The notes under the pieces are model-generated. The model saw only the letters and a program-made list of their open reading frames with translations. It had not been told where the DNA came from and did no database searches. Shown here piece by piece: positions 1 to 64,000 of a stretch of DNA of 64,000 bases; position 1 is the stretch's first letter; each line of letters starts with the position of its first letter. The translations under genes were made by a program, and so were the position numbers. The stretch is from Nioella nitratireducens (GTDB taxonomy: Bacteria; Pseudomonadota; Alphaproteobacteria; Rhodobacterales; Rhodobacteraceae), in assembly GCF_001879715.1 (NCBI RefSeq), contig NZ_MNBW01000007.1, positions 62,001 through 126,000 on the forward strand, in the 5' to 3' direction.

Positions 1-236
1 TGGCCGCCGGACGTCACCAGATGCCGCTGATCACCATGGGGGCCACCATGGGGGGCCATGTACGCGTGGGGCTGGAAGACAGCCTGATGATCGCGCGGGG
101 GCAACTGGCCAAAACGAATGCCGAGCAGGTCGCCAAGATCCGCCGCATTGTCGAAGACCTTGGCCGAGAGGTTGCCACGCCGACCGAGGCGCGCGCCATG
201 CTGGACCTCAAGGGCGCGGACAGGACGGCGATCTGA
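1..236 (+). CDS. 3-keto-5-aminohexanoate cleavage enzyme family (BKACE, DUF849), C-terminal part
   Basis: This is the C-terminal 77 residues of a gene that begins before the window; the reading frame is open from base 3 and ends at TGA 234-236. The visible part contains GRHQ, then MGGHVRVGLEDSL and AEQVAKIRRI, which are hallmark segments of the BKACE family. These Zn-dependent TIM-barrel enzymes join a beta-keto acid and acetyl-CoA to give acetoacetate and a new CoA ester. The substrate cannot be read from this fragment. It is followed three bases later by the GNAT gene and then a deacetylase, so an amine-linked beta-keto acid is a reasonable guess (inference). Family assignment is fairly secure; the substrate is unknown. 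Confidence 0.85.
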   Translation, partial: AAGRHQMPLITMGATMGGHVRVGLEDSLMIARGQLAKTNAEQVAKIRRIVEDLGREVATPTEARAMLDLKGADRTAI

Positions 237-239
237 GCC

Positions 240-722
240 ATGGACACCGTGACAATCCGGCCCGTGGAAGAGGCCGACCTGCCCTTGCTGGACTCGGCGC
301 TGCGGGCGCTGTCGGACGATCTGGACGATCCGCATCGGGCGGGGATGAAGGCGCTGCGAGCCGCCGGGTTCGGCCCCTGCCCCGCCTTCCATGCCCTGCT
401 GGCGCTGGACGGGGCGGATATGGTCGGGGCGATCATGTTTTCGCCCGTGTTTTCCACGGTGCGCGGCGTGCCGGGGCTTTACGTGTCTGACCTCTGGGTG
501 TCGGACGCGGCGCGCGGCACGGGGCTGGGGCGGCGGTTGCTGGCGGCGGCGGCGGCGCGGGCCTGCGCGCTCTGGGGCGCGGGGTATTTGCGGCTCGATG
601 TCTATGACGACAGCGCGGGGGCGCAGGGGTTTTACAACCGATTGGGCCTGACACCGATGACGGGGCAGCAGACGCTGGCCCTGTCCGGCGACGGCTTTGA
701 CAGACTGAAAGGTGAGGCATGA
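240..722 (+). CDS. GNAT family N-acetyltransferase
   Basis: A 160-residue single-domain GNAT protein, the usual size for the family. The acetyl-CoA pyrophosphate-binding loop is visible as ARGTGLGRRLL (R/Q-x-x-G-x-G/A), preceded by the beta4 strand LYVSDLWV and followed by a C-terminal YDDSAGAQGFYNRLG segment typical of small amine acetyltransferases. It would transfer acetyl from acetyl-CoA to a primary amine in the cytoplasm. ATG 240 lies four bases after the previous stop, and its stop overlaps the next start as ATGA. It is therefore translationally coupled to a deacetylase-family enzyme. The substrate is not determined; pairing with an acetylpolyamine hydrolase hints at a polyamine-like amine. 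Confidence 0.88.
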   Translation: MDTVTIRPVEEADLPLLDSALRALSDDLDDPHRAGMKALRAAGFGPCPAFHALLALDGADMVGAIMFSPVFSTVRGVPGLYVSDLWVSDAARGTGLGRRLLAAAAARACALWGAGYLRLDVYDDSAGAQGFYNRLGLTPMTGQQTLALSGDGFDRLKGEA

Positions 723-1741
723 GAGCGATCTTCGACGACCGGCAGTGGCGCCACGACCCCAAGCATTTCATGGCCAACGGGGCGATCCTGCCCAACCCGG
801 AACAGCCCGCGCGCATCGACATCCTGCGCACCGGGGCGCAGGCGGCGGGCTGTGTGTTCGAGGCTCCGGCAGATGCCGGGCTTGGCCCCATTGCAGCGGT
901 TCACACGGCGGAATACCTGAGTTTCCTGCGCCACATCTACCCCCGCTGGCAGCGGATCGACGGCGCGGGCGAAGAGGTGATCCCCAATATCCACCCGGCC
1001 AACCGCAGCGACGGCTACCCGAAATCCGCCGTTGGGCAAGCGGGCTATCATCAGGCAGACACCGCCTGTCCGATTGCGGAGGGCACATGGGAGGCCGCGT
1101 ATTGGTCTGCACAATCGGCAATTACCGGGGCAGATCTGGTGACGGGCGGCGAGCGCGCGGCCTATGTCCTGTCGCGCCCGCCGGGGCATCATGCCTTTGC
1201 CGATCTGGCCGGCGGGTTCTGCTTTCTCAACAATTCCGGCATCGCCGCGGAACGCTTGCGCGCCAAGGGGTTACGGCCCGCGATCCTTGATGTGGACGTG
1301 CATCACGGCAATGGCACGCAGGGCATGTTCTACCGCCGGGGCGATGTGCTGACGGTCTCGATCCATGCCGATCCCGAGCGGTTCTACCCCTTCTTCTGGG
1401 GCCACGCGCAGGAACGTGGCGAAGCAGACGGGATGGGTGCGAACCTGAACCTGCCGCTGCGGCGCAAGACCGATGACGCGGGCTATCTCAAGACACTGGA
1501 TACGGCGCTGGACCGGATCACCAGTTTCGGGGCCGACGTGGTGGTGGTGGCGCTTGGCCTAGACGCCTTTGAAGGCGATCCTTTTCAAGGACTGGCCGTC
1601 ACGACGCCGGGCTTTGCCCGGATCGGCGCGGCGATTGCGGGGCTGGGGGTGCCGACGCTTTTCGTGCAGGAGGGCGGTTATATCTGCGACGGGCTGGGCG
1701 ACAACCTGACCAGCGTGCTGAGCGGGTTTCAGGGCGCCTGA
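719..1741 (+). CDS. Histone deacetylase / acetylpolyamine amidohydrolase family protein
   Basis: A 340-residue Zn-dependent amidohydrolase of the arginase/deacetylase superfamily. Visible active-site elements are the tandem His pair at about H157-H158 (PPGHHAF), the DVDVHHGNGT motif giving Zn ligands D193 and H195, the third ligand D282 (LGLDAFEGDP), and the catalytic Tyr at about 321 (EGGY). All expected residues are present, so it should be active. Bacterial members remove acetyl groups from acetylated polyamines or other small acetylamides. It is coupled by an ATGA overlap to the GNAT gene, so an acetyltransferase and a deacetylase are co-expressed. The exact substrate is unknown. Confidence 0.9.
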   Translation: MRAIFDDRQWRHDPKHFMANGAILPNPEQPARIDILRTGAQAAGCVFEAPADAGLGPIAAVHTAEYLSFLRHIYPRWQRIDGAGEEVIPNIHPANRSDGYPKSAVGQAGYHQADTACPIAEGTWEAAYWSAQSAITGADLVTGGERAAYVLSRPPGHHAFADLAGGFCFLNNSGIAAERLRAKGLRPAILDVDVHHGNGTQGMFYRRGDVLTVSIHADPERFYPFFWGHAQERGEADGMGANLNLPLRRKTDDAGYLKTLDTALDRITSFGADVVVVALGLDAFEGDPFQGLAVTTPGFARIGAAIAGLGVPTLFVQEGGYICDGLGDNLTSVLSGFQGA

Positions 1742-1744
1742 GGG

Positions 1745-2485
1745 TCAGCCCGTGACCACCTCGTAGACGAGCTTGGCAGACACCACGGCCAGCGCGATCT
1801 CGATCAGCAGGAAGAAGGCACGTTCCGGCAGGTGGCGGGTGATCCTGGACCCGCTCCACGCCCCCAGAAGGGCTGCGGGCGCAAGCCAGACCGCTTGCCC
1901 CGCGCTGTCCCAAGTGATTTGGCCCGCAAGAATAAAGGGAAGCACTTTCAGAAGGTTGACTGCCGAGAAGAAGATCGCGTTGGTGCCGAGATAGGTCATC
2001 TTCGACAGGCGCTGCGGTAACACGTAGCTTTGGTAAGGGGGGCCACCCGCGTGGGCGATATAGCTGGTGATGCCGGTCAGCGTGCCCCAGAAAACCCCGC
2101 GCGGCACATCGGCGGGCCGGGCCGGATGCTCTTGCCGTGAAAGGCGTTTTCGAACGGCATTGAAGAGGTAGTAGATCCCGATGGCCGCAACCAGCAGCTT
2201 CATGGTCCAGACCGGCACGAGGGTGACGGTGAAATAGGCAATCGCGATGCCGAGAATGGCGGGGGGCAGCAGGATGGCGAGGTTGCGGACCGAGAAGTCC
2301 TTGCGGAAGAGCCAGACCGCATACATGTCGGCCACGATATAGATCGGCAGCAGCAGCCCGGCGGCATGGGCGGGGTCCATGAACAGCGACATGAGCGGCA
2401 CCGAGAGGATCGCGATCATGGGGACGCCGCCCTTGGAAAGGCCCATCAGATAGGCGGCGATGAAGGCGACGATCCAGTAGTCCAT
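1745..2485 (-). CDS. TauE/SafE-type membrane permease
   Basis: A 246-residue, strongly hydrophobic inner-membrane protein with about eight predicted helices in two similar halves. The N-terminal half has the YLMGLSKGGVPM segment (G-x-x-x-G-G) and the second half has the YIAHAGGPPYQSY segment, both typical of the TauE/SafE (DUF81) family. Members export or import organic or sulfur-containing anions such as sulfite, sulfoacetate or sulfolactate; the substrate cannot be read here. It converges on the deacetylase-like gene (three bases between stops) and lies downstream of arsJ on the same strand. A 139-bp gap with an 11-bp repeat array separates it from arsJ, so membership in the arsenic operon is uncertain. 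Confidence 0.85.
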   Translation of the reverse strand: MDYWIVAFIAAYLMGLSKGGVPMIAILSVPLMSLFMDPAHAAGLLLPIYIVADMYAVWLFRKDFSVRNLAILLPPAILGIAIAYFTVTLVPVWTMKLLVAAIGIYYLFNAVRKRLSRQEHPARPADVPRGVFWGTLTGITSYIAHAGGPPYQSYVLPQRLSKMTYLGTNAIFFSAVNLLKVLPFILAGQITWDSAGQAVWLAPAALLGAWSGSRITRHLPERAFFLLIEIALAVVSAKLVYEVVTG

Positions 2486-2556
2486 GCGCGGTCCTGCTCT
2501 GCTCGACCGCAGGGCTACGGGGGATCGGGACGGGGTTCAAGGGGCCGTTGTCACCC

Positions 2557-2600
2557 GTACACCCCGCGTACACCCCCCGTGCACCCCCCGTACACCTGTT
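2557..2600. repeat. Array of four 11-bp GTACACCCC-type repeats
   Basis: Four head-to-tail 11-bp units start at 2557 (GTACACCCCGC), 2568 (GTACACCCCCC), 2579 (GTGCACCCCCC) and 2590 (GTACACCTGTT, degenerate). The period of 11 bp is close to one helical turn. The array lies downstream of arsJ and upstream of the TauE/SafE gene, both on the minus strand. A second array built from the same units is found at 30285-30322 in an equivalent position. The function is unknown. Confidence 0.85.
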
Positions 2601-2616
2601 TGGCGATTTTCGGGAT

Positions 2617-2636
2617 CGTGGCCGCTAGCGGCCACG
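2617..2636 (-). terminator. Perfect palindrome enclosing the arsJ stop codon; terminator-like
   Basis: A perfect 20-bp inverted repeat with arms CGTGGCCGC and GCGGCCACG flanks a central TA. The TAG stop of arsJ (2627-2625) sits at its centre, so the last three codons form one arm. It would make a very stable hairpin at the 3' end of the arsenic transcript. No long T-tract follows, so action as an intrinsic terminator or mRNA-end stabiliser is inference. Confidence 0.55.
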
Positions 2637-3869
2637 CCCCAGCCGGGACGCACCGAGCGCGCTGAGGGCAACCATCGCGGCGGCGGTGGCAAGGCAGAGC
2701 GGCAGCCCGCCGACCTGGTAGCTGGCCCCGGAGAGCACCGTGCCGAGCAGGCGGCCCGCCGCGTTGGCCATGTAGTAAAAGCCCACATCCATCGTCACCC
2801 GCTCGTCGCTGGTGAAGGCGAGGATCAGGTAGGAATGGAGCGAGGAATTCACCGCGAAGATCGCTCCGAAAACCAGCAGCCCGACGATCAGCGTGGCCGT
2901 CAGCCACGGGGCCGGGGCCCCGGCGATTTGCGTCAGGACGGCGAGGCTGGCAGGCACCACGATCAACGCCGCGACCCAGTGGCGCGCGGTGGCGACGATC
3001 TGCGTGGGCGACCGGTCGGCGGCCCGCAGGAGGCGGGGGGCCGACGCTTGCACCGCCCCGTAGAGAATGATCCAGAGCGCCATGAAGCTGCCGATGACGA
3101 AGAAGGCCGAACGATTTCCCGCCTCGGTCCCGTCCGATAGCACGGCGTAGAAATAGACCGGGATGCCCACCACGAACCACACGTCCCGTGCCCCGAACAG
3201 GAAGACGCGGGCGAAGCTGAGCCAGTTGATGTCGCGGTTCTTGGAAAAGACCTCTTTGAACTTCGCGTCCTTGCGGCCTACGGGCAGGCCCGCGGGCATC
3301 CGCAGCACGACCGTGACAAGGATCACCGCCAACACCGCCGCCATGCCGAGCACTGCCGCATGGAAGCCCGCCAGCGCCAGCAACGCAGCCCCCAGCAGGA
3401 AGCCAAGGCCCTTGACCGCGTTCTTGGAGCCGGTGAGCAGGGCGACCCATCGGAAGAGGCCGCCGCTTTCCTTGGGGGCTAAGAGCTTGACGGCGGATTT
3501 GGAGGACATCTTGGCCAGATCCTTGGCCACGCCCGAGGCCCCTTGCACCGCCATCACGAAGACGACCGAGGCCGCGACCGACCAGCCGGGGTCAAGCAAG
3601 GACAGCGCCAGCAGCGCGCCGACCTGAAGCGTCAGCCCGGCATAGAGTGTCGAGGTCAGGCCGAACCGCGCCGCGATCCAGCCCGCGCTGAGATTGGTGA
3701 CGACCCCCGCGATTTCGTAGAGCACGAAGAGGTAGGCCAGCTGCACCGGCGAGAAACCCAGCGTGTGGAAATGCAGGAGCACCAGCATCCGAAGCGCCCC
3801 GTCGGTCAGCATGAAGGCCCAGTAGGCCGCCGTCACCGCGACATAGGCGGCGAGGCCCTTTTGACTCAC
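2625..3869 (-). CDS. arsJ: Organoarsenical efflux MFS transporter ArsJ
   Basis: A 414-residue major facilitator with about twelve hydrophobic segments in the inner membrane. ArsJ exports 1-arseno-3-phosphoglycerate, an unstable product formed when GAPDH uses arsenate instead of phosphate; outside the cell it decays to arsenate. Assignment rests on family-like sequence ([19 protein letters not shown] near the N terminus, [16 protein letters not shown] in the central loop) and on the diagnostic pairing with a dedicated GAPDH gene immediately upstream. I chose the GTG at 3869-3867 because it overlaps the GAPDH stop as GTGA and gives a normal MFS N terminus; an upstream ATG at 3923 would add 18 polar residues inside the GAPDH gene. 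Confidence 0.92.
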
Positions 3870-4864
3870 AAGCTCTCCCCCACCATCTGCGCCACGTCGG
3901 CGAGGCGATAGGCATAGCCCCATTCGTTGTCATACCACGCATAGACCTTCAGTTGCGTGCCATTGACGACCATGGTCGAGGGCGCGTCGACGATCGAGGA
4001 GCGGTCGTCATTGGTGTAGTCGGTCGAGACGAGGGGGCGGGTTTCGTAGCCGAGGATGCCCTTGAGATCGCCGTTTGCAGCGGCCTCGAAGGCGGCGTTG
4101 ACCTCCTCTACCGTGACGGGGCGATCCAGCTCGAACACCATGTCGGTCAGCGAGGCATTCAACAGCGGCACCCGCACGGCATGGCCGTTCAGCTTGCCGG
4201 TCAATTCGGGGTAGATCAGCGTGATCGCGGTGGCGCTGCCCGTGGTCGTGGGGATCAGCGAATTCAGCGCCGACCGCGCACGGCGCAGGTCCTTGGCGGG
4301 GCGGTCCACGATGGTTTGCGTGTTGGTCACGTCGTGGATCGTGGTGATGGAGCCGTGCTTGATGCCGAAGGTTTCGTGCACGACCTTGACCACTGGCGCG
4401 ATGCAGTTCGTGGTGCAACTGGCCGCTGTCACGATATCATGCGCCGCCGGGTCATAATCGTGATTGTTGACGCCGTAGACGATATTGGCCGTGGGGCCAT
4501 CCTTGACCGGGGCGGAGACGACCACCTTTTTCACGCCCGCCGCGAAATAGGGGGCAAGCCTGGCCTCGGACTTGAAGACGCCGGTGCAGTCGATGACCAC
4601 ATCGACGCCCTCAAGCGGCAGGTTTTCAAGGTTGCGCTCGTTCAGGACCGGCAGGCGGGTGCCGTCGATGGTAATGCTGTCCGCATCATGGGCGAAACTG
4701 GCGCGCCAGCGGCCATGGACGGTGTCGAATTCCAGCAGATGCGCGTGCATTTCCGGATCGCCCACGACGTCGTTGATCCAGGCGATCTTGGCGCCACGTT
4801 CGAGCAGGGGGCGCAGCGCGAGCTTGCCAATCCGGCCCAGGCCGTTCAGGGCGTAGGTGGTCAT
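3866..4864 (-). CDS. ArsJ-associated glyceraldehyde-3-phosphate dehydrogenase
   Basis: A 332-residue GAPDH of normal length. Visible features are the NAD-binding [11 protein letters not shown] segment at residues 5-15, the catalytic Cys150 in the SCTTNC motif and His177 in TTIHDVT. In ars operons this type of GAPDH makes 1-arseno-3-phosphoglycerate from arsenate and glyceraldehyde-3-phosphate, and ArsJ exports the product, giving arsenate resistance without reduction. The assignment as the arsenic version rather than the glycolytic gene rests on context: it lies between arsRC and arsJ with ATGA and GTGA overlaps on both sides. It could also contribute to central metabolism. Confidence 0.92.
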
Positions 4865-5706
4865 GCGGTGTCTCCTTCAAGGTTGGAAGCGCCGATGCTG
4901 TCGATCTCGCCTTGCAGCGAAATCCGGTCGAGGGCGTCCAGCGGCAGCGCGGTGAACAGGGTGATCCGGTTCTTGAGCGCGCCATAGGCCAGTTGGAAGG
5001 CGAGGCGTTGTTCCGCCTCGGTGCCGGTGGCCTTGACAGGGTCGGGCATACCCCAATGGGCACTGAGCGGCTGACCTTCCCAGACCGGGCACTCCTCGTT
5101 CGCGGCCTGATCGCAGACGGTGAAGACAAAATCGAGCGCCGGGGCGTCGGGGCCCTGAAACTCCGACACGTTCTTGGCGCGCAGGTGGCTGGTGTCATGG
5201 CCCTTGTTTTGCAGCATCTCGACGGCGAAGGGGTTGAGCTCGGAATAGGGTTTGGTCCCGGCCGAGAAGACCTCGAACCGGTCGCCGGCCATGTCCCGCA
5301 GGATGGATTCGGCAAAGATGGAGCGGGCGGAATTGCCGGTGCAGATGAACAGGACAGTGTATTTCCGGTCGGCCATGGGGGTGTCTCCGTTGGCGTGAGG
5401 GAGGGGCATGGGCGGGCACAGGTCGGGGCGCCCTCGGCAACACTCGTTGAACAGGAACCCGACCAGTGCCTGCGCGGTGCCGATCTCGGCCCGGTAGCGC
5501 AGCGAGGTGCCCTGCCGCGCCTGCCCGATCAGCCCCGACTCGCGCAAGCTGGCGAGATAGGCCGACGCCGTGGACGCCTTGAGGTCGAGCGCCGCCGCGA
5601 TTTCGCCCGCCGGGACCGCATCGGGATAGCGGCGCATGAGCAGCCGGAAGACGCCATTGCGGCCCGCGTGGGCAAGGGTGGCCAGTTGGTCGAGTTCTTT
5701 TTCCAT
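4861..5706 (-). CDS. Fused ArsR repressor and ArsC arsenate reductase
   Basis: A 281-residue two-domain protein. Residues 1-100 are an ArsR-type winged helix, with recognition helix near [15 protein letters not shown] and a probable As(III) site made of C89, C90 and C97 ([10 protein letters not shown]). Residues 114-281 are a low-molecular-weight-phosphatase-type arsenate reductase with nucleophile C122 and R128 ([10 protein letters not shown]5R) and further cysteines C198 and C206 for the disulfide relay. The fusion couples arsenite sensing to arsenite production. The ATG at 5706 is the only in-frame ATG at the N terminus, has no Shine-Dalgarno sequence, and lies inside the operator palindrome. 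An internal Met111 precedes the ArsC domain and could give free ArsC. The 3' end overlaps GAPDH as ATGA. Confidence 0.93.
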
Positions 5707-5724
5707 ATTTCATGAATTATGGAA
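5701..5724. promoter_or_regulatory. Probable ArsR operator covering the arsRC start codon
   Basis: A 24-bp near-perfect palindrome (11 of 12 pairs match) with outer arms TTCCATA and TATGGAA and an inner palindrome TTCATGAA. It is the most AT-rich, symmetric site in the divergent region and includes the arsRC ATG (5706-5704). On the minus strand a -10-like CATAAT lies within it. Binding here would block the arsRC promoter, consistent with autoregulation by ArsR proteins. Confidence 0.7.
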
Positions 5725-5794
5725 TTAAATGTGAGTCGGCTACCCTCTTTCGGACCATGACAGGCAATTTTCACAGAAAGATCACAACACGATC

Positions 5795-5820
5795 TTCAAG
5801 CTTGAAACTTTAAGCTTGAA
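5795..5820. promoter_or_regulatory. Paired AAGCTT-centred dyads, probable MarR operator for the aminobenzoate operon
   Basis: TTCAAGCTTGAA (5795-5806) is a perfect 12-bp palindrome. It is followed 14 bp centre-to-centre by TTTAAGCTTGAA (5809-5820), a near-perfect copy. The pair sits 70-95 bp before the first gene of the aromatic operon and overlaps -35-like TTGAAA sequences. A MarR-family regulator is encoded as the third gene of that operon, and MarR proteins bind such AT-rich dyads. That the MarR protein binds here is inference. Confidence 0.6.
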
Positions 5821-5889
5821 ATAAGTGCTGGCACCGGTAGCCTTTCTCCATCACGACTCATGCGTGTCAAGGGAAAGGACTGCATCCCC

Positions 5890-8187
5890 ATGAAGGTCAT
5901 CTGTCTCGGTGGCGGCCCTGCGGGGCTCTATTTCGCAATCAGCATGAAGCTGCGCGATCCCTCGCATGAGATCACGGTGCTGGAACGCAACCGCGCCAAC
6001 GACACGTTCGGCTGGGGCGTGGTGCTGTCGGATGACGCGCTGAGCCGGATGGAAACCAACGACCCCAAGTCGACACGGGCGATCCGCGATCACTTCGCCT
6101 ATTGGGACGATATCGCGGTGGTGCATGACGGGGTGCGCACGGTTTCGGGCGGGCATGGCTTCGCCGGGATTGGGCGCAAGCAAATGCTGATCCTGTTGCA
6201 GGAGCGGGCGCGCGAGTTGGGAATCGACCTGCGATTTGAGACCGAGTTCGAGAGCGCCGAGACCTATCGCCGCGACTATGACCTCGTGGTCGCGACAGAC
6301 GGGATCAATTCGCGCGTGCGCAGCGAATATGTGGACGTGTTCCAGCCCGATATCGACACAAGGCTGTGCAAGTTCGTCTGGCTGGGCACGCATCAGAAAT
6401 TCGACGATGCCTTTACCTTCATCTTCGAGAAGACCGCGCATGGCTGGATGTGGGCGCATGTCTACCAGTTCGATGAAAACACCGCGACCTTCATCGTCGA
6501 ATGCCTGCCCGAGACATGGGACGCGTGGGGCTTCGAGGACATGACCAAGGAGGACACGGTCGAAACCTGCCGCAAGGTGTTTGAACGGCATCTGGACGGG
6601 CACAAGTTGATGTCGAACGCCGAGCATTTGCGCGGGTCCGCCGTCTGGATGCAGTTCCCCCGCGTGATCTGCGAGAAATGGTACCATGAGAACGTGGTGC
6701 TGATGGGCGACGCGGCGGCGACGGCGCATTTTTCCATCGGCTCGGGGTCGCGGCTGGCCTTTGACAGCGCGATTGCGTTGGCCGAATACCTGCATTCCGA
6801 ACCGACGATGCAGCAAGCCTTTGAACGCTACCAGGAAGAGCGGCGGCTGGAAGTGCTGCGCCTGCAATCGGCGGCGCGCAATTCGCTGGAATGGTTCGAG
6901 GAGGTGGAGCGCTATCTGGATCAGGACCCGGTGCAGTTCAATTACAACCTGCTGACGCGAAGCCAGCGGATTTCCCATGAAAACCTGCGCCTGCGCGATC
7001 CCGACTGGCTGGAAAGCGCGGAGCGGTGGTTCATGGATCAGGCCGGTCTGCCCGCCGACGCGCCGCATCGCACGCCCATGTTCACGCCGTTCAAACTGCG
7101 CGACATGGCGCTGAAAAACCGCGTCGTGGTGTCGCCCATGGCGCAGTACAAGGCCGTGGAAGGCTGCCCGACCGACTGGCATTTCGTGCATTACGCCGAG
7201 CGGGCCAAGGGCGGTGCGGGCCTTGTCTATACCGAGATGACCTGCGTCAGCCCCGAGGGGCGGATCACGCCGGGCTGTCCGGGGCTTTATGCGCCGGAGC
7301 ATGAAGCCGCGTGGCAACGACTGGTCGATTTCGTCCATGCAGAGACCGAAGCCCGCATCTGCTGCCAGATCGGACATTCGGGGCGCAAAGGGTCGACCCA
7401 GCTTGGCTGGGAAGAGATGGACGCGCCGCTGAAGGACGGTAACTGGGAGGTCATGTCGGCCTCGCCGGTCGCGTGGTCCGACCGCAACCCGACCCCGCGC
7501 GAAATGATGGGGTCGGATATGGACAGGGTCATATCGGAATTCGTCCGATCGACCGAGATGGCGGCGCGGGCAGGCTTCGACATGATCGAATTGCACGCGG
7601 CCCATGGCTACCTGATTTCATCCTTCATCTCGCCGGTGTCGAACCAACGGACCGACGCCTATGGCGGATCGCTGGAAAACCGGATGCGCTACCCGTTGGA
7701 GGTCTTTGCCGCCATGCGCGCGGCGTGGCCCGAGGACAAGCCCATGTCGGTGCGGATTTCGGCAAACGATTGGGTAGGCGCAGACGGCGTGACCCCGGAA
7801 GAGGCCGTCGAGATCGCGCGCATGTTCCGCGATGCGGGCGCGGATATCGTGGACGTGTCGGCAGGCCAGACCAGCACCGAGGCCAAGCCGATCTATGGCC
7901 GCATGTTCCAGACGCCGTTTTCCAACCGCATCCGCAACGAGTTGGACATGCCGACGATGGCCGTGGGCAATATCTACGAAACCGACCACGTGAACTCGAT
8001 CCTCATGGCGGGGCGGGCCGATCTGGTCTGCCTCGCCCGGCCGCACCTGGCCGATCCTTACTGGACACTGCACGCGGGCGTGGCGCTGAACGATACCAGC
8101 ACGCGTTGGCCTGATCCTTACCTGCCGGGGCGCGATCAGGCCTACCGTTTGCAGGAGAAGAAGGCACAGGAGGAGATCCGGGCATGA
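5890..8187 (+). CDS. Bifunctional FAD monooxygenase / FMN reductase, 2-aminobenzoyl-CoA monooxygenase/reductase type
   Basis: A 765-residue fusion. Residues 1-380 are a flavin hydroxylase with the FAD-binding [10 protein letters not shown] at the N terminus, [11 protein letters not shown] near 135 and [19 protein letters not shown] near 270. Residues from about 392 are an old-yellow-enzyme-type domain ([41 protein letters not shown]). This architecture is that of 2-aminobenzoyl-CoA monooxygenase/reductase of Azoarcus evansii, which hydroxylates at C5 and then reduces the ring; the hydroxylase half also resembles salicylyl-CoA 5-hydroxylase. I chose ATG 5890 over 5860 because it starts directly at the Rossmann strand. 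The downstream CoA ligase and beta-oxidation genes support the aminobenzoate role. Confidence 0.88.
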
Positions 8188-8924
8188 CCCTTTCCGGCAA
8201 ACGCGTTCTGATCACCGGCGGCGGCACCGGCGTTGGCGCCGCCTTGGCGAGGGGCTTTGCGCAGGCCGGGGCCGACGTGGTGGTGGCGGGGCGCCGAGAG
8301 GAACCGCTGGCCAAGGTCGCCGCAGAGGCCAAGACCATTCGCCCGGTGGTGGCGGATGTGCGCGACGAAGCCTCGGTGCGGGCCATGTTCGAGACGGCCG
8401 GCCCCTGCGACGTGGTGATTGCCAATGCGGGCGCGGCCTCGTCCAGCCCGTTCGCGGAAACCTCGTTGGACGCGTTTCAGGCGATGATGGCGGTCAACCT
8501 GACCGGCACGTTCCTGACCTTCCGCGAAGGGCTGGCGCGGATGCCGGGCTGGGGACGGCTGATTGCCGTGGCCTCGACCGCTGGTCTCAAAGGGTATCGC
8601 TATGTCGCGCCCTATGCGGCGGCAAAACACGGGGTGGTCGGACTGGTCCGGTCGCTGGCGTTGGAGGTGGCGCGGCGGCCGGTGACCGTGAACGCGCTCT
8701 GCCCCGGATTTCTGGACACCGAGATGACGGACCGTTCGGTCGCCACGATCCGCGAGAACACCGGCATGAGCGAGGACGACGCCCGCAAGGCGTTGGCCGC
8801 GAACAACCCACAGCGGCGGCTGATCCAACCGTCCGAGGTGACGGCGGCGGCGCTTTGGCTTTGCGGTGCAGGGTCCGACGGCGTGAACGGTCATGCCCTG
8901 TCGATTTCCGGAGGAGAGGTCTGA
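8184..8924 (+). CDS. SDR family oxidoreductase
   Basis: A 246-residue classical short-chain dehydrogenase. The cofactor motif is TGGGTGVG at residues 11-18, NAG at 81-83, and the catalytic triad S131, Y144 and K148 (YAAAK) is intact. It overlaps the monooxygenase stop as ATGA. In an aromatic-CoA operon a likely job is oxidation of a hydroxyacyl-CoA or reduction of a ring ketone formed after the monooxygenase/reductase step. The exact step cannot be assigned from sequence. Confidence 0.88.
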
Positions 8925-9379
8925 TGCGCGACACCGATCTGGCCACCCGCCGATTGCGGACGTGGATCAGGCTCTTGCGCCTGACACGGGCCACGGAAAA
9001 CCACCTGCGCGAATATTTGCGGGTCAAGCACGGCACCACCCTGCCCCGCTTTGACGTGATGGCAGCGCTGCACCGGGTGGATGGCCCGATGAAGATGAGC
9101 GACCTGAGCCGACAATTGCTGGTCTCGAATGGCAATGCAACGGCGGTGGTCGAACGGCTGGAAAAAGAGGGGCTGGCGCAACGCGCGCCCGGCGAAGGCG
9201 ACCGGCGCGTGGTGCTGGTGGAACTGACCGACAAGGGCCGCGCCGTTTTCGAGGCGCAGGCAGCGGATCACCGGGCCGAGGTCGATCGCCTGTTTTCGAT
9301 GCTGGAACATGAAGAACTGGATGCACTGCGGGATATTCTGCACCGCGTGGAGGAGGCGAGCGATGGCCAAAATGGCTGA
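8924..9379 (+). CDS. MarR family transcriptional regulator
   Basis: A 151-residue MarR-type winged-helix dimer. The DNA-binding part is visible as [30 protein letters not shown] followed by the wing [15 protein letters not shown] 8924 overlaps the SDR stop by one base (TGATG). In comparable operons such regulators repress the cluster and are released by an aryl-CoA ligand; here the ligand would be 2-aminobenzoyl-CoA (inference). The doubled AAGCTT-centred dyad at 5795-5820 is its probable operator. Confidence 0.88.
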
Positions 9380-10175
9380 TCTGAACCCGACACATTTTGA
9401 CTGGCGCGTGCGCGAGCGCGTGGCGCGGGTGCGCCTGAACCGGCCCGATCGCAAGAACCCCCTGACCTTCGACAGCTACGCCGAGCTGCGCGATACGTTC
9501 CGGGCGCTCGTCTATGCCGAGGATGTGGACGTTGTGGTCTTTGCCTCGAACGAGGGCAATTTCTGTTCGGGGGGCGATGTGCACGACATTATCGGGCCTC
9601 TGACCAAGATGAACATGAAAGAGCTTCTGGCCTTTACCCGCATGACCGGCGATCTGGTCAAGGCGATGATCGGGTGTGGCAAACCCATCATCGCCGCCGT
9701 TGATGGCGTGGCCGTGGGCGCGGGCGCGATTGCGGCGATGGCATCGGATATGCGACTGGCGACGCCAGAGGCGAAATGCGCCTTCCTGTTTACCCGCGTG
9801 GGGCTGGCAGGCTGCGACATGGGGGCCTGCGCGATGCTGCCCCGGATCATCGGTCAGGGCCGCGCGGCGGAACTGCTCTACACCGGGCGGTCGATGAACG
9901 CGGAGGAAGGCCATGCCTGGGGCTTCTGGAACGCCCTGCACCCGGCGGATCGACTGGAAGACAAGGCGATGGAACTGGCGGATCGTCTGGCGGCGGGGCC
10001 GGTCTTTGCCCATGGCATCACCAAGACGCAGCTTAACCAGGAATGGAACATGGGTCTCGATCAGGCGATCGAGGCCGAGGCGCAGGCGCAGGCCATTTGC
10101 ATGCAGACGGCGGATTTCGAACGCGCCTACCGGGCGTTTGTGGCGAAAGAAAAGCCGGTGTTCAGGGGGGATTGA
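9363..10175 (+). CDS. Enoyl-CoA hydratase/isomerase family protein
   Basis: A 270-residue crotonase-fold protein. The oxyanion-hole loop is SSGGDVHDI-like ([12 protein letters not shown]) and the second loop is [15 protein letters not shown], followed by [12 protein letters not shown]. It would hydrate or hydrolyse the ring-derived enoyl-CoA in the lower aminobenzoate pathway. The chosen ATG 9363 overlaps the MarR end by 17 bases; a second ATG at 9372 is possible. In comparable Azoarcus clusters an enoyl-CoA hydratase follows the monooxygenase/reductase. Confidence 0.86.
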
Positions 10176-11332
10176 TGGCAGATCGCAGCTTTCTCGACTG
10201 GCCGTTTTTTGACGCCCGGCACAAAGACTGGGCCGACGGGCTGGATGCATGGGCGGGACTGGCCGTTCAAGGGCTGGACCATGCGGACACCGATGCGACC
10301 TGCCGGGGGTTGGTGAAGGCGCTTGGCGAAGCCGGGTGGTTGCAGCCGACCGCCGCCGAAGAGGGTGACCGCTTCGATGTGCGCACCCTGTGCCTGAGCC
10401 GCGAGACGCTGGCACGCCATGACGGGCTGGCCGATTTTGCCTTTGCCATGCAGGGGTTGGGGACAGGGGCGATTTCACTGTTCGGAACGCCTGCACAGAA
10501 AGCCGAATGGTTGCCGCTGACGCGGACAGGCCGGGCGATTTCGGCCTTCGCGTTGACAGAACCTCAGTCTGGGTCTGACGTGGCCAATTCGACGATGACG
10601 GCAGAGGAAGACGGCGATCATTTCGTTCTGAACGGCGAAAAGACGTGGATTTCAAATGGTGGCATAGCGGATGTCTATACCGTTTTCGCCCGCACGGGCG
10701 GGGCACCGGGGGCCAAGGGCCTATCGGCCTTCGTGGTGCCTGCGGACACGACCGGGTTTGAAGTTGTTGAGCGGTTGAAAACAATCGCCCCGCATCCGCT
10801 GGCCCGCCTGCGGTTCAGCGATTGCCGCATTCCCAAAGCGGCCCTGATCGGCGCGCGCGGCGAGGGGTTCAAGATCGCCATGTCGGTGCTGGACGTGTTC
10901 CGCTCGACCGTTGCCGCCGCCGCTTTGGGCTTTGCCCGGCGCGCGCTGGACGAGGCATTGACGCGCGCGACCACCCGCCATGTGCAGGGCGCGGCCCTCT
11001 TTGACCTGCAAATGGTGCAGGGGCACATCGCGGATATGGCGGTGGATGTGGATGCGAGCGCCCTGCTCGTTTACCGCGCGGCATGGGCCAAGGATTCCGG
11101 CGCGGCGCGGATCACGCGAGAGGCGGCGATGGCCAAGCTCTTTTCCACCGATCAGGCGCAGAAGGTCATTGACCGCGCGTTGCAGCTGCATGGCGGCGAC
11201 GGGGTGAAATCCGGCGAAACCGTGGAAAAGCTCTACCGTGAAATACGGGCGCTGCGCATCTACGAGGGTGCCTCGGACGTTCAGAAAGTCATCATCGCGC
11301 GCCAGACCATGGCCGCGCATCTGGGAGGCTGA
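10175..11332 (+). CDS. Acyl-CoA dehydrogenase
   Basis: A 385-residue FAD acyl-CoA dehydrogenase of normal length. Family signatures are [19 protein letters not shown] and [18 protein letters not shown] in the beta domain, and the C-terminal [12 protein letters not shown] and [16 protein letters not shown]. The Glu in the last segment is the position of the catalytic base in many members. It starts at TGATG with the hydratase stop. In this operon it would introduce a double bond into an alicyclic or dicarboxylyl-CoA intermediate after ring reduction or opening. Substrate specificity is inferred from context. Confidence 0.88.
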
Positions 11333-11333
11333 C

Positions 11334-12953
11334 ATGCTAGGACCAACGGCCCATACCGATACGTTTTCCCGCGACGGGTTGCCGCCTGCAGAGCAATGGC
11401 CGGATGTCCTGCTGGACGGGTTCCCCTACCCCGACAACCTAAACGCGGGCTATGAGCTGACCGATGCGATGGTTGCCAAGGGCTTTGGCGACCACACCGC
11501 GCTGATCGGCAACGGCCGCAGACGGACCTACAAGGAGCTGACCGACTGGACCAATCGGCTGGCGCATGTGCTGGTCGAGGACATGGGCGTGAAACCGGGC
11601 AATCGGGTGCTGATACGGTCCGCCAACAACCCGGCAATGGTGGCGGCCTGGCTGGCGGCAACCAAGGCGGGCGCGGTGGTGGTCAACACGATGCCGATGC
11701 TGCGGGCGGGCGAGTTGAGCAAGATCGTCGACAAGGCCGAGGTGCAGTTTGCCCTCTGCGACACGCGGCTGATGGAAGACATGATCGCTTGCGCCAAGGA
11801 CAGCCGGTTCCTGAAATCGGTCGTTGGCTTCGACGGAACCGCCAACCATGACGCGGAACTTGACCGGCTGGCCCTGACCAAACCGGTGCAGTTCGACACG
11901 GTGCAGACCGGGCGCGATGACGTGGCGTTGTTGGGGTTCACCTCTGGCAGCACGGGCGAGCCCAAGGCCACGATGCATTTCCATCGCGACCTGCTGATCA
12001 TCGCGGATGGCTACGCGAAAGAGGTGCTGAAGGTCACGCCCGAGGATATTTTCGTCGGCTCCCCGCCCCTCGCCTTCACCTTTGGCCTCGGTGGCCTCGC
12101 GGTCTTCCCGCTGCGCTTCGGGGCGGCGGCGACGCTACTGGAAAACGCCTCGCCGCCCAACATGATCGAGATCATTCAACAGTTCAAAGCGACGGTCTGT
12201 TTTACCGCGCCCACGGCCTATCGCGTGATGCTGCGGGCGATGGATGAGGGGGCCGACCTGTCCAGCCTGCGGGCGGCGGTCAGCGCCGGGGAAACCCTGC
12301 CCGCCCCGGTCTATGATGAGTGGATGGAAAAGACCGGCAAGCCGATGCTCGACGGGATCGGCGCGACCGAGATGCTGCATATCTTCGTCACCAACCGCTT
12401 CGACGATCACCGCCCGGCCTGCACGGGGCGGCCCGTGACCGGCTATCAGGCAAAGGTGGTGGATGACGAGATGCAAGAGGTGCCGCGCGGCGAGATCGGG
12501 CGGCTAGCGGTGCGCGGGCCGACCGGGTGCCGCTATCTGAATGATCCGCGCCAAACCATCTATGTGCGGGACGGCTGGAACATCACCGGCGACAGCTTCA
12601 CCATGGATGCCGACGGCTACCTGCATTTCGCGGCGCGCAACGATGATATGATCGTGTCGTCGGGCTACAACATCGCGGGGCCCGAGGTGGAGGCGGCGTT
12701 GCTGTCCCATGCTGCCGTGGCCGAATGCGCCGTGGTCGCGGCCCCGGACGAGGCGCGCGGCAGCATTGTCGAGGCGCATGTGGTGCTGGCCGACGGACAC
12801 GAGGGCAGCCGGGCGCTGATCGAACTGCTGCAAACCCACGTCAAGACCACCATCGCCCCCTACAAATACCCGCGCCGCATCGCCTTTGTCGAGGCGCTGC
12901 CCAAGACCCCCACGGGCAAGATCCTGCGCTACAAGCTGCGGCAAGAGGACTGA
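11334..12953 (+). CDS. 2-aminobenzoate-CoA ligase (benzoate-CoA ligase family)
   Basis: A 539-residue adenylate-forming ligase. Visible core motifs are the AMP-binding loop GFTSGSTGEPKATMHFHRD near 200, GIGATEMLHIF near 340, the hinge region GYLHFAARNDDMI, the GYNIAGPEVEAAL motif, and the C-terminal catalytic lysine in PKTPTGKILRYKL. The sequence resembles the benzoate/2-aminobenzoate-CoA ligases more than fatty acyl ligases. It would activate the imported aromatic acid at the start of the pathway. The start at ATG 11334 is one base after the previous stop. Confidence 0.87.
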   Translation: MLGPTAHTDTFSRDGLPPAEQWPDVLLDGFPYPDNLNAGYELTDAMVAKGFGDHTALIGNGRRRTYKELTDWTNRLAHVLVEDMGVKPGNRVLIRSANNPAMVAAWLAATKAGAVVVNTMPMLRAGELSKIVDKAEVQFALCDTRLMEDMIACAKDSRFLKSVVGFDGTANHDAELDRLALTKPVQFDTVQTGRDDVALLGFTSGSTGEPKATMHFHRDLLIIADGYAKEVLKVTPEDIFVGSPPLAFTFGLGGLAVFPLRFGAAATLLENASPPNMIEIIQQFKATVCFTAPTAYRVMLRAMDEGADLSSLRAAVSAGETLPAPVYDEWMEKTGKPMLDGIGATEMLHIFVTNRFDDHRPACTGRPVTGYQAKVVDDEMQEVPRGEIGRLAVRGPTGCRYLNDPRQTIYVRDGWNITGDSFTMDADGYLHFAARNDDMIVSSGYNIAGPEVEAALLSHAAVAECAVVAAPDEARGSIVEAHVVLADGHEGSRALIELLQTHVKTTIAPYKYPRRIAFVEALPKTPTGKILRYKLRQED

Positions 12954-12954
12954 G

Positions 12955-13191
12955 ATGCAGACCGTTTTCGTCCAGATCCGCTGCACCCCCGGCACGACAT
13001 ACGATGTCGCCTTTCGGATCGTGCTGAAGGAAATCCATGCAGACCTGTTTTCCACGTCAGGGGAATATGATCTTCTGTTGAAGCTCATCATTCCCGAGGG
13101 CGAGGATATCGGACGATATATCAACCACCACTTGCTCGACGTGGACGGGATCGAGCGGACGCTGACAACCATAACCTTCAAGGCGTTCTGA
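12955..13191 (+). CDS. Stand-alone Lrp/AsnC ligand-binding (RAM) domain protein
   Basis: A 78-residue protein consisting only of the Lrp/AsnC effector-binding (RAM) alpha-beta fold, with no DNA-binding domain. Visible features are QIRCTPGTTYDVAFRI, the STSGEYDLLLKLIIP strand and a C-terminal IERTLTTITFKAF strand. RAM domains assemble as dimers and bind small molecules, often amino acids. It is encoded one base after the ligase stop, between the catabolic and transport genes, so it may sense 2-aminobenzoate or a related amino acid, or modulate a full-length partner elsewhere. The exact role is not known. Confidence 0.82.
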   Translation: MQTVFVQIRCTPGTTYDVAFRIVLKEIHADLFSTSGEYDLLLKLIIPEGEDIGRYINHHLLDVDGIERTLTTITFKAF

Positions 13192-13214
13192 TCAACAACA
13201 GGGAGACGACTCGC

Positions 13215-14354
13215 ATGACACTCAAGACAATCGCCCTTGCCGGCCTGATGGCCGGTGTTTCGACCTTCGCCATGGCTCAGGAGCCGGTGCGCGTGGGCAT
13301 GATCACCACCTTGTCGGGCGGGGGCGCTGGCCTCGGCATCGACGTGCGGGACGGGTTCATGCTGGCCATGGAGCAAGCGGGCCGCGACGATATCGAGGTC
13401 ATCATCGAAGACGACGAACGCGCGCCGGACCGCGCGGTGCAACTGGCTGACCGCATGATCCAGTCCGATGACGTGGACATCATGACCGGCATCATCTGGT
13501 CCAACCTTGCCATGGCGGTGATCCCGTCGACCGTGGCGCAGGGCGTCTTCTACCTGTCGCCCAATGCGGGGCCGTCGCAGCTGGCCGGTGCAGGCTGCAA
13601 CGAGAACTATTTCAACGTGGCTTGGCAGAACGACAACCTGCACGAGGCGGCGGGCGCCTATGCCAATACGGCGGGCTATTCCAACAGCTTCATCCTTGCG
13701 CCAAACTACCCGGCGGGGCGGGATGCACTGACCGGATACCAGCGGATGTTCGAGGGTGACGTGGCGCAAGAGGTCTACACCCAGCTTGGCCAAACCGACT
13801 ACGCCGCCGAGATCAGCCAGATCCGCAATTCGGGCGCGGACAGCGTCTATTTCTTCCTGCCCGGTGGCATGGGAATCGCCTTCGTCCGGCAATACGCGGA
13901 ATCCGGCGTGGACATCCCGCTGATCGGCCCGGCCTTCAGCTTTGACCAGGGCATTCTGGGCGCCGTGGGCGACGCCGCGCTTGGCGTGCACAACACCTCG
14001 CAATGGAGCGCGGATATCGACAACCCGACCAACATGGCCTTTGTCGAAGCCTTCCAAGCCGAGTATGGTCGCCTGCCCTCGCTTTATGCGAGTCAGGGAT
14101 TCGACACCGCGAACCTGATGCTCTCGGCGCTGGACGTGGCCAGCCCCGATGACCCAGATGCCTTCCGGGCGGCGCTGGAAGCGGCGGATTTCGACAGCAC
14201 GCGGGGCGATTTCGCCTTCGGTCCCAACCACCACCCCATCCAGGACATCTATGTCCGCGAAGTGGTGATGGTGGACGGCGTGCTGACCAACCGCATCGTG
14301 GGCACCGCACTGGAAGATCGTGGCGACGCCTATGCGGACCAGTGCAACATGTAA
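13215..14354 (+). CDS. Liv-type ABC transporter substrate-binding protein
   Basis: A 379-residue periplasmic binding protein of the branched-chain amino acid type (peripla_BP_6). A signal peptide covers residues 1-21 (probable cleavage AMA-QE). The mature part starts EPVRVGMITTLSGGGAGLG and has the two-lobed pattern including NYPAGRDALTGYQRMFEG. An RBS-like GGGAGA precedes the ATG. In this operon it should capture the aromatic acid in the periplasm and deliver it to the permeases below. The stem-loop directly after the gene may raise its expression above that of the permeases. Confidence 0.9.
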   Translation: MTLKTIALAGLMAGVSTFAMAQEPVRVGMITTLSGGGAGLGIDVRDGFMLAMEQAGRDDIEVIIEDDERAPDRAVQLADRMIQSDDVDIMTGIIWSNLAMAVIPSTVAQGVFYLSPNAGPSQLAGAGCNENYFNVAWQNDNLHEAAGAYANTAGYSNSFILAPNYPAGRDALTGYQRMFEGDVAQEVYTQLGQTDYAAEISQIRNSGADSVYFFLPGGMGIAFVRQYAESGVDIPLIGPAFSFDQGILGAVGDAALGVHNTSQWSADIDNPTNMAFVEAFQAEYGRLPSLYASQGFDTANLMLSALDVASPDDPDAFRAALEAADFDSTRGDFAFGPNHHPIQDIYVREVVMVDGVLTNRIVGTALEDRGDAYADQCNM

Positions 14355-14369
14355 GGCAAACGCCTGACC

Positions 14370-14393
14370 GGCCGGGCCGCTCAAGGCCCGGCC
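14370..14393 (+). promoter_or_regulatory. Intercistronic stem-loop after the binding-protein gene
   Basis: A perfect 9-bp stem (GGCCGGGCC / GGCCCGGCC) with a 6-base loop lies in the only sizeable gap of the transporter part of the operon. No T-tract follows, so full termination is unlikely. Such structures commonly stabilise upstream binding-protein mRNA or attenuate downstream permease expression. Confidence 0.65.
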
Positions 14394-14409
14394 CAACAAG
14401 GGATTTTCC

Positions 14410-15330
14410 ATGTCGGCAGCTCTTCTGGCCGAGCAGCTTCTGAACGGGCTGCAATTCGGCGTGATGCTTTTCCTAATGGCGGCGGGCCTGACGCTGATTT
14501 TCGGGGTGATGGGGCTCATCAACCTCGCGCACGGCTCGCTCTACATGATCGGCGCCTTCGCGGCGGCCGGAATGGCGGCGTTGACGGGCTCGTTCCTGCT
14601 GGCGCTGGCGGCGGCGCTGATGGCGGCGGCGATTGTCGGCGCCATCGTGGAAATGGTGGTGATCCGGCGGCTCTATGACCGCGATCACCTTGATCAGGTG
14701 CTGGCAACCTTCGCGCTTATCCTGATTTTTTCCGAGGGCACGCGGTTCCTGTTCGGCTCGCTGCCGCTCTACCTCGACACGCCCGACCTCTTGTCGGGAC
14801 CGACCACGCTGTTTGGCGGGTTGGAGTATTCCAAATACCGGCTGTTCATCATCGCGGTCGGACTGGCCGTGGGTGGGGGCCTCTTCTGGCTGATCGCACG
14901 CACCCGGCTTGGCATCCAGATCCGCGCGGGCAAGGCGGACCGCGAAATGATCGCCGCCCTCGGCGTCGACATCCGACGCCTTTACACGCTGGTCTTCGCC
15001 CTTGGCGCGGCGCTGGCGGGGCTGGCCGGGGCGATGATCGGCGCAATCCAGTCGGTCGAGGTCGGCATGGGCGAGCCTGTGCTGATCCTTGCCTTCGTTG
15101 TGATCGTGATCGGCGGCATCGGGTCGATCAAGGGGGCCTTCGTTGGCGCGCTTCTGGTAGGCATGACCGACACGCTTGGCCGGGTGCTGCTGCCGCAAGC
15201 CTTCGGCCTGTTCATGGACGCGAGCAGCGCCACCACGGTGGGCGCCTCGCTGGCGTCGATGTCGATCTACATCCTGATGGCGGGGATCTTGCTGTTTCGG
15301 CCATCGGGCCTTTTCGGAGGGCAGGCGTGA
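14410..15330 (+). CDS. Branched-chain-type ABC transporter permease (LivH-like)
   Basis: A 306-residue inner-membrane permease with about eight hydrophobic segments. Family features include the N-terminal LLNGLQFGVMLFLMAAGLTLIFGVMGLINLAHG, the cytoplasmic RTRLGIQIRAGKADREMIAALGVD coupling region, and GGIGSIKGAFVGALLVG near the C terminus. It forms the transmembrane channel with the LivM-like partner, whose start overlaps this stop as TGATG. It is expected to import the aromatic substrate of the operon. Confidence 0.92.
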   Translation: MSAALLAEQLLNGLQFGVMLFLMAAGLTLIFGVMGLINLAHGSLYMIGAFAAAGMAALTGSFLLALAAALMAAAIVGAIVEMVVIRRLYDRDHLDQVLATFALILIFSEGTRFLFGSLPLYLDTPDLLSGPTTLFGGLEYSKYRLFIIAVGLAVGGGLFWLIARTRLGIQIRAGKADREMIAALGVDIRRLYTLVFALGAALAGLAGAMIGAIQSVEVGMGEPVLILAFVVIVIGGIGSIKGAFVGALLVGMTDTLGRVLLPQAFGLFMDASSATTVGASLASMSIYILMAGILLFRPSGLFGGQA

Positions 15331-16304
15331 TGCGGCGCGAGACGATCCTGAATGTCGGTATTCCGGGGCTGTTGCTGGCGATCGGCCTGCTCGCCTATGC
15401 GCTGGACGAGACTTATATCATTACGCTGGCAACCCGCGCCGCGATCCTTGCGCTGGCGGGCGTGGGTCTGAATATCGCGCTTGGTCTTGGCGGGCTGGTC
15501 AGCCTTGGCCATGCGGCGTTTTTCGGGATCGGCGGCTATGCCATGGGCATCCTCGCGTTTCACGCCCAGACCTACATGCCGCTCTGGGGCGTGATCGGCG
15601 GCACCACGTCGATGCCGATCATCTGGCTGGTCGCGGTGATTGCCTCGGGGTTGGCCGCCCTCGTGATCGGGGCACTGTCCCTGCGCACCTCGGGCGTCTA
15701 TTTCATCATGATTACGCTCGCCTTCGGGCAGATGCTGTTCTACTTCGCCATTTCCTGGCCCGCCTATGGCGGCGAGGATGGCGTTTCAATCTACATGCGC
15801 AACAATTTCCCCGGCCTCAACACGCTGGTGCCGCTGAATTTTTTCCTGATCTGCTTCGCTGTTCTGGCGGTCGTGCTGATCTTCGCGGGCCGTCTGGGAA
15901 AATCCCCTTTCGGGCTGGCGTTGCAGGCAACGCGGCAGAACGTGGCGCGGGTCGAGGCGGTGGGGCTGGCCCCGTACAAGCTGCGCCTGATGGCCTTTGT
16001 CCTCTCGGGCGCGATCACCGGTCTGGCGGGGGCGCTCTTCGCCGATCTCAACCGCTTCGTCAGCCCCTCGATGCTGAGCTGGCAGATGTCGGGCGAGATC
16101 ATGGTGCTGGTTATCCTTGGCGGCATCGCGCGCCTGTCTGGCCCGGTGGCGGGGGCGATGGTGTTCATCGCGCTGGAATATGTGCTGGAGGATCTCAGCC
16201 ATTATTGGCACATCTACCTTGGCGCGATCCTGCTGTTGGTGGTGCTTTTCGCCCGTGGCGGGCTGGTCGGCCTGATTGCCGGGCGGGAGGTGGCGCATGA
16301 CTGA
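15330..16304 (+). CDS. Branched-chain-type ABC transporter permease (LivM-like)
   Basis: A 324-residue second permease with multiple membrane segments. Signatures are GVGLNIALGLGGLVSLGHAAFFGIGGYAMG, the LRTSGVYFIMITLAFGQMLFYFA region, and the coupling loop GKSPFGLALQATRQNVARVEAVG. The likely start is ATG 15330 (TGATG); a GTG three bases earlier is possible. Its 3' end overlaps the first ATPase gene by eight bases. Confidence 0.92.
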   Translation: MRRETILNVGIPGLLLAIGLLAYALDETYIITLATRAAILALAGVGLNIALGLGGLVSLGHAAFFGIGGYAMGILAFHAQTYMPLWGVIGGTTSMPIIWLVAVIASGLAALVIGALSLRTSGVYFIMITLAFGQMLFYFAISWPAYGGEDGVSIYMRNNFPGLNTLVPLNFFLICFAVLAVVLIFAGRLGKSPFGLALQATRQNVARVEAVGLAPYKLRLMAFVLSGAITGLAGALFADLNRFVSPSMLSWQMSGEIMVLVILGGIARLSGPVAGAMVFIALEYVLEDLSHYWHIYLGAILLLVVLFARGGLVGLIAGREVAHD

Positions 16305-17052
16305 CGCGATCCTGTCCACCCGCTCTTTGAGCAAATCCTTCGGCGCGTTGCAGGCGTCGGACTCTGTCTCGCTGGACCTGCGGGCGGGCGAAATCCACGC
16401 GCTGATCGGCCCGAACGGGGCCGGGAAATCGACGCTGATCGCGCAGATTTCGGGTGCGCTGCGCCCCGACAGCGGCTCGGTGATCTTCGACGGGCAGGAT
16501 GTGACACCGCTGCCCACTGTCGCGCGGGCGCGGTTGGGACTGGGGCGCACCTTCCAGATTTCGGCTTTGGCGATGGAGTTCACGGTTCTGCAAAACGCGG
16601 TTCTGGGCGCTTTGGGCCAACGCGGCCGCGCCTTTCGCGTCTTGGGCAAGGTGATGCGGGACAAGGCCCTGCTGGAGAGCGCCGAGTCTGCGCTGCAAGA
16701 GGTGGGCCTTTCCGAGTTCCGAAACACCGTGACGGCAGAGCTGTCCCATGGGCAACGCCGCCAGTTGGAGGTCGCCGTGGCGCTGACGCTGAAACCCAAG
16801 GTCTTCTTGATGGATGAACCCATGGCCGGGCTTGGGGCCGAGGGGTCACAGCGGCTGACAGGCTTTCTCGACGGGTTGCGCCACCGCGCGCCGATCTTGC
16901 TGGTAGAACATGACATGGATGCGGTTTTCGCATTGGCTGACCGGATTTCCGTGCTGGTCTATGGCCGCATCATCGCCACCGGCACGGCGGACGAAATCCG
17001 CGCCAATGCTGAGGTGCGCCAAGCCTACCTGGGCGAGGAGGACGCAGCATGA
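16297..17052 (+). CDS. Branched-chain-type ABC transporter ATP-binding protein (LivG-like)
   Basis: A 251-residue cytoplasmic ABC ATPase. Walker A is GPNGAGKSTLI, the signature loop is ELSHGQRRQLEVAVAL (a SHGQ variant common in LivG proteins), and Walker B is KVFLMDEPMAGLG, followed by LLVEHDMDAVFALADR. It pairs with the LivF-like ATPase encoded next, with an ATGA-type overlap, to power import. I chose ATG 16297, giving an N terminus MTDAILSTRSLSKSFG. Confidence 0.92.
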   Translation: MTDAILSTRSLSKSFGALQASDSVSLDLRAGEIHALIGPNGAGKSTLIAQISGALRPDSGSVIFDGQDVTPLPTVARARLGLGRTFQISALAMEFTVLQNAVLGALGQRGRAFRVLGKVMRDKALLESAESALQEVGLSEFRNTVTAELSHGQRRQLEVAVALTLKPKVFLMDEPMAGLGAEGSQRLTGFLDGLRHRAPILLVEHDMDAVFALADRISVLVYGRIIATGTADEIRANAEVRQAYLGEEDAA

Positions 17053-17738
17053 GCCTGTTGAAACTTGCCCATGTCTCTGCCTTCTACGGACCTTCGCAGG
17101 CGCTCTTCGATGTCCATCTGGACTTGGCCGAGGGAGAGGTTCTTGCCCTCATGGGCCGCAACGGGATGGGCAAGTCGACCACCGTCAAGGTGATCTGTCG
17201 GCTGTTGAAAAACAGGGGTGGCAGCGTGCTGTTCGATGGCCAGGATCTGGGCCACGTCCCCGCCCACAAGGCCGCGCGGGCGGGCATCGGACTGGTGCCC
17301 GAGGGGCGGCGCTGTTTCGCACCGCTCACCGTGCAGGAAAACTTGACTGCTGCCGCCCGCAACGGTGCCTGGGACTTGGCCCGGGTCTTCGAGATGTTCC
17401 CGCGATTGGGCGAACGGCGGGGGCAGATCGCGGCCTCGCTGTCGGGCGGCGAGCAGCAGATGCTGGCCATTGGCCGCGCGCTGATGACCAACCCGCGCCT
17501 GTTGATCCTCGATGAAGCGACGGAAGGACTGGCCCCCGTGATCCGACAGGAAATTTGGGCCGTGATTTCGCGGCTCAAGGCGGAAACCGGGCTGGCGATC
17601 CTCGTTATCGACAAATCGCTGAAGGAACTGGGCACGGTCGCCGATACCGGGGTGATCATCGAAAAGGGCGTGACCGTCTGGTCCGGTCCTTTCGCCACGC
17701 TCGACCGCGCCACAACCGACCGGTTCCTGGGGGTCTGA
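17049..17738 (+). CDS. Branched-chain-type ABC transporter ATP-binding protein (LivF-like)
   Basis: A 229-residue ABC ATPase. Walker A is GRNGMGKSTTV, the family-typical VPEGRRCFAPLTVQENL follows, the signature is LSGGEQQMLAIGRAL, and Walker B is RLLILDEATEGLAP. It completes the five-component importer. The start overlaps the previous stop (ATGA). Confidence 0.92.
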   Translation: MSLLKLAHVSAFYGPSQALFDVHLDLAEGEVLALMGRNGMGKSTTVKVICRLLKNRGGSVLFDGQDLGHVPAHKAARAGIGLVPEGRRCFAPLTVQENLTAAARNGAWDLARVFEMFPRLGERRGQIAASLSGGEQQMLAIGRALMTNPRLLILDEATEGLAPVIRQEIWAVISRLKAETGLAILVIDKSLKELGTVADTGVIIEKGVTVWSGPFATLDRATTDRFLGV

Positions 17739-17742
17739 GGCG

Positions 17743-18159
17743 ATGGCGTTTTCCTTCCCGCAAAAGGTGCTGTTCAAGCATTGCGACCCGGCCGGGATCG
17801 TCTTTTATCCCCGTTATTTCGAGATGATCAACGATTGTGTCGAGGCGTTCTTTGCCGAGGCCATGGGCTGGCCATTCGAAGAAATCCTGACTTCCAAAGG
17901 CATCCCGACCGCAGAAATTTCCACGCGATTTCAATCCCCAAGCCACCATGGCGACCACTTGACCCTGTCCCTGTCCGTCACCCGCGTCGGGGGCCGCTCT
18001 GTCGGGCTGGCCGTGGTTGCGCGGGCGGGAGACGAAACCCGGTTCACCGCCGCCTCCACCCTCGTTCTGGTGGATGGCGCGGGCCGCCCGACGGCGTGGC
18101 CCGATACGATCCGACAGAAATTCCTTTCCCTTCAGGAGGGCCCCGACCATGCCCCATAA
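17743..18159 (+). CDS. Acyl-CoA thioesterase, 4-hydroxybenzoyl-CoA thioesterase type
   Basis: A 138-residue hot-dog-fold thioesterase. The motif FKHCDPAGIVFYPRYFEMIND contains the catalytic Asp typical of the 4-hydroxybenzoyl-CoA thioesterase group, followed by the long central helix. In the aminobenzoate operon it would release CoA from dead-end aryl-CoA or ring-reduced intermediates, protecting the CoA pool. It starts four bases after the LivF stop and overlaps the next gene by eleven bases. Confidence 0.87.
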   Translation: MAFSFPQKVLFKHCDPAGIVFYPRYFEMINDCVEAFFAEAMGWPFEEILTSKGIPTAEISTRFQSPSHHGDHLTLSLSVTRVGGRSVGLAVVARAGDETRFTAASTLVLVDGAGRPTAWPDTIRQKFLSLQEGPDHAP

Positions 18160-18544
18160 AACCATCCATCCGGAAAATTGGCCGACACCCAAGGGCTACG
18201 CCAATGGCATCCTCGCCTCGAACGGCACACTGTTCATCGGCGGTCAGATTGGCTGGGACGCTGAGCAGAATTTCGTCTCGGACACGTTCCTTGGCCAGAT
18301 GGAACAGGCGTTGAAAAACATCCGCGAGGTGGTGGAGGCGGCTGGTGGCACGCCCGAGGACATCGTGCGACTGACTTGGTATGTCACTGATAAAAAAGAC
18401 TATCTTGACCACCAGACCGAGGTAGGTGCCGCCTATCGCCGGGTTCTGGGGCGCCACTTCCCGGCGATGGCAATGGTGGTTGTCAGCGGCCTTGTCGAGA
18501 ACGAAGCATTGGTCGAGATCGAGGCCACAGCGGTGATCGGCTAA
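18149..18544 (+). CDS. Rid family protein lacking the deaminase arginine
   Basis: A 131-residue protein of the RidA/YjgF fold (GGQIGWDAEQNF, MEQALKNIREVVEAAGG, VEIEATAVIG). RidA deaminases use an Arg in the segment FPARSCVEV; here the aligned segment is FPAMAMVVV, with Met107 in place of that Arg, while the Glu in VEIEA is kept. It therefore belongs to a Rid subgroup not expected to hydrolyse 2-aminoacrylate. In this operon a natural target would be the enamine/imine formed from the reduced amino-cyclohexene ring (inference). It closes the 13-gene operon. Confidence 0.87.
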   Translation: MPHKTIHPENWPTPKGYANGILASNGTLFIGGQIGWDAEQNFVSDTFLGQMEQALKNIREVVEAAGGTPEDIVRLTWYVTDKKDYLDHQTEVGAAYRRVLGRHFPAMAMVVVSGLVENEALVEIEATAVIG

Positions 18545-18602
18545 ACCCGTCGGGCGGCGGGAATCGCTTGATCAAACCGGGATGACGCGGCTTGCTGTTG
18601 TC

Positions 18603-19508
18603 ATGCGGATTGTCAGTTTCAACATCCAGAATCTGCGGCTGCGCCACCCGGACGGCGTGGCGCGGCTGGACGGGGCGCGGGACCGCGATGAGGTTGGCGA
18701 GCCCGAGACGCTCGACGCCGCCGACCGCCGCCTTGCCGCCGCACTGCTGGCCACATCAGACGCGGACCTTGTTGTTTTACAAGAGGTTTTCGACAGCGAA
18801 ACGCTGGACTGGTTCAACAGGCACGTGCTGCCAAAGGCGGGTTTGAGGCCCTACCCGTACGCGGTTTGCCTGCCGGGAAATGACGGGCGAGGCCTTGATA
18901 TCGCGGTGCTGTCCCGGCGCGCGGTGCGGGTCACGAGCCATGCAGCACTGACCGAAGCAGAGCTTGGGGTGCGGTCGGATACGCCAGATTTGCCCGTGTT
19001 CCGGCGCGATTGCGTTGAGATCGAAATTGGCCAAATCATTGTTTTTGCATGTCATTTCAAGGCCCCCCATCCCGACCCGAGCGCCGCGTGGCCGGTGCGG
19101 CGGTTGGAGGCGGCGGCGGTGCGGGCCTTGGTCGAACGACGGTTTTCCCAGCCGGAACAAGGGCTTTGGTTGATCCTTGGCGACCTGAATGAGCCGTGGG
19201 ACGCCGACGCGACCCCGGCCATTGCACCGCTGCTGCCGCCCTTTAGTGTCGACCTGATGGCGCGATTGCCAGAGTCAGACCGGTGGACATATTATGATTT
19301 CCATTCAGATAGATACGGACAACCGGACGCGCTGCTGGCCGCGCCTGCGCTGGCCACGCGCTGGCCGGACTCGGTGCCGGTCGTGCTGCGGTCCGGCCTT
19401 GGGTTTGAGGCCACGCGCCACCGGGCCGGGCATTTGCCGGGGGTCGGGAGGCATCGCCCCCATGCCTCGGATCACGCGGCGTTGCTGCTGTCCCTGCCCG
19501 GCGCCTGA
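18603..19508 (+). CDS. Endonuclease/exonuclease/phosphatase (EEP) family protein
   Basis: A protein of about 301 residues with the EEP fold. The N-terminal strand IVSFNIQNLRL, the metal-binding VVLQEVFD (Glu), the GDLNEPW motif near 195, and the C-terminal SDHAAL segment give the Mg-dependent phosphodiesterase/nuclease site. The substrate is unknown. An in-frame ATG at 18582 would add seven residues; I prefer 18603 because it starts at the first strand, but neither has a clear ribosome site. It appears to be a single gene between the aromatic operon and the PHA-synthase-like gene. Confidence 0.82.
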   Translation: MRIVSFNIQNLRLRHPDGVARLDGARDRDEVGEPETLDAADRRLAAALLATSDADLVVLQEVFDSETLDWFNRHVLPKAGLRPYPYAVCLPGNDGRGLDIAVLSRRAVRVTSHAALTEAELGVRSDTPDLPVFRRDCVEIEIGQIIVFACHFKAPHPDPSAAWPVRRLEAAAVRALVERRFSQPEQGLWLILGDLNEPWDADATPAIAPLLPPFSVDLMARLPESDRWTYYDFHSDRYGQPDALLAAPALATRWPDSVPVVLRSGLGFEATRHRAGHLPGVGRHRPHASDHAALLLSLPGA

Positions 19509-19517
19509 GACCGAGGA

Positions 19518-19560
19518 AACCGACGCGCATGTCGGTTCTTTCCGACAGCTTTGTCGGAAA
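19518..19560 (+). promoter_or_regulatory. Two tandem hairpins with the same CCGAC/GTCGG stem
   Basis: The first stem is AACCGAC (19518-19524) with GTCGGTT (19531-19537). The second is TTTCCGACA (19539-19547) with TGTCGGAAA (19552-19560), a perfect 9-bp stem with a 4-base loop. Both share the core CCGAC-N6-GTCGG, spaced 22 bp apart. Because the stems are identical, the middle GTCGG could also pair with the second CCGAC. They lie just after the EEP gene and 93 bp before the PHA-synthase-like gene, so they may be a terminator or a leader switch. Confidence 0.6.
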
Positions 19561-19652
19561 CCCGTTAACAAATGGGGCCTTGATCCCTGTCATATTCCTG
19601 TTCGCTGCACCGTGGCATTATCGCTGCAACTGCGAAACAGACCGACCCCACC

Positions 19653-21392
19653 ATGACCCAATCCAAGACCGCCACCGGCCACCACTATGACACGTTGGAT
19701 CGCGCGACGCGGGCCGCGATGGCGCGGATGACCTCGGGCGTGTCCTTGCACGCGGCGGCGGCGGCGTGGATGGATTGGAGCCTGCATCTGTCGCGCGCAC
19801 CGGGACGGCAACTGGAGCTGGCAGAGCGCGCCCGCGACAGCTGGACTCGCCTGATGATGGGCGGGCTTTTGCCCGAGGATGGCGGTGACGGGCTGGGATC
19901 GGCCTTTGCGCCGGAGGAGGGCGACCATCGGTTTCAGCACGACGGCTGGCACAGGCCCCCGTTTCGCCAGTGGAAGGAGAGCTATCTGGCGACCGAGCAA
20001 TTCTGGGACGACGCCACCAAGAACCTGCGCGGGATGCGTCCGCAATCGGGCGACCGCGTGGGCTTCATGATCCGGCAGATGCTGGACGCGGCCTCGCCTT
20101 CGAACGTCTCGTTCCTGAACCCGGAGGTGATCGAACGAACGCGCGAGACGATGGGCGGCAACCTGATGCACGGGGCCAAGGCACTGGCCGAGGACACGGC
20201 CTATGCGCTGGCCGACCAGCCCCACCCCACCCAAAGCGCCTATCAGGTGGGCGAGACGATCGCCTGCACGGGCGGAACGGTGGTCTTTCGAAATGACCTG
20301 CTCGAACTGATCCAGTACGCGCCCACGACCGACACCGTGCGGCCAGAGCCGATCCTGATCGTGCCGGCGTGGATCATGAAATACTATATTCTCGATCTCA
20401 GCCCGGAAAATTCGCTGATCAAGCATCTGGTCGATCAGGGGTTCACCGTTTTCGCCATTTCGTGGACCAACCCGGACGAAACGCTGCGCGATGTCAGCCT
20501 TGATGACTACCGGCGCAAGGGCGTGATGCAGGCGCTGGACGCGGTGAGTGCAATTGTTCCCGAGCAGAAGGTTCATGCCTGCGGCTATTGCCTTGGCGGC
20601 ACCATCCTGTCGGTCGCGGCGGCGACGATGGCACGCGAGGGCGATGACCGGCTGGCGTCAATCACGCTGTTGGCGGCGCAGACCGATTTCACCGAAGCGG
20701 GCGAGCTGTTGCTGTTCCTCGACGACAGCCAAGTGGCCTATCTCGAAGACATGATGTGGGATCAGGGCTATCTGGATCGGGCGCAGATGGCGGGGGCGTT
20801 CCGAAGCCTGCGGGCCGAAGACCTGATCTGGCAACACGCCGTGCATCGCTACCTGTTGGGCGACGATGACCCGGACGCGGATATTCTGGCATGGAACGCC
20901 GACGCGACACGGATGCCCGCGCGGATGCATTCGGAATACCTGCGCGGGCTGTTTCTGGAAAACCGGCTGACTTCGGGGCGGTTTTCCGTCGATGGGCGGG
21001 TCATTGCGCTGAAGGACATCACCGCGCCGCTCTTCGTGCTGGGGACCGAGCAGGACCACATCGCGCCGTGGCATTCGGTCTACAAGGCCAAGCTGTTCAC
21101 CGATAACGACATGCGGTTCTGCCTGACATCGGGCGGGCATAATGGCGGCATCCTGAGCGCGCCGGGCAAGAAACACCGGCATTTCCGGCTGGGGCACCGG
21201 CTGCCGGGGGCGTTGTATATGGACCCGAAAACATGGCTGGCGCAGCATGACCCGCAGCAGGGATCGTGGTGGGAGCCCTGGTTTGCGTGGCTGGCCGAGA
21301 AAAGCGGTGCGCCGGTCGCGCCGCCGAAGATGGGGGCCAAGGGCTATCGCGCGATTTGCGACGCGCCGGGCACATATGTGTTCCAGCAATGA
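19653..21392 (+). CDS. Poly(3-hydroxyalkanoate) synthase family protein (PhaC-like)
   Basis: A 579-residue class I-sized PHA synthase homologue. The lipase-like box is GYCLGG with nucleophile C313; the other triad residues are D468 (TEQDHIAPW) and H496 (SGGHNGG). The N-terminal PHA-synthase domain (PFRQWKESYLATEQFWDDATKNLRG) precedes the alpha/beta hydrolase core. It would polymerise hydroxyacyl-CoA on granule surfaces. No phaA, phaB, phaP, phaR or phaZ gene is adjacent, so it may be a second synthase or a relative with another role. The triad is complete, so activity is likely. Confidence 0.85.
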   Translation: MTQSKTATGHHYDTLDRATRAAMARMTSGVSLHAAAAAWMDWSLHLSRAPGRQLELAERARDSWTRLMMGGLLPEDGGDGLGSAFAPEEGDHRFQHDGWHRPPFRQWKESYLATEQFWDDATKNLRGMRPQSGDRVGFMIRQMLDAASPSNVSFLNPEVIERTRETMGGNLMHGAKALAEDTAYALADQPHPTQSAYQVGETIACTGGTVVFRNDLLELIQYAPTTDTVRPEPILIVPAWIMKYYILDLSPENSLIKHLVDQGFTVFAISWTNPDETLRDVSLDDYRRKGVMQALDAVSAIVPEQKVHACGYCLGGTILSVAAATMAREGDDRLASITLLAAQTDFTEAGELLLFLDDSQVAYLEDMMWDQGYLDRAQMAGAFRSLRAEDLIWQHAVHRYLLGDDDPDADILAWNADATRMPARMHSEYLRGLFLENRLTSGRFSVDGRVIALKDITAPLFVLGTEQDHIAPWHSVYKAKLFTDNDMRFCLTSGGHNGGILSAPGKKHRHFRLGHRLPGALYMDPKTWLAQHDPQQGSWWEPWFAWLAEKSGAPVAPPKMGAKGYRAICDAPGTYVFQQ

Positions 21393-21513
21393 AAAGGCCG
21401 CCCGGTTGGGGCAGCCCTCGCAGCCAGAGCGCGCCGGACAAACGTGGAAACCGGTCTTGCGCCCCTGCGACATGCGACATCAGTAGGTTTGGGCGTGTCG
21501 CGTTCCTTTGCGG

Positions 21514-23403
21514 TCACTCTGCCCATTGCCAGGGCCGGGTGAATTCGCCCAGAACATCGGACACCTTGGCCTCGTCCACCTCGCCGGTCTTTTTGATGTG
21601 GGCGACAAGGCCCAGCTTCTTGCTTTCGACCACCTCGACCACTTCGGCGGCAAGGCCTGCCTCGGCAAGCGCCGCGTTGTAGATGCGGGTGATCGCCTTT
21701 TTGCGCAGGGCCGGTTTGAAGACCTTGCCGACAGCGGTCTTGGGCAGTTCGTCCATGATCTCGATAAATTTGGGACGGGCCGCGCGTTCATGGACGTGTT
21801 CGTCGCAATGCTCTTTCAGCTCCTTGATCGAAACCTCGGCCCCGTCGACCAGTTCGACATAGACGCACGGAAGCTCGCCCGCGAAGGCATCGGGCTGGCC
21901 GATCGCACCCGCAAAGGCCACGGCGGGGTGGCTGGCCAGTGCCTCTTCGATCTCGGCGGGGTCGATGTTGTGGCCGCCGCGAATGATCAGATCCTTGGCG
22001 CGGCCGGTGATCCAGAGGTAGCCATCGGGGTCGATGCGGCCCAGATCGCCCGTGCGCAGGTAGATGTCATCGTGGAAGAGGTCGATATTCTTGTCGCTCT
22101 CGGTGTAGGTCGAGCCTTCGAAGACGCCGGGGTTGTCAATGCAAATCTCGCCCACCTCGTCGGTGCCACATTGCACGACGCCCTCGGGGGTGTGCTTGAG
22201 AATGCGCACCTCGGTGTGGGGGAAGGGCACGCCCACCGAGCCGATCTTCTTTTCGCCCTCGACCGGGTTGCAAGAGACGAGGCAGGTCGCCTCGGTCAGG
22301 CCATAGCCTTCGATCAGGGTCACGCCCGTGGCCTTTTCGAAGCGGCGGAACAATTCGACGGGCAAGGGCGAAGAGCCGGAAAAGGCGGTTTTCACAGTGG
22401 AGATATCGGCGTCGACCTTGCGCTGCATCATCGCGGAAATCGCCGTGGGCACGGTGATGATGAAGGTAATTTTCCAGCGTTCGACCAGCTTCCAGAAATT
22501 GTCGAACACGCCCTCGCCGCGATAGCCCTGCGGTGTCGGGAAGACCACATGCGCGCCCGAGGCGACGGCGGCCATCAGGATTACATGGCAGGCGAAGACA
22601 TGAAACAGCGGCAGCGGACACATGATATTGTCCTGCTCGCTGAACAGCAGCGTGTCCCCGAGCCAGCCATTGTAGATCATGCCCGAATATTTGTGCTGCG
22701 CGACCTTGGGCATTCCAGTGGTGCCGCCGGTGTGGAAATAGGCTGCAACGCGGTCTTTCCTGGGATCTTCGAAGGTCAGCCGGTCGGCGGGCTGTTTCGC
22801 CATCTCGGCAGAGAAGCTGAGCACACGGGCGTGGTGGCTGGCTTCGACCTTGGGCCGCAGGAACGGCACGATCCAGCTTTTGGGCGGGGTAAGGTAGCGC
22901 AGCAGATCGACCTCGAGCACCGTCTTGACGTTGGGGGCATAGCCCACGGCCTCGGCCACCTTTTGTGCGACGTCGGTCTTGGGAAAGGCCTTGAGCGTGA
23001 CCACCACCTTGGCCCCGGTTTCGCGCAGGATGGCACTGATCTGTTCGGGCTCGAGAAGCGGGTTGATCGGGGCGGCGATGCCCGCCACGCAGCCGCCCAG
23101 AAGGGTGACCACCGTCTCATTGCAGTTGGGCAGGATATAGGCGACGGTATCGGTTTCGCCCACACCGAGCGCGCGAAAGAGGTTGGCGGCCTGGGTAACC
23201 TTGCCGTGCAGCTGGGTCCAGGTCAGCGTTTCGGCCTTGTCGGTCGGGCCGGAAAAGAGCTGATAGCTGATCGCGTTCATCTGCCCGACGCGATCGCGCG
23301 TCTTGCCCAGCAATTCGTAGATCGTGGCTGCGGGCTGGCTATCGGGCCAAGGGTTTTCCCGCTCGATCGTCTTGACGTCCGCGAGATTTGCAAACCGCGT
23401 CAT
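21514..23403 (-). CDS. Acyl-CoA synthetase (AMP-forming)
   Basis: A 629-residue adenylate-forming ligase. The AMP-binding loop is YFHTGGTTGMPKVAQHKYSG, GYGLTEATCLVS is present, the hinge is LWITGRAKDLIIRGGHNIDPAEIEEAL, and the C-terminal catalytic lysine is in PKTAVGKVFKPALRKKAI. The length and the TGGTTG loop fit medium/long-chain fatty acyl-CoA ligases. I chose ATG 23403 because it gives a conventional N terminus (MTRFANLADVKTIE); the frame stays open further upstream without support. It is convergent with the PHA-synthase-like gene. The actual acyl substrate is not known. Confidence 0.87.
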   Translation of the reverse strand: MTRFANLADVKTIERENPWPDSQPAATIYELLGKTRDRVGQMNAISYQLFSGPTDKAETLTWTQLHGKVTQAANLFRALGVGETDTVAYILPNCNETVVTLLGGCVAGIAAPINPLLEPEQISAILRETGAKVVVTLKAFPKTDVAQKVAEAVGYAPNVKTVLEVDLLRYLTPPKSWIVPFLRPKVEASHHARVLSFSAEMAKQPADRLTFEDPRKDRVAAYFHTGGTTGMPKVAQHKYSGMIYNGWLGDTLLFSEQDNIMCPLPLFHVFACHVILMAAVASGAHVVFPTPQGYRGEGVFDNFWKLVERWKITFIITVPTAISAMMQRKVDADISTVKTAFSGSSPLPVELFRRFEKATGVTLIEGYGLTEATCLVSCNPVEGEKKIGSVGVPFPHTEVRILKHTPEGVVQCGTDEVGEICIDNPGVFEGSTYTESDKNIDLFHDDIYLRTGDLGRIDPDGYLWITGRAKDLIIRGGHNIDPAEIEEALASHPAVAFAGAIGQPDAFAGELPCVYVELVDGAEVSIKELKEHCDEHVHERAARPKFIEIMDELPKTAVGKVFKPALRKKAITRIYNAALAEAGLAAEVVEVVESKKLGLVAHIKKTGEVDEAKVSDVLGEFTRPWQWAE

Positions 23404-23581
23404 TCCGCATCCTCCCCATGCATCCTGCGACGGCCCGTCGCCGGTTTCGCGCGGGCCATTCGTTCGTTGGCGGACAGGATGCAGGCAAGGACGTGCATCT
23501 GGCAAGCGTAACGCAACGCAAAGGGCTGGCATCGCGGTGTTGTGACGAAGGGTCACTTGCCCAAATGCGCGCCTTCGGGGG

Positions 23582-25390
23582 CTATTCGGCGGCCAGACCT
23601 TCGGTGAATTGCAGCCGCGCCAGACGGGCATACAGGCCGTCGCCCGCCACCAGTTCTTCATGCGTGCCTTCGGCGACGATGCGGCCCTCTTCGAAGACCA
23701 CGATCCTGTCGGCCTTTTTCACGGTGGCCAGACGGTGCGCGACGATCAGCGTGGTGCGGTCGGCGGACAGATCGGCCACCGCCTGTTGCACCAGCCGCTC
23801 GCTTTCGGCGTCCAGCGCGCTGGTGGCCTCGTCCAGCAACAAGACCGGCGCGTCGCGCAGGATGGCGCGGGCGATGGCGATGCGTTGCTTCTGGCCGCCC
23901 GACAGCATGATCCCGCGTTCTCCGACATAGGTGTCATAGCCATCTGGCAGGGCCGACAGGAAGCCATGCGCGGCGGCGGCGCGGGCGGCGGCCTCGACCT
24001 CGGCATCGCTGGCATCGGGGCGACCGAAACGGATGTTGTCGCGCGCGGACGCGGCGAAGATCACCGGGTCTTGCGGCACCATGGCAATGGATTGGCGGAA
24101 CGCGGCGCGCGACAGGTCGCGCAGGTCGGTGCCATCCAGCGTCACCCGGCCCGAGGCAGGGTCGTAGAACCGCAGGAGCAGTTGGAAGATGGTGGATTTG
24201 CCCGCACCCGACGGGCCGACAAGGGCCACGGTTTCGCCCGGTTGCACGGTCAGCGTCACGCCATCGAGCGCTTGTTGATCGGGACGGGTGGGATAGGTGA
24301 AGCGCACATCCTCGAAGGCGATGGCGCCCTTGCCCGCCATCGGCAGGGCGGCGGGGGTGGCGGGGTCGGCAACGCTGTCTCTGCCGGTCAACAGCTCGAC
24401 CAGACGTTCGGTGGCACCTGCCGCGCGCTGCAATTCACCCCAGATTTCCGACAGCGCGCCCACGGCGCCCGCGGTCATGATCGCGTAGATCAGGAACTGG
24501 ATCAGCTCTCCGATGCTCATATCGGCACCGCGCACGTCGCGCGCGCCAACCCATAGCACGCCGACCACGCCCGAGAAGATCAGCGAGATCACGATCATGG
24601 TCATGATCGCGCGGGTGCGGATGCGGGTCTTGGCGGCGTCGAAGCTCTGCTCGGTCACCTCGTCAAACTGATGCGCCGTGGCGCGTTCGTTGGTGAAGGC
24701 CTGCACCGTCTGCACAGACAACAGCGCCTCGGACGCCTTGCCCGAGCTTTCCGCGATCCAGTCCTGGTTCTTGCGGGACAGCGCGCGCAGGCGGCGCCCC
24801 AGAACGACGATGGGCACAATCACCACCGGCACGATCAACAGCACCAGCCCGGTCAGCTTGGGTGAGGAAAAGAGCATCATCCCCAGCCCGCCGAGGAAGA
24901 TCAACGAGTTGCGCAGCGCAATCGAGATCGACGAACTGATGACCGAGAGGATCAGCGTGGTGTCGGTGGTGATGCGGCTCAGCACCTCGCCGGTCATGAT
25001 CCGCTCGAAAAAGGCCGGGCTCATCGAGATCATGCGCGCGAACACGGCCTTGCGGATGTCGGCGATGACCCGTTCACCAAGGCGGGTGACGAGGTAATAG
25101 CGCAGGCCGGACCCGACCGCGAGCAACGTGGCCAGCACGAGCGCCGCAAGGAAATACTTGTCGAGCAGGCGCACGGTCTCGGACTCGAACCCATCCACGA
25201 CCCGGCGCACCGCCAACGGAATCGAGAGCGAGACCGAGGCCGTCAGGACAAGGGCCACCAGCGCCGCGACCAGCATCCCGCGATAGGGCCGAACGAAGGG
25301 CCAAAGGGCACCGAGCGAGCCGATCTTGCGCGACTTTTCGCGGTCCTGTTCCGATACCGGTGCTTGCGCGGTGTGCTGGCTGTCGGCCAT
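23582..25390 (-). CDS. ABC exporter, fused permease and ATPase (MsbA/multidrug type)
   Basis: A 602-residue half-transporter. Residues 30-320 form a six-helix transmembrane domain with the coupling region GKASEALLSVQTVQAF, and residues 350-600 form the ATPase with Walker A GPSGAGKSTIF, Q-loop MVPQDPVIF, signature LSGGQKQRIAIARAI and Walker B VLLLDEATSALD. It works as a homodimer or heterodimer exporting lipids or hydrophobic compounds. No neighbour suggests the substrate. The gene stands between the acyl-CoA synthetase and znuB on the same strand, with gaps of 178 and 102 bp. Confidence 0.9.
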   Translation of the reverse strand: MADSQHTAQAPVSEQDREKSRKIGSLGALWPFVRPYRGMLVAALVALVLTASVSLSIPLAVRRVVDGFESETVRLLDKYFLAALVLATLLAVGSGLRYYLVTRLGERVIADIRKAVFARMISMSPAFFERIMTGEVLSRITTDTTLILSVISSSISIALRNSLIFLGGLGMMLFSSPKLTGLVLLIVPVVIVPIVVLGRRLRALSRKNQDWIAESSGKASEALLSVQTVQAFTNERATAHQFDEVTEQSFDAAKTRIRTRAIMTMIVISLIFSGVVGVLWVGARDVRGADMSIGELIQFLIYAIMTAGAVGALSEIWGELQRAAGATERLVELLTGRDSVADPATPAALPMAGKGAIAFEDVRFTYPTRPDQQALDGVTLTVQPGETVALVGPSGAGKSTIFQLLLRFYDPASGRVTLDGTDLRDLSRAAFRQSIAMVPQDPVIFAASARDNIRFGRPDASDAEVEAAARAAAAHGFLSALPDGYDTYVGERGIMLSGGQKQRIAIARAILRDAPVLLLDEATSALDAESERLVQQAVADLSADRTTLIVAHRLATVKKADRIVVFEEGRIVAEGTHEELVAGDGLYARLARLQFTEGLAAE

Positions 25391-25492
25391 GAGAGTCCCC
25401 GGTGCTGTTAGCGGTGCCAGATTGGATAGCGCCCGACCGAAGACGGCACAAGGCCCCGGCCTGATGCAAAAGCGCGCGGGGGTTTCGGCGGG

Positions 25493-26299
25493 TCAGCCGC
25501 GGCGGCGATGCAACAGCAGTTGCGCGGTGCTGGACGCAAGGAAAAGCAGGGCCGCGACACAGACGATGGAGGGGCCGGTGGGCGTGTCATAATGCAGCGA
25601 GGCCTGCAAGCCACCGATCACAGAAAGCGCGCCGATCAGCGCCGCCGCGAGGGCCATTCGCTCGGGCGTGTTGGCAAAGGCACGCGCGGTGGCGGCGGGC
25701 ACGATCAGCAGCGCCGCGATCAGCAGCGCGCCCACGACCTTGATCGCCACGGCCACAACAAGGGCAAGGGCGAGGGTCAGAACCAGTTGCTCGCGCCGCG
25801 GGTCGATCCCGGCGGCATGGGCGAGGTCGGGGTTGAGCGTGGCCGTCAGGAGCGCCGACCAGCGCCACCAGAGAAGGACGAGCACAAGGGCCGCGCCGCC
25901 CCAGACCACGGCAAGGTCGGCGCGCGTGACGGCAAGGATATCGCCGAACAGATAGGCCATCAGGTCAACGCGCACGCCATGCAGGAACGACACCGCGACA
26001 AGGCCGAAGGCGAGCGCCGAATGGGCCAGCACCCCCAGGAGCGTGTCCATGGCAAAGCCCCGGTTCGACAGGGTCGAAACCGTCAGCGCCATGACCAGCG
26101 ACACCACCAGCACGCCGCCGAAGACCGAGGTCTGGAAGGCCAGCGCCAGCGCCACGCCGAGGATCGCGGCATGGGCCGTGGCGTCGCCGAAATAGGCCAT
26201 CCGGCGCCAGACCACGAAACAGCCCAAAGGCGCGGCAGCGAGCACGAGGCCGATCCCGGCCAGCGCGGCGCGGATCAGGAAATCGTCGAGCAGGGTCAT
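25493..26299 (-). CDS. znuB: Zinc ABC transporter permease ZnuB
   Basis: A 268-residue inner-membrane permease of the metal ABC-3 family with about eight helices. Visible segments include CFVVWRRMAYFGDATAHAAILGVALA and the cytoplasmic GIDPRREQLVLTLALALVVAVAIKVVGALLIAALLIVPAATAR region characteristic of ZnuB/MntB proteins. Zinc specificity follows from its place in a Zur-headed operon. Its ATG overlaps the znuC stop by four bases. Confidence 0.92.
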   Translation of the reverse strand: MTLLDDFLIRAALAGIGLVLAAAPLGCFVVWRRMAYFGDATAHAAILGVALALAFQTSVFGGVLVVSLVMALTVSTLSNRGFAMDTLLGVLAHSALAFGLVAVSFLHGVRVDLMAYLFGDILAVTRADLAVVWGGAALVLVLLWWRWSALLTATLNPDLAHAAGIDPRREQLVLTLALALVVAVAIKVVGALLIAALLIVPAATARAFANTPERMALAAALIGALSVIGGLQASLHYDTPTGPSIVCVAALLFLASSTAQLLLHRRRG

Positions 26300-27057
26300 T
26301 CCGCCGCCTCCCCGTGGTCGTGGTGGGTGTGGTCGTGGTCGTGTCCATGGTCGTGGCTGTGGCTGTGTTCATGCCGGTAGAGCGCCAGTGCCCCCCCTGT
26401 TCCGGTGCCGAAAAGGGCGCGGTATTCGGGGGCAGAGGCGACATGCTCGGGCTCGCCCTGACAGCAGATATGGCCGTTGAGGCAGACCACCCGGTCGGAC
26501 GCGGCCATGACCACGTGCAATTCATGGCTGACCATCAGCACGGCGCAACCCAAGTGGTCCCGGACCTCGGCGATTTTCTGGTAGAACGCGGCGGAGCCCG
26601 GCTGGTCGAGGCCTTGCGTCGCCTCGTCAAGGATCAGCAGATCGGGTTTGCCGAGCAGGGCGCGGGCCAGCAGCACCCGCTGGAACTGTCCGCCGGAAAG
26701 GCCCGCCATCTGGCGTGCCGTCAAGGCCCCTGCCCCGGCCTCGTCAAGCGCCGCCACCGCCTCGGCGTTGCTGACGCGCACGGGCAGGTCGAGAAAGCGG
26801 CGCACGGTCATCGGCAGGGTCGGGTCGATATGCAGCTTTTGCGGCACGTAGCCGATGCGCAAACCGGTCTTGTGCGTCACCCGGCCCGCGGTCGGGCGCA
26901 GCGCCCCGATGATGGCGCGCAGCAGCGTGGATTTGCCCGAGCCGTTGGGACCGACGATGGTGACGATCTCGCCCCGGTCGATGGTGAAATCGACATGGTG
27001 CAGGACGGTGTTGCCGCCAAGACGGACGCTCAGGCCCGTTATGCTGACAAGGCTCAT
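26296..27057 (-). CDS. znuC: Zinc ABC transporter ATP-binding protein ZnuC
   Basis: A 253-residue ABC ATPase. Walker A is GPNGSGKSTLLRA, the signature is LSGGQFQRVLLARAL and Walker B is DLLILDEATQGLDQ. The C terminus has a striking His/Asp-rich tail of about 25 residues containing at least nine histidines, which probably binds Zn(II) and may buffer or sense cytoplasmic zinc. It overlaps both zur (ATGA) and znuB. Confidence 0.93.
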   Translation of the reverse strand: MSLVSITGLSVRLGGNTVLHHVDFTIDRGEIVTIVGPNGSGKSTLLRAIIGALRPTAGRVTHKTGLRIGYVPQKLHIDPTLPMTVRRFLDLPVRVSNAEAVAALDEAGAGALTARQMAGLSGGQFQRVLLARALLGKPDLLILDEATQGLDQPGSAAFYQKIAEVRDHLGCAVLMVSHELHVVMAASDRVVCLNGHICCQGEPEHVASAPEYRALFGTGTGGALALYRHEHSHSHDHGHDHDHTHHDHGEAAE

Positions 27058-27536
27058 GCCGCGTCCTTCTTCTGGCAGTTGGGGCAGACGCCCTCGGCCT
27101 CGGTCACGGTGCGCTCGATCCGGAAGCCGGTTTCGGCCGCGACCCGGTTGAGGTTGCCCTTGTCGGGTTCGGCCATGCCCTCGGCCACCGAATTGCAGAT
27201 CCGGCAGATCAGGAAGACCGGCGCATGGGTTTCGCCGGGATGGGTGCAGGCGACGAAGGCATTGAGACGCTCGATCTTGTGCGCGAAGCGGTGGCGCGTC
27301 AGGAAATCGAGCGCCCGATAGGCGACCGGCGGCTGCGAGCCGAGGCCCTCGTCGCGCAAGCGGTCAAGGATTTCATAGGCGCCGAGAGCGCGGTGTTCTT
27401 CCAACAGGATTTCAAGCACGCGGCGGCGCACCGGGGTCAGCTTCAGGCCCTCTTCGGCGCAATAGGCCTCGACCGCCTCGAGCCCGCCATGTCGGCAGGC
27501 GCTGTGGTCATGTCTGTCGAATCCGATCGTATCCAT
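27054..27536 (-). CDS. zur: Zinc uptake regulator Zur (Fur family)
   Basis: A 160-residue Fur-family repressor. The winged helix includes LTPVRRRVLEILLEEHRALGAYEILDRL and PVAYRALDFL. Two CxxC pairs (CRIC, CPNC) form the structural Zn site, and the His-rich N terminus DRHDHSACRHGG may bind metal. When Zn is sufficient it would repress both divergent arms. I chose ATG 27536 because GAGG lies six bases before it; an in-frame ATG at 27548 would add four residues. Context (znuC and znuB downstream, znuA divergent) makes zinc the clear ligand. Confidence 0.9.
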   Translation of the reverse strand: MDTIGFDRHDHSACRHGGLEAVEAYCAEEGLKLTPVRRRVLEILLEEHRALGAYEILDRLRDEGLGSQPPVAYRALDFLTRHRFAHKIERLNAFVACTHPGETHAPVFLICRICNSVAEGMAEPDKGNLNRVAAETGFRIERTVTEAEGVCPNCQKKDAA

Positions 27537-27569
27537 CTGCGGCCTCATGGAAAATTCGCCTCTTGATAC

Positions 27570-27582
27570 GTGATACTATTAC
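27570..27582. promoter_or_regulatory. Zur-box-like dyad 1
   Basis: GTGATACTATTAC is a 13-bp dyad matching at five of six base pairs around a central C. It fits the pattern GTNATANTATNAC expected for alphaproteobacterial Zur sites. It lies nearest to zur in the zur-znuA divergent region. Confidence 0.6.
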
Positions 27583-27603
27583 AGGTATCAAGCCGATAGA
27601 AAC

Positions 27604-27616
27604 GTTATACTGTAAC
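27604..27616. promoter_or_regulatory. Zur-box-like dyad 2
   Basis: GTTATACTGTAAC is a second 13-bp dyad with five of six matching pairs. It is shifted 34 bp from dyad 1 (about three helical turns) and lies just before the znuA ribosome site and ATG. Two sites would allow control of both divergent transcripts. Confidence 0.6.
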
Positions 27617-27629
27617 ATATGAGGTTCCC

Positions 27630-28583
27630 ATGCGCCTGCCCCTGACCGCCCTGCCCTTGCTGCTGGCCACCCCCGCCTTTGCCGATTTGCCCCGCGTCGC
27701 CACCGACATCGCACCGGTGCACAGCCTTGTCGCGCAGGTGATGGTGGGCGTGGGCGTGCCCGACCTGATCGTCGACCCCGGCGCCTCGCCACATGGCTAT
27801 GCGCTGCGCCCTTCGCAGGCGCGCGACCTGTCGCAGGCCGACGCGGTGTTCATGGTGTCCCACGCGCTGACCCCGTGGCTGGAAGGCCCGGTCGACAGCC
27901 TCGCCGGGGACGCGCTGGTGGTGGAATTGCTGGACGCGCCCGGCGTGAACGAATTGATGTATCGCGACCAGATTGCCTTTGGCGAGGACGATCATGGCGC
28001 GCAAGATACGCATGATGACCACGCCGCGGCGGACGCGCATGATGACCACGACCACGCCCACGAGGGGGTCGATGCCCATGCGTGGCTGGACCCGGAAAAC
28101 GCGCGGGTCTGGGTGCAGGTGATCGCCGAGGATCTGTCGTCCATGGACCCGGACCACGCCGACACCTATCGCGCCAATGCCGCAGAGGCCGAGGCCCGTC
28201 TGGCAGACCTGCAACAAGATATCGCAGTCCGGATGGCGCCGCTGGCCGATGTGCCGTTCATCACCTTTCACGACGCCTACCAGTATTTCGAGCACCGCTT
28301 CGGGCTGTCGGGGGTCGGGGCAATTTCCCTCGGCGACGCCAGCGCGCCCTCTGCCGCGCGCATTGCCGAGATCCGCGAGCTGGTGACCGACCGCAACGTC
28401 GTTTGCGTCTTTTCAGAGCCGCAGTTCAACCCGGCACTGGTCGAGACCGTGGCCAGCAGCAGCGGCCTGTCCACCGGCGTGATCGACCCGGTCGGTGCGT
28501 CGGTCACGCCCGGCCCGGATTTCTACGCGGAGTTTCTGGAAAATGTCGCCGATGCCTTTCAGGACTGCCTGTCACCCTCGTAA
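27630..28583 (+). CDS. znuA: Zinc ABC transporter substrate-binding protein ZnuA
   Basis: A 317-residue periplasmic zinc-binding protein. A signal peptide covers residues 1-18 (cleavage AFA-DL). The mature protein starts LPRVATDIAPVHSLVAQVM. Zn ligands are expected at the His in PVHSLV, the His of GVDAHAWLDPENARVW and the His of FITFHDAYQYFE. Between about residues 118 and 150 is the acidic His-rich loop typical of ZnuA, with at least seven histidines, which helps collect zinc. It is the only gene of the right arm of the zur region. Confidence 0.93.
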   Translation: MRLPLTALPLLLATPAFADLPRVATDIAPVHSLVAQVMVGVGVPDLIVDPGASPHGYALRPSQARDLSQADAVFMVSHALTPWLEGPVDSLAGDALVVELLDAPGVNELMYRDQIAFGEDDHGAQDTHDDHAAADAHDDHDHAHEGVDAHAWLDPENARVWVQVIAEDLSSMDPDHADTYRANAAEAEARLADLQQDIAVRMAPLADVPFITFHDAYQYFEHRFGLSGVGAISLGDASAPSAARIAEIRELVTDRNVVCVFSEPQFNPALVETVASSSGLSTGVIDPVGASVTPGPDFYAEFLENVADAFQDCLSPS

Positions 28584-28618
28584 GGGGCGGCCATGGGCGG
28601 CGATCCGTGGGAAAGGAT

Positions 28619-28692
28619 TGGAGCGGGCGACGGGAATCGAACCCGTATCATCAGCTTGGAAGGCTGAGGTCTTACCATTACACAACGCCCGC
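28619..28692 (-). tRNA. tRNA-Gly (anticodon TCC)
   Basis: A 74-nt cloverleaf on the minus strand with encoded CCA (28621-28619). The acceptor stem is GCGGGCG/CGCCCGC, the anticodon loop is CTTCCAA within the stem CAGC/GCTG, and the T-arm contains GGGTTCGATTCCC. Anticodon TCC reads GGA/GGG glycine codons. It lies between znuA and the end of the long minus-strand operon. Confidence 0.96.
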
Positions 28693-28793
28693 TCGGCGTG
28701 GTTCGACTTATTGGATGGGGTTGCTGGCGTCAAGTATCTGCCGGGCGACCAACCGGGATTTTCAGCGGCCAACCGCAGGCTTGCCCTGTGAAA

Positions 28794-28826
28794 GCGTGTC
28801 GCCGGTACCGCCCGCGGGCGACACGC
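28794..28826 (-). terminator. Strong hairpin after the RraA-family gene; probable operon terminator
   Basis: A perfect 10-bp stem (GCGTGTCGCC / GGCGACACGC) with a 13-base loop lies 35 bp after the RraA-family stop on the minus strand and is followed on that strand by TTT. It is the only clear terminator-like structure at the end of the 12.9-kb minus-strand gene set. Confidence 0.6.
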
Positions 28827-28860
28827 GCCAACCCCTTGATATCGCGCGGTCGAGGGCGGC

Positions 28861-29556
28861 CTAGACCCGCGCCTTTTCGAACGCTTCCCAAGCCTGCTGG
28901 AACGCCTCGAAATCAAAGCCCTCTTGTCGCGCCGGGCCCAGGACCAGCCTTTCGGTGTCCAGCAACGTCCGGATTGCCGCGGCAAGCGCGGGCAGCACGT
29001 CCCGGGGAACGACCAGCGCGCCATGGCGGTCGGCGTGGACCAGATCGCCGGGGGAAATGCGCAGGCCGAAAATTTCGACCGGGCAGTCGATGGCGCGGAC
29101 ATGGACGAAGCCGTGGCTTGGCCCGATCGAGCCCGCGATCACCGGGAAGCCCTTTGGCAGGTCGCCAAGGTCGCGCATGACACCGTTGGTCAGGGCGCCC
29201 GACAGGCCGAAGCCCTTGTGCACGGTGGTGTTGATCTCACCCCAGTACGCGCCGATTGCATGAGGAAAATCAACGTCTTCCACGACCGCGATGGCGGGAT
29301 CCGGAGACTCGGCCATGTAGCGGTAATAGGCCATGCGGCGCGCGCGCACGGCGTCGGCGGGATCGGTGGGCGGGGCAACGGCGGCGATCTGGGCGGTGCG
29401 GGCATAGCCGACGATGGCGCCCTCTTCCGGGGCCGATGCCAGCATCGTGCCACGCGTGAAGGCATCGAAGCCGCGTTTGCCTTGCACGACCTCGATGGCG
29501 TTGCAGACGGTGGGGGTATCGACCGTGCGGAGCAGGTCCAGAAGCGTGCTGTTCAT
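28861..29556 (-). CDS. RraA family protein, 4-hydroxy-4-methyl-2-oxoglutarate aldolase type
   Basis: A 231-residue RraA-fold protein. It keeps the residues that separate aldolases from the RNase E regulator: GVMRDLGD gives R128 and D129 with an acidic residue at D132 (R-D-x2-D). Such enzymes cleave 4-hydroxy-2-oxo acids to pyruvate plus a second product or decarboxylate oxaloacetate, using Mg. I chose ATG 29556, which overlaps the hydrolase stop as TGATG; a TTG precedes it. As the last gene of the minus-strand set, it is a good candidate for the final retro-aldol step of an uncharacterised pathway. Confidence 0.85.
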   Translation of the reverse strand: MNSTLLDLLRTVDTPTVCNAIEVVQGKRGFDAFTRGTMLASAPEEGAIVGYARTAQIAAVAPPTDPADAVRARRMAYYRYMAESPDPAIAVVEDVDFPHAIGAYWGEINTTVHKGFGLSGALTNGVMRDLGDLPKGFPVIAGSIGPSHGFVHVRAIDCPVEIFGLRISPGDLVHADRHGALVVPRDVLPALAAAIRTLLDTERLVLGPARQEGFDFEAFQQAWEAFEKARV

Positions 29557-30248
29557 CAATCCTCCAACCAGCGGGTCAAGGCCGCCGTGGTGCGTTCGGG
29601 GTGGTCCAGTGTGGGCAGGTGGCCCGCGGTCTCGATGATCTCAAGGCGGCTGTTTTTCAGCAATCCGTGCATCAGCTCATGGCGCTCGACCGGGCAGAGC
29701 CTGTCTTGCCGCCCGCACAGGACGAGGGCCGGTCCATCAAAGGCCCGCAGCGTTTCCTGTTGATCGGGGCGATCACGCAAAGCTATGGATTGATTGATAA
29801 AAACCTGCGGCCCAAGGTCCATGGCCATGGCCATGCACAGCGCCTCGATCTGGGGTCTGCGGGGGCTGTCAGTGCAATAATTGGGGATCATCGCCTCGGC
29901 CATGACCTCTTGCAGGCGGCCGGCGCGGACGGCCTCGATCTGGGGCGCGCGGCGGGCCTTGACCGCATCCAGTTCGGCGCGGGGATTGGTGTCGAGCAGC
30001 GCCAGACGTGCCACCCGGTCGGGGGCCTGGCGCAGGATTTCCATGGCCAGAATACCCCCCATGGAAAGGCCCGCCAAGGCAAAGCGGGGCGGCGCCACGG
30101 CAAGGATTCCCCTCGCCAATTGCCCCATGCTGGCAGCGTTTCCGAGGGGCATTGTGGTGACGGGGTGGCGGCCGGAGAGGGCGGCGATCTGGGGGGCGAA
30201 GAGGCGTGCGTCGCACATCATTCCGGGGAGGAAAACAATGGGTGTCAT
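29556..30248 (-). CDS. Alpha/beta fold hydrolase
   Basis: A 230-residue alpha/beta hydrolase. The oxyanion segment is VFLPGMMCDARLF near the N terminus, the nucleophile is S62 in GLSMGG, the acid is in LCGRQDRLCP, and the His is in ETAGHLPTLDHPE. It would hydrolyse an ester, lactone or similar bond. I chose ATG 30248; a longer frame from 30335 would begin inside the 11-bp repeat array and is unlikely. It is coupled to the RraA-family aldolase by a one-base overlap. Confidence 0.85.
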   Translation of the reverse strand: MTPIVFLPGMMCDARLFAPQIAALSGRHPVTTMPLGNAASMGQLARGILAVAPPRFALAGLSMGGILAMEILRQAPDRVARLALLDTNPRAELDAVKARRAPQIEAVRAGRLQEVMAEAMIPNYCTDSPRRPQIEALCMAMAMDLGPQVFINQSIALRDRPDQQETLRAFDGPALVLCGRQDRLCPVERHELMHGLLKNSRLEIIETAGHLPTLDHPERTTAALTRWLED

Positions 30249-30284
30249 GCTGCGTCCTCGGTCGAAAAGGAGGGGGTGCCCTGC

Positions 30285-30322
30285 GTACACCCCCTGTACA
30301 CCCCCCGTACACCCCGCGTGCA
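30285..30322. repeat. Second array of 11-bp GTACACCCC-type repeats
   Basis: Units start at 30285 (GTACACCCCCT), 30296 (GTACACCCCCC) and 30307 (GTACACCCCGC), with a degenerate GTGCA at 30318. Two of the units are identical to units in the 2557-2600 array, in the same orientation relative to the minus-strand genes. It lies between the cupin stop and the alpha/beta hydrolase start. Confidence 0.85.
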
Positions 30323-30393
30323 GACAAAACGGCATTTGCGCGGGCGCGGGAGCGGCGTCGGAGCGGCCCTTGACGACGGCCGCCCCGGTCGGG

Positions 30394-31362
30394 TCAGGCC
30401 CCGGACCAACTGGGGCCAGCGGGGTCTTGGGTGGCGGTAATGCGATAGAGCGCGGCTTCGCCGGTCATCGCGGGCACGACGCTGTGGGCGAGGTGCTCGG
30501 GCACCGACATGGTGTCGCCTGGGGCGAGCGTCGCGCTGCCTCCGTCCCAGTCCACCCGCCAGTGGCCCTTGACCGGCATCAGAACGGTCGGGCGATCCTG
30601 CGCGGCCTTGGCGGGCGTGGCCGAGGCGCGGGTGAGGAAATCGACCTCGAAGCCCGGCTTGTCCTGAAGCAGCCCGGTTTCGCCGATCACGGTGCAGGGG
30701 CTGCGGTCGGCAAGCGCCACCATGTCCCAATAGCGCGCAACGTGGTTGGGCAGCACCTCTGCCGTGGTGGGTTCGGGGCGCTTGGCGAGTTCCTCTTCCG
30801 TCATCAGGGGCATCGGCTGCACACCCTCGGGCAGGTGTTCGCCCTTCTTGGTGTCGTAGAGCTTGCCGGTTTCGGCCAGCACCAGCCCGTGATCGGCGGC
30901 GTCCTCGATCACCTGCGGGGCCCACATGACGCCGCCGCCAGCATCGTCGCCGCCGAGGATTGCCATGATCATCCCGTAATCGGTGCCGATATTTTCAAAC
31001 CCCCGGAACACGCCAGTGGGGATGTTGAAGATGTCGCCGGGTTCCAGCACGACCTCGCCCGCCGTGCCCCAGCGGCCCCAGAAGAAGCGCCAGCGCCCGG
31101 AGAGGACGAAGAACGCCTCTGCGGTTCGGTGATCGTGCAGCGAGTTGCGGCATTTGGGCGGCTGGCCCGCCGCCCCGATGTTGAAGCCGTGCGGGATGGT
31201 GATGTGGACGTGCTGGTCGGGGCTTTCCGACACGCCGCCGCCGATGATGGTAAAGTTTTCCTTCTGGTCGCTGCCCGGCGTGTGGGCGTCGATGAAGGCG
31301 GTCTTGCAGGGGTGCAGGTCGCCATAGCGAACGATGCGGGCGTCCATGTCTTGCGGGGTCAT
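30394..31362 (-). CDS. Cupin domain protein of unknown substrate
   Basis: A 322-residue protein with two cupin-like halves. The first half (about residues 60-140) has RNSLHDHRTAEAFFVLSGRWRFFWG followed by LEPGDIFNIPTGVFRGFENIG, the classic metal-binding and PGD/P cupin motifs. The second half (about 265-310) has KGHWRVDWDGGSATLAPGDTMSVPEHLAHSV. Bicupins include dioxygenases, isomerases and decarboxylases; no family match allows a reaction to be named. It follows, after a 369-bp gap, the first tandem-SnoaL gene and precedes the hydrolase and aldolase, so it probably acts in the same pathway. Confidence 0.82.
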   Translation of the reverse strand: MTPQDMDARIVRYGDLHPCKTAFIDAHTPGSDQKENFTIIGGGVSESPDQHVHITIPHGFNIGAAGQPPKCRNSLHDHRTAEAFFVLSGRWRFFWGRWGTAGEVVLEPGDIFNIPTGVFRGFENIGTDYGMIMAILGGDDAGGGVMWAPQVIEDAADHGLVLAETGKLYDTKKGEHLPEGVQPMPLMTEEELAKRPEPTTAEVLPNHVARYWDMVALADRSPCTVIGETGLLQDKPGFEVDFLTRASATPAKAAQDRPTVLMPVKGHWRVDWDGGSATLAPGDTMSVPEHLAHSVVPAMTGEAALYRITATQDPAGPSWSGA

Positions 31363-31731
31363 TTGATGTGTCCTTGGTGTGGAACTGCGGTTGGGGTGAT
31401 TGGGCCGGGATCAGCCCGCCCCCGGTGGCCGCAGGTTCAGGCGCCGCGCACGGCGGGACGCGAAGTAGCCATGAAGGCGTGTCAGCGCTTTGGAGGGGTG
31501 GAGGCCGTGGACCTCGCGGCGCGGGACAAAGGCCAACGGCCGCCGCGCATCGCCGGGCCGCCCCCCGGCACGGCGATTTGGCTGCCACCGGCGCACCGCC
31601 CCAATCACTCGCGGACGTGGCCACAATAAACCGCCTCGCTCCAGCGCCCGATCGCCGCACCGCGGCCCGCCGACGCACAGCTGGCTCACTGATGGGGCGG
31701 CGCAGCGCCGGGTATCGCGCAAAGTGGTCAC
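31363..31731. other. 369-bp gap inside the operon without a recognisable gene
   Basis: This very GC-rich stretch separates the cupin gene from the tandem-SnoaL gene, while most other genes in the set overlap or nearly overlap. Frames are open on both strands but give low-complexity Arg/Pro/Gly-rich peptides with no domain. I see no clear promoter, RNA gene or hairpin dominating it. It may be a dispersed intergenic repeat or a decayed gene. Confidence 0.5.
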
Positions 31732-32706
31732 TCAGACCTCGCCTGTTTGCAGCAGGATCTGTTTCCAGATCGCGGTTTCGTCGAAGATCGTGTATTCGCG
31801 GCGCAGGCCCCATGGCCCGAATTCCGCGTGGGTCATGCCCATGATATGCACGCGCTTGGCCGTCGGGGTGCCGAAGCTGCCCCAGCCATCGTGCAGCCCG
31901 TCGAGCGACCAGCGGATCGCGGCGCGGGGCGGCATCAGATTGTCCTCACGCCCGATCTGGTGGTGGATCGTGAAGGTGGCCGAGGGGAAAGAAGCCCGCA
32001 GACCGAGCCAGAAGTCATCCACGCCGCCATGGCTCTGCCTTGTCACGCCACCGGGATATTCGCCGATCACCGCGCGGTCGTATTCCGTGGGAATGACCGC
32101 GAAATCGGCATTCATCATCCGGGTCAGGATATCGGCGTAACGCTGGCCCCACTCATTGTCATTGCCCCGGCCCGCATAGGGCCCCTGCACATCATTCTCG
32201 GGCAGGTAGGGTTGGATGCACGTTTCCGGCCCGCCCTCGCGCGCGATCAGGTCGCGGGCATATTCCCTGGGGGTCCACCCCAGTTGCCGCACGATGGCGC
32301 CCTGATCGCGGACCAGCCATTCATCGGTGATCCGGTTGGCGCGGGCATAGCAGTCGGCGATGATGCGATAATGCAGGGTCTTGCCGGTGGCCTTGCCATA
32401 GACGCCGTCATGGGTGTGGGTCGCGGTGGAATGCAGGCGATGAGAGCTGAGATACCCGTCATCATTGCCCTCGCACCATATCACGTCCTCGCCATACAGC
32501 GTCCGGTCGGGAAACTCTGCCAGTGTCGCCATGGTGGCGGCGACCACGTTCTGGTTGCCGATAACGATAGAGCCGGGCGAGCGTACCGGCATGTCGGCGC
32601 CGTAGTAGTGGTCAAGCGTGGCGATGCCGCGATCTTCCCAGATCTCCTTGGTGATGCCGATGATGTAGTCGGGAAAATCTTTCCACTTGGGGTCGAAGCC
32701 CTTCAT
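31732..32706 (-). CDS. Tandem SnoaL/NTF2-like protein 1
   Basis: A 324-residue cytoplasmic protein made of two NTF2-like (SnoaL) cone folds, about residues 1-150 and 170-310. Recognisable elements are the helix WEDRGIATLDHYYGADMPVRSPG and, in the second half, SHGGVDDFWLGLRASFPSATFTIHHQIGREDN and MGMTHAEFGPWGLRREYTIFDETAIWKQI. The fold hosts polyketide cyclases, ketosteroid isomerases, dehydratases and epoxide hydrolases, so the reaction is unknown. I chose ATG 32706 because AAGGA lies eight bases upstream and it overlaps the LacI stop as ATGA; ATG 32715 is possible. It is the most divergent of three such proteins at this locus. Confidence 0.82.
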   Translation of the reverse strand: MKGFDPKWKDFPDYIIGITKEIWEDRGIATLDHYYGADMPVRSPGSIVIGNQNVVAATMATLAEFPDRTLYGEDVIWCEGNDDGYLSSHRLHSTATHTHDGVYGKATGKTLHYRIIADCYARANRITDEWLVRDQGAIVRQLGWTPREYARDLIAREGGPETCIQPYLPENDVQGPYAGRGNDNEWGQRYADILTRMMNADFAVIPTEYDRAVIGEYPGGVTRQSHGGVDDFWLGLRASFPSATFTIHHQIGREDNLMPPRAAIRWSLDGLHDGWGSFGTPTAKRVHIMGMTHAEFGPWGLRREYTIFDETAIWKQILLQTGEV

Positions 32707-33722
32707 TTTGTCCATCCTTCAGGAAGTCGTGCCGAGCCGCGCACCATCAACGGCCCGTCAATGGCCACGCGGCGCGGCGGGGCCGACGGGGTTTCGATCC
32801 GGGCCAACATGGTGCGCACGGTCTCATCGACCATGCGGTTGGCGGGCTGACGCACGGTGGTCAGGTTGTAGCTGGGCCATGCGGCGATGGTGACGTCGTC
32901 ATAGCCTACGACAGACACGTCACCGGGCACCGACAGCCCGAGGTCGAAGCGTAGAACGTCCATCACCGCAAACGCCATGTGATCGTTGGCGACGAACACG
33001 GCATCGGGCCGGTCGGGGCGGGTAAAGAGATCGCGCGCCGCCGCCTGCGCCTGATCGGCATGGAAATTCCCGACGGCGCGGGCGTGCAGCGACAATCCCG
33101 CCTCGGCCAGCCCGTCGAGGAAGCCCCGTTCGCGGTCGCGTTGGGTCGAGGCGCCCTCCCACCCCGCGATATGGGCGACCTTGCGGTGACCGCCCTGGGC
33201 GAGAAACCGCGCCAGCTTGCGCCCGCCCGCCACGTTGTCAGAGGCGACCCCGGCCAGCGTTTCGTCATCCTGCAAGCGGTTGAACAGCACCACGGGCACG
33301 CCCGCCGCCTCGCAGCGCAGGGTGATGTCCGACGACATGGCGACCGAGGCCATGATGATCCCGTCGACCTGGTAGTCGAGGATTTCGGACACCACGTCGT
33401 CGATATTGCCCGCCGTCTGCGAGGCCATGAAGATCAGGACGTGGTAGCCCTGTGCCTGCAACGCGGTCGAGAGCTTTTCCAGCACCTCGGGGTAGAAATG
33501 GTTTTCGAGATAGGCAACGACGAGGCCGATCATCCGCGAACGCCCGGTGATCATCGCGCGGGCCAGCACGTTGGGGCGATAACCCAGTTCCAGCGCAGCC
33601 TTCTTTACCTTGTCGGCGGTCTTGGCGGAGACCGAGGCACCGGGGGTGAACACACGCGATACCGCGCTTTGGGAGACGCCGGCCCGTTCGGCCACTTGCA
33701 GGGATGTCACTTTCTCCGCCAT
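32703..33722 (-). CDS. LacI family transcriptional regulator
   Basis: A 339-residue LacI/GalR repressor. The N-terminal HTH is TSLQVAERAGVSQSAVSRVF (about residues 6-25) followed by the hinge helix YRPNVLARAMITG, then a periplasmic-binding-protein-like sensor (MIGLVVAYLENHFYPEVLEKL, VFVANDHMAFAVMDVL). It is encoded inside the operon between the SDR and SnoaL genes with one- and four-base overlaps, so it probably autoregulates. The LacI-type dyads at 41735-41750 and 41790-41805 are its likely operators, with a sugar-like inducer. Confidence 0.9.
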   Translation of the reverse strand: MAEKVTSLQVAERAGVSQSAVSRVFTPGASVSAKTADKVKKAALELGYRPNVLARAMITGRSRMIGLVVAYLENHFYPEVLEKLSTALQAQGYHVLIFMASQTAGNIDDVVSEILDYQVDGIIMASVAMSSDITLRCEAAGVPVVLFNRLQDDETLAGVASDNVAGGRKLARFLAQGGHRKVAHIAGWEGASTQRDRERGFLDGLAEAGLSLHARAVGNFHADQAQAAARDLFTRPDRPDAVFVANDHMAFAVMDVLRFDLGLSVPGDVSVVGYDDVTIAAWPSYNLTTVRQPANRMVDETVRTMLARIETPSAPPRRVAIDGPLMVRGSARLPEGWTK

Positions 33723-34486
33723 CAGTCCGCCGTCCAGCCCCCGTCCACCATCAGCGCGGTGCCGGTGATCAGGGCCGAGGCATCGGCGGCGAGGAACACG
33801 ACCGCGCCCATGATGTCCTCGACCTCGCCGGGGCGGCCGAGCTTGATCTTTTCCTTGATCCATTCCGCGCGGTCGGGATCGTCGAAGGTGGCTTGCGTCA
33901 GCGGGGTCAGGATGAAGGTGGGGCAGATCGTGTTGACTCGGATCTGCTTCGGCCCCCATTCGATCGCCATGGATTTGGTAAAGCCTTCCACCGCGTGCTT
34001 GGTGGCAGAATAGACCGCGCGGTCGATCCCGCCCACATGCGCCATCTGGCTGGAAATGTTGATCAGCGTGCCGGGTTTGCCTGCCGCCGCCAGCCCCTTG
34101 GCCACGGCGCGGGTCAGGAAATAGGCCCCCTTGATGTTGAGGGTGCTGACCGCGTCGAAATCGGCCTCGGTCGTGTCGAGCGCGGGCGCATGGCGGGCCA
34201 TCCCGGCAGAGTTGACGAGGATGTCGAAGGGGCCATGGTCGGCAACGGCGGCCTCGGTCGCGGCCACGTCGGACACGTCCATCGCCAGTGCTTCGGCGCT
34301 GTGGCCCCCGGCGTGCAGATCGGCGACCAGCCCGGCCAGCTTGTCGGCAGAGCGCGCGGCGACGACCACATGGGCCCCGGCCGCGGCCAGCGCGGCGGCG
34401 CAGGCCAGACCGATGCCGGACGAGGCCCCTGCGACCAGAGCGCGTTTGCCGTCGAGGCGGAAGGAGGGGGTCTTGGGCAGGGTCAT
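33722..34486 (-). CDS. SDR family oxidoreductase
   Basis: A 254-residue classical short-chain dehydrogenase. The cofactor loop is AGASSGIG at residues 19-26, NSAG at 92-95, and the catalytic residues S145/S146, Y159 and K163 (YSATK) are present. The C-terminal FLAADASALITGTALMVDGGW is typical of sugar or polyol dehydrogenases. It overlaps the lacI start (TGATG) and the SnoaL stop (ATGA), so it belongs firmly to this operon, where it would oxidise a hydroxyl of the imported compound. Confidence 0.88.
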   Translation of the reverse strand: MTLPKTPSFRLDGKRALVAGASSGIGLACAAALAAAGAHVVVAARSADKLAGLVADLHAGGHSAEALAMDVSDVAATEAAVADHGPFDILVNSAGMARHAPALDTTEADFDAVSTLNIKGAYFLTRAVAKGLAAAGKPGTLINISSQMAHVGGIDRAVYSATKHAVEGFTKSMAIEWGPKQIRVNTICPTFILTPLTQATFDDPDRAEWIKEKIKLGRPGEVEDIMGAVVFLAADASALITGTALMVDGGWTAD

Positions 34487-35523
34487 GCAGCTCTCCAGTC
34501 CGGTTCGGGGATTGCGCCGGGAACCCGCGCCTTGTTGAATTCGCGCATCCTTGCCAGCACGTCGACCCCAAGCTGCCGGTAGGCGTCGAGAATGTCCACG
34601 AGCACCCAGTTTTCCCGGATCAGGCCCTCTTCCAGCCGCCAGAAGTCGAGGCTGCGCAGCAGGATCTCGGCCCCCGTGGGGGCGACCCCCATCCAGCCGT
34701 CGCCCGACAGCGTAAGCCGCATGTTGGGCCAGCCGGTTTCGCAGACATAATCGCCCTCGCCCACCCAGTGGGACAGAAGATCGCCCATGGCGTCGAGCTT
34801 GCGGTCCGGCATTCCGCGCAGGAACGGCCCCTGGTGCCAGGTGCGGAACCCCGAGATGCCGCGCGCCGTGCCGATGCCTGCGGGCCCATACCAGTTGACC
34901 TTCGGGTGCCAGTAGTGGTCGAGCCGCATGACCTCGGGGTTGGGATCGCCGGGGAATTTGCACAGGTCGGTCAGCATGGCGACGACATGGTCGAGCGCCG
35001 CCTGCCCGGCGCCTCGCACCGACAGCCCGTCACCCGACATGGGCGAAGGCGTGCACAGATACGCGCCAAGCTGCGGCGCCATCGGCCAGGCGCGGGCCTG
35101 CATCATCAGTTCGGGAATATCCCAGATCGCCTGCATCTCGGTGATCTTGCCATCCTCGATCCGGAAGAATTCGTGATAGCGCATATGGGCGAGGTGGCCG
35201 GTCGGCGGAATGCCGAGGAAGGGCGCGCGGAAGGTTCCCATGTAATTGCCCATGCAACCGACCCAGTCCTGCCCTTCCGGTGTCGTGCCCGCCATGACGA
35301 TCATGTCGCGGCGTTCGAGGTCGGGCATGGCCGCCAGCAGTGGCGCATAGGCGGTGTCGTAAAGCGCCGCGCCACCGGTCAGGTCGCCGAACGGGTGGCA
35401 GAGATTCACCGCGACATTGGGCGCGATATCCGCCAGCGCCTGCCGCACCGGGCCTTCGGCAAAATCGGCCATCGCCGCCCGAAGCGGGGCAAGTGCGGCC
35501 TTCAACTCCTCTTGTCGTGTCAT
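34483..35523 (-). CDS. Tandem SnoaL/NTF2-like protein 2
   Basis: A 346-residue protein with two NTF2-like domains (about residues 10-155 and 185-330). It is clearly paralogous to the protein at 41872-42882: both share the pattern LGI-PPTG-L-RYHEFFRIEDGKITE, IWDIPELMMQA, WYGPAGIG and, near the end, ENWVLVDILD. This region links to the SnoaL/ester cyclase group, in which an acidic residue and a His usually act as acid-base pair. The actual reaction is unknown. The CTTCTTCTTGGT-type element lies directly before its ATG (35523). Confidence 0.83.
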   Translation of the reverse strand: MTRQEELKAALAPLRAAMADFAEGPVRQALADIAPNVAVNLCHPFGDLTGGAALYDTAYAPLLAAMPDLERRDMIVMAGTTPEGQDWVGCMGNYMGTFRAPFLGIPPTGHLAHMRYHEFFRIEDGKITEMQAIWDIPELMMQARAWPMAPQLGAYLCTPSPMSGDGLSVRGAGQAALDHVVAMLTDLCKFPGDPNPEVMRLDHYWHPKVNWYGPAGIGTARGISGFRTWHQGPFLRGMPDRKLDAMGDLLSHWVGEGDYVCETGWPNMRLTLSGDGWMGVAPTGAEILLRSLDFWRLEEGLIRENWVLVDILDAYRQLGVDVLARMREFNKARVPGAIPEPDWRAA

Positions 35524-35526
35524 GCT

Positions 35527-35549
35527 CTTCTTCTTGGTCCAAATACTCC
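35527..35549. repeat. CTTCTTCTTGGT..AAATACTCC element, copy 1
   Basis: A 23-bp element starting CTTCTTCTTGGT and ending AAATACTCC, followed by GGGGGG. It matches copies at 60957-60978 (inverted) and 61146-61168. Read on the minus strand it ends three bases before the ATG of the tandem-SnoaL gene, so its AAGAAGAAG could act in the translation start. Confidence 0.75.
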
Positions 35550-35626
35550 GGGGGGTCGTCGTTGGTGCGCCATTGGTTCAAGCCCAATGACGACGGGGCT
35601 GGCCCCCCGCTGCGATCCGTCTGCTG

Positions 35627-36955
35627 CTATTCCGCCGCCTCGCGATAGGGCGCGCCTTTGCCATAGGGCACGTTCAGCCCACCATAGCGGCGCACGCGGA
35701 TGTTGCATTGCTCGGCATGGCCCACGAAGCCCTCCAACATACACAGGCGCGAGCCGTATTCCCCCACCATGACGGCGGCCTCGTCGGTCATAACTTTCTG
35801 ATAGCTGTGGGTCTTGAGAAACTTGCCCACCCAAAGCCCGCCGGTATAACGCCCGGCCTTCCTGGTGGGCAACGTGTGGTTGGTGCCGATCACCTTGTCG
35901 CCATTGGCCACGTTGGTGCGCGGCCCGAGGAAGAGCGCGCCGTAGCAGGTCATGTTGTCGAGGAACCAGTCGTCGCGGTCGGTCATGACCTGCACATGTT
36001 CCGACGCGATGTCATCGGCCACGGTCAGCATTTCGTCATAGCTGTCGCAAAGGATAACCTCGCCGTAGTCTTCCCAACTTTTGCGGGCGGTGTCCGCGGT
36101 GGGCAGGATGGTCAGCAGGCGGTTGATCTCGGACAGGGTCTGGTCGGCCAGCTTGCGCGAATTGGTGACCAGCACGGCGGGAGAGTTGTAGCCGTGTTCG
36201 GCCTGACCCAGAAGGTCCGTCGCGCACAGCTCGCCATCCACGGTGTCGTCGGCGATGACCATGGTCTCGGTCGGGCCTGCGAAAAGGTCGATGCCGACGC
36301 GGCCGAAAAGCTGGCGCTTGGCTTCTGCCACGAAGGCGTTGCCGGGGCCGACCAGCATGTGAACGGGCTCGATGGATTCGGTGCCGATGGCCATGGCGCC
36401 CACGGCCTGAATGCCGCCGAGCACATAGATTTCATGCGCCCCGCCCAGATGCATGGCGGCGATCACGGCGGGGTTGGGTTTGCCCTGCCATGGCGGCGTG
36501 CAGGCCACGATGCGCGGCACGCCCGCGACGGATGCCGTGGCCACCGACATATGCGCCGAGGCGACCATGGGAAACTTGCCGCCGGGCACGTAGCAGCCCA
36601 CGGACTGCACGGGTATGTTCTTGTGCCCCAGGATGACGCCGGGCAGCGTTTCCACCTCGATATCGACCATCGAGGCGCGCTGCGCCTTGGCGAAGTTGAC
36701 CACCTGTTCCTGTGCGAACTTGATGTCGGCCAGCTCCCGGTCGGTCAATTCGTCGATCAGCGCGTCGATTTCGCCTTGCGACAGCCGGTAGCTGGCGGGT
36801 GAATACTTGTCGAATTTTTCGCTGAGCGCGCGCACGGCCGCGTCGCCGCGGGTTTCGATATCGGCCAGCGTCGCCTCGACCACGGCGCGGGTTCTGGCGT
36901 CATCCTCGGCCCGTTCGGCTGCGGGTTTGCCACGTTTGAGATAGTTTATCGTCAT
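35627..36955 (-). CDS. Histidinol-dehydrogenase-family enzyme in a catabolic operon
   Basis: A 442-residue protein with the full HisD fold. The expected Zn ligands are present at Q251 and H254 (GQAEHG), D353 (NGDKV) and H413 (VGHAEQ), and the catalytic pair at E319-H320 (ASEHVQV). HisD oxidises an amino alcohol to an acid in two NAD steps. Homologues in catabolic clusters act on other alcohols; sulfopropanediol 3-dehydrogenase (HpsN) of roseobacters is one example. Because there are no his genes here and the neighbours are a sugar ABC importer, SnoaL proteins and an SDR, a non-histidinol substrate is far more likely. The true substrate is unknown. Confidence 0.87.
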
Positions 36956-37021
36956 GTTTTCAGTCCTCGGTTTCCCGCAGCCGCGGGTCAGTCTCTATCC
37001 TGCACATATCCCCGCGTCCGG

Positions 37022-37070
37022 CATGCCCCGGCGCGTCGGGGTGGGTGGGTGGGCGGCGTGCCGGGGCATG
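37022..37070 (-). promoter_or_regulatory. Long stem-loop between transporter and enzyme genes
   Basis: A perfect 11-bp stem (CATGCCCCGGC / GCCGGGGCATG), extendable to about 14 bp with a G-U pair, lies between the second permease gene and the HisD-like gene. No T-tract follows on the minus strand. It could attenuate or process the transcript between the importer and catabolic parts. Confidence 0.6.
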
Positions 37071-37084
37071 GCCGCCCGACCGCG

Positions 37085-38242
37085 TCATCCTTTCACCGCC
37101 CCCGCGGTCAGGCCGCTGACGATCTGGCGCTGGAAGATCATGACCAGCAGGAAGAGCGGCGCGGTGATCGACACGGCGGCGGCCACGGCCTCGACCTGAT
37201 CGGTCGTCGTCGTCTCGCGGTTGAAATAGCTGGCGATGGCGGGAACCATGGTCTGGTTGGACTGGTCCAGCAGCAGCGAGGTCACCAGAAAGTCGTTATA
37301 GGCCAAGAGGAAGCTGAACAGGCCCGTGGTGATGACGCCCGGCCACATCACCGGCATGATGACCCAGCGGAACGCCTGAAAATGGGTGCAGCCATCGACG
37401 CGGGCGGCCTCGTCCAGATCATTGGGGATGTTCTGGAAGAAGCTGCGCAGCATCCAGATGGTGAAGGGCTGGTTGATCGACACAAGCACCGCGATCACCG
37501 CCCATGGCTGGCCGTAGAGCGTCGGCGCGGCGTCGCCCAGATAGGGGCGCAGGATCTCGGCCGAGTTCACGAAGACCGGCAGGTAGCCCGCGACCAGCAC
37601 CGAATGGGGCAGTGCGCGAAAGACCAGCGCGAGAATCAGGATCCAGAATGCGAGGTTGGACCCCGACCGGGCCAGCGCAAACCCTGCCAGCGTGCCCACC
37701 GTCAGCGAGATGGTAACAACGCCGCCGGTCACGATCAGCGAGTTGATGAAGTTGTGGTAAAAGGCGTTCTCGATCCAGACGGATTGGTAATGGGCGGTCG
37801 TGAGGCCCAGAACCGGGTGGCCGAGCGGGCCAAGCAGCGGGTTCAGCACGCCCAACAGCGCGGGCAGGATCACGAAGAACACGACCACGAAGCTGAGCGC
37901 ATAGCCCACCGATGCGATGACCCAGCCAAAGATCATCTGGCCGCCGGGCGAATAGCTGGACACCATGCGGGGCAGCCAGCGCATCGCCAGCCGAACCGTG
38001 CAGACCAGAACCAGCAGGCCAAGCGCGATGTCGAGCAGCGACAGCCCGTTGCCCGCCGCCCGCGTGGCGGGACCGAAGATCACGTCGAGCGGGTTGGCCG
38101 CGAAGGCATCGACAGGGGACTTGAAGCTCATCACGCCGATCCAGAAGATCGGGAAAGCGGCAAGCAGGCACCAGAAGGCGAGGAAACCGGCAAAGGTCAG
38201 GCGCAGACCGAGGGGCTGGCGCAGGGCGCGGGGCGTCGACAT
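37085..38242 (-). CDS. Carbohydrate-type ABC transporter permease (MalG-like)
   Basis: A 385-residue permease, longer than most MalG proteins because of an extra N-terminal loop. The coupling motif is EAARVDGCTHFQAFRWVIMPVMWPGVITTGLFSFLLAYNDF (EAA loop). The start overlaps the partner permease stop as TGATG. Together with the MalF-like gene it forms the channel of the importer heading this operon. Confidence 0.9.
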   Translation of the reverse strand: MSTPRALRQPLGLRLTFAGFLAFWCLLAAFPIFWIGVMSFKSPVDAFAANPLDVIFGPATRAAGNGLSLLDIALGLLVLVCTVRLAMRWLPRMVSSYSPGGQMIFGWVIASVGYALSFVVVFFVILPALLGVLNPLLGPLGHPVLGLTTAHYQSVWIENAFYHNFINSLIVTGGVVTISLTVGTLAGFALARSGSNLAFWILILALVFRALPHSVLVAGYLPVFVNSAEILRPYLGDAAPTLYGQPWAVIAVLVSINQPFTIWMLRSFFQNIPNDLDEAARVDGCTHFQAFRWVIMPVMWPGVITTGLFSFLLAYNDFLVTSLLLDQSNQTMVPAIASYFNRETTTTDQVEAVAAAVSITAPLFLLVMIFQRQIVSGLTAGAVKG

Positions 38243-39267
38243 CAGTAGGAGCCTCCCTTGTGGTCACGCCATGTGCGGCGCAAGAGCGGAATGAGTAGAA
38301 CGACGATCCCCACCATGGTCAGCATGGCCGAGGCCGAGGCGCGTCCGAAGGCGCGGTTTCCGGCATCGTCGGGTTGCAGGAAATCATAGGTCAGCCATTG
38401 CAGCGAAATCACGTGCGCCTGGCTGGTGAAGCCGACGATTTCCTCGAACACGCGGTAGGTGTCCATCAGGTGAATGAGCGCGATGAAGATGATCAGCGGC
38501 ATCAGATGCGGGACGATCACGTAGCGCAGCCGGTCCCACCGGTTGGCGCCGTCGATGATGGCGCTTTCCAACGTGTCCTGATTCACGGTCTGCAGCCCGG
38601 CATAGAAGATGACGAAGGCAAAGGGCGCGACGTGCCAGACCCGGAAGAACAGCATCATCAACTCGATCGTCCAGGCCTGCGCGAACATGGCGATGTCGCG
38701 GTTCAGCCAATGTTCCAATGCCGTGGTCAGGATGCCGTCCCCGATGAAGAGCCAGCGGATCGAGAGAGCGCCGATCACCGGCGTGATGATGAACGGCAGC
38801 AGCGAGACGAAGATGACGGGACCGCGAATGGATTTGGCGGCGTTGTTGACGGCCAGCGCGATGGCCAGCCCCACCCCGATCACCAAGGGCAGGGTGACCA
38901 GCGTGAACATCAGCGTGAAACGCAGCGCCGACCAGAAGTTGATCTGCATCAGCGCGCCCCAGTCGAAGCTGGAAATCGCGGCCCATGCGGCCTCGGGGTT
39001 CAGGACCCGCTGATAGTTGAGCCATCCCACCCATTCGGTCGTGGTGACGATATGACCGTATTCATCCAGAGCCGGCCGCGTGACCATGGTCGTGGTGCAG
39101 GTCTGCGCCAGAAAGCCCGGCGTGCAGGTCTCTTCCTCGATCTGGTCCAGAACCGGTTGCGTCAACTGGAACGAGCCGACGAAGACCGACACCAGCGGGG
39201 CGGCGATAAACAGGAACATCAGGAAGACCGAAGGGCCGACAAAGGCCGCGAATGTCTTGAATTTCAT
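38242..39267 (-). CDS. Carbohydrate-type ABC transporter permease (MalF-like)
   Basis: A 341-residue inner-membrane permease. After the first helix (AAFVGPSVFLMFLFIAAPLVSVFVGSF) there is an unusually long periplasmic stretch of about 80 residues with four cysteines in two clusters (EEETCTPGFLAQTCTT contains two), and then the usual helices and the coupling loop ESAIIDGANRWDRLRYVIVPHLMPLIIFI. I chose ATG 39267, which gives a normal cytoplasmic N terminus. The substrate is probably a sugar, polyol or derivative. Confidence 0.88.
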   Translation of the reverse strand: MKFKTFAAFVGPSVFLMFLFIAAPLVSVFVGSFQLTQPVLDQIEEETCTPGFLAQTCTTTMVTRPALDEYGHIVTTTEWVGWLNYQRVLNPEAAWAAISSFDWGALMQINFWSALRFTLMFTLVTLPLVIGVGLAIALAVNNAAKSIRGPVIFVSLLPFIITPVIGALSIRWLFIGDGILTTALEHWLNRDIAMFAQAWTIELMMLFFRVWHVAPFAFVIFYAGLQTVNQDTLESAIIDGANRWDRLRYVIVPHLMPLIIFIALIHLMDTYRVFEEIVGFTSQAHVISLQWLTYDFLQPDDAGNRAFGRASASAMLTMVGIVVLLIPLLRRTWRDHKGGSY

Positions 39268-39296
39268 GGGCCTGACTCCGAATGGGGTGGGCAGGT

Positions 39297-39341
39297 GGCG
39301 GGGCGCGCGCGCGGTCAGGACCGCACTGGATGCGCCCCGCC
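39297..39341 (-). promoter_or_regulatory. Stem-loop after the sugar-binding-protein gene
   Basis: A perfect 10-bp stem (GGCGGGGCGC / GCGCCCCGCC) encloses a 25-base loop that holds an inner GCGGT/ACCGC stem. It lies in the 100-bp gap between the binding-protein gene and the MalF-like gene, matching the position of the stem-loop at 14370-14393 in the other importer operon. Confidence 0.65.
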
Positions 39342-39367
39342 CGTCCGTGAGGACATGCGGGCGTGGA

Positions 39368-40588
39368 TTACTCCAGCACGCCCGCTTCCTGTGCGGCGGT
39401 GGTGTAGGCGGCCTCGACTGCGGCCAGCGCCTCTTCGGCGGTGGCGCTGCCGGTGAAGAAGGCCGGCAGTTCATTGCCCAGCGCCGTGTGCATCAGGCCC
39501 ATTTGCGAGGTCGACGGATAGGCCGGCGGTGCGGGCTGGGCCGAGGCGGTGGCGATGGCGCCCTGCGCCAAGCGGCCGGGCTGATAGCCCTCGACCAGCC
39601 AGATGGCGGCATCGTTATTGGCTTCGACCATGTCGCTGTCGAGACCCTCCATAGCCACGCGGAAGGCGGCCGCGGCCTCGTCATCCGTGATGTTGGCGGC
39701 GATCACGATGCCATCCCACCACAGGGTGGTCGCCGGGGCCGCGCCCGCGACGGCCATCGGGGCGGCGGCGGCATCGACCAGACCGACGACCTGGCTTTCG
39801 CCTTCGTCATCCATGGCGCTGCCGCGGCTCGCCCACAGGTTGGCCATGGCAATGCGGCCTTGCTGGAATTGCTGCTGCACATAGGTGGAGTCGGACACCA
39901 GGTATTCCGGGTCCATGTAGTCGGTCATCGCCATCATCATGGTCAGCGCGTTGACGCCGGCCTCGGAATTGACATTGGGGGTGCCGTCATCGTTGAGGAA
40001 CGCCCCGCCATAGCCGAGGAACATGTTGATAAAGTCCTCTGCCAGGTTCCAGCCCGAGGCCATGGTCGCGCCGAGCGGATAATCGACGACGCCCGCGTCC
40101 TGAATAACCGCGGCGGCGTCAAGCACCTCGTCCCAAGTGGTGGGCACATCGAGCCCGAGGTCTGCGAAGATGTCCGAGCGATACATCAGGTGCTGCGTGT
40201 TCACCATCATGGCCACGGCCATGACCTGCCCGTTGATGCGGATCAGCTGGTTGGGGCTGAGGTTCTGGCCATACATTTCGACCAGGTCATCCAGCGGGCG
40301 GATGGTGCCCTGATTGAGCAGCGGAGTCACGGTGCCGTTGGATACGCCGCCGATCTGGTAGAGCGAGGGGTTCGCGGCAAAGGCCTGCGGCTGGACGGTG
40401 CGGAATTCCTGGTTAAGTTCCGGTTCGATATTGCCGCATTCCTGCCACGCGGCAGTGACGGCGTTCCATGCCTCGAACCCGGCGGTCAGCGACCGCAGCG
40501 GAACAGTGTTTTCAAAGGCACAATCGGCCATCGCCGTGCTGGCGACGGCAGACAAAGCGCCTGCGAGAAGAAGGGTCTTGAGTTTCAT
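39368..40588 (-). CDS. Extracellular sugar-type ABC substrate-binding protein
   Basis: A 406-residue periplasmic binding protein of the MalE/UgpB type. A signal peptide covers residues 1-21 (cleavage AMA-DC). Typical segments include PTTWDEVLDAAAVIQDAG near the hinge, FQQGRIAMANLWASRG and the C-terminal ALGNELPAFFTGSATAEEALAAVEAAY. ATG 40588 follows a GGGAGA ribosome site. It is the second gene of the operon and should determine substrate specificity of the importer; the ligand cannot be read from sequence. Confidence 0.88.
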   Translation of the reverse strand: MKLKTLLLAGALSAVASTAMADCAFENTVPLRSLTAGFEAWNAVTAAWQECGNIEPELNQEFRTVQPQAFAANPSLYQIGGVSNGTVTPLLNQGTIRPLDDLVEMYGQNLSPNQLIRINGQVMAVAMMVNTQHLMYRSDIFADLGLDVPTTWDEVLDAAAVIQDAGVVDYPLGATMASGWNLAEDFINMFLGYGGAFLNDDGTPNVNSEAGVNALTMMMAMTDYMDPEYLVSDSTYVQQQFQQGRIAMANLWASRGSAMDDEGESQVVGLVDAAAAPMAVAGAAPATTLWWDGIVIAANITDDEAAAAFRVAMEGLDSDMVEANNDAAIWLVEGYQPGRLAQGAIATASAQPAPPAYPSTSQMGLMHTALGNELPAFFTGSATAEEALAAVEAAYTTAAQEAGVLE

Positions 40589-40657
40589 CGAATGTCTCCC
40601 TGTCGATGAGCGGGTGCAGCTTCGAAGGCCTGCACCCATTTGAGGTTCGGAGCCTTG

Positions 40658-41713
40658 TCAGCCCTCGAGTCTTGCCCCCGTTTCGTGATGGAACAGGTGG
40701 CAGATTTCAGCGGGGATCGAGAACGAGATCCGGTCCCCGATTTCAGCGCGGAAGTCCTTGTGCGCCTTGACAGACACCAGCGCGCCGCCTGCCCGTGCGG
40801 TCAGCATGGTGGCGTCGCCCAACAGTTCGATCGTGTAGACCGGCGCGGTGATCTGGCCCTCGGTGGTGCCATCGGCAACGCGGGCATCCTCGGCACGGAA
40901 GCCCAGTTGCACAGGGCCGTCGGGGCCGGACAGCCCCTCGATGCGCACGTTCTTGCCGGTGAAGACACCGCCCTCAAGCGCGCCTTGCATCAGGTTCATC
41001 GCCGGGCTGCCGATGAAACCCGCGACGAATGTGTTCGCGGGGCGGTCATAGATTTCGGTCGGGGTGCCCACCTGCTGGACCACGCCGCGTTCCATCACCA
41101 CAACGCGGTCGGCCAGCGTCATCGCCTCGATCTGGTCGTGGGTGACGTAGACCGTGGTTACCTTGAGCTCGTGGCTGAGGTTCTTGATCTGCGCGCGGGT
41201 CGAGACCCGCAGCTTGGCGTCGAGGTTCGACAGCGGCTCGTCCATCAGGAATACGTTGGGTTCACGCACGATGGCGCGGGCAAGGGCCACGCGCTGACGT
41301 TGGCCGCCCGAAAGTTCCGCCGGTTTGCGGTGCAGGAATTCGGTCAGTTCCACCATCTCGGCTGCGCGCATCACCCGCGCGTCATGGGTGGCCGGATCGA
41401 CCTTGCGCACCTTGAGCGGGAAGCGGATATTCTCGTAGACGTTCATATTGGGGTAGAGGCCGTAACTCTGGAACACCATCGCCACGTCCCGGTCCTTGGG
41501 GTCGAGGTCGTTGACAACGCGGTCGCCGACGATGATTTCGCCCTCTGTCGGGTCTTCCAGACCCGCGATCATGCGCATGGTCGTGGTCTTGCCGCAGCCC
41601 GACGGACCGAGAAGAACGAGGAATTCCTCGTCGGCGATGGTCAGGTCGAATTTGTCGACGCCGACGAAACTGCCCCATCTCTTGGAGATGTTGCGAAGCT
41701 GGATCTGAGCCAT
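40658..41713 (-). CDS. Sugar ABC transporter ATP-binding protein (UgpC/MalK-like)
   Basis: A 351-residue ATPase with a C-terminal TOBE/regulatory domain. Walker A is GPSGCGKTTTMRM, the signature is LSGGQRQRVALARAI, Walker B is VFLMDEPLSNLDAKLR, and the tail includes VQLGFRAEDARVAD. I chose ATG 41713 because the N terminus MAQIQLRNISKRWG is standard. It is the first gene of the 12.9-kb minus-strand set and lies 22 bp from the LacI-type operator. Confidence 0.92.
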   Translation of the reverse strand: MAQIQLRNISKRWGSFVGVDKFDLTIADEEFLVLLGPSGCGKTTTMRMIAGLEDPTEGEIIVGDRVVNDLDPKDRDVAMVFQSYGLYPNMNVYENIRFPLKVRKVDPATHDARVMRAAEMVELTEFLHRKPAELSGGQRQRVALARAIVREPNVFLMDEPLSNLDAKLRVSTRAQIKNLSHELKVTTVYVTHDQIEAMTLADRVVVMERGVVQQVGTPTEIYDRPANTFVAGFIGSPAMNLMQGALEGGVFTGKNVRIEGLSGPDGPVQLGFRAEDARVADGTTEGQITAPVYTIELLGDATMLTARAGGALVSVKAHKDFRAEIGDRISFSIPAEICHLFHHETGARLEG

Positions 41714-41734
41714 GGGCCTCCCCGTGCGCATGTA

Positions 41735-41750
41735 TTGCATACGTTTGCAA
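41735..41750. promoter_or_regulatory. LacI-type operator 1
   Basis: TTGCATACGTTTGCAA is a 16-bp dyad with seven of eight pairs matching around a central CG, the hallmark of LacI/GalR sites; the flanking A and T extend the symmetry. It lies 22 bp before the ATPase start in the divergent region between the ABC/catabolic operon and the third SnoaL gene. Confidence 0.75.
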
Positions 41751-41789
41751 TAACGCTAGACAAGTCGGGGATGACTTGGCAAGAGTTTT

Positions 41790-41805
41790 TTGCAAACGTA
41801 TTCAA
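41790..41805. promoter_or_regulatory. LacI-type operator 2 (weaker)
   Basis: TTGCAAACGTATTCAA has six of eight matching pairs around a central CG. Its centre is 55 bp from that of operator 1 and 74 bp from the start of the divergent SnoaL gene. The two sites could permit looping or separate control of each promoter. Confidence 0.55.
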
Positions 41806-41871
41806 CGCGCCGCCCTTGCCCCGCCCGAAACCGAGAAAAACGAGGGCTTTGCCAGCGAAAAGGATGAGAGT

Positions 41872-42882
41872 ATGAGCGACTTTCAAACGGAGAAAGACTT
41901 GGTTCGACGCTATTACGCGGCCCTCGATTCCGCCAAGGGCCGCGAATCTGCTGCGGTGCTGCATGAATACTGCGATGCGGCATTACTCTGGCGCGGGGTG
42001 CATCCGTTTCACGAAATGACCGGCCCTGATGACGTGGCCGCCAAATTCTGGGCCCCGCTCAAGGACGCTCTGTCCTCGATCCAGCGACGGATGGACATCT
42101 TCTTTGCCGGGCGGAACGAAATGGATGGCGGCGCGTCGGTCTGGGTCGCGTCGATGGGGCATCTGATGGGGCTGTTCGACCGGCCATGGCTGGGGATCGC
42201 GCCCACCGGGAAACTGGCGATGCTGCGCTATGCCGCGTTCCACCGGGTCGAGGGCGGACGGATCACCGAGACCGCGCTTTTCATCGACATCCCGCACCTG
42301 ATGATGCAGGCCGGGCTGTCGCCCTTCCCGCCCCAAACCGCCGCGCATCTGGTGCAGCCGGGGCCGCTGACCCATGACGGGCTGCTGTTCGAGGCGCAGC
42401 CGGAGGACGAGGGCAGCCAGACGCTGGCTGCGATCAACGCCATGGTCACCGATCTTGGGCAATGGCAATCGGGCCTGCCGCTGGAAGAAGAACTGGCGCG
42501 GTCGTGGCATGACGACATGCTGTGGTGGGGACCGGCGGGGATTGGCGCGACCTATACCATCGCGCGTTATGCCAAGCAGCATTCGGCCCCGTTCCGCGCG
42601 GGCTTTGCCGATCGCAGCAAGACCAAGCACCTGTGCCGGATGGCAGAGGGGCATTTCGGCGGGTTCTTTGGCTGGCCCAATTTCACCGCGCGCGCCACCG
42701 GCGGCTTCATGGGGATGCCCGCCACCGGACAGGCGGGCGCATTCCGGGTGGTCGATATCTACCGCCGTGCGGGCGACAAGCTGGCCGAGAACTGGGTCTT
42801 CATCGACCTGCTGCATTTCTGGAACACGCAAGGGGTGGATGTGTTGGGCCGGATGGAGGCGATCGCGCCGCCCGCCCCCTGA
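41872..42882 (+). CDS. Tandem SnoaL/NTF2-like protein 3
   Basis: A 336-residue protein with two NTF2-like domains and strong similarity to the 34483-35523 protein (shared WLGIAPTGKLAMLRYAAFHRVEG, IDIPHLMMQAG, WWGPAGIG, ENWVFIDLLHFWNTQGVDVLGRM). The two are paralogues that have diverged, perhaps for successive steps or stereoisomers. I chose ATG 41872 because AAGGA lies close upstream; earlier frame would run through operator 2. It is the first gene of the right arm controlled by the LacI-type sites and is followed by the amino-sugar kinase and NagA genes. Confidence 0.83.
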   Translation: MSDFQTEKDLVRRYYAALDSAKGRESAAVLHEYCDAALLWRGVHPFHEMTGPDDVAAKFWAPLKDALSSIQRRMDIFFAGRNEMDGGASVWVASMGHLMGLFDRPWLGIAPTGKLAMLRYAAFHRVEGGRITETALFIDIPHLMMQAGLSPFPPQTAAHLVQPGPLTHDGLLFEAQPEDEGSQTLAAINAMVTDLGQWQSGLPLEEELARSWHDDMLWWGPAGIGATYTIARYAKQHSAPFRAGFADRSKTKHLCRMAEGHFGGFFGWPNFTARATGGFMGMPATGQAGAFRVVDIYRRAGDKLAENWVFIDLLHFWNTQGVDVLGRMEAIAPPAP

Positions 42883-42987
42883 CCGGACGGCGCGCGCCGG
42901 GGGTGGGGGTATAAATGAGGATCGGCCGCGACCTTGGCCAAGATTCCTTTTGGCAATCCACCGAAAGGCCCCTTAATGGGGGAACCG

Positions 42988-43869
42988 ATGATGACACCCC
43001 TGACTGACCCCCTGATCGGCATTGATGGCGGCGGCTCCGGCTGCCGCTTTGCGCTGGTGCGGGGCGGGCAGCGGGTCGAGGTTTCGGGCGGTCCGGCGAA
43101 TGTCTCGACCGATTTCGAAGGGGCGATGGCAACGCTGGACGGCGGGATTCATGCCTTGGCAGACCGCGCTGGCCGGTCCGTCGCTGACCTTGCCACGGCG
43201 CGGATTTATGTCGCGCTGGCGGGCGTGGTCAGCGCCGATCTGGCCACCGAAGTTGCCCGAAGGCTGCCGTTCCCCCATATCGTCGTGGCCGATGACCGCA
43301 TCGCCGCGACCACCGGGGCGCTTGGCGCGGCGGATGGCTGCGTGATCGGCATCGGCACCGGATCGTTCCTTGCCCGCAAGGTCGCGGGGCAGACGCGGTT
43401 GATCGGCGGATGGGGCTTGAACCTTGGGGACGACGCCTCGGGCGCGCATCTGGGGCGCGGCTTGTTGCAGCGGGCGGTGCTGGGCGTGGACGGGCTTGGC
43501 CCGACCTCGGAGCTGACGCTGGCGGTGCTGCAAGAGCTTGGCGGACCAGCGGGTGTCATTGGCTTCGCGGCCACGGCCACGCCCCGCGATTTTGCCAAGC
43601 TTGCGCCGCGCATTGTCGCGGCCGCGACCGCAGGCGACCGGGTTGCTCGGGGCCTGTTGTCGGATGGGGCGGCCTATATCGAGCGGGGCTTGCGGCGGCT
43701 TGGCTGGCAGCCGGGCGACGCCATTTGCCCGGTGGGTGGCCTTGCCGCATGTTACGGGGACGGTCTGCCCGACGAGATGGCGGACGCCCTGACCCCGCCC
43801 AAGGGCAGCGGCCTGGACGGGGCGCTGGCCCTTGCGGCCACCATCGCCCCCGGATGGCAACAGCCATGA
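42988..43869 (+). CDS. BadF/BadG-type ATPase, probable N-acetylglucosamine or glucosamine kinase
   Basis: A protein of about 293 residues of the ASKHA superfamily. The phosphate-1 loop is IGIDGGGSGCRFALVRGG, the ADP-binding segment is CVIGIGTGSFLARK, then GGWGLNLGDDASGAHLGRGLL and the second phosphate loop PVGGLAACYGDGLPDEM. This arrangement is that of NagK/GspK-type sugar kinases. The start is uncertain: ATG 42976, 42988 and 42991 are all in frame, and I prefer 42988 because GGGGGA precedes it. The following nagA gene supports amino-sugar phosphorylation. Confidence 0.83.
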   Translation: MMTPLTDPLIGIDGGGSGCRFALVRGGQRVEVSGGPANVSTDFEGAMATLDGGIHALADRAGRSVADLATARIYVALAGVVSADLATEVARRLPFPHIVVADDRIAATTGALGAADGCVIGIGTGSFLARKVAGQTRLIGGWGLNLGDDASGAHLGRGLLQRAVLGVDGLGPTSELTLAVLQELGGPAGVIGFAATATPRDFAKLAPRIVAAATAGDRVARGLLSDGAAYIERGLRRLGWQPGDAICPVGGLAACYGDGLPDEMADALTPPKGSGLDGALALAATIAPGWQQP

Positions 43870-43924
43870 CCCCCGCGATGTGCCCTGCCCGCCTGCGATC
43901 CGCCAGAAAGGAACCGAACGCCCC

Positions 43925-45109
43925 ATGACCAGCCCTCGCACCGCGTTTCAAGGCGCCGACATCTTTGACGGGCAGACCCGCCACAAGGACCACGCGCTGG
44001 TCATCGAAGCGGGCCGGGTGGCCGCTATGGTGGCGGTTGGTCAGCTTGATCCGGCCATACCGGTGCACCGCCTTTCGGGCGGGATGATCTGCCCCGGCTT
44101 CGTGGATGTGCAGGTGAATGGCGGTGGTGGCGTCATGCTGAATGACGCGCCCACGCTCCAGACCCTGACCCGCATCGCCGAGGCGCATGTCAGGCTGGGG
44201 GCGACCGCGATCCTGCCGACGCTGATCACCGACAGCCCGGCCAAGACCGCCGCCGCCATCGAGGCCGTGGCCCGCGCGATTGCTGCCGGGGTGCCGGGCG
44301 TGCGTGGCCTGCATCTGGAAGGCCCCCACATTGCCATGGCGCGCAAGGGGGCGCATGATCCCGCCTTCGTCCGCCCGATGACGCCAGAGGATGTGACAAC
44401 CCTGTGCGATGCCGCGCGACGTCTGCCGGTTCTGATGGTGACGCTGGCCCCCGAGGTGGTGGGGCCAGAGCAGATCGGCGCGCTGACGGCGGCGGGCGCA
44501 GTCGTCTCGCTCGGGCACAGCGACGCCAGTTTCGACAAGGCGCGCGCCGCCGTCGGGGCAGGCGCGCGCTGTGTCACGCATCTGTTCAACGCCATGAGCC
44601 AGCTTGGCAGTCGTTCGCCGGGCCTTGTCGGGGCGGCGCTGGCCGAGGGGGGCTTGTCTGCCGGGCTGATCGCCGATGGCCATCACGTCCACCCCGAGAC
44701 CCTGCGCCTGGCGCTGCGCGGCAAAGAGCCCCCCGGTCAGATCTTCCTTGTCAGCGATGCCATGGCGGTGGCCGGGACCGACGCCGAGCGCTTCGATCTT
44801 GGCGGACGCACGGTGCTGCGCCGCGACGGGCGCCTGACGCTCGAAGACGGCACGCTGGCGGGCGCGGACCTGAGCCTGCTGAGCGCCATTCGCAACCTGC
44901 TGCGCTGGCAGGCGGCAGGGGAAGAGACCGCGCTGGCCATGGCAACCGCGATCCCGGCCAAGGTCGCCGGGCTGAGCGACGGGAGCGGGACGTTGCGACC
45001 CGGCGCGCCAGCGGATTTCCTGCATGTCACCTTGGCGGGGGACGCGCCCGCCAAGGTCTGGCGTGGCGGCGTGCCGATCGGACCCTCCCGGCCTTTGCAA
45101 ACCACCTGA
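43925..45109 (+). CDS. nagA: N-acetylglucosamine-6-phosphate deacetylase NagA
   Basis: A 394-residue amidohydrolase of usual NagA length. Characteristic motifs are GFVDVQVNGGGGVMLND, HLEGPHI (metal Glu), SLGHSDASFDKARAA (metal His), THLFNAMSQL (metal His), DGHHVHP and LVSDAMAVAG (catalytic Asp). It removes acetate from GlcNAc-6-P in the cytoplasm. AAGGAA lies ten bases before ATG 43925. No glucosamine-6-P deaminase (nagB) or murQ is nearby, so the pathway is completed elsewhere. Confidence 0.92.
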   Translation: MTSPRTAFQGADIFDGQTRHKDHALVIEAGRVAAMVAVGQLDPAIPVHRLSGGMICPGFVDVQVNGGGGVMLNDAPTLQTLTRIAEAHVRLGATAILPTLITDSPAKTAAAIEAVARAIAAGVPGVRGLHLEGPHIAMARKGAHDPAFVRPMTPEDVTTLCDAARRLPVLMVTLAPEVVGPEQIGALTAAGAVVSLGHSDASFDKARAAVGAGARCVTHLFNAMSQLGSRSPGLVGAALAEGGLSAGLIADGHHVHPETLRLALRGKEPPGQIFLVSDAMAVAGTDAERFDLGGRTVLRRDGRLTLEDGTLAGADLSLLSAIRNLLRWQAAGEETALAMATAIPAKVAGLSDGSGTLRPGAPADFLHVTLAGDAPAKVWRGGVPIGPSRPLQTT

Positions 45110-45119
45110 AAAAGCGGCG

Positions 45120-45143
45120 GGCGGCCCCTGATGTGCCGCCTTT
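45120..45143 (+). terminator. Probable terminator after nagA
   Basis: A 6-bp GC stem (GGCGGC / GCCGCC) with a nine-base loop is followed by TTT, ten bases after the nagA stop. This is a short terminator-like structure; strength is uncertain. Confidence 0.45.
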
Positions 45144-45256
45144 GCAGGCGACGGGCGGAGCGGCGCCGCCTGCGGTTTGACAAGGGCGGGCCGGGATCGA
45201 ATCATGACCTCAATGCCCCGTGCCAAGTGGCCCCCGAGACTGAAAGCCGATCCAAC

Positions 45257-47002
45257 GTGCCGCACCCATCGCTGACCTTCGAGACCCGTTTGCAGGAACT
45301 GGTGCGCCAGATCTATCCCGCGCAGGACGCAGGGGCGCTTGGGCAAGAGATTGCTGCCGCGTTCTGGCCCGAGGGCACGCATCGGCGCAAACGGGCGCGG
45401 CGGCCCGGTAATGGCCTGTGGTCGGAACGCGACGCGGTGCTGATCACCTATGGCGACACGTTTCAGGACGGACGCCACAAGCCGCTGGATTTGCTCTACC
45501 ATTTTCTGCGGCGCCAGATGGCGGGCGTGGTGAACGGCGTGCATATCCTGCCCTTCTTTCCCTACACCTCGGATGATGGGTTCGCGGTGACGGACTACCG
45601 GCAGGTCAACCCGCAACTGGGCGGATGGGAGGACATCACCCGCATTGCGGACGCGTTTCACCTGATGTCCGATCTGGTGCTGAACCATGTCTCCAGCCAG
45701 AGCACATGGTTCAACCAGTACCGGCAGGGCAACGCGCCCTATGACCGGTTCTTTTACGAGGCCGGTCCCGATGACGATCTTTCAAGGGTGACGCGCCCGC
45801 GCACCACACCGCTTTTGCAAGAGGTCGAAACCCGGATGGGCCCCCGCCATGTCTGGTGCACCTTCAGCCATGACCAGATCGACCTCGATTTCTCGAACCC
45901 CGAGGTGCTGCTGGAAATCCTGCGCATCATGCGGCTGCATATCGACAAGGGCGTGCGCATCCTGCGGCTGGATGCGGTGGCCTTTCTGTGGAAGGAACTG
46001 GGCACCACCTGCATTCACCTGCCGCAAACCCACGCCATCGTGCAGGTGATGCGGCTCTTGTGCGATTTCTCGGTCGAGTCCGTGGTTCTGTTGACCGAAA
46101 CCAACGTGCCCCGCAGCGAGAACCTGAGCTATTTCGGCAACCGCAACGAGGCGCACGCGATCTATAACTTTCCGCTGCCGCCCTTGATCCTGCACGCGAT
46201 GCAATCGGGCACGGCGCGTTTTCTCAACCGCTGGCAGGCGGCGATGCCGCCCGCGCAACTGGGCTGTGCCTATCTCAACTTCACCGCCAGCCATGACGGC
46301 ATAGGGATGCGCCCCGCCGAGGGGGTGTTGCCGCCCGAGGAAAAGGACAAGGTGATCGAAACCGTGCGCAAGGCGGGCGGGTTGGTGTCGATGCGCAGCA
46401 CGCCAGACGGCGGCGAAGAACCCTACGAGCTGAACTGCACCTTCTTCGACGCGCTGCGCATGACCTTCGCGGGCGAGGCCGACCACCATATTCCGCGCTT
46501 CCTGTGTTCGCAGACCATCGTCATGTCGCTCGAAGGAATCCCCGCCTTCTACATCCATTCCCTGCTGGCCACCCCGAACGATCACGACGCGGTTGCCCAT
46601 CGCGGCATGAACCGCGCCATCAACCGGCACCGCTGGCATTACCCCGACCTGCAAGCGCGGCTGACTGACCCCAGCTCGACCCAGGCGCGGGTGCTGGCCG
46701 GTCTGACCGAGCGGCTGAAACTGCGCGCGAAACAGCCCGCCTTTCACCCCAATGCCACGCAATTCACGCTGGCGCTGGATGAACGGCTGTTCGGTATCTG
46801 GCGGCAGAGCCTCGACCGGCACCAGTCGATTTTCGCCATCCACAATGTCAGCAACGAAACGGTCACGGTCAGCCCCACGGCGGTGAACCTGATCGACGGC
46901 GAGCCGTGGCTTGACCTGCTGACGGGGGAAGAGATCCTGCCGGTGGGGGCCGAGATCCCCTTCGCGCCCTACCAGTGCCGCTGGATATCAAACCGCGCCT
47001 GA
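45257..47002 (+). CDS. GH13_18 sugar phosphorylase, probable glucosylglycerate phosphorylase
   Basis: A protein of about 581 residues of the sucrose-phosphorylase subfamily of GH13. The catalytic nucleophile is D239 (ILRLDAVAFLW), the acid/base E281 (LLTETNVP) and the third Asp is in TASHDGIG. Members phosphorolyse sucrose, glucosylglycerol or glucosylglycerate. Because the genes converging on it make glucosylglycerate, phosphorolysis of that solute is most likely. The start is uncertain: I chose GTG 45257 because the following sequence (PHPSLTFETRLQELVRQIY) matches family N termini and no suitable ATG exists in frame other than 45131, which would add 42 unlikely residues. It overlaps gpgS tail-to-tail by 15 bases. 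Confidence 0.83.
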   Translation: MPHPSLTFETRLQELVRQIYPAQDAGALGQEIAAAFWPEGTHRRKRARRPGNGLWSERDAVLITYGDTFQDGRHKPLDLLYHFLRRQMAGVVNGVHILPFFPYTSDDGFAVTDYRQVNPQLGGWEDITRIADAFHLMSDLVLNHVSSQSTWFNQYRQGNAPYDRFFYEAGPDDDLSRVTRPRTTPLLQEVETRMGPRHVWCTFSHDQIDLDFSNPEVLLEILRIMRLHIDKGVRILRLDAVAFLWKELGTTCIHLPQTHAIVQVMRLLCDFSVESVVLLTETNVPRSENLSYFGNRNEAHAIYNFPLPPLILHAMQSGTARFLNRWQAAMPPAQLGCAYLNFTASHDGIGMRPAEGVLPPEEKDKVIETVRKAGGLVSMRSTPDGGEEPYELNCTFFDALRMTFAGEADHHIPRFLCSQTIVMSLEGIPAFYIHSLLATPNDHDAVAHRGMNRAINRHRWHYPDLQARLTDPSSTQARVLAGLTERLKLRAKQPAFHPNATQFTLALDERLFGIWRQSLDRHQSIFAIHNVSNETVTVSPTAVNLIDGEPWLDLLTGEEILPVGAEIPFAPYQCRWISNRA

Positions 47003-48235
47003 GCGGGCGTAAGCTTGGCCGAACTCTTCTGCATCCGCCGCCGCGGCGGCACGCAGGTCTGACAGAAAGTCGATATCGGCGGAATGCACCCGGCTCCATG
47101 TCGGGATGAAGGGCGTCTCGTGCGGATTGTCCAGAAAGACCTGCCCGGCGCGCAGGATGTTCTCTGCGAAAAGCTCGATATTCTTTTCTTCGCTGTGCCG
47201 GTCGATGCTGAGGCCGTTCATCTTGGCATCTGTGTAATAGCCATCGAGCAGGTCCAACGCCGAGCGGTAGTAGGTGGCCTTGAGCGTGCGAAAGATGTTC
47301 TGGGTAAAAACCGTGCCATCGGCGGCGAGTTTGCGGAAGATCGCCTTGCAGATATCGGTCGACATCCGGCTCAGCCCCTTGGAGGCGTCCTCTGGCGACA
47401 ACTCCTGATGCTTGTGATCGTAAGCATCCGAGATCTCCACCTGACAGACCGATTTCGGCGCGAGGTTGCGCCACGCTTCGGACAGCACCCCGATCTCCAG
47501 TCCCCAATCAGAGGGGATGCGCAATTCGGCCAGCACATGGGTGCGCATGGCAAATTCGCCCGACAGCGGGTAACGAAAGCTGCGCAGGTAATCGAGGTAG
47601 TCGCGGTCGCCGATGACGCGTTTGAGCGCGATCAGAAGTGGGCTGACCAACAGCCGCGTCACCCGCCCGTTCAGCTTGCCATCCCCGATGCGCGGGTAAA
47701 AGCCCTTGGCCATCTGGTAGGAAAAGGACGGGTTCACAACCGGGTAGACCAGCCGCGCCAGCATGTCGCGGTCATAGGTGACGATATCGCAATCGTGGAT
47801 CGCCATCACGGCACTGTCGGCGCAGGCCAGCAGGTAGCCGATGCAGGTCCAGACGTTCTTGCCCTTGCCCGGTTCCTGCGGCGCAAGCCCCAGCTCGACC
47901 AGCCGCGCGCCAAGCGCCAGCATCCGGGGACTGTCGTTCCAGATCACCATATGATTTTGCGGCAGGCGGGCAAAATAGGCCTTCGCTTGGCGGAATTGAT
48001 CCCCGGTTGCCTGATCGAGCCCGATGACAATCCGGTGCAGGTAAGGCACCTCGGCCAGTTCATCGAGGATGTTGGACAGGGCCGGTCCTTCCAACTCGGA
48101 ATAAAGACAGGGCAATATCAGGGTGATCTTGCGCGTCGCGGCATAGGTCTTGAGTTCGAGCGTCAGATCGTCAAGCGGTCGCGTGCGCAGGTTGTGCAGG
48201 GTCGTGATGTTCCCGTTCTGGTGAAAATCAGCCAT
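46988..48235 (-). CDS. gpgS: Glucosyl-3-phosphoglycerate synthase (GpgS, GT81)
   Basis: A 415-residue GT-A glycosyltransferase. The nucleotide-binding start is ITLILPCLYSELEG at residues 37-50 and the metal-binding DxD is D148-C-D150 (AIHDCDIVTYD). LNGRVTRLLVSPLL and YPLSGEFAMRTHVLAEL are typical of bacterial GpgS proteins. It transfers glucose from NDP-glucose to 3-phosphoglycerate as the first step to the compatible solute glucosylglycerate. Its start overlaps the phosphatase stop by eight bases, so the two steps are co-expressed. Confidence 0.88.
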   Translation of the reverse strand: MADFHQNGNITTLHNLRTRPLDDLTLELKTYAATRKITLILPCLYSELEGPALSNILDELAEVPYLHRIVIGLDQATGDQFRQAKAYFARLPQNHMVIWNDSPRMLALGARLVELGLAPQEPGKGKNVWTCIGYLLACADSAVMAIHDCDIVTYDRDMLARLVYPVVNPSFSYQMAKGFYPRIGDGKLNGRVTRLLVSPLLIALKRVIGDRDYLDYLRSFRYPLSGEFAMRTHVLAELRIPSDWGLEIGVLSEAWRNLAPKSVCQVEISDAYDHKHQELSPEDASKGLSRMSTDICKAIFRKLAADGTVFTQNIFRTLKATYYRSALDLLDGYYTDAKMNGLSIDRHSEEKNIELFAENILRAGQVFLDNPHETPFIPTWSRVHSADIDFLSDLRAAAAADAEEFGQAYARSGAV

Positions 48236-49022
48236 CGCCTTGGGGGTCTCCGATCAGGGTCAACTCTTGCAACAGGTCCAGCACCGCGCGGTTCCAACCT
48301 GCCGGTCCGGGCCGCGTCGTGCGGCGGATGCGCCCGGTCGCCTCGCCCGGCAAGGGGGGCACGCGCGGACCATGGGGGTTCTGCACGATCACGCCGTGAT
48401 CGGCGGCTTGCAGCATTTCGACATCATTGGGGGCATCGCCCAGCGCAATGCTATGCAGCGGGCGGGTGCGGTCGATGACCTCTTGCATCCGCCCCGCCTT
48501 GGTTTGCCCAAGCGACAGGGTCAGGAACCGCCCGCCGCGGGTGGCGCCAAGCCCGGCCTGTTCGGCTGCATTCAGGAAATCCGGCAGGTCCGCCTCGGCC
48601 CCCGTCCATATTCCCGGCTCTGTAAAGCGGCGCTGTTTGGCCAGCCCGGCCACATCCGTCGACAATCCGGTCAACTCGGCGAGGTCGGCAACAGACAGGT
48701 CGGAAAAACCAACGAAGCCCGCAGGCAAGCCGGACAGCCGCGCGCGGACCGTTTGATGGGTGTTTGCGGGCAACTCGCCCCCCGTGCCCGGCGGCAAGAC
48801 ACCGCCCCCGTTTTCAACAATGGCAGGCCAATCCCCCAGCCCCAATCGGTCGCGCAGGGGGGCCATTTCGGCGGCGGTCTTGCTGCTGGCCAGCACAACG
48901 CCCGCCCCGATCCGGGCCAGGGCGGTCAGCGCCGGGCGGGCCGCGTCCCATCTATAGGAGCCATGGTCCAGCAACGTGCCGTCGAGATCGGTAAACACCA
49001 AAAGCGCGAGTGAGGGCGACAT
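48228..49022 (-). CDS. HAD phosphatase, mannosyl/glucosyl-3-phosphoglycerate phosphatase type
   Basis: A 264-residue HAD-IIB phosphatase of the MpgP family. Motif I is FTDLDGTLLD with D12 and D14, motif II is VLASSKTAAEM, and motif IV is SIALGDAPNDVEML. It would dephosphorylate glucosyl-3-phosphoglycerate to glucosylglycerate. It is upstream of and overlaps gpgS, giving a two-gene biosynthetic operon, with the phosphorylase facing it. Confidence 0.88.
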   Translation of the reverse strand: MSPSLALLVFTDLDGTLLDHGSYRWDAARPALTALARIGAGVVLASSKTAAEMAPLRDRLGLGDWPAIVENGGGVLPPGTGGELPANTHQTVRARLSGLPAGFVGFSDLSVADLAELTGLSTDVAGLAKQRRFTEPGIWTGAEADLPDFLNAAEQAGLGATRGGRFLTLSLGQTKAGRMQEVIDRTRPLHSIALGDAPNDVEMLQAADHGVIVQNPHGPRVPPLPGEATGRIRRTTRPGPAGWNRAVLDLLQELTLIGDPQGDG

Positions 49023-49352
49023 GGGGCGAGTATAGGCGGTGCGGCGCGATTGGCACGGGACGGCCCGACCTGGCCGCTATCGAAACGCCGAAAGGCGCTG
49101 AAAGATGGGCGAGGTGGTGATGAATTGGGCAGCAAAGGAACGCACGGCAGGCCTGAACATGCCCCACCGACGCTGATGGTCCCCGGTGCGCCCAAATCAC
49201 GGGCAAGGTGCCGGTTTCCTGGGGCAGCGGCTGCCCCCCTCTGCCAAGGTGCGAAAGTCGACAATTCGTCCCGGGGCGCGGGCAGGAAAGGGATGGAATC
49301 GCAAGCCTGACCTGCTATCCAGACCGCATATTTCAAACGGGACGCATACGTC
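49023..49352. other. 330-bp divergent region between the glucosylglycerate genes and galE
   Basis: This stretch contains the promoters of two divergent units. The only clear structure is a GGGGCAG-cgg-CTGCCCC hairpin at 49221-49237. No gene, RNA or strong dyad operator is recognisable. Confidence 0.5.
49221..49237. other. Compact hairpin in the galE upstream region
   Basis: A perfect 7-bp stem with a 3-base loop (GGGGCAG / CTGCCCC), 116 bp before the galE start. It has no T-tract. Role unknown. Confidence 0.5.
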
Positions 49353-50339
49353 ATGACCGACACCATCCTTGTCACCGGCGGCGCGGGCTATATCGGGGCA
49401 CATGCCTGCAAGGCGTTGAAAGCGGCGGGGTTCACGCCCGTGACCTATGACAACCTGTCGACCGGCTGGCAGGATGCCGTGAAGTTCGGACCGTTCGAAC
49501 AGGGCGACCTGCTGGATCGTGCGCGGCTGGACGAGGTTTTTGCCAAGCACAAACCCGCCGCCGTCATGCATTTCGCGGCACTGTCCCAAGTGGGCGAGTC
49601 GATGCAAGACCCCGGACGTTACTGGCGCGAAAACGTCATGGGCGCGCTCAACCTGATCGAAGCAACGGTTGCAGCGGACTGCCGCCATTTCGTGTTTTCA
49701 TCGACCTGCGCCACCTATGGCGACAAGGACGAGGTGACGCTGACCGAGGATACCCCGCAGGAGCCGATCAACGCCTATGGCGGGTCCAAGCTGGCCATCG
49801 AGGGGATATTGCGCGATTTCTCGGCCCGGCACGATCTGGAGGCGGTGATCTTTCGCTATTTCAACGTGGCGGGGGCCGACCCCGAGGCCGAGGTGGGCGA
49901 GTTCCACCAGCCCGAAACGCACCTGATCCCGCTGATGCTGGACGCGATTGACGGCAAGCGCCCTGCCCTGACGATCTACGGCACCGACTACGCCACGCCG
50001 GACGGCACCTGCATCCGCGATTACGTGCACGTCATGGACCTTGTCGATGCGCATGTTCTGGGGCTGACATGGCTGCGCCAAGGCAAGGGCGGTCAGGTCT
50101 TCAACCTTGGCACAGGATCGGGCTTTTCGGTGCGCGAGGTGGTCGAGGCGAGCCGCTCTGTAACCAACCGCGAGGTGCCAATGACCGAGGGCGCGCGTCG
50201 CCCCGGCGATTGCACCAAGCTGGTCTCGGGCAGCGCCCGCGCGGCGGAGGATCTGGGCTGGAGTCCGAAACGATCCACCTTGTCCGAGATGATCGCCGAT
50301 GCGTGGCGCTGGCATCAGGGGCCGGGCTTTACCCGCTGA
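49353..50339 (+). CDS. galE: UDP-glucose 4-epimerase GalE
   Basis: A 328-residue extended SDR. The NAD loop is VTGGAGYIGAHACKAL near the N terminus, the catalytic region is SSTCATYGD and NAYGGSKLAIE (YxxxK), and FRYFNVAGADPEAEVGE and GTDYATPDGTCIRDYVHVMDL are hallmarks of GalE. It interconverts UDP-glucose and UDP-galactose for polysaccharide synthesis. Its 3' end overlaps the convergent exporter gene by 25 bases. Confidence 0.93.
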   Translation: MTDTILVTGGAGYIGAHACKALKAAGFTPVTYDNLSTGWQDAVKFGPFEQGDLLDRARLDEVFAKHKPAAVMHFAALSQVGESMQDPGRYWRENVMGALNLIEATVAADCRHFVFSSTCATYGDKDEVTLTEDTPQEPINAYGGSKLAIEGILRDFSARHDLEAVIFRYFNVAGADPEAEVGEFHQPETHLIPLMLDAIDGKRPALTIYGTDYATPDGTCIRDYVHVMDLVDAHVLGLTWLRQGKGGQVFNLGTGSGFSVREVVEASRSVTNREVPMTEGARRPGDCTKLVSGSARAAEDLGWSPKRSTLSEMIADAWRWHQGPGFTR

Positions 50340-51223
50340 ACCGCGGCCCGGGCGCGGCGACGAAACAGCATGTCCTTGGCCGCCACCGTGGCCCCAAGGG
50401 TGATCAGCAGGCAGGCCCCCGCCACGGCCCAGGTGGCCGGGCTTTCCCCAAGCGCGATCAACAGCAGGGTGGACAGGAGCGGCGCAGAATAGCTCGCCGC
50501 GCCAAGCACCTGTATGTCGCCCCGCTTTACGCCGATATCCCAGACGAAAAATGCCAGCCCAACGGGACCAACCCCAAGGCCGATAACCGCCAGCCATTCG
50601 CCGGTGGTGGCGGGCCAGACGGTGTCTTCAAGCATCAGATGCGCGCCCGTTGCCAGCAGGGCGGTCACGAGGCAAAAGCCCGTGACGACATCCGTCGGCA
50701 CCTCTGCAAAGCGGCGGGACAGAACCGAATAGGACGACCAGAACAGCGCGGCGAGCAGCGCGAGACTGTAGCCAAACGCGTAGTCTGGGTTGAGCGTCAA
50801 CCCCTGCCCGCGCGTCACGATCAGCGCCGCCCCCGCAAAGCCCATCACCGCGCCCGCGACGTGATGCAACCGCAACCTTTCGCCCGGTGCCAGTGCAGAA
50901 AACAGCACGATCAGCAGCGGCCAGAGAAAGGCGATCAGGCTGGCATCCACGGTGGGCGCGTTACGCAGCGCGGTGAAATACAGCAGGTGATAGCCGAACA
51001 GACCGCCCACCCCGAGCGCCCAGACCTTCAGCGGCTGACGCAGCGCGCGCGGGCCTTGCGGGCGAACGATCCATGTCAGAATACCCGACAATCCGCCGAT
51101 GCCGAAGCTCATGGCGGTCAGTTGAAACGGCGGCACCTGTCCGCTGGCCGCCGTGAAATAGGCAAGAAGCGCCCAGAGAAGGACGGCGACAAAGCCCACG
51201 GCGGTGGCCATATTGCGTGACAT
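50315..51223 (-). CDS. EamA/DMT family exporter
   Basis: A 302-residue inner-membrane protein with ten hydrophobic segments in two EamA repeats (first half around ATAVGFVAVLLWALLAYFTAASG, second half around ALLAALFWSSYSVLSRRF). The sequence resembles YddG-like aromatic amino acid exporters, but substrate assignment is tentative. It converges on galE with a 25-base overlap. Confidence 0.85.
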   Translation of the reverse strand: MSRNMATAVGFVAVLLWALLAYFTAASGQVPPFQLTAMSFGIGGLSGILTWIVRPQGPRALRQPLKVWALGVGGLFGYHLLYFTALRNAPTVDASLIAFLWPLLIVLFSALAPGERLRLHHVAGAVMGFAGAALIVTRGQGLTLNPDYAFGYSLALLAALFWSSYSVLSRRFAEVPTDVVTGFCLVTALLATGAHLMLEDTVWPATTGEWLAVIGLGVGPVGLAFFVWDIGVKRGDIQVLGAASYSAPLLSTLLLIALGESPATWAVAGACLLITLGATVAAKDMLFRRRARAAVQRVKPGP

Positions 51224-51285
51224 GGGCTGCCCCTTGCGATTGCCTGCCCTGCCCTAGCAAGGCCGCCCCGTGCGGGCAAGCACGC

Positions 51286-51945
51286 TCAGATCGGCGCGAT
51301 CAACTGCTGGCCTTGGGCGCGGTTGGAATTGACCTGCGGGTCGACTCGGAACGCCTTGAACCGGGCCTTGGGCGCGGCGGTCATCAACAGGGCCGCGCCC
51401 TTGCCGTCCTCGCCCAGCCACTTTCCCCAGTCCTCGGGCGCAAGGCTGACGGGTTCGCGGTGGTGGATATGGGACAGCCCCGCCCCGGCAGGACAGGTGA
51501 CGATGGCGAAGGTGGTCAGCCGATCCTCGCCCTGCCTCCAGTCTTGCCAGATCCCGGCCAGAACCAGCGGGCTGTCATCGGCGGGGTGGATGTACCACGG
51601 CAGGCGGTTGCCCGCCGCGTCCTTGGTCCATTCGTAGAACCCCGTCGCCGGGATCAGGCAGCGCCGGGTGCGGCAGGCCTCTCGGAAAGAGGGTTTTTCG
51701 GCGATGGTCTCGGCCCGGGCGTTGATGAGCAGCGGGCCATCCGTGGGGCTCTTGTACCACTTGGGCACAAAGCCCCATCGCATGGTCCGGTAATGGCGCG
51801 TCGCGTCATCGAACGTCACCACGCCAACGTCTTGCGTCGGGCAGATATTGAACCGGGGGGTCACCGGCAGGTCATTGGCCGGGGCGGCCCCGAAGAGCCG
51901 CGCCATGGCCTCGGCCGGATGGGTCATGGTCATGCGTCCGCACAT
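51286..51945 (-). CDS. SOS response-associated peptidase (SRAP/HMCES family)
   Basis: A 219-residue SRAP protein. The catalytic Cys2 follows the initiator Met (MCGRM), the catalytic Asn is in INARAET, the Glu is in ATGFYEW and the His in SHIHHREPV. These proteins form a stable thiazolidine crosslink with abasic sites in single-stranded DNA. All active residues are present. Confidence 0.92.
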   Translation of the reverse strand: MCGRMTMTHPAEAMARLFGAAPANDLPVTPRFNICPTQDVGVVTFDDATRHYRTMRWGFVPKWYKSPTDGPLLINARAETIAEKPSFREACRTRRCLIPATGFYEWTKDAAGNRLPWYIHPADDSPLVLAGIWQDWRQGEDRLTTFAIVTCPAGAGLSHIHHREPVSLAPEDWGKWLGEDGKGAALLMTAAPKARFKAFRVDPQVNSNRAQGQQLIAPI

Positions 51946-51987
51946 GGGGCCAAGCCTACCCGGCCCCGGCGTGCGGGAAAAGCGCGA

Positions 51988-52143
51988 TCAGGCCCCGTAA
52001 ACGGCGCGCTGCGCGATCCGGCGCATGTTGCCGGAATCGATGTCGAGATCGAGCCGGGTGTCGAGCGGCAGCGCGCCAAGCTCGCGCAGGGTGCGGCGGT
52101 AGGCGGCGTATTTACGGGCTTCTGCGATCAGTCGGTTGGTCAT
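51988..52143 (-). CDS. Small DUF1127-type protein
   Basis: A 51-residue basic protein (MTNRLIAEARKYAAYRRTLREL, then LDTRLDLDIDSGNMRRIAQRAVYG). The pattern of an N-terminal amphipathic helix followed by a short Arg-rich helix matches DUF1127/YjiS-like proteins of alphaproteobacteria, some of which affect phosphate metabolism and RNA turnover. An AAGGGGA ribosome site lies just before ATG 52143, which supports the start. The family call is moderately confident because of the small size. Confidence 0.75.
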   Translation of the reverse strand: MTNRLIAEARKYAAYRRTLRELGALPLDTRLDLDIDSGNMRRIAQRAVYGA

Positions 52144-52368
52144 GTCAGTCCCCTTTCCTTCGTCTGAGGGATACGTTGTTTCTGACCCCAATATGTTAGC
52201 GCCAACAAAATTCACAATTGCCGAAGCGATAAGCCCGCCCTGCAATTGCTGCATGGCAGCATCGGGGATGCCCCACCGGGGAAACGGCCACATCGGGGCC
52301 GCCGGATCACCAAAGGAAAGGGCCGGACGCTTTCACGCCCGGCCCTTCCGATCAAATGGAAACGCGGT

Positions 52369-53967
52369 TCACTGCGCCTGCATGACCCGGCCTTCGAGAT
52401 GCGGCTCGTAGGGGCCATTCTCGGTCAGGTAATCGGCAACCACCTGCTCCAACCCCGGACCGTAGTCATAGGCGTTCATGCCATCATTGGCGAAGACCGA
52501 GTAGCCATCACCGCCTGCGCGCATGAAGTTGTTGCTCACCACACCGTAGGTGACCTCGGGGTCAATCGGAACGAAGCCATCGGCGGTCTCGATCTCGACC
52601 GAAACGATACGGCTGCCCGGCTCGGCTTCGGGATCCCACGTGTAGCGCATACCGGCAACCTGCGGGAAGCGGCCCGCACCTTCCTCGACCTGGCTCACAC
52701 CGTTTTCCAGCGCTTCAATCACGCCCGCGCCAGTCAGCTGGAAGGTGGACAAGGTGTTCTGGAAGGGCAGCACGGTCAGGACTTCCCCCATCGTAATGTC
52801 GCCCGCGTCGATCGAGGCGCGCAGACCGCCGCCATTCGTGATGGCCACATCCATGCCCTGGGCGCGGGTGCGGTCGAGCATTGCGGTTGTCACCAGCACA
52901 CCCATTTCGCATTCGCGGGCACGGCAGCTATCGCGATTGCCGTCAATCGATGCGGTCGAGGACGACACCACCACCGACATGGCTTCCTCGATCGGTGCCG
53001 CCAGTTCTTCCACACGCGCGGTCAGGGTGGCATCGGGTTGGAAGGATGCATCCAGCAGGATCGTATCCCCGCCCGCGTAGATCAGGTTGCCCGCATCATC
53101 CACGGTCAGTTCCAGATGGCCCAGATACTTGCCATAGGCATAGGCAGAGACCACCGGCACCATGGTGCCCTCGGGGTTCGACACCATCAGCGGATAGGCA
53201 TAATCGCGATCTTCGTCGCTGGCCGAGAAGTAGGTGTTCGAATGGCCGCCGACCACGGCGTCGATCCCGGTGACCTGCGAGGCGATCATTTCGTCCTCGC
53301 CCTCTCCCACATGGGTCAACGCGATGATCACGTCGACACCCTGCGCAGTCAGGTCATCCACGTCCTGTTGCAGAGCCTCGATTTCGTTCTGGAAAAGCAC
53401 GTTCGGACCGGGCGATGAAATTTCCATCGTGTCGGTCGTCAGGGCCGAAACCACGCCGACCTGGATACCCGCGATATCCAGCACGACACTATCGCTCACG
53501 CGGTCGCGCAGGGCGTCGGACATGGAGAGGTCGAGATTGCCCGAAATCACCGGGAAATCGACCTGCTCCAGAACCCGCCCGAGATTCTCGGGACCATCGT
53601 CGAATTCGTGATTGCCAAGCGCCATGACGTCGAGGCCGATGGCCTGCATCATCTCGGCTTCCACGTCGCCGTGGAATGTCGTGTACATCTGCGAGCCCTG
53701 GAAGATATCGCCCGCGACCATCACGGCAACGTTGTCAGGGCCATATTCGGCTTCCATCTGCTGGATCGCCGTCTGGATCCGCGCGATGCCGCCAAAGCAT
53801 TCGCCCGCCGCGTCATCTTCTGCCGGACAGGTGCTGTCGTAGCGGTTGATCGGCTGGATACGGCTGTGAAAGTCGTTGAAATGCAGGATGTGGAAGGTCG
53901 TGTCGGCGGCAGCGGCCGATCCAAGACCGGCAAGAATTGCCGTCGAACACAGGATTCGCGCAAACAT
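52369..53967 (-). CDS. 5'-nucleotidase/metallophosphatase, UshA type
   Basis: A 532-residue periplasmic enzyme. A signal peptide covers residues 1-21 (SAAA-ADTT). The N-terminal metallophosphatase domain has ILHFNDFHSR, VMVAGDIFQGS and ALGNHEFDDG; the C-terminal domain has ITNGGGLRASIDAGDITMGEVLTVLPF and GVVSNNFMRAGGDGY, which contribute the nucleotide-binding site. It would release nucleosides and phosphate from external nucleotides. It is divergent from the DUF952 gene. Confidence 0.9.
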   Translation of the reverse strand: MFARILCSTAILAGLGSAAAADTTFHILHFNDFHSRIQPINRYDSTCPAEDDAAGECFGGIARIQTAIQQMEAEYGPDNVAVMVAGDIFQGSQMYTTFHGDVEAEMMQAIGLDVMALGNHEFDDGPENLGRVLEQVDFPVISGNLDLSMSDALRDRVSDSVVLDIAGIQVGVVSALTTDTMEISSPGPNVLFQNEIEALQQDVDDLTAQGVDVIIALTHVGEGEDEMIASQVTGIDAVVGGHSNTYFSASDEDRDYAYPLMVSNPEGTMVPVVSAYAYGKYLGHLELTVDDAGNLIYAGGDTILLDASFQPDATLTARVEELAAPIEEAMSVVVSSSTASIDGNRDSCRARECEMGVLVTTAMLDRTRAQGMDVAITNGGGLRASIDAGDITMGEVLTVLPFQNTLSTFQLTGAGVIEALENGVSQVEEGAGRFPQVAGMRYTWDPEAEPGSRIVSVEIETADGFVPIDPEVTYGVVSNNFMRAGGDGYSVFANDGMNAYDYGPGLEQVVADYLTENGPYEPHLEGRVMQAQ

Positions 53968-53992
53968 GTGAAAACTCCCTGTTGGTGTTTAT

Positions 53993-54009
53993 CCCGCCAG
54001 ATTGGCGGG
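53993..54009. other. Perfect hairpin in the divergent ushA-like/DUF952 region
   Basis: CCCGCCA and TGGCGGG pair perfectly around a 3-base loop. It lies 26 bp upstream of the nucleotidase start, between the divergent genes. It could be a protein-binding dyad or an RNA hairpin; no T-tract is present. Confidence 0.5.
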
Positions 54010-54088
54010 GCCATCCGCGCAAGTAAAGCGTTTCGGTGACTGCCATGTGACACTTGACGCCGGGTCGCGGGCGGGCCACTCCACGCCC

Positions 54089-54427
54089 ATGCTGATATTC
54101 AAGATATTCCGGCCCGAAGAATGGGCACAGTTGCAGGACCAAGGCCAGACGCACGGCGCGCCCATAGATCTGGCCGACGGGTTCGTGCATTTTTCGACCG
54201 CCGATCAGGCGGTGGAAACCGCGGCCAAGCATTTCGCGGGCGCCGAGGGGCTGGTGCTGCTGGCGCTGGACGCAGACACGCTTGGACCTGCGCTGAAATG
54301 GGAGGTCTCGCGCGGCGGCGCGCTCTTCCCGCATCTCTATGCGCCACTCCGGCTGTCCGATGTGCTTTGGTTCAAACCGCTGCCGCTGGTCGATGGCCGC
54401 CACCGGTTCCCTGACCTGGAGGACTGA
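54089..54427 (+). CDS. DUF952 domain protein
   Basis: A 112-residue protein matching DUF952: LIFKIFRPEEW, DLADGFVHFSTADQAVETAAKHF, and ALKWEVSRGGALFPHLYAPLRLSDVLW. The function is not known. I chose ATG 54089 because it starts at the first strand; a frame from 54002 would add 29 unsupported residues. It lies three bases before pyrD and is probably co-transcribed with it, a pairing often seen in Rhodobacterales (from memory). Confidence 0.85.
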   Translation: MLIFKIFRPEEWAQLQDQGQTHGAPIDLADGFVHFSTADQAVETAAKHFAGAEGLVLLALDADTLGPALKWEVSRGGALFPHLYAPLRLSDVLWFKPLPLVDGRHRFPDLED

Positions 54428-54430
54428 GCG

Positions 54431-55483
54431 ATGCTGGAACGGATGGGCCTTGCGGTGATGCGCCGGATCGACCCGGAAACCGCCCATGGGCTGGCGCTGA
54501 AGGCGCTGACCGCCGGGCTTGCGCCGCTGCCGGGGCAGATCACCTCGGACCGGCTGCGCACCACGCTGGCCGGTCTCGACCTGCCCAACCCGGTGGGCCT
54601 TGCCGCCGGGTTCGACAAGAACGCGACCGCGCTGGCCCCGCTGGCCCGCGCGGGTTTCGGGTTCGTCGAGGTCGGCGCCGCCACCCCCCGCCCGCAACCC
54701 GGCAACCCCAAGCCGCGCCTCTTTCGCCTGACCGAGGACCGCGCGGCGATCAACCGCTTCGGCTTCAACAATGACGGGATGCAGGCGATTGCCGCGCGGT
54801 TGGCCAAGCGCCCCGCCGGGGCCATCGTCGGCCTCAACCTCGGTGCCAACAAGGACAGCGAGGACCGCGCGGCGGATTTCGCCCGTGTCCTGACCTGCTG
54901 CGGCCCGCATGTGGATTTCGCAACCGTCAACGTCTCGTCGCCCAACACCGAGAACCTGCGCGACCTGCAGGGCAAGGCGGCGTTGGAGGCACTGTTGGCG
55001 GGCGTGATGGCCGCGCGGGCAGGTCTGCCGCGCGCGATCCCGGTCTTCCTGAAAATCGCGCCCGACCTTGACCGCGCCGAGATCGACGACATTGCCGAAG
55101 TGGCACTTTCCTCTGGCATTTCTGGCATCATCGCCACCAACACCACGAAATCCCGCGAGGGGCTGCGCAGCGCTCAACGGGACGAAATGGGCGGCCTGTC
55201 CGGCGCGCCGCTCTTCGAGATGAGCACGCGTGTTCTGGCGCAACTGTCCCAATTGACCGAGGGGCATGTGCCGCTGATCGGTGTGGGCGGCGTCGGTTCG
55301 GCGGAACAAGCCTACGCCAAGATCCGTGCAGGTGCGTCGGCGGTGCAGCTTTACACGGCGCTGGTCTATGGCGGGCTGTCGCTGGCGGGCGACATCGCGC
55401 GCGGGATGGACGCCCTGCTGGCCCGCGACGGCTTTGCCAGCGTGGCCGAGGCCGTCGGCACCGGGCGCGGCGACTGGCTTTGA
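54431..55483 (+). CDS. pyrD: Dihydroorotate dehydrogenase (quinone) PyrD
   Basis: A 350-residue class 2 dihydroorotate dehydrogenase. The N-terminal membrane-associating segment precedes [13 protein letters not shown], the FMN/orotate region [25 protein letters not shown] with the catalytic Ser, [12 protein letters not shown] and [30 protein letters not shown]. It oxidises dihydroorotate to orotate with electrons passed to quinone at the inner membrane (pyrimidine synthesis). Confidence 0.96.
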
Positions 55484-55513
55484 TCCGCAGCGCCCTGTCG
55501 ACCAAAGAGCGTG

Positions 55514-56839
55514 CTACCCCGTCGCCCGCTCCAGCGCTGGATAGCGGACAGCCAGCGTGATCGCGCGCAGGGTGAAGAACACCATCAGCGCCGCCCATAG
55601 CCCGTGATTGCCGAAGGCAGGCAGGAACAGCGCCAGCGCCGCGACATAGCCCGCGAAGGCAAGGGCCATCATGTTGCGCATGTCCCGTGTCCGGGTCGCG
55701 CCGATGAAAACGCCATCCAGCATGAAGGACGGCGCGCCAAACAGCGGCGCTGCCACCGCCCATGGCAGGAACGCGCGCGCCGTCTCCCGCACGCCCTCGG
55801 CCGTGGTCATCAGGTCTATGATCCGCCCGCCCGCCAGCGCAAAGGCCGCCGACAGCGCAAGGGCAATGCCAGCGGCCCACCAACTGGCCATGACCGCCCC
55901 CTGCCGCAGCCCGCCCCGCGACCGGGCGCCGATGGCTTGGCCCACCAGCGTTTCCGCCGCCAAGGCGAACCCGTCGAGGGCAAAGGCGCTGATCTGAAGG
56001 AACTGCATCAGGATCTGGTTCGACGCCAGCGTCACATCCCCCAGCCCCGACCCCAACAGCATGAAGGTGGTGAAGCCGGTCGTCAGCAGGACCGAGCGGA
56101 TCATGATGTCGGTATTGACCGAGGCCATGCGCAGCAGCTTTTCACGGTCGAACACCCGCGCCCAATCGCGCCAGTCCGGCACCCGGAACGCGCCACGACA
56201 AAGCCACAGGCCAAAGGCCAGCCCCGACCATTCCGCACAGACCGTCGCCGTGGCCACCCCGGCAACGCCCCAGTCGAGCCGGAGCACGAAGATCAGGTCG
56301 AGCAGGATGTTCAGCCCGTTCATCCAGACCTGAAGCGCCAGCAGGGACGCGGTGCGTTCGCGCGCGATCAGCCAGCCATTGATGCCGAAGATCGCGATGG
56401 CGGCGGGTGCCGACCAGATGCGAATGGCCATGTAGCCGCGCGCCAGCCCCTCGACCTCGTCCGAGGCGGGGGCGATGCGAAACGCGACCCCGAATATCAC
56501 CGTTTGCAGCGCGATCAGAATGGCCCCGGCGGCCAGCCCGATCATCAGCACCCGTGTCAGCAGCGCCGCAACCTCGGCCCGATTGCCCGCCCCCATCGCC
56601 TGTGCCGTCAACCCGGTGGTGCCCATCCGCAGAAAGCCGAAGATCCAATAGACCATCGACAGCACCGAGGCCCCGACGGCCACCGCCCCAAGCGGCGCGG
56701 CCAACCCCATCTGCCCCACCACGGCGGTATCGACCGCGCCCAGAAGCGGCACGGTGATATTGGACAACAGAATGGGCAGCGCGATCCACAGCACGCGCCG
56801 ATGCGTCAGCGCGACCGGGGCCGCCGGCGTTTCAGCCAT
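55514..56839 (-). CDS. MATE family efflux transporter (DinF-like)
   Basis: A 441-residue membrane exporter with twelve predicted helices in two halves. The N terminus (ALPILLSNITVPLLGAVDTAVVGQMG) and the second-half equivalent (GFALAAETLVGQAIGARS) are typical of the DinF branch. It would exchange Na+ or H+ for organic compounds. I chose ATG 56839, overlapping the thioesterase stop by eight bases; ATG 56851 would add four residues. Confidence 0.9.
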   Translation of the reverse strand: MAETPAAPVALTHRRVLWIALPILLSNITVPLLGAVDTAVVGQMGLAAPLGAVAVGASVLSMVYWIFGFLRMGTTGLTAQAMGAGNRAEVAALLTRVLMIGLAAGAILIALQTVIFGVAFRIAPASDEVEGLARGYMAIRIWSAPAAIAIFGINGWLIARERTASLLALQVWMNGLNILLDLIFVLRLDWGVAGVATATVCAEWSGLAFGLWLCRGAFRVPDWRDWARVFDREKLLRMASVNTDIMIRSVLLTTGFTTFMLLGSGLGDVTLASNQILMQFLQISAFALDGFALAAETLVGQAIGARSRGGLRQGAVMASWWAAGIALALSAAFALAGGRIIDLMTTAEGVRETARAFLPWAVAAPLFGAPSFMLDGVFIGATRTRDMRNMMALAFAGYVAALALFLPAFGNHGLWAALMVFFTLRAITLAVRYPALERATG

Positions 56840-57353
56840 TGGTGGCCACATCGCGTCGCGGCATCAGGAAATGTCCGGTGGCCTGCGCAAACAGCTTTTC
56901 GCGGTTGTCCTGCCATGCCTCGACATGGACGCTGGCATAGCGCCGCCCCGAGCGGTTGACCCGTGCCCGCGCATAGGCATCGCGCGGCAGGCCCGAGCGC
57001 AGGTAATCCACGGTGAAGTCGATTGTCTTGGGCAGGCGGGGCAAGGTTTCCGGCGTCAGGTTTTCGGCAGCAATCGTCCCGGTCTCGATCTCGTCCCACA
57101 GGATCTGCCAGCTCAGGCCGATGATGGCCGTCATTTCCAGAAAGGACGCGATCACCCCACCATGAATCGCGGGCAGGAACGGGTTTCCGATCAGCTTTTC
57201 GTCGTAGTGCAGCAGCGCCGTCAATTCGTCCCCGCGCCGGTCGAAAGTGACCCCCAGAAACCGGGCATACGGCACGCCCCCCACCAGCAGGTCCAGCGCC
57301 CGGTCGCGCCGTTCCTTGACCACCTGAACGGGTTCGGGGCGGGTGCGGCTCAT
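56832..57353 (-). CDS. PaaI-like thioesterase (hot-dog fold) 2
   Basis: A 173-residue hot-dog-fold acyl-CoA thioesterase with the PaaI-type motif PFLPAIHGGVIASFLEMTAIIGL (HGG plus acidic residue in the central helix). It overlaps the upstream thioesterase (ATGA) and the downstream MATE gene. It probably hydrolyses an acyl- or aryl-CoA; the substrate is unknown. Confidence 0.85.
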   Translation of the reverse strand: MSRTRPEPVQVVKERRDRALDLLVGGVPYARFLGVTFDRRGDELTALLHYDEKLIGNPFLPAIHGGVIASFLEMTAIIGLSWQILWDEIETGTIAAENLTPETLPRLPKTIDFTVDYLRSGLPRDAYARARVNRSGRRYASVHVEAWQDNREKLFAQATGHFLMPRRDVATNG

Positions 57354-57796
57354 GCCTTGGCCTCCTTGGGGCGTTCCACGGTAAAGGCACCGCTGGCGGT
57401 GGCGACGGGGCGGCCCTCGTCCTCGTCAAAGGCGCTGGCGCGCACGAAGCCGACCGAGCGGGTGATGTTGTAGCATTCCGCCCGTGCCACGATCCGCTGG
57501 CCCGGCGTTGCGGGTCGCATATAATCGATGCGCAGGTCGATGGTGGCGGTGCCCGCCGGGGCGCCCGGATGGCTCATCACCGCCGCGCCGCCGCAGGTAT
57601 CCATCAGCGCCGAAACCGCGCCACCGTGAATCACCCCCGTGCTGGGGTCGCCCACCAACTCTTCCGACCATGGCATCGAGATAACGGCATAGCCGTCGCC
57701 GATATCGTCCAGCGACATGCCAAGCGCCTTGGAAAACGGAATGGCCTCGATGAACTGCTTGGCAATACGGGCCTTTTCCCCGGCTTCCAGACTCAT
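57350..57796 (-). CDS. PaaI-like thioesterase (hot-dog fold) 1
   Basis: A 148-residue hot-dog thioesterase. The motif TGVIHGGAVSALMDTCGGAAVM (HGG and Asp) is intact, followed by TIDLRIDYMRPATPGQRIVARAEC. It is coupled to the second thioesterase by a four-base overlap, suggesting a heteromer or paired function. It is divergent from the first MerR gene. Confidence 0.87.
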   Translation of the reverse strand: MSLEAGEKARIAKQFIEAIPFSKALGMSLDDIGDGYAVISMPWSEELVGDPSTGVIHGGAVSALMDTCGGAAVMSHPGAPAGTATIDLRIDYMRPATPGQRIVARAECYNITRSVGFVRASAFDEDEGRPVATASGAFTVERPKEAKA

Positions 57797-57851
57797 CCGC
57801 CGCGCCTCCGATCATTTTTCCGGTCTCAACAGGCCCCAAGTGGGAACACGG

Positions 57852-57881
57852 TTTTGCATTCCCCGCAAGCCTGTTGCAAAA
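57852..57881. promoter_or_regulatory. Inverted repeat in the thioesterase/MerR divergent region
   Basis: TTTTGCA (57852-57858) and TGCAAAA (57875-57881) are perfect inverted arms separated by 16 bp, 42 bp before the first MerR gene. It may be an operator for the divergent promoters; no partner protein can be named. Confidence 0.45.
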
Positions 57882-57922
57882 TCCCGTTGCGGCAGACGGG
57901 GACCAAGGGACACCAGCAGCAA

Positions 57923-58309
57923 ATGCAAGACGACAGGATCACGTTCAAGGAGATGTGCGCGAAATTCGAGGTCACGCCCCGAACCCTGCGCCATTATGAA
58001 TATATCGAACTGCTCATGCCCGAACGTGACGGGCGCCAGCGGTTCTATGGTGCCCGCGAAATCGCCCGCATGACGCTGATCATGCGGGGGCGCCGGTTCG
58101 GGTTCAAACTGGAAGAACTGCGCCAGTGGCTGGAACTCTACGACGCCGACCCCACCCAGCGCCTGCAACGCAAGGTCTGGATGCAGATGGCCGACAAGCA
58201 ACTGGACGAGCTGAAATCGCGCCGGGTGGAACTGGATGAAATCATCGACGAGCTTGAACGCCTGCGCGATGTCTGGGACGCGTCGGCAGAGCAGGACAGC
58301 CCCACCTGA
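57923..58309 (+). CDS. MerR family regulator 1
   Basis: A 128-residue MerR-type regulator. The HTH is TFKEMCAKFEVTPRTLRHYEYIELLMPERDGRQRFYG; a C-terminal coiled-coil helix (QLDELKSRRVELDEIIDELERLRD) mediates dimerisation. It has no Cys-rich metal site. It closely resembles the next MerR protein, so the two are likely tandem duplicates. In this neighbourhood it probably controls acyl-CoA or branched-chain amino acid breakdown (inference). Confidence 0.88.
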   Translation: MQDDRITFKEMCAKFEVTPRTLRHYEYIELLMPERDGRQRFYGAREIARMTLIMRGRRFGFKLEELRQWLELYDADPTQRLQRKVWMQMADKQLDELKSRRVELDEIIDELERLRDVWDASAEQDSPT

Positions 58310-58407
58310 TCCGGCCCGCATGGCCGCGCGGCCCCGTTTCGCCAGCCTCTGACCCCGGCGAGATGCCGCTGACGCTTGGTCAATTTTTCAGGTGACGCGA
58401 CGTTCCT

Positions 58408-58423
58408 TTTACGTTAACGTAAA
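58408..58423. promoter_or_regulatory. Perfect 16-bp palindrome, probable MerR/LiuR-type operator
   Basis: TTTACGTTAACGTAAA is a perfect palindrome 73 bp before the second MerR start. TTTACGT half-sites of this type are known for MerR-family LiuR regulators of branched-chain amino acid and fatty acid catabolism. It is well placed to control the MerR gene and the beta-oxidation operon that follows. Confidence 0.7.
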
Positions 58424-58495
58424 CGTATCTTGTAGAGTGGTCCCGTGAATCGCAAATCGGGACCAAGCATGACTTTTATGACAACAGGTGATCTC

Positions 58496-58894
58496 ATGGA
58501 CCCCGAAACCATGACCATCCGCGAAATGTGCGACGCCTTCGATGTCACACCGCGGACTCTGCGATTCTACGAAGCCAAGGAACTGCTCTTTCCGATGCGC
58601 GAGGGCCAGAAGCGGCTGTTCACACGCCGCGACCGGGCCCGTCTGAAACTGATCCTGCGCGGCAAGCGCTTCGGCTTCTCGCTCGAAGAAATCCGGCAGC
58701 TCCTTGAACTGTATTACGTTGGCGATCAGCAGGAAACACAGCTTAGCCGCACGCTCGAAGTTGCGCGCGCCCGGCTGGACGACCTCGAACGCCGGCGCGC
58801 TGAACTGGACGATGCCATAGACGAGATGAAATCTCAGATGGGCATGGTCGAGGATATGCTGACCGACATCGCAAGCGGCCAGCAATCCGCCTAG
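58496..58894 (+). CDS. MerR family regulator 2, LiuR-like, heading the beta-oxidation operon
   Basis: A 132-residue MerR regulator: [39 protein letters not shown] and a C-terminal coiled coil ([26 protein letters not shown]). It is paralogous to MerR 1 and lacks metal-binding cysteines. I chose ATG 58496 because AGGTGA lies five bases upstream; earlier in-frame ATGs at 58469 and 58481 exist. The perfect palindrome upstream and the acyl-CoA dehydrogenase 32 bp downstream suggest it regulates itself and acyl-CoA oxidation. Confidence 0.88.
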
Positions 58895-58926
58895 ACACAC
58901 GCCATTCTGCTCTTCGGGAGGACCAG

Positions 58927-60699
58927 ATGCCGAGCTACACCGCCCCTACCAAAGATATGCAATTCATCCTGCACGACGTGCTGAAGGTGACCGACCAGCC
59001 GATCCCCGGCTATGACGAGTTGGAGCGCGACTTCACTGCCGCCATTCTGGAAGAATGCGGCAAGCTGAACGCCGAAGTGCTCGCCCCGCTCAACACCGTG
59101 GGCGACATCGAGGGCTGCGTTCTGGAAAACGGGGTCGTGCGCACGCCCAAGGGGTTCAAGGACGCCTTCGACCAGGTCCGCGACGGTGGCTGGCCGGGGC
59201 TGGACATGCCCGAAGAATTCGGCGGCCAGAACATGCCCTTCGTGATGGGCACCGCCACGCTGGAAATGTTCGCCGCCTCCAACCAGGCCTTCGCGATGTA
59301 TCAGGGCCTGACCCACGGCGCCGCCTCGGCGATCCTTGCGCATGGCTCGGACGCGCAAAAGGCGACCTACCTGCCCAAGATGGTCAGCTGCGAATGGACC
59401 GGCACCATGAACCTGACCGAGGCGCATTGCGGCACCGACCTGGGCCTGATGCGCACCAAGGCAGACCCGCAGGACGACGGCAGCTATGCCATCACCGGGG
59501 AAAAGATCTTCATCTCGGCGGGCGAACATGATCTGGCCGACAACATCGTGCACCTCGTGCTGGCCAAGATCCCCGGCGGCCCCGAGGGCATCAAGGGCGT
59601 GTCCCTGTTCATCGTGCCGAAATTCCTTGTCAACGAGGATGGCAGCCTTGGCGCGCGCAACTCCCTTGCCTGCGGCAAGATCGAAGAGAAGATGGGTATT
59701 CACGGCAACGCCACCTGCGTCATGAATTACGACGGCGCCAAGGGCTGGCTGCTCGGCACCGAGCACAAGGGCATGCGCGCCATGTTCACCATGATGAACG
59801 AGGCCCGACTCGGCGTCGGGATGCAGGGTCTGGCGCAGGCCGATGCCGCCTACCAGAACGCGCTGGCCTATGCCAAGGACCGGCTCCAGGGCCGTGCCGT
59901 AACCGGAACCGAAAACCCCGATGGCCCCGCCGATCCGCTGATCGTCCACCCCGACATCCGCCGCAGCCTGATGGACCAGAAAAGCTTTACCGAGGGCGCG
60001 CGCGCCTTCCTGCTCTGGGGCGCGCTGCTGATCGACCAGGCCCATCGCAACGGCGATGCCGACGCCGACGGGCTGATTTCGCTGATGACGCCGGTCCTCA
60101 AGGGCTTCCTGACGGATCAGGGCTTTGACATGGCGGTACAGGCGCAGCAGGTCTATGGCGGCCACGGCTATATCGAGGAATGGGGCATGTCGCAGTTCGT
60201 CCGCGATGCCCGCATCGCGATGATCTACGAAGGCGCGAATGGCGTGCAGGCGCTGGACCTCGTCGGTCGCAAACTGGCGCAAGACGGCGGCAAGCACGTC
60301 ATGGCCTTCTTCGAGATGGTCAAGACCTTCTGCAAGGAAAACGAGGGCGACGACATGTCCCCCTATGTCGGCCCGCTCAAACAGGCGTCCAAGGATCTTC
60401 AGGCCGCCGGCATGTTCTTCATGCAGGAAGGCATGAAAAACCCCAACGCCGCCCTCGCGGGATCGACGGATTTCATGCACTTGATGGGCCATGTCTGCCT
60501 GGCGCTGATGTGGGCCCGGATGGCCAAGGCCTCGCTCGCGGCCCTTGCGGATGGCACCGAGGATCCCGATTTCCACAAGACCAAGCTCACCACGGCGCGC
60601 TACTACATGACCCGCCAACTGCCGGCGACGGCGATGCATCTTGCCCGCATCCAGTCCGGCGCGGACTCGGTCATGGGGATCGCCGCCGAGCAGTTCTGA
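58927..60699 (+). CDS. Acyl-CoA dehydrogenase, long FadE/DmdC-like type
   Basis: A 590-residue FAD acyl-CoA dehydrogenase with the extra C-terminal domain of the AcdC/DmdC group. Visible features are [81 protein letters not shown] (the catalytic Glu is in YEGANG). DmdC acts on methylmercaptopropionyl-CoA, but many paralogues oxidise ordinary fatty acyl-CoAs; the thiolase and fadB/fadJ genes downstream favour fatty acid oxidation here. Confidence 0.9.
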
Positions 60700-60708
60700 G
60701 AGGACCAG

Positions 60709-60921
60709 ATGCCCAAACGACTCCGCCTCACCCGCCGCCCCACGCTTGCGATGTCCGAAGACGGCTACCGCAAGCTGCGGGGACTGGCCCGCGAGGCGGG
60801 GCTCGACGAGGGCGAATTCCTGTCCTTCCTGTTCGAGAACTGGAAAAGCGTGGTGGATGACGACAATTTCACCCACCGCATCCGCCTGTTCAATTCCGAA
60901 CTGGAAGGGCGAAAACGGTAA
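60709..60921 (+). CDS. Small conserved protein of unknown function
   Basis: A 70-residue basic protein. It has no signal peptide or membrane helix; the middle part (SEDGYRKLRGLAREAGLDEGEFLSFLFENW) resembles a short helical, ribbon-helix-helix-like or other compact fold, but I cannot assign a family. It begins nine bases after the acyl-CoA dehydrogenase stop with GAGAGGA before its ATG, so it is probably translated with that gene. Confidence 0.7.
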   Translation: MPKRLRLTRRPTLAMSEDGYRKLRGLAREAGLDEGEFLSFLFENWKSVVDDDNFTHRIRLFNSELEGRKR

Positions 60922-60956
60922 ACGCCTGGCGCAGGCGGAACGCGGAGGAGTGTTTT

Positions 60957-60978
60957 GAGTATTTGAACCAAGAAGAAG
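60957..60978. repeat. CTTCTTCTTGGT..AAATACTCC element, copy 2 (inverted)
   Basis: Read on the minus strand this is CTTCTTCTTGGTTCAAATACTC, matching 22 bases of the other two copies with small differences in the middle. It starts 36 bp after the small gene's stop. Confidence 0.75.
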
Positions 60979-61145
60979 GAGAGTGACACTCTGCCAGTCC
61001 GCACAGCCCCGCATCGGAGGCCGAACCGGCCCTGCACGCAGAGGATCGGATACGCAGAGTGCCTTCTCCTTGGGCGGTCATCGGCTCTCCAGCCTGTACC
61101 GCACATCGGAAGCTAGGCGGTTAACCTTAACAATCCGTTATGAGC

Positions 61146-61168
61146 CTTCTTCTTGGTTGAAATACTCC
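61146..61168. repeat. CTTCTTCTTGGT..AAATACTCC element, copy 3
   Basis: CTTCTTCTTGGT then TG then AAATACTCC, followed by ACGGGGGG. It faces copy 2 across 167 bp, so the two could pair in RNA to form a long stem. Confidence 0.75.
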
Positions 61169-61177
61169 ACGGGGGGT

Positions 61178-61200
61178 GCGGGGGGTGTGAAATCCCCCGC
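61178..61200 (+). other. GC hairpin before the GST gene
   Basis: GCGGGGG (61178-61184) pairs with CCCCCGC (61194-61200) around a 9-base loop. It directly follows repeat copy 3 and ends 30 bp before the GST start. It may end a transcript or be part of the repeat element. Confidence 0.5.
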
Positions 61201-61230
61201 CTGCGCGACATTGGCCAAGGAGGATGCCAT

Positions 61231-61866
61231 ATGACGATCAAGCTCTACTGTTTCGGCGAAAGCGGAAATGCCTACAAGGCCGCGCTGGCGCTGCAGCTTT
61301 CGGGGCTGGACTGGGAGCCGGTCTTTGTCGATTTCTTCGGCGGCGAAACACGCACGCCAGACTACCGCGCCACTGTCAACGAAATGGGCGAGGCGCCGGT
61401 GATGGTGGACGGGGACGTGACCCTGACCCAATCCGGCGCCATACAAGCCTATATCGCCGACAAGACAGGCAAATTCGGCGGCAGCGCGACGGACAAGTAC
61501 GAAGTGCTTCGCTGGGTGCTGTGGGACAACCATAAACTGTCTTCGCAGGCGGGGATGACCCGCTTCCTGATGAACTTCCTGCCCGAGAAACACCGTGACC
61601 CGAATGTCATCGCCTTCATGCAGGGCCGCCTGAAATCCGCTTATGCGACGCTGAACGCCCATCTTGCGGGGCGTGACTGGATCGTGGGCGACGGAATCAC
61701 CAATGCCGATCTCTCCTGTTGCGGCTATCTCTATTACCCCGAGCCCTTCGGCTTCGACCGGGCCGACTGGCCCCATATCGACGCCTGGCTGACCCGCCTT
61801 TCCCAAACACCGGGGTGGCAACACCCCTACGACCTGATGCCCGGCAGCCCCGCTGACCGCGCCTGA
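61231..61866 (+). CDS. Glutathione S-transferase family protein
   Basis: A 211-residue GST. The N-terminal thioredoxin-like domain has LYCFGESGNAYKAALALQLSG (possible catalytic Ser near 10-12) and APVMVDGDVTLTQSGAIQAYI (glutathione-binding Ser/Gln). The C-terminal helical domain has WIVGDGITNADLSCCGYLYY. AAGGAGG lies before ATG 61231. Its place between an acyl-CoA dehydrogenase and a thiolase suggests detoxification of reactive acyl intermediates, but this is inference. Confidence 0.88.
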   Translation: MTIKLYCFGESGNAYKAALALQLSGLDWEPVFVDFFGGETRTPDYRATVNEMGEAPVMVDGDVTLTQSGAIQAYIADKTGKFGGSATDKYEVLRWVLWDNHKLSSQAGMTRFLMNFLPEKHRDPNVIAFMQGRLKSAYATLNAHLAGRDWIVGDGITNADLSCCGYLYYPEPFGFDRADWPHIDAWLTRLSQTPGWQHPYDLMPGSPADRA

Positions 61867-61882
61867 AGCGAAGAGGACGATC

Positions 61883-63094
61883 ATGACCGACGCTTATATC
61901 TACGACGCCATCCGCACCCCGCGCGGCAAGGGCCGCAAGGACGGCAGCCTTCACGAAGTCAGCGCCGCGCGGCTGTCCGCGATTGCCCTGAACGCGCTGA
62001 AGGACCGCAATAACCTTGAGGGTCACGCCGTCGAGGATGTGATCTGGGGCAACGTCACGCAAGTGGCCGAACAGGGTGCTTGCCTGGCGCGCACCGCCGT
62101 GCTGGCCTCGGAGCTGGATGAATCGATCCCGGGCCTCGCCATCAACCGCTTTTGTGCCTCGGGCCTTGAGGCCGTGAACCTCGCCGCCAACCAGGTGCGC
62201 GGTGGCGCGGGCAATGCCTATATCGCCGGTGGCGTGGAAAGCATGTCGCGTACCCCCATGGGCATGGATGGCGGCGCGATTGCCGTCGATCCCTCGATTG
62301 CCATGGACAATTACTTCGTTCCGCAGGGCATTTCCGCCGACATCATCGCCACCGAATACGGGTTTTCCCGGGATGAGGCCGACGCGCTGGCCGTCGAGTC
62401 CCAGAAACGCGCCAAGGCCGCGTGGGACGACAAGCGCTTTGCCAAATCCATCGTGCCGATCGTCGATCAGAACGGCCTGCCGATCCTTGGCCATGACGAA
62501 TACATGCGGCCGGGCACCGACATGCAGTCGCTTGGCGGGCTCAAACCCAGCTTCAAGGAAATGGGCGAGGCCATGCCCGGCTTCGATGCCGTGGCGCTGA
62601 TGAAATACCCGCATCTGGAACGGATCAACCACATCCACCACGCGGGCAACTCTTCGGGCATCGTCGATGGCGCGGCGGCCATTCTGGTCGGCAACAAGGA
62701 ATTCGGCGAGGCCATGGGCCTGAAACCCCGCGCCCGCATCCGGGCCACCGCCAAGATCGGCACCGATCCCACCATCATGCTGACCGGCCCCGTTCCGGTG
62801 ACGCAAAAGATCCTGTCCGAAACCGGCATGAGCATCTCGGACATCGACCTGTTCGAGGTGAACGAGGCCTTCGCCGCCGTCGTCATGCGCTTCATGCAGG
62901 CCTTCAACGTCGATCCCTCCGTGGTCAACGTCAATGGCGGCTCCATCGCCATGGGCCACCCGCTTGGCGCGACCGGCGCGATGATCCTTGGCACGCTGCT
63001 GGATGAGCTTGAACGCTCTGACAAGGAAACCGGTCTTGCCACGCTCTGCATCGGCTCGGGCATGGGCGCCGCCACGATCATCGAGCGCGTCTGA
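61883..63094 (+). CDS. fadA: Acetyl-CoA acyltransferase (thiolase, FadA-like)
   Basis: A 403-residue thiolase. Active-site residues are C91 (NRFCASGLEAVN), H359 (GGSIAMGHPLGATGA) and C389 (LCIGSGMGAA). It cleaves 3-ketoacyl-CoA with CoA to acetyl-CoA and a shortened acyl-CoA in the last step of beta-oxidation. The cupin gene follows with a TGATG overlap and then fadB/fadJ, supporting the FadA role rather than biosynthetic PhaA. Confidence 0.92.
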   Translation: MTDAYIYDAIRTPRGKGRKDGSLHEVSAARLSAIALNALKDRNNLEGHAVEDVIWGNVTQVAEQGACLARTAVLASELDESIPGLAINRFCASGLEAVNLAANQVRGGAGNAYIAGGVESMSRTPMGMDGGAIAVDPSIAMDNYFVPQGISADIIATEYGFSRDEADALAVESQKRAKAAWDDKRFAKSIVPIVDQNGLPILGHDEYMRPGTDMQSLGGLKPSFKEMGEAMPGFDAVALMKYPHLERINHIHHAGNSSGIVDGAAAILVGNKEFGEAMGLKPRARIRATAKIGTDPTIMLTGPVPVTQKILSETGMSISDIDLFEVNEAFAAVVMRFMQAFNVDPSVVNVNGGSIAMGHPLGATGAMILGTLLDELERSDKETGLATLCIGSGMGAATIIERV

Positions 63095-63567
63095 TGCCCA
63101 AGATCGACTTGTCCAAGCTCGCGCCCCGCACCGGCTCCATCTATCCCGCGCCATATGACGCACAGGTGGCGGGGCGGTCCTCGCTTCGCGTGGGCGACGC
63201 AGGCGGGCTGACGCAATTCGGCGCGAATATCGTCATCCTCGCCCCCGGCGCGAAATCCAGCCTGCGCCACTGGCATGTGGAACAGGACGAATTCGTGATG
63301 GTCACGCAGGGCACCTGCACGCTGGTCGATGACTTGGGCGAAACGCCCATGGCCGTGGGCGACTGCGCCACCTTCAAGGCAGGGGACGCCAATGGCCACT
63401 GCTTCGTGAACAACACGGATGACGAGGCCCGCTTCCTCGTCATCGGCACCCGCACAGAAACGGAAACCGCGTATTACAGCGATCTCGACCTGAAGATCAG
63501 CGTCGATACGACCGGTTTCACCTTCACCCGCAAAGACGGAAGCCCGCTCAAGGGAGACGACACATGA
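63094..63567 (+). CDS. Cupin domain protein in the beta-oxidation operon
   Basis: A 157-residue single cupin. Motif 1 is SSLRHWHVEQDEFVMVTQG (His, His, Glu as metal ligands) and motif 2 is VGDCATFKAGDANGHCFVN with a further His. It is placed between fadA and fadB/fadJ with one- and four-base overlaps, so it is firmly part of this operon. Its function is unknown. Confidence 0.87.
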   Translation: MPKIDLSKLAPRTGSIYPAPYDAQVAGRSSLRVGDAGGLTQFGANIVILAPGAKSSLRHWHVEQDEFVMVTQGTCTLVDDLGETPMAVGDCATFKAGDANGHCFVNNTDDEARFLVIGTRTETETAYYSDLDLKISVDTTGFTFTRKDGSPLKGDDT

Positions 63568-64000
63568 CCGATTTCACCATGACCACGGACGCCGACGGCG
63601 TCGCCATCATCACTTGGGATACCCAAGGCAAGAGCATGAACGTGCTCAACCTCGACGCGCTGGAGGAGCTTGACGCCTGCATCGACAGCGCGCTGGCGGA
63701 CGACGCCGTGAAGGGCATCGTCATCACCTCCGGCAAGGAGGGCAGCTTTGCGGGGGGAATGGACCTCAACATCATCTCCCGGATGAAGGACATGGCGGGC
63801 GACAACCCCGCCATGGGCCTCTTTGAGGGCATCATGCACATGCACGAGGTGCTGCGAAAGATCGAGCGTGCGGGCATGGACCCCAAGACCAACAAAGGCG
63901 GCAAGCCGATTGCCTGCGCCATGCCCGGCACCGGGCTGGGGATCGGGCTGGAAATTCCGCTGTCGTGCCACCGCATCTTCGTGGCTGACAACCCCAAGGC
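63564..64000 (+). CDS. Fatty acid oxidation multifunctional protein FadB/FadJ-type, N-terminal part
   Basis: The first 145 codons of a gene that runs past the window end. The protein begins MTDFTMTTDADGVAIITWD and continues with QGKSMNVLNLDALEEL, FAGGMDLNIISRMKDM (crotonase oxyanion loop) and PGTGLGIGLEIPLSCHRIF, the N-terminal enoyl-CoA hydratase domain of FadB/FadJ proteins; the Glu in GLEIPL corresponds to a catalytic position. The 3-hydroxyacyl-CoA dehydrogenase part lies beyond the window. ATG 63564 overlaps the cupin stop as ATGA. Confidence 0.9.
   Translation, partial: MTDFTMTTDADGVAIITWDTQGKSMNVLNLDALEELDACIDSALADDAVKGIVITSGKEGSFAGGMDLNIISRMKDMAGDNPAMGLFEGIMHMHEVLRKIERAGMDPKTNKGGKPIACAMPGTGLGIGLEIPLSCHRIFVADNPK

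Follow-up and report, generated by a model that had tools for sequence, protein, structure and literature searches.

We describe in Nioella nitratireducens a conserved, probably catabolic island of about 12 genes that is common to many, mostly marine, bacteria and combines a CUT1-type ABC importer, a HisD-like dehydrogenase, an SDR, a bicupin, an alpha/beta hydrolase, an RraA protein and a LacI regulator with SnoaL proteins. On balance, we think that this LacI-linked island imports and breaks down a polar compound by the steps proposed below. The window (the whole stretch of DNA analysed, 64,000 nucleotides in length) contains three tandem-SnoaL genes, the importer, the enzymes and the regulator at the positions listed in Table 1. 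Neighbouring genes overlap by 1–4 bases at five junctions (RraA/alpha/beta hydrolase, SnoaL1/LacI, LacI/SDR, SDR/SnoaL2 and permease 2/permease 1), as a sequence-only reading of the window had noted. That reading had proposed an undescribed catabolic system, and one co-conserved, LacI-linked system is supported here; the genes, their synteny across bacteria, an operator pair and the retained catalytic residues were observed directly, and the earlier working order of steps is compatible with the data. It knew of no described pathway with this gene set, and our literature search found no description of the set. The full form of the island has about 15 genes. The island genes that the reading listed stand, but two members of the consensus island escaped it: one encodes a MetE-like protein and the other a further SnoaL, the fourth, with a single domain. 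Neither was found in the N. nitratireducens genome.

Table 1 Features of the island in the N. nitratireducens window
Feature	Position	Strand	Evidence and occurrence
RraA-like aldolase candidate, 231 aa	28861..29556	-	PF03737 E 2e-16; 57/80 loci
Alpha/beta hydrolase, 230 aa	29556..30248	-	PF00561/PF12697; 43/80 loci at ≥100 bits (an undercount, as the gene is short and divergent)
Bicupin	30394..31362	-	PF07883; 74/80 loci
Tandem SnoaL protein 1 (SnoaL1), 324 aa	31732..32706	-	PF07366/PF12680
LacI-family regulator, 339 aa	32703..33722	-	PF00356 + Peripla_BP; 76/80 loci
SDR oxidoreductase, 254 aa	33722..34486	-	75/80 loci
Tandem SnoaL protein 2 (SnoaL2), 346 aa	34483..35523	-	Pfam, model; 75/80 loci
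HisD-like dehydrogenase class A (G-K-F-P-M)	35627..36955	-	72/80 loci
ABC permease 2	37085..38242	-	PF00528; 70/80 loci
ABC permease 1	38242..39267	-	PF00528; 70/80 loci
Periplasmic sugar-type binding protein	39368..40588	-	SBP_bac_1; 65/80 loci
UgpC/MalK-type ABC ATPase	40658..41713	-	start inferred; 60/80 loci
Operator 1, TTGCATACGTTTGCAA	41735..41750		kept in congeners
Operator 2, TTGCAAACGTATTCAA	41790..41805		55 bp from operator 1; kept in congeners
Tandem SnoaL protein 3 (SnoaL3), 336 aa	41872..42882	+	divergent from operon; 30/80 loci (gene often beyond the 10-kb flank)

SnoaL1 has at least 577 relatives in genome contigs. The 80 loci compared here are the best SnoaL1 matches to one query among them; they are partly close kin, and two (L050 and L051) seem to be the same contig. 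Among these SnoaL1-fetched loci, 72 encode the HisD-like protein, 75 SnoaL2 and 74 the bicupin. Lack of co-conservation between the SnoaL genes and the transporter had been named as evidence against a single system; across the 80 loci they are co-conserved. When 198 genomes of the family were tallied by hand, with SnoaL1 called present at E ≤ 1e-60, 81 had both the class A HisD-like protein (HisD-A) and SnoaL1, 18 HisD-A alone, 5 SnoaL1 alone and 94 neither, a strong co-occurrence (odds ratio 84.6, Fisher p 9e-31). Of the 30 best loci retrieved by HisD similarity alone, N. nitratireducens included, 28 have a SnoaL gene no more than about 1.5 kb away.

The first view of the SnoaL proteins as the single defining element is nevertheless not supported, as SnoaL1 is missing at that threshold from 18 of the 99 family genomes that carry HisD-A. 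The HisD–SDR core also occurs without SnoaL genes, either with a TRAP transporter (as for HisD-A in Sulfitobacter) or with few partners, and is therefore a reusable module; conversely, stretches of Vibrio pelagius and Phaeobacter piscinae hold SnoaL and ABC genes without this core. Type I islands have tandem and single SnoaLs and a MetE-like gene. Type II islands have a SnoaL, an amidase and mostly a second HisD-like enzyme, of class B; they are found in Roseibium, Alloyangia and Martelella and are thus not restricted to land. An Ensifer variant carries a 3-oxo-tetronate kinase and an aldolase, and in Pantoea an HpaI/GarL/RhmA-type aldolase takes the RraA role.

Among proteins of solved structure, HpsN comes closest to the HisD-like protein, and HisD is far more distant. 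According to passages of one published study, the sulfonate-reading His of HpsN sits in the motif GRY[AS]H, and HisD has GSAPL at this site (PMC11382572). The N. nitratireducens protein has neither and reads GKFPM. The site was readable in 69 of 79 HisD-like sequences (66 GKFPM, 2 GKYPM and 1 GGYPM); the motif pattern missed the other 10, four of which print PAGKFPM. All six HpsN-tier controls have GRYSH or GRYAH, including a separate HpsN-tier protein of N. nitratireducens itself, which reads GRYSH. GSAPL is a weak criterion, as the organism's own HisD, encoded elsewhere in the genome (C67:34769), reads GLASY; separation from HisD rests more strongly on the similarity tiers and on the tree, in which class A proteins form a clade apart from both HisD and HpsN. 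The zinc and catalytic residues of HpsN (Gln248, His251, Glu318, His319, Asp352, Lys353 and His411) are all matched, and every one of the 16 class A and B sequences compared has the same residues, two Deinococcus copies included. Judged by sequence, the HisD-like protein represents a separate class next to HpsN, and the histidinol-dehydrogenase superfamily would gain at least one class, probably two, beside HisD and HpsN.

Each of the three tandem-SnoaL genes encodes two SnoaL/NTF2 domains, as first proposed. Pfam matches are above cut-off for all three; AlphaFold models of SnoaL1 and SnoaL2 (pLDDT 90.6 and 92.3) show two NTF2 domains each, and Foldseek places both in the superfamily. The genome has six PF07366 matches at E ≤ 1e-3, all inside these three genes. 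SnoaL2 and SnoaL3 are indeed paralogues (38% over 294 columns, E 4e-55) and SnoaL1 is the more divergent protein: its BLASTP similarity to SnoaL2 is not significant (E 0.26), and profile comparison finds a match over only 63 columns, and a weak one (probability 30%, E 6e-4). Structures that align with the SnoaL1 model include ketosteroid isomerase and polyketide cyclases, which act on cyclic enones, although this fold type is very common. No polyketide synthase is named in the annotated island regions examined, for which gene tables are incomplete. An ACP S-malonyltransferase gene lies just beyond the THAF33 island.

The importer has the full CUT1 set: an SBP_bac_1 binding protein with SmoF and maltose-type proteins among its PDB relatives, two BPD permeases and a MalK/UgpC-type ATPase with TOBE (ABC_tran and TOBE_2 above cut-off, OB_MalK below). 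The ATPase probably starts at 41713, because an upstream ATG (41738–41740) lies inside operator 1. A LacI-type operator had been predicted; it is present, as a pair rather than a single site. The two palindromes lie 55 bp apart at the promoter, and this LacI-type arrangement is kept in N. nitratireducens and 5/5 congeners. Of 35 SnoaL3/ATPase intergenic regions tried, N. nitratireducens included, 30 were readable; 20 contain at least one operator site and 10 none, compared with 0.5 on average in shuffles of the set. Read from the DNA, the pair ties SnoaL3 to the divergent operon, and the LacI protein of the island would bind it.

RraA-family HMG/CHA aldolases have an active site with an Arg–Asp pair, and the corresponding R128–D129 is present in at least 95% of the RraA sequences (61 loci and the reference). 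A PDB search gave three matches, the second being the CHA aldolase 3noj (E 3e-6). Not all RraA proteins are aldolases; we predict this activity because an HpcH/HpaI-type aldolase stands in place of RraA in some islands (L185 and L191–L194, compared with RraA in L186–L189). The exchange is not strict, as L174 and L179 match both kinds. The alpha/beta hydrolase conserves S62, D182 and H210, and its nearest NCBIfam models (PcaDC/PcaD and BioH) are all below cut-off. The SDR conserves N126, S155, Y168 and K172, with KduD and glucose 1-DH models nearest, also below cut-off. The first bicupin barrel keeps H76, H78 and E82 and has R120 at the place of the usual third His.

From these parts we infer the following order. 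The importer would take up a polar, carbohydrate-sized compound carrying a C(OH)–CH2OH unit. The SnoaL/NTF2 proteins may act early, dehydrating, isomerising or opening a ring or sugar-like skeleton. In a single four-electron oxidation, the class A enzyme would turn the terminal CH2OH beside a zinc-bound C–OH into a carboxylate, forming a hydroxy acid, and the SDR would oxidise a secondary alcohol. The bicupin and alpha/beta hydrolase may isomerise and hydrolyse. Aldol cleavage of a 4-hydroxy-2-oxo acid by RraA would then yield pyruvate (or oxaloacetate) together with another oxo compound. The MetE-like protein, present in most relatives but not in N. nitratireducens, may move a substrate methyl group to the one-carbon pool.

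A rival account, which we consider possible but do not favour, is that the island degrades a glycoside, polyol or sugar acid by a non-phosphorylative route, with dehydration by the SnoaLs or, where there is one, a flanking enolase-superfamily enzyme. The CUT1 importer, LacI, an SDR close to KduD and to glucose or rhamnose dehydrogenases, the Pantoea aldolase and the Ensifer variant all fit it. In 14 of 94 loci, an enolase-superfamily (MR_MLE) gene is found at one end of the island; it may supply these loci with a classical sugar-acid dehydratase, so that the SnoaLs need not be dehydratases; however, the gene lies on the opposite strand and in a single group of kin (Sulfitobacter/Roseobacter/Tateyamaria). 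We know of no such route that requires three or four SnoaL proteins and a MetE-like one. Amino-sugar catabolism is scarcely credible: NagA- and NagK-like genes adjoin SnoaL3 in N. nitratireducens and had been counted as island members, but the pair is found in 0/80 loci and 0/5 congeners (only 2.4 kb was read for one of these), which does not support the linkage as a conserved feature. A DHPS or other sulfonate pathway with HpsN is very improbable despite the kinship of the two enzymes, given the replaced motif, in which Met stands for the sulfonate-binding His126, and the separate GRYSH protein in the same genome.

It is unlikely that the island degrades mycosporine sunscreens, type I acting on mycosporine-like amino acids and type II on mycosporines whose side chains bear an amide and an amino alcohol, for example mycosporine-glutaminol. 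The 4-deoxygadusol core carries a methoxy group at C2 and a tertiary C5(OH)(CH2OH), and CHA aldolase acts on a tertiary carbinol carboxylate. SnoaLs would release the amino acid and either dehydrate the cyclohexenone ring or open it, HisD-A would make the C5 carboxylate, the MetE-like protein would pass the methyl to the C1 pool, and RraA or HpcH would cleave a CHA-like or citrate-like tertiary hydroxy acid. The 3noj match, MetE-like relatives in methoxy-aromatic clusters and the cyclic-enone enzymes aligned with SnoaL1 fit this scheme; the type II amidase and second, class B enzyme would suit mycosporine-glutaminol, which has an amide and an amino alcohol. The case is circumstantial. Against it, CUT1 cargo is mostly sugars, Sulfitobacter pairs HisD-A with a TRAP transporter, and the type II islands of Roseibium, Alloyangia and Martelella do not allow a clean division into algal and fungal mycosporines. 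Our literature search found no paper linking the island genes to mycosporines; sections of a review state that bacteria produce mycosporine-glycine and 4-deoxygadusol from shinorine and porphyra-334 (PMC3083659). It is likewise doubtful that the substrate is an osmolyte conjugate methylated at N or S, such as a betaine-lipid head group or sulfonium compound. Neighbours that fit this reading include a GlxA/GbdR-like regulator ORF in five loci (L038, L040, L041, L047 and L103; that of L038 is nearest GbdR, scoring 310 bits where the cut-off is 480), the soxBDAG and purU genes of Vibrio, a DAO plus GCV_T protein in L047, a DmdA-like gene inside the L111 operon and a dmd operon beside the Marinovum island. 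Each occurs in only one to five loci, mostly outside the island operon, and the DmdA-like gene reaches 368 bits, short of the curated cut-off of 410.

As the SnoaL1 marker is present in 169 of 394 sampled genomes of the bacterial family, the island should meet a common natural compound. Its genes are annotated as hisD and ester cyclase in databases; identifying the substrate would name a flow of carbon to these bacteria now hidden behind such labels, and the new superfamily class has a short, testable signature (GKFPM).

Several known systems share parts of the island. In three sphingomonad plasmids, MetE-like relatives (53–54%) stand beside an aminomethyltransferase-family protein, which we take to be of LigM/DesA type, metF, purU and a single NTF2 protein. 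These methoxy-aromatic O-demethylation clusters, presumably also LigM/DesA type, resemble the island in the adjoining MetE-like and NTF2 genes and, in Croceicoccus, in a LigK of the RraA family; they differ in having aromatic ring-cleavage genes (2/3) and a demethylase-type protein (3/3), and LigM-like, metF, purU, folD, LigK and LigB gave no match above 150 bits in the 80 type I loci. The tandem NTF2 epoxide hydrolases Lsd19 and MonBI/MonBII, top-ranked fold matches of SnoaL2 (alignments of more than 320 columns), likewise have tandem or paired NTF2-type domains, although whole-query TM is only 0.28–0.33 at 13–16% identity and their context is antibiotic biosynthesis. SnoaL-like polyketide cyclases (SnoaL2, AclR and IdmH) and ketosteroid isomerase share the domain fold but are single-domain chains in a biosynthetic or steroid context. 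HisD (histidinol dehydrogenase) has the fold and zinc site in common with class A. HpsN ((R)-DHPS 3-dehydrogenase; 8v35, 8wwe) also shares the zinc ligands and the catalytic Glu/His/Asp/Lys, and four-electron oxidation of a CH2OH beside C–OH would be expected of both. Both also have a partner SDR (HpsO/HpsP in the HpsN pathway). The HpsN pathway uses a TRAP importer, whereas the class A island has an ABC importer, SnoaLs, a bicupin and RraA.

The island genes of N. nitratireducens are a conserved gene set. Genome contigs were scanned with an alignment of SnoaL1, which confirmed at least 577 relatives; the best 80 were taken as loci (59 at full length), and genes were assigned by best reference with fixed bit-score cut-offs. 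Apart from SnoaL1 itself, which as the search query is present in 80 of 80 by construction, these best 80 loci encode LacI (76), SnoaL2 (75), the SDR (75), the bicupin (74), the HisD-like enzyme (72), the two permeases (70 and 70), the binding protein (65), the ATPase (60), RraA (57), the alpha/beta hydrolase (43) and SnoaL3 (30), in counts that are approximate because the 10-kb flank often ends before SnoaL3 and the ATPase, the hydrolase gene is both short and divergent in sequence, and additional SnoaLs may receive the SnoaL2 or SnoaL3 label. Two genes beyond the set of the window recur in the same 80 loci: a MetE-like gene (67) and a single-domain SnoaL, SnoaL4 (66). Genes are usually arranged as SnoaL3 (divergent), ATPase, binding protein, permease 1, permease 2, SnoaL4, HisD-like, SnoaL2, SDR, LacI, SnoaL1, bicupin, MetE-like, hydrolase and RraA. 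With small changes, the island is carried on annotated plasmids of Octadecabacter, Ruegeria (three), Paracoccus and Marinovum.

In the window, SnoaL3 (divergent) and the twelve genes on the minus strand, RraA through the ABC ATPase, all lie where the sequence-only reading had placed them. All are open frames with an ATG start, and overlaps of 1–4 bases are present at five junctions, as that reading had proposed; the start of the ATPase should be reset to 41713. The inclusion by that reading of NagA and an amino-sugar kinase in the system has to be abandoned: the two genes were found in 0 of the 80 loci, and beside SnoaL3 in 0 of 5 congeners (for one of which 2.4 kb were read). The GH13 and GT genes of the window were likewise found in 0 of the 80 loci; the GH13 and GpgS_Meth-like pair perhaps serves a glucosylglycerate cycle. 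N. nitratireducens is without two consensus genes, which counts against the island reading. The MetE-like gene has no match in its genome (99.96% complete), and searches there for SnoaL4 return the tandem proteins only. As all five congeners have the MetE-like gene (82–88% identity across matched parts), its loss is the simplest reading.

Across the family of the window, SnoaL1 is present in 169 of 394 genomes (about one per genus; E ≤ 1e-60), and a HisD-A orthologue (≥64% identity, the next matches reaching only about 50%) in 99 of the 198 genomes searched. By a hand tally of two listings, with the 198 genomes taken from their numbering to be a subset of the 394, 81 carry both genes and 94 neither (odds ratio 84.6, P = 9e-31), a sampling of about one genome per genus that limits shared descent but does not remove it. 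Across these genomes the HisD-like gene is strongly associated with SnoaL1. Counter to the island reading, SnoaL1 is missing in 18 of the 99 HisD-A-positive genomes and HisD-A in 5 of the 86 SnoaL1-positive ones. Among loci picked by HisD similarity alone (the best 30, the window included), 28 have a SnoaL gene in their short flanks.

The closest solved relatives of the HisD-like protein are HpsN structures (best E = 2e-114), far ahead of true HisD (2e-72). An excerpt of PMC11382572 distinguishes the two by a sulfonate-reading His, with GRY[AS]H in HpsN and GSAPL in HisD. Our motif pattern read 69 of 79 HisD-like sequences (it failed on 10), giving 66 GKFPM, 2 GKYPM and 1 GGYPM. A DHPS (sulfonate) pathway is rejected because of this motif, GKFPM standing here in place of GRY[AS]H. 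In a midpoint-rooted FastTree phylogeny, read without support values, class A (the island HisD-like proteins, with GKYPL, GKFPL and GGYPM relatives) is separate from six HpsN-tier proteins, all of which carry GRYSH or GRYAH and one of which is the window genome's own (contig C45), and from seven class B proteins with the motif GR[FY]P[LI]. A result that goes against our reading is the placement of two Deinococcus copies (GRYPM and GRYPI), which fall in neither of the main groups A and B: one diverges deeply next to class A and the other stands by itself. All 16 sequences compared (class A, class B and Deinococcus) share the same zinc and catalytic residues, and the genome of the window encodes a HisD, a class A protein and an HpsN-tier protein. 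We infer that class A should perform HisD chemistry, from CH2OH to COOH beside an OH or NH bound to zinc, with a substrate other than histidinol or DHPS.

Each of the three long SnoaL proteins has two domains, as expected from the earlier reading, and the six PF07366 matches in the 4.01-Mb genome all fall inside them. SnoaL2 and SnoaL3 are indeed paralogues and SnoaL1 is the more divergent: its BLASTP similarity to SnoaL2 is not significant, and a profile comparison gives a weak match. Predicted structures show SnoaL1 and SnoaL2 as two-domain NTF2 proteins and add nothing beyond that. By fold, SnoaL2 is matched best by Lsd19 and the MonBI–MonBII complex, with low TM over the whole length, and single domains match cyclases and ketosteroid isomerase; the searches returned just the common NTF2 fold. 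Scytalone dehydratase is absent among the matches listed, which excludes nothing.

The SnoaL3/ATPase intergenic region of the window contains two near-palindromes spaced 55 bp. Such intergenics were cut out from 35 loci, the window included; 5 were empty and 30 usable. With a motif derived from the window, itself one of the positive regions, at least one 10-mer site (≤1 mismatch) occurs in 20 of the 30, 8 of the 30 have a pair spaced 44–56 bp, and 10 have no site. Mononucleotide shuffles of the set gave a mean of 0.5 regions with a site (maximum 3) and 0 pairs. All five congeners keep the sites, at a spacing of 54–55 bp. Conservation of the pair places SnoaL3 in the same regulon as the operon, and the island LacI protein would bind these predicted operators.

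Predicted operators, neighbouring genes and variant units, with positions in the window or in the fetched locus
Feature	Locus	Positions	Remarks
Operator 1, TTGCATACGTTTGCAA	Window	41735-41750	16-bp near-palindrome, SnoaL3/ATPase intergenic
Operator 2, TTGCAAACGTATTCAA	Window	41790-41805	16-bp near-palindrome, SnoaL3/ATPase intergenic
znuB-, znuC- and zur-like genes	Window	25493-27548	Beyond island; below NCBIfam cut-offs
tRNA-Gly	Window	28619-28692	Between znu/zur-like genes and island
NagK-like kinase	Window	42988-43869	Adjoins SnoaL3 with NagA; below cut-off
NagA	Window	43925-45109	Above TIGR00221 cut-off
Sucrose-phosphorylase-like GH13 enzyme	Window	45257-47002	193 bits, below its cut-off
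Glucosyl-3-phosphoglycerate-synthase-like gene	Window	46988-48235	GpgS_Meth 338 bits, below its cut-off; convergent with GH13 gene
MR_MLE gene (example)	L048	17309-18556	Opposite strand; 13 further loci
SAM-dependent methyltransferase ORF	L132	15354-15956	Near or inside island; with L124, 11 further loci
SAM-dependent methyltransferase ORF	L124	13005-13799	Near or inside island
SBP56	L042 (Phaeobacter piscinae)	13564-15792	With small membrane protein, adjoins SnoaL3
SBP56	L130 (Marinovum algicola)	18731-20996	With small membrane protein, adjoins island and dmd operon
DmdA-like folate-binding protein	L111	12967-14130	Inside island, between SnoaL1 and MetE-like; 368 bits against curated cut-off of 410
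Minimal unit	L185 (Sulfitobacter pontiacus)	8078-15122	LacI, TAXI-TRAP importer, HpcH-type aldolase, HisD class A, SDR
SnoaL1 and ABC importer variant	L194 (Ensifer adhaerens)	14531-16386	With 3-oxo-tetronate kinase and aldolase

Parts of the island also occur in other combinations. Class A HisD and the SDR are found without a SnoaL, in the stretches shown, in S. pontiacus (with a TAXI-TRAP transporter and an aldolase/citrate-lyase-family protein) and in Agrobacterium (with few partners), and class A HisD lies alongside transhydrogenase genes on Rhizobium johnstonii pRL8. Vibrio pelagius and P. piscinae have SnoaLs and the ABC importer but, over the stretches shown, no oxidising core; in the stretch of E. 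adhaerens, HisD and SDR were not found. Type II islands, in Roseibium, Alloyangia, Martelella, Sinorhizobium medicae, Novosphingobium, Pantoea and two members of the family of the window (L166 and L174), have one SnoaL of about 390 residues (two in Pantoea) and an amidase, with HisD class B in 7 of 8. An alphaproteobacterium from a different family (L211) has a type II-like island with a MetE-like gene in addition. In Deinococcus, three tandem SnoaLs occur together with a pair of HisD-like genes and a gene for a carbon-nitrogen hydrolase. A MetE-like relative in Sphingobium, Croceicoccus and Novosphingobium, three related and not independent cases, has as neighbours metF, purU, an IclR regulator, a single NTF2 protein and a protein of the aminomethyltransferase family; the MetE-like, NTF2 and IclR genes sit within lignin-type O-demethylation clusters of sphingomonads (L207, L208 and L195).

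A survey of the flanks for an extra shared gene found a SAM-methyltransferase ORF in 12 loci (in Ruegeria THAF33 one sits between the bicupin and the MetE-like gene), a PPOX-type flavoprotein in 15 and a GlxA/GbdR-like regulator in 5. Many recurrent flanking ORFs look like noncoding frames or Sulfitobacter/Roseobacter/Tateyamaria synteny; that group repeatedly carries genes for an enolase-superfamily protein, a zinc alcohol dehydrogenase, an MFS protein and a Lyase_1 protein. SBP56, which we take to be of the methanethiol-oxidase type, occurs in just 2 of 94 loci, and the DMSP link on the Marinovum plasmid is therefore kept as a weak lead.

We propose that the pathway would begin with uptake through the CUT1-type system, after which the SnoaLs would act early on the skeleton. 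HisD-A and the SDR would carry out two oxidations, the bicupin and the hydrolase isomerisation and hydrolysis, and RraA an aldol cleavage. This last step is supported by a swap of aldolases, RraA being annotated in L186–L189 and an HpcH-type aldolase in its stead in L185 and L191–L194, although L174 and L179 match both kinds. Because a dehydratase of the enolase or IlvD type is missing from the consensus set, dehydration may fall to the SnoaLs or the bicupin. A sequence search of the PDB at E ≤ 0.01 gives no match to the bicupin, and its putative role as a ring-cleaving dioxygenase is weakened by R120 where the third His is expected.

A general sugar, polyol or sugar acid is a possible substrate. 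The sugar-acid reading is raised by enolase-type neighbours: in 14 of 94 loci the island is closed at its far end by an enolase-superfamily gene on the opposite strand, which favours such a route in the Sulfitobacter/Roseobacter/Tateyamaria group. Mycosporines are an improbable substrate, and a general sugar, polyol or sugar acid is likelier, even though mycosporine chemistry would join methyl handling, a hydroxymethyl carbinol, the RraA family, the amide and amino alcohol of type II, and the action of NTF2 enzymes on cyclic enones. Bacterial conversion to 4-deoxygadusol has also been reported, as cited in an excerpt of PMC3083659. The mycosporine reading is circumstantial, however, and we lowered it for the hosts of type II islands, which are marine as well as terrestrial; a search of the open-licence literature found, among the papers listed, no description of this gene set or of any mycosporine catabolic gene.

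Among the papers listed, that literature contains no account of the gene set, the roles of its enzymes or its substrate. Each of the protein families is already known, as are LacI-linked islands of an importer plus enzymes as a kind.
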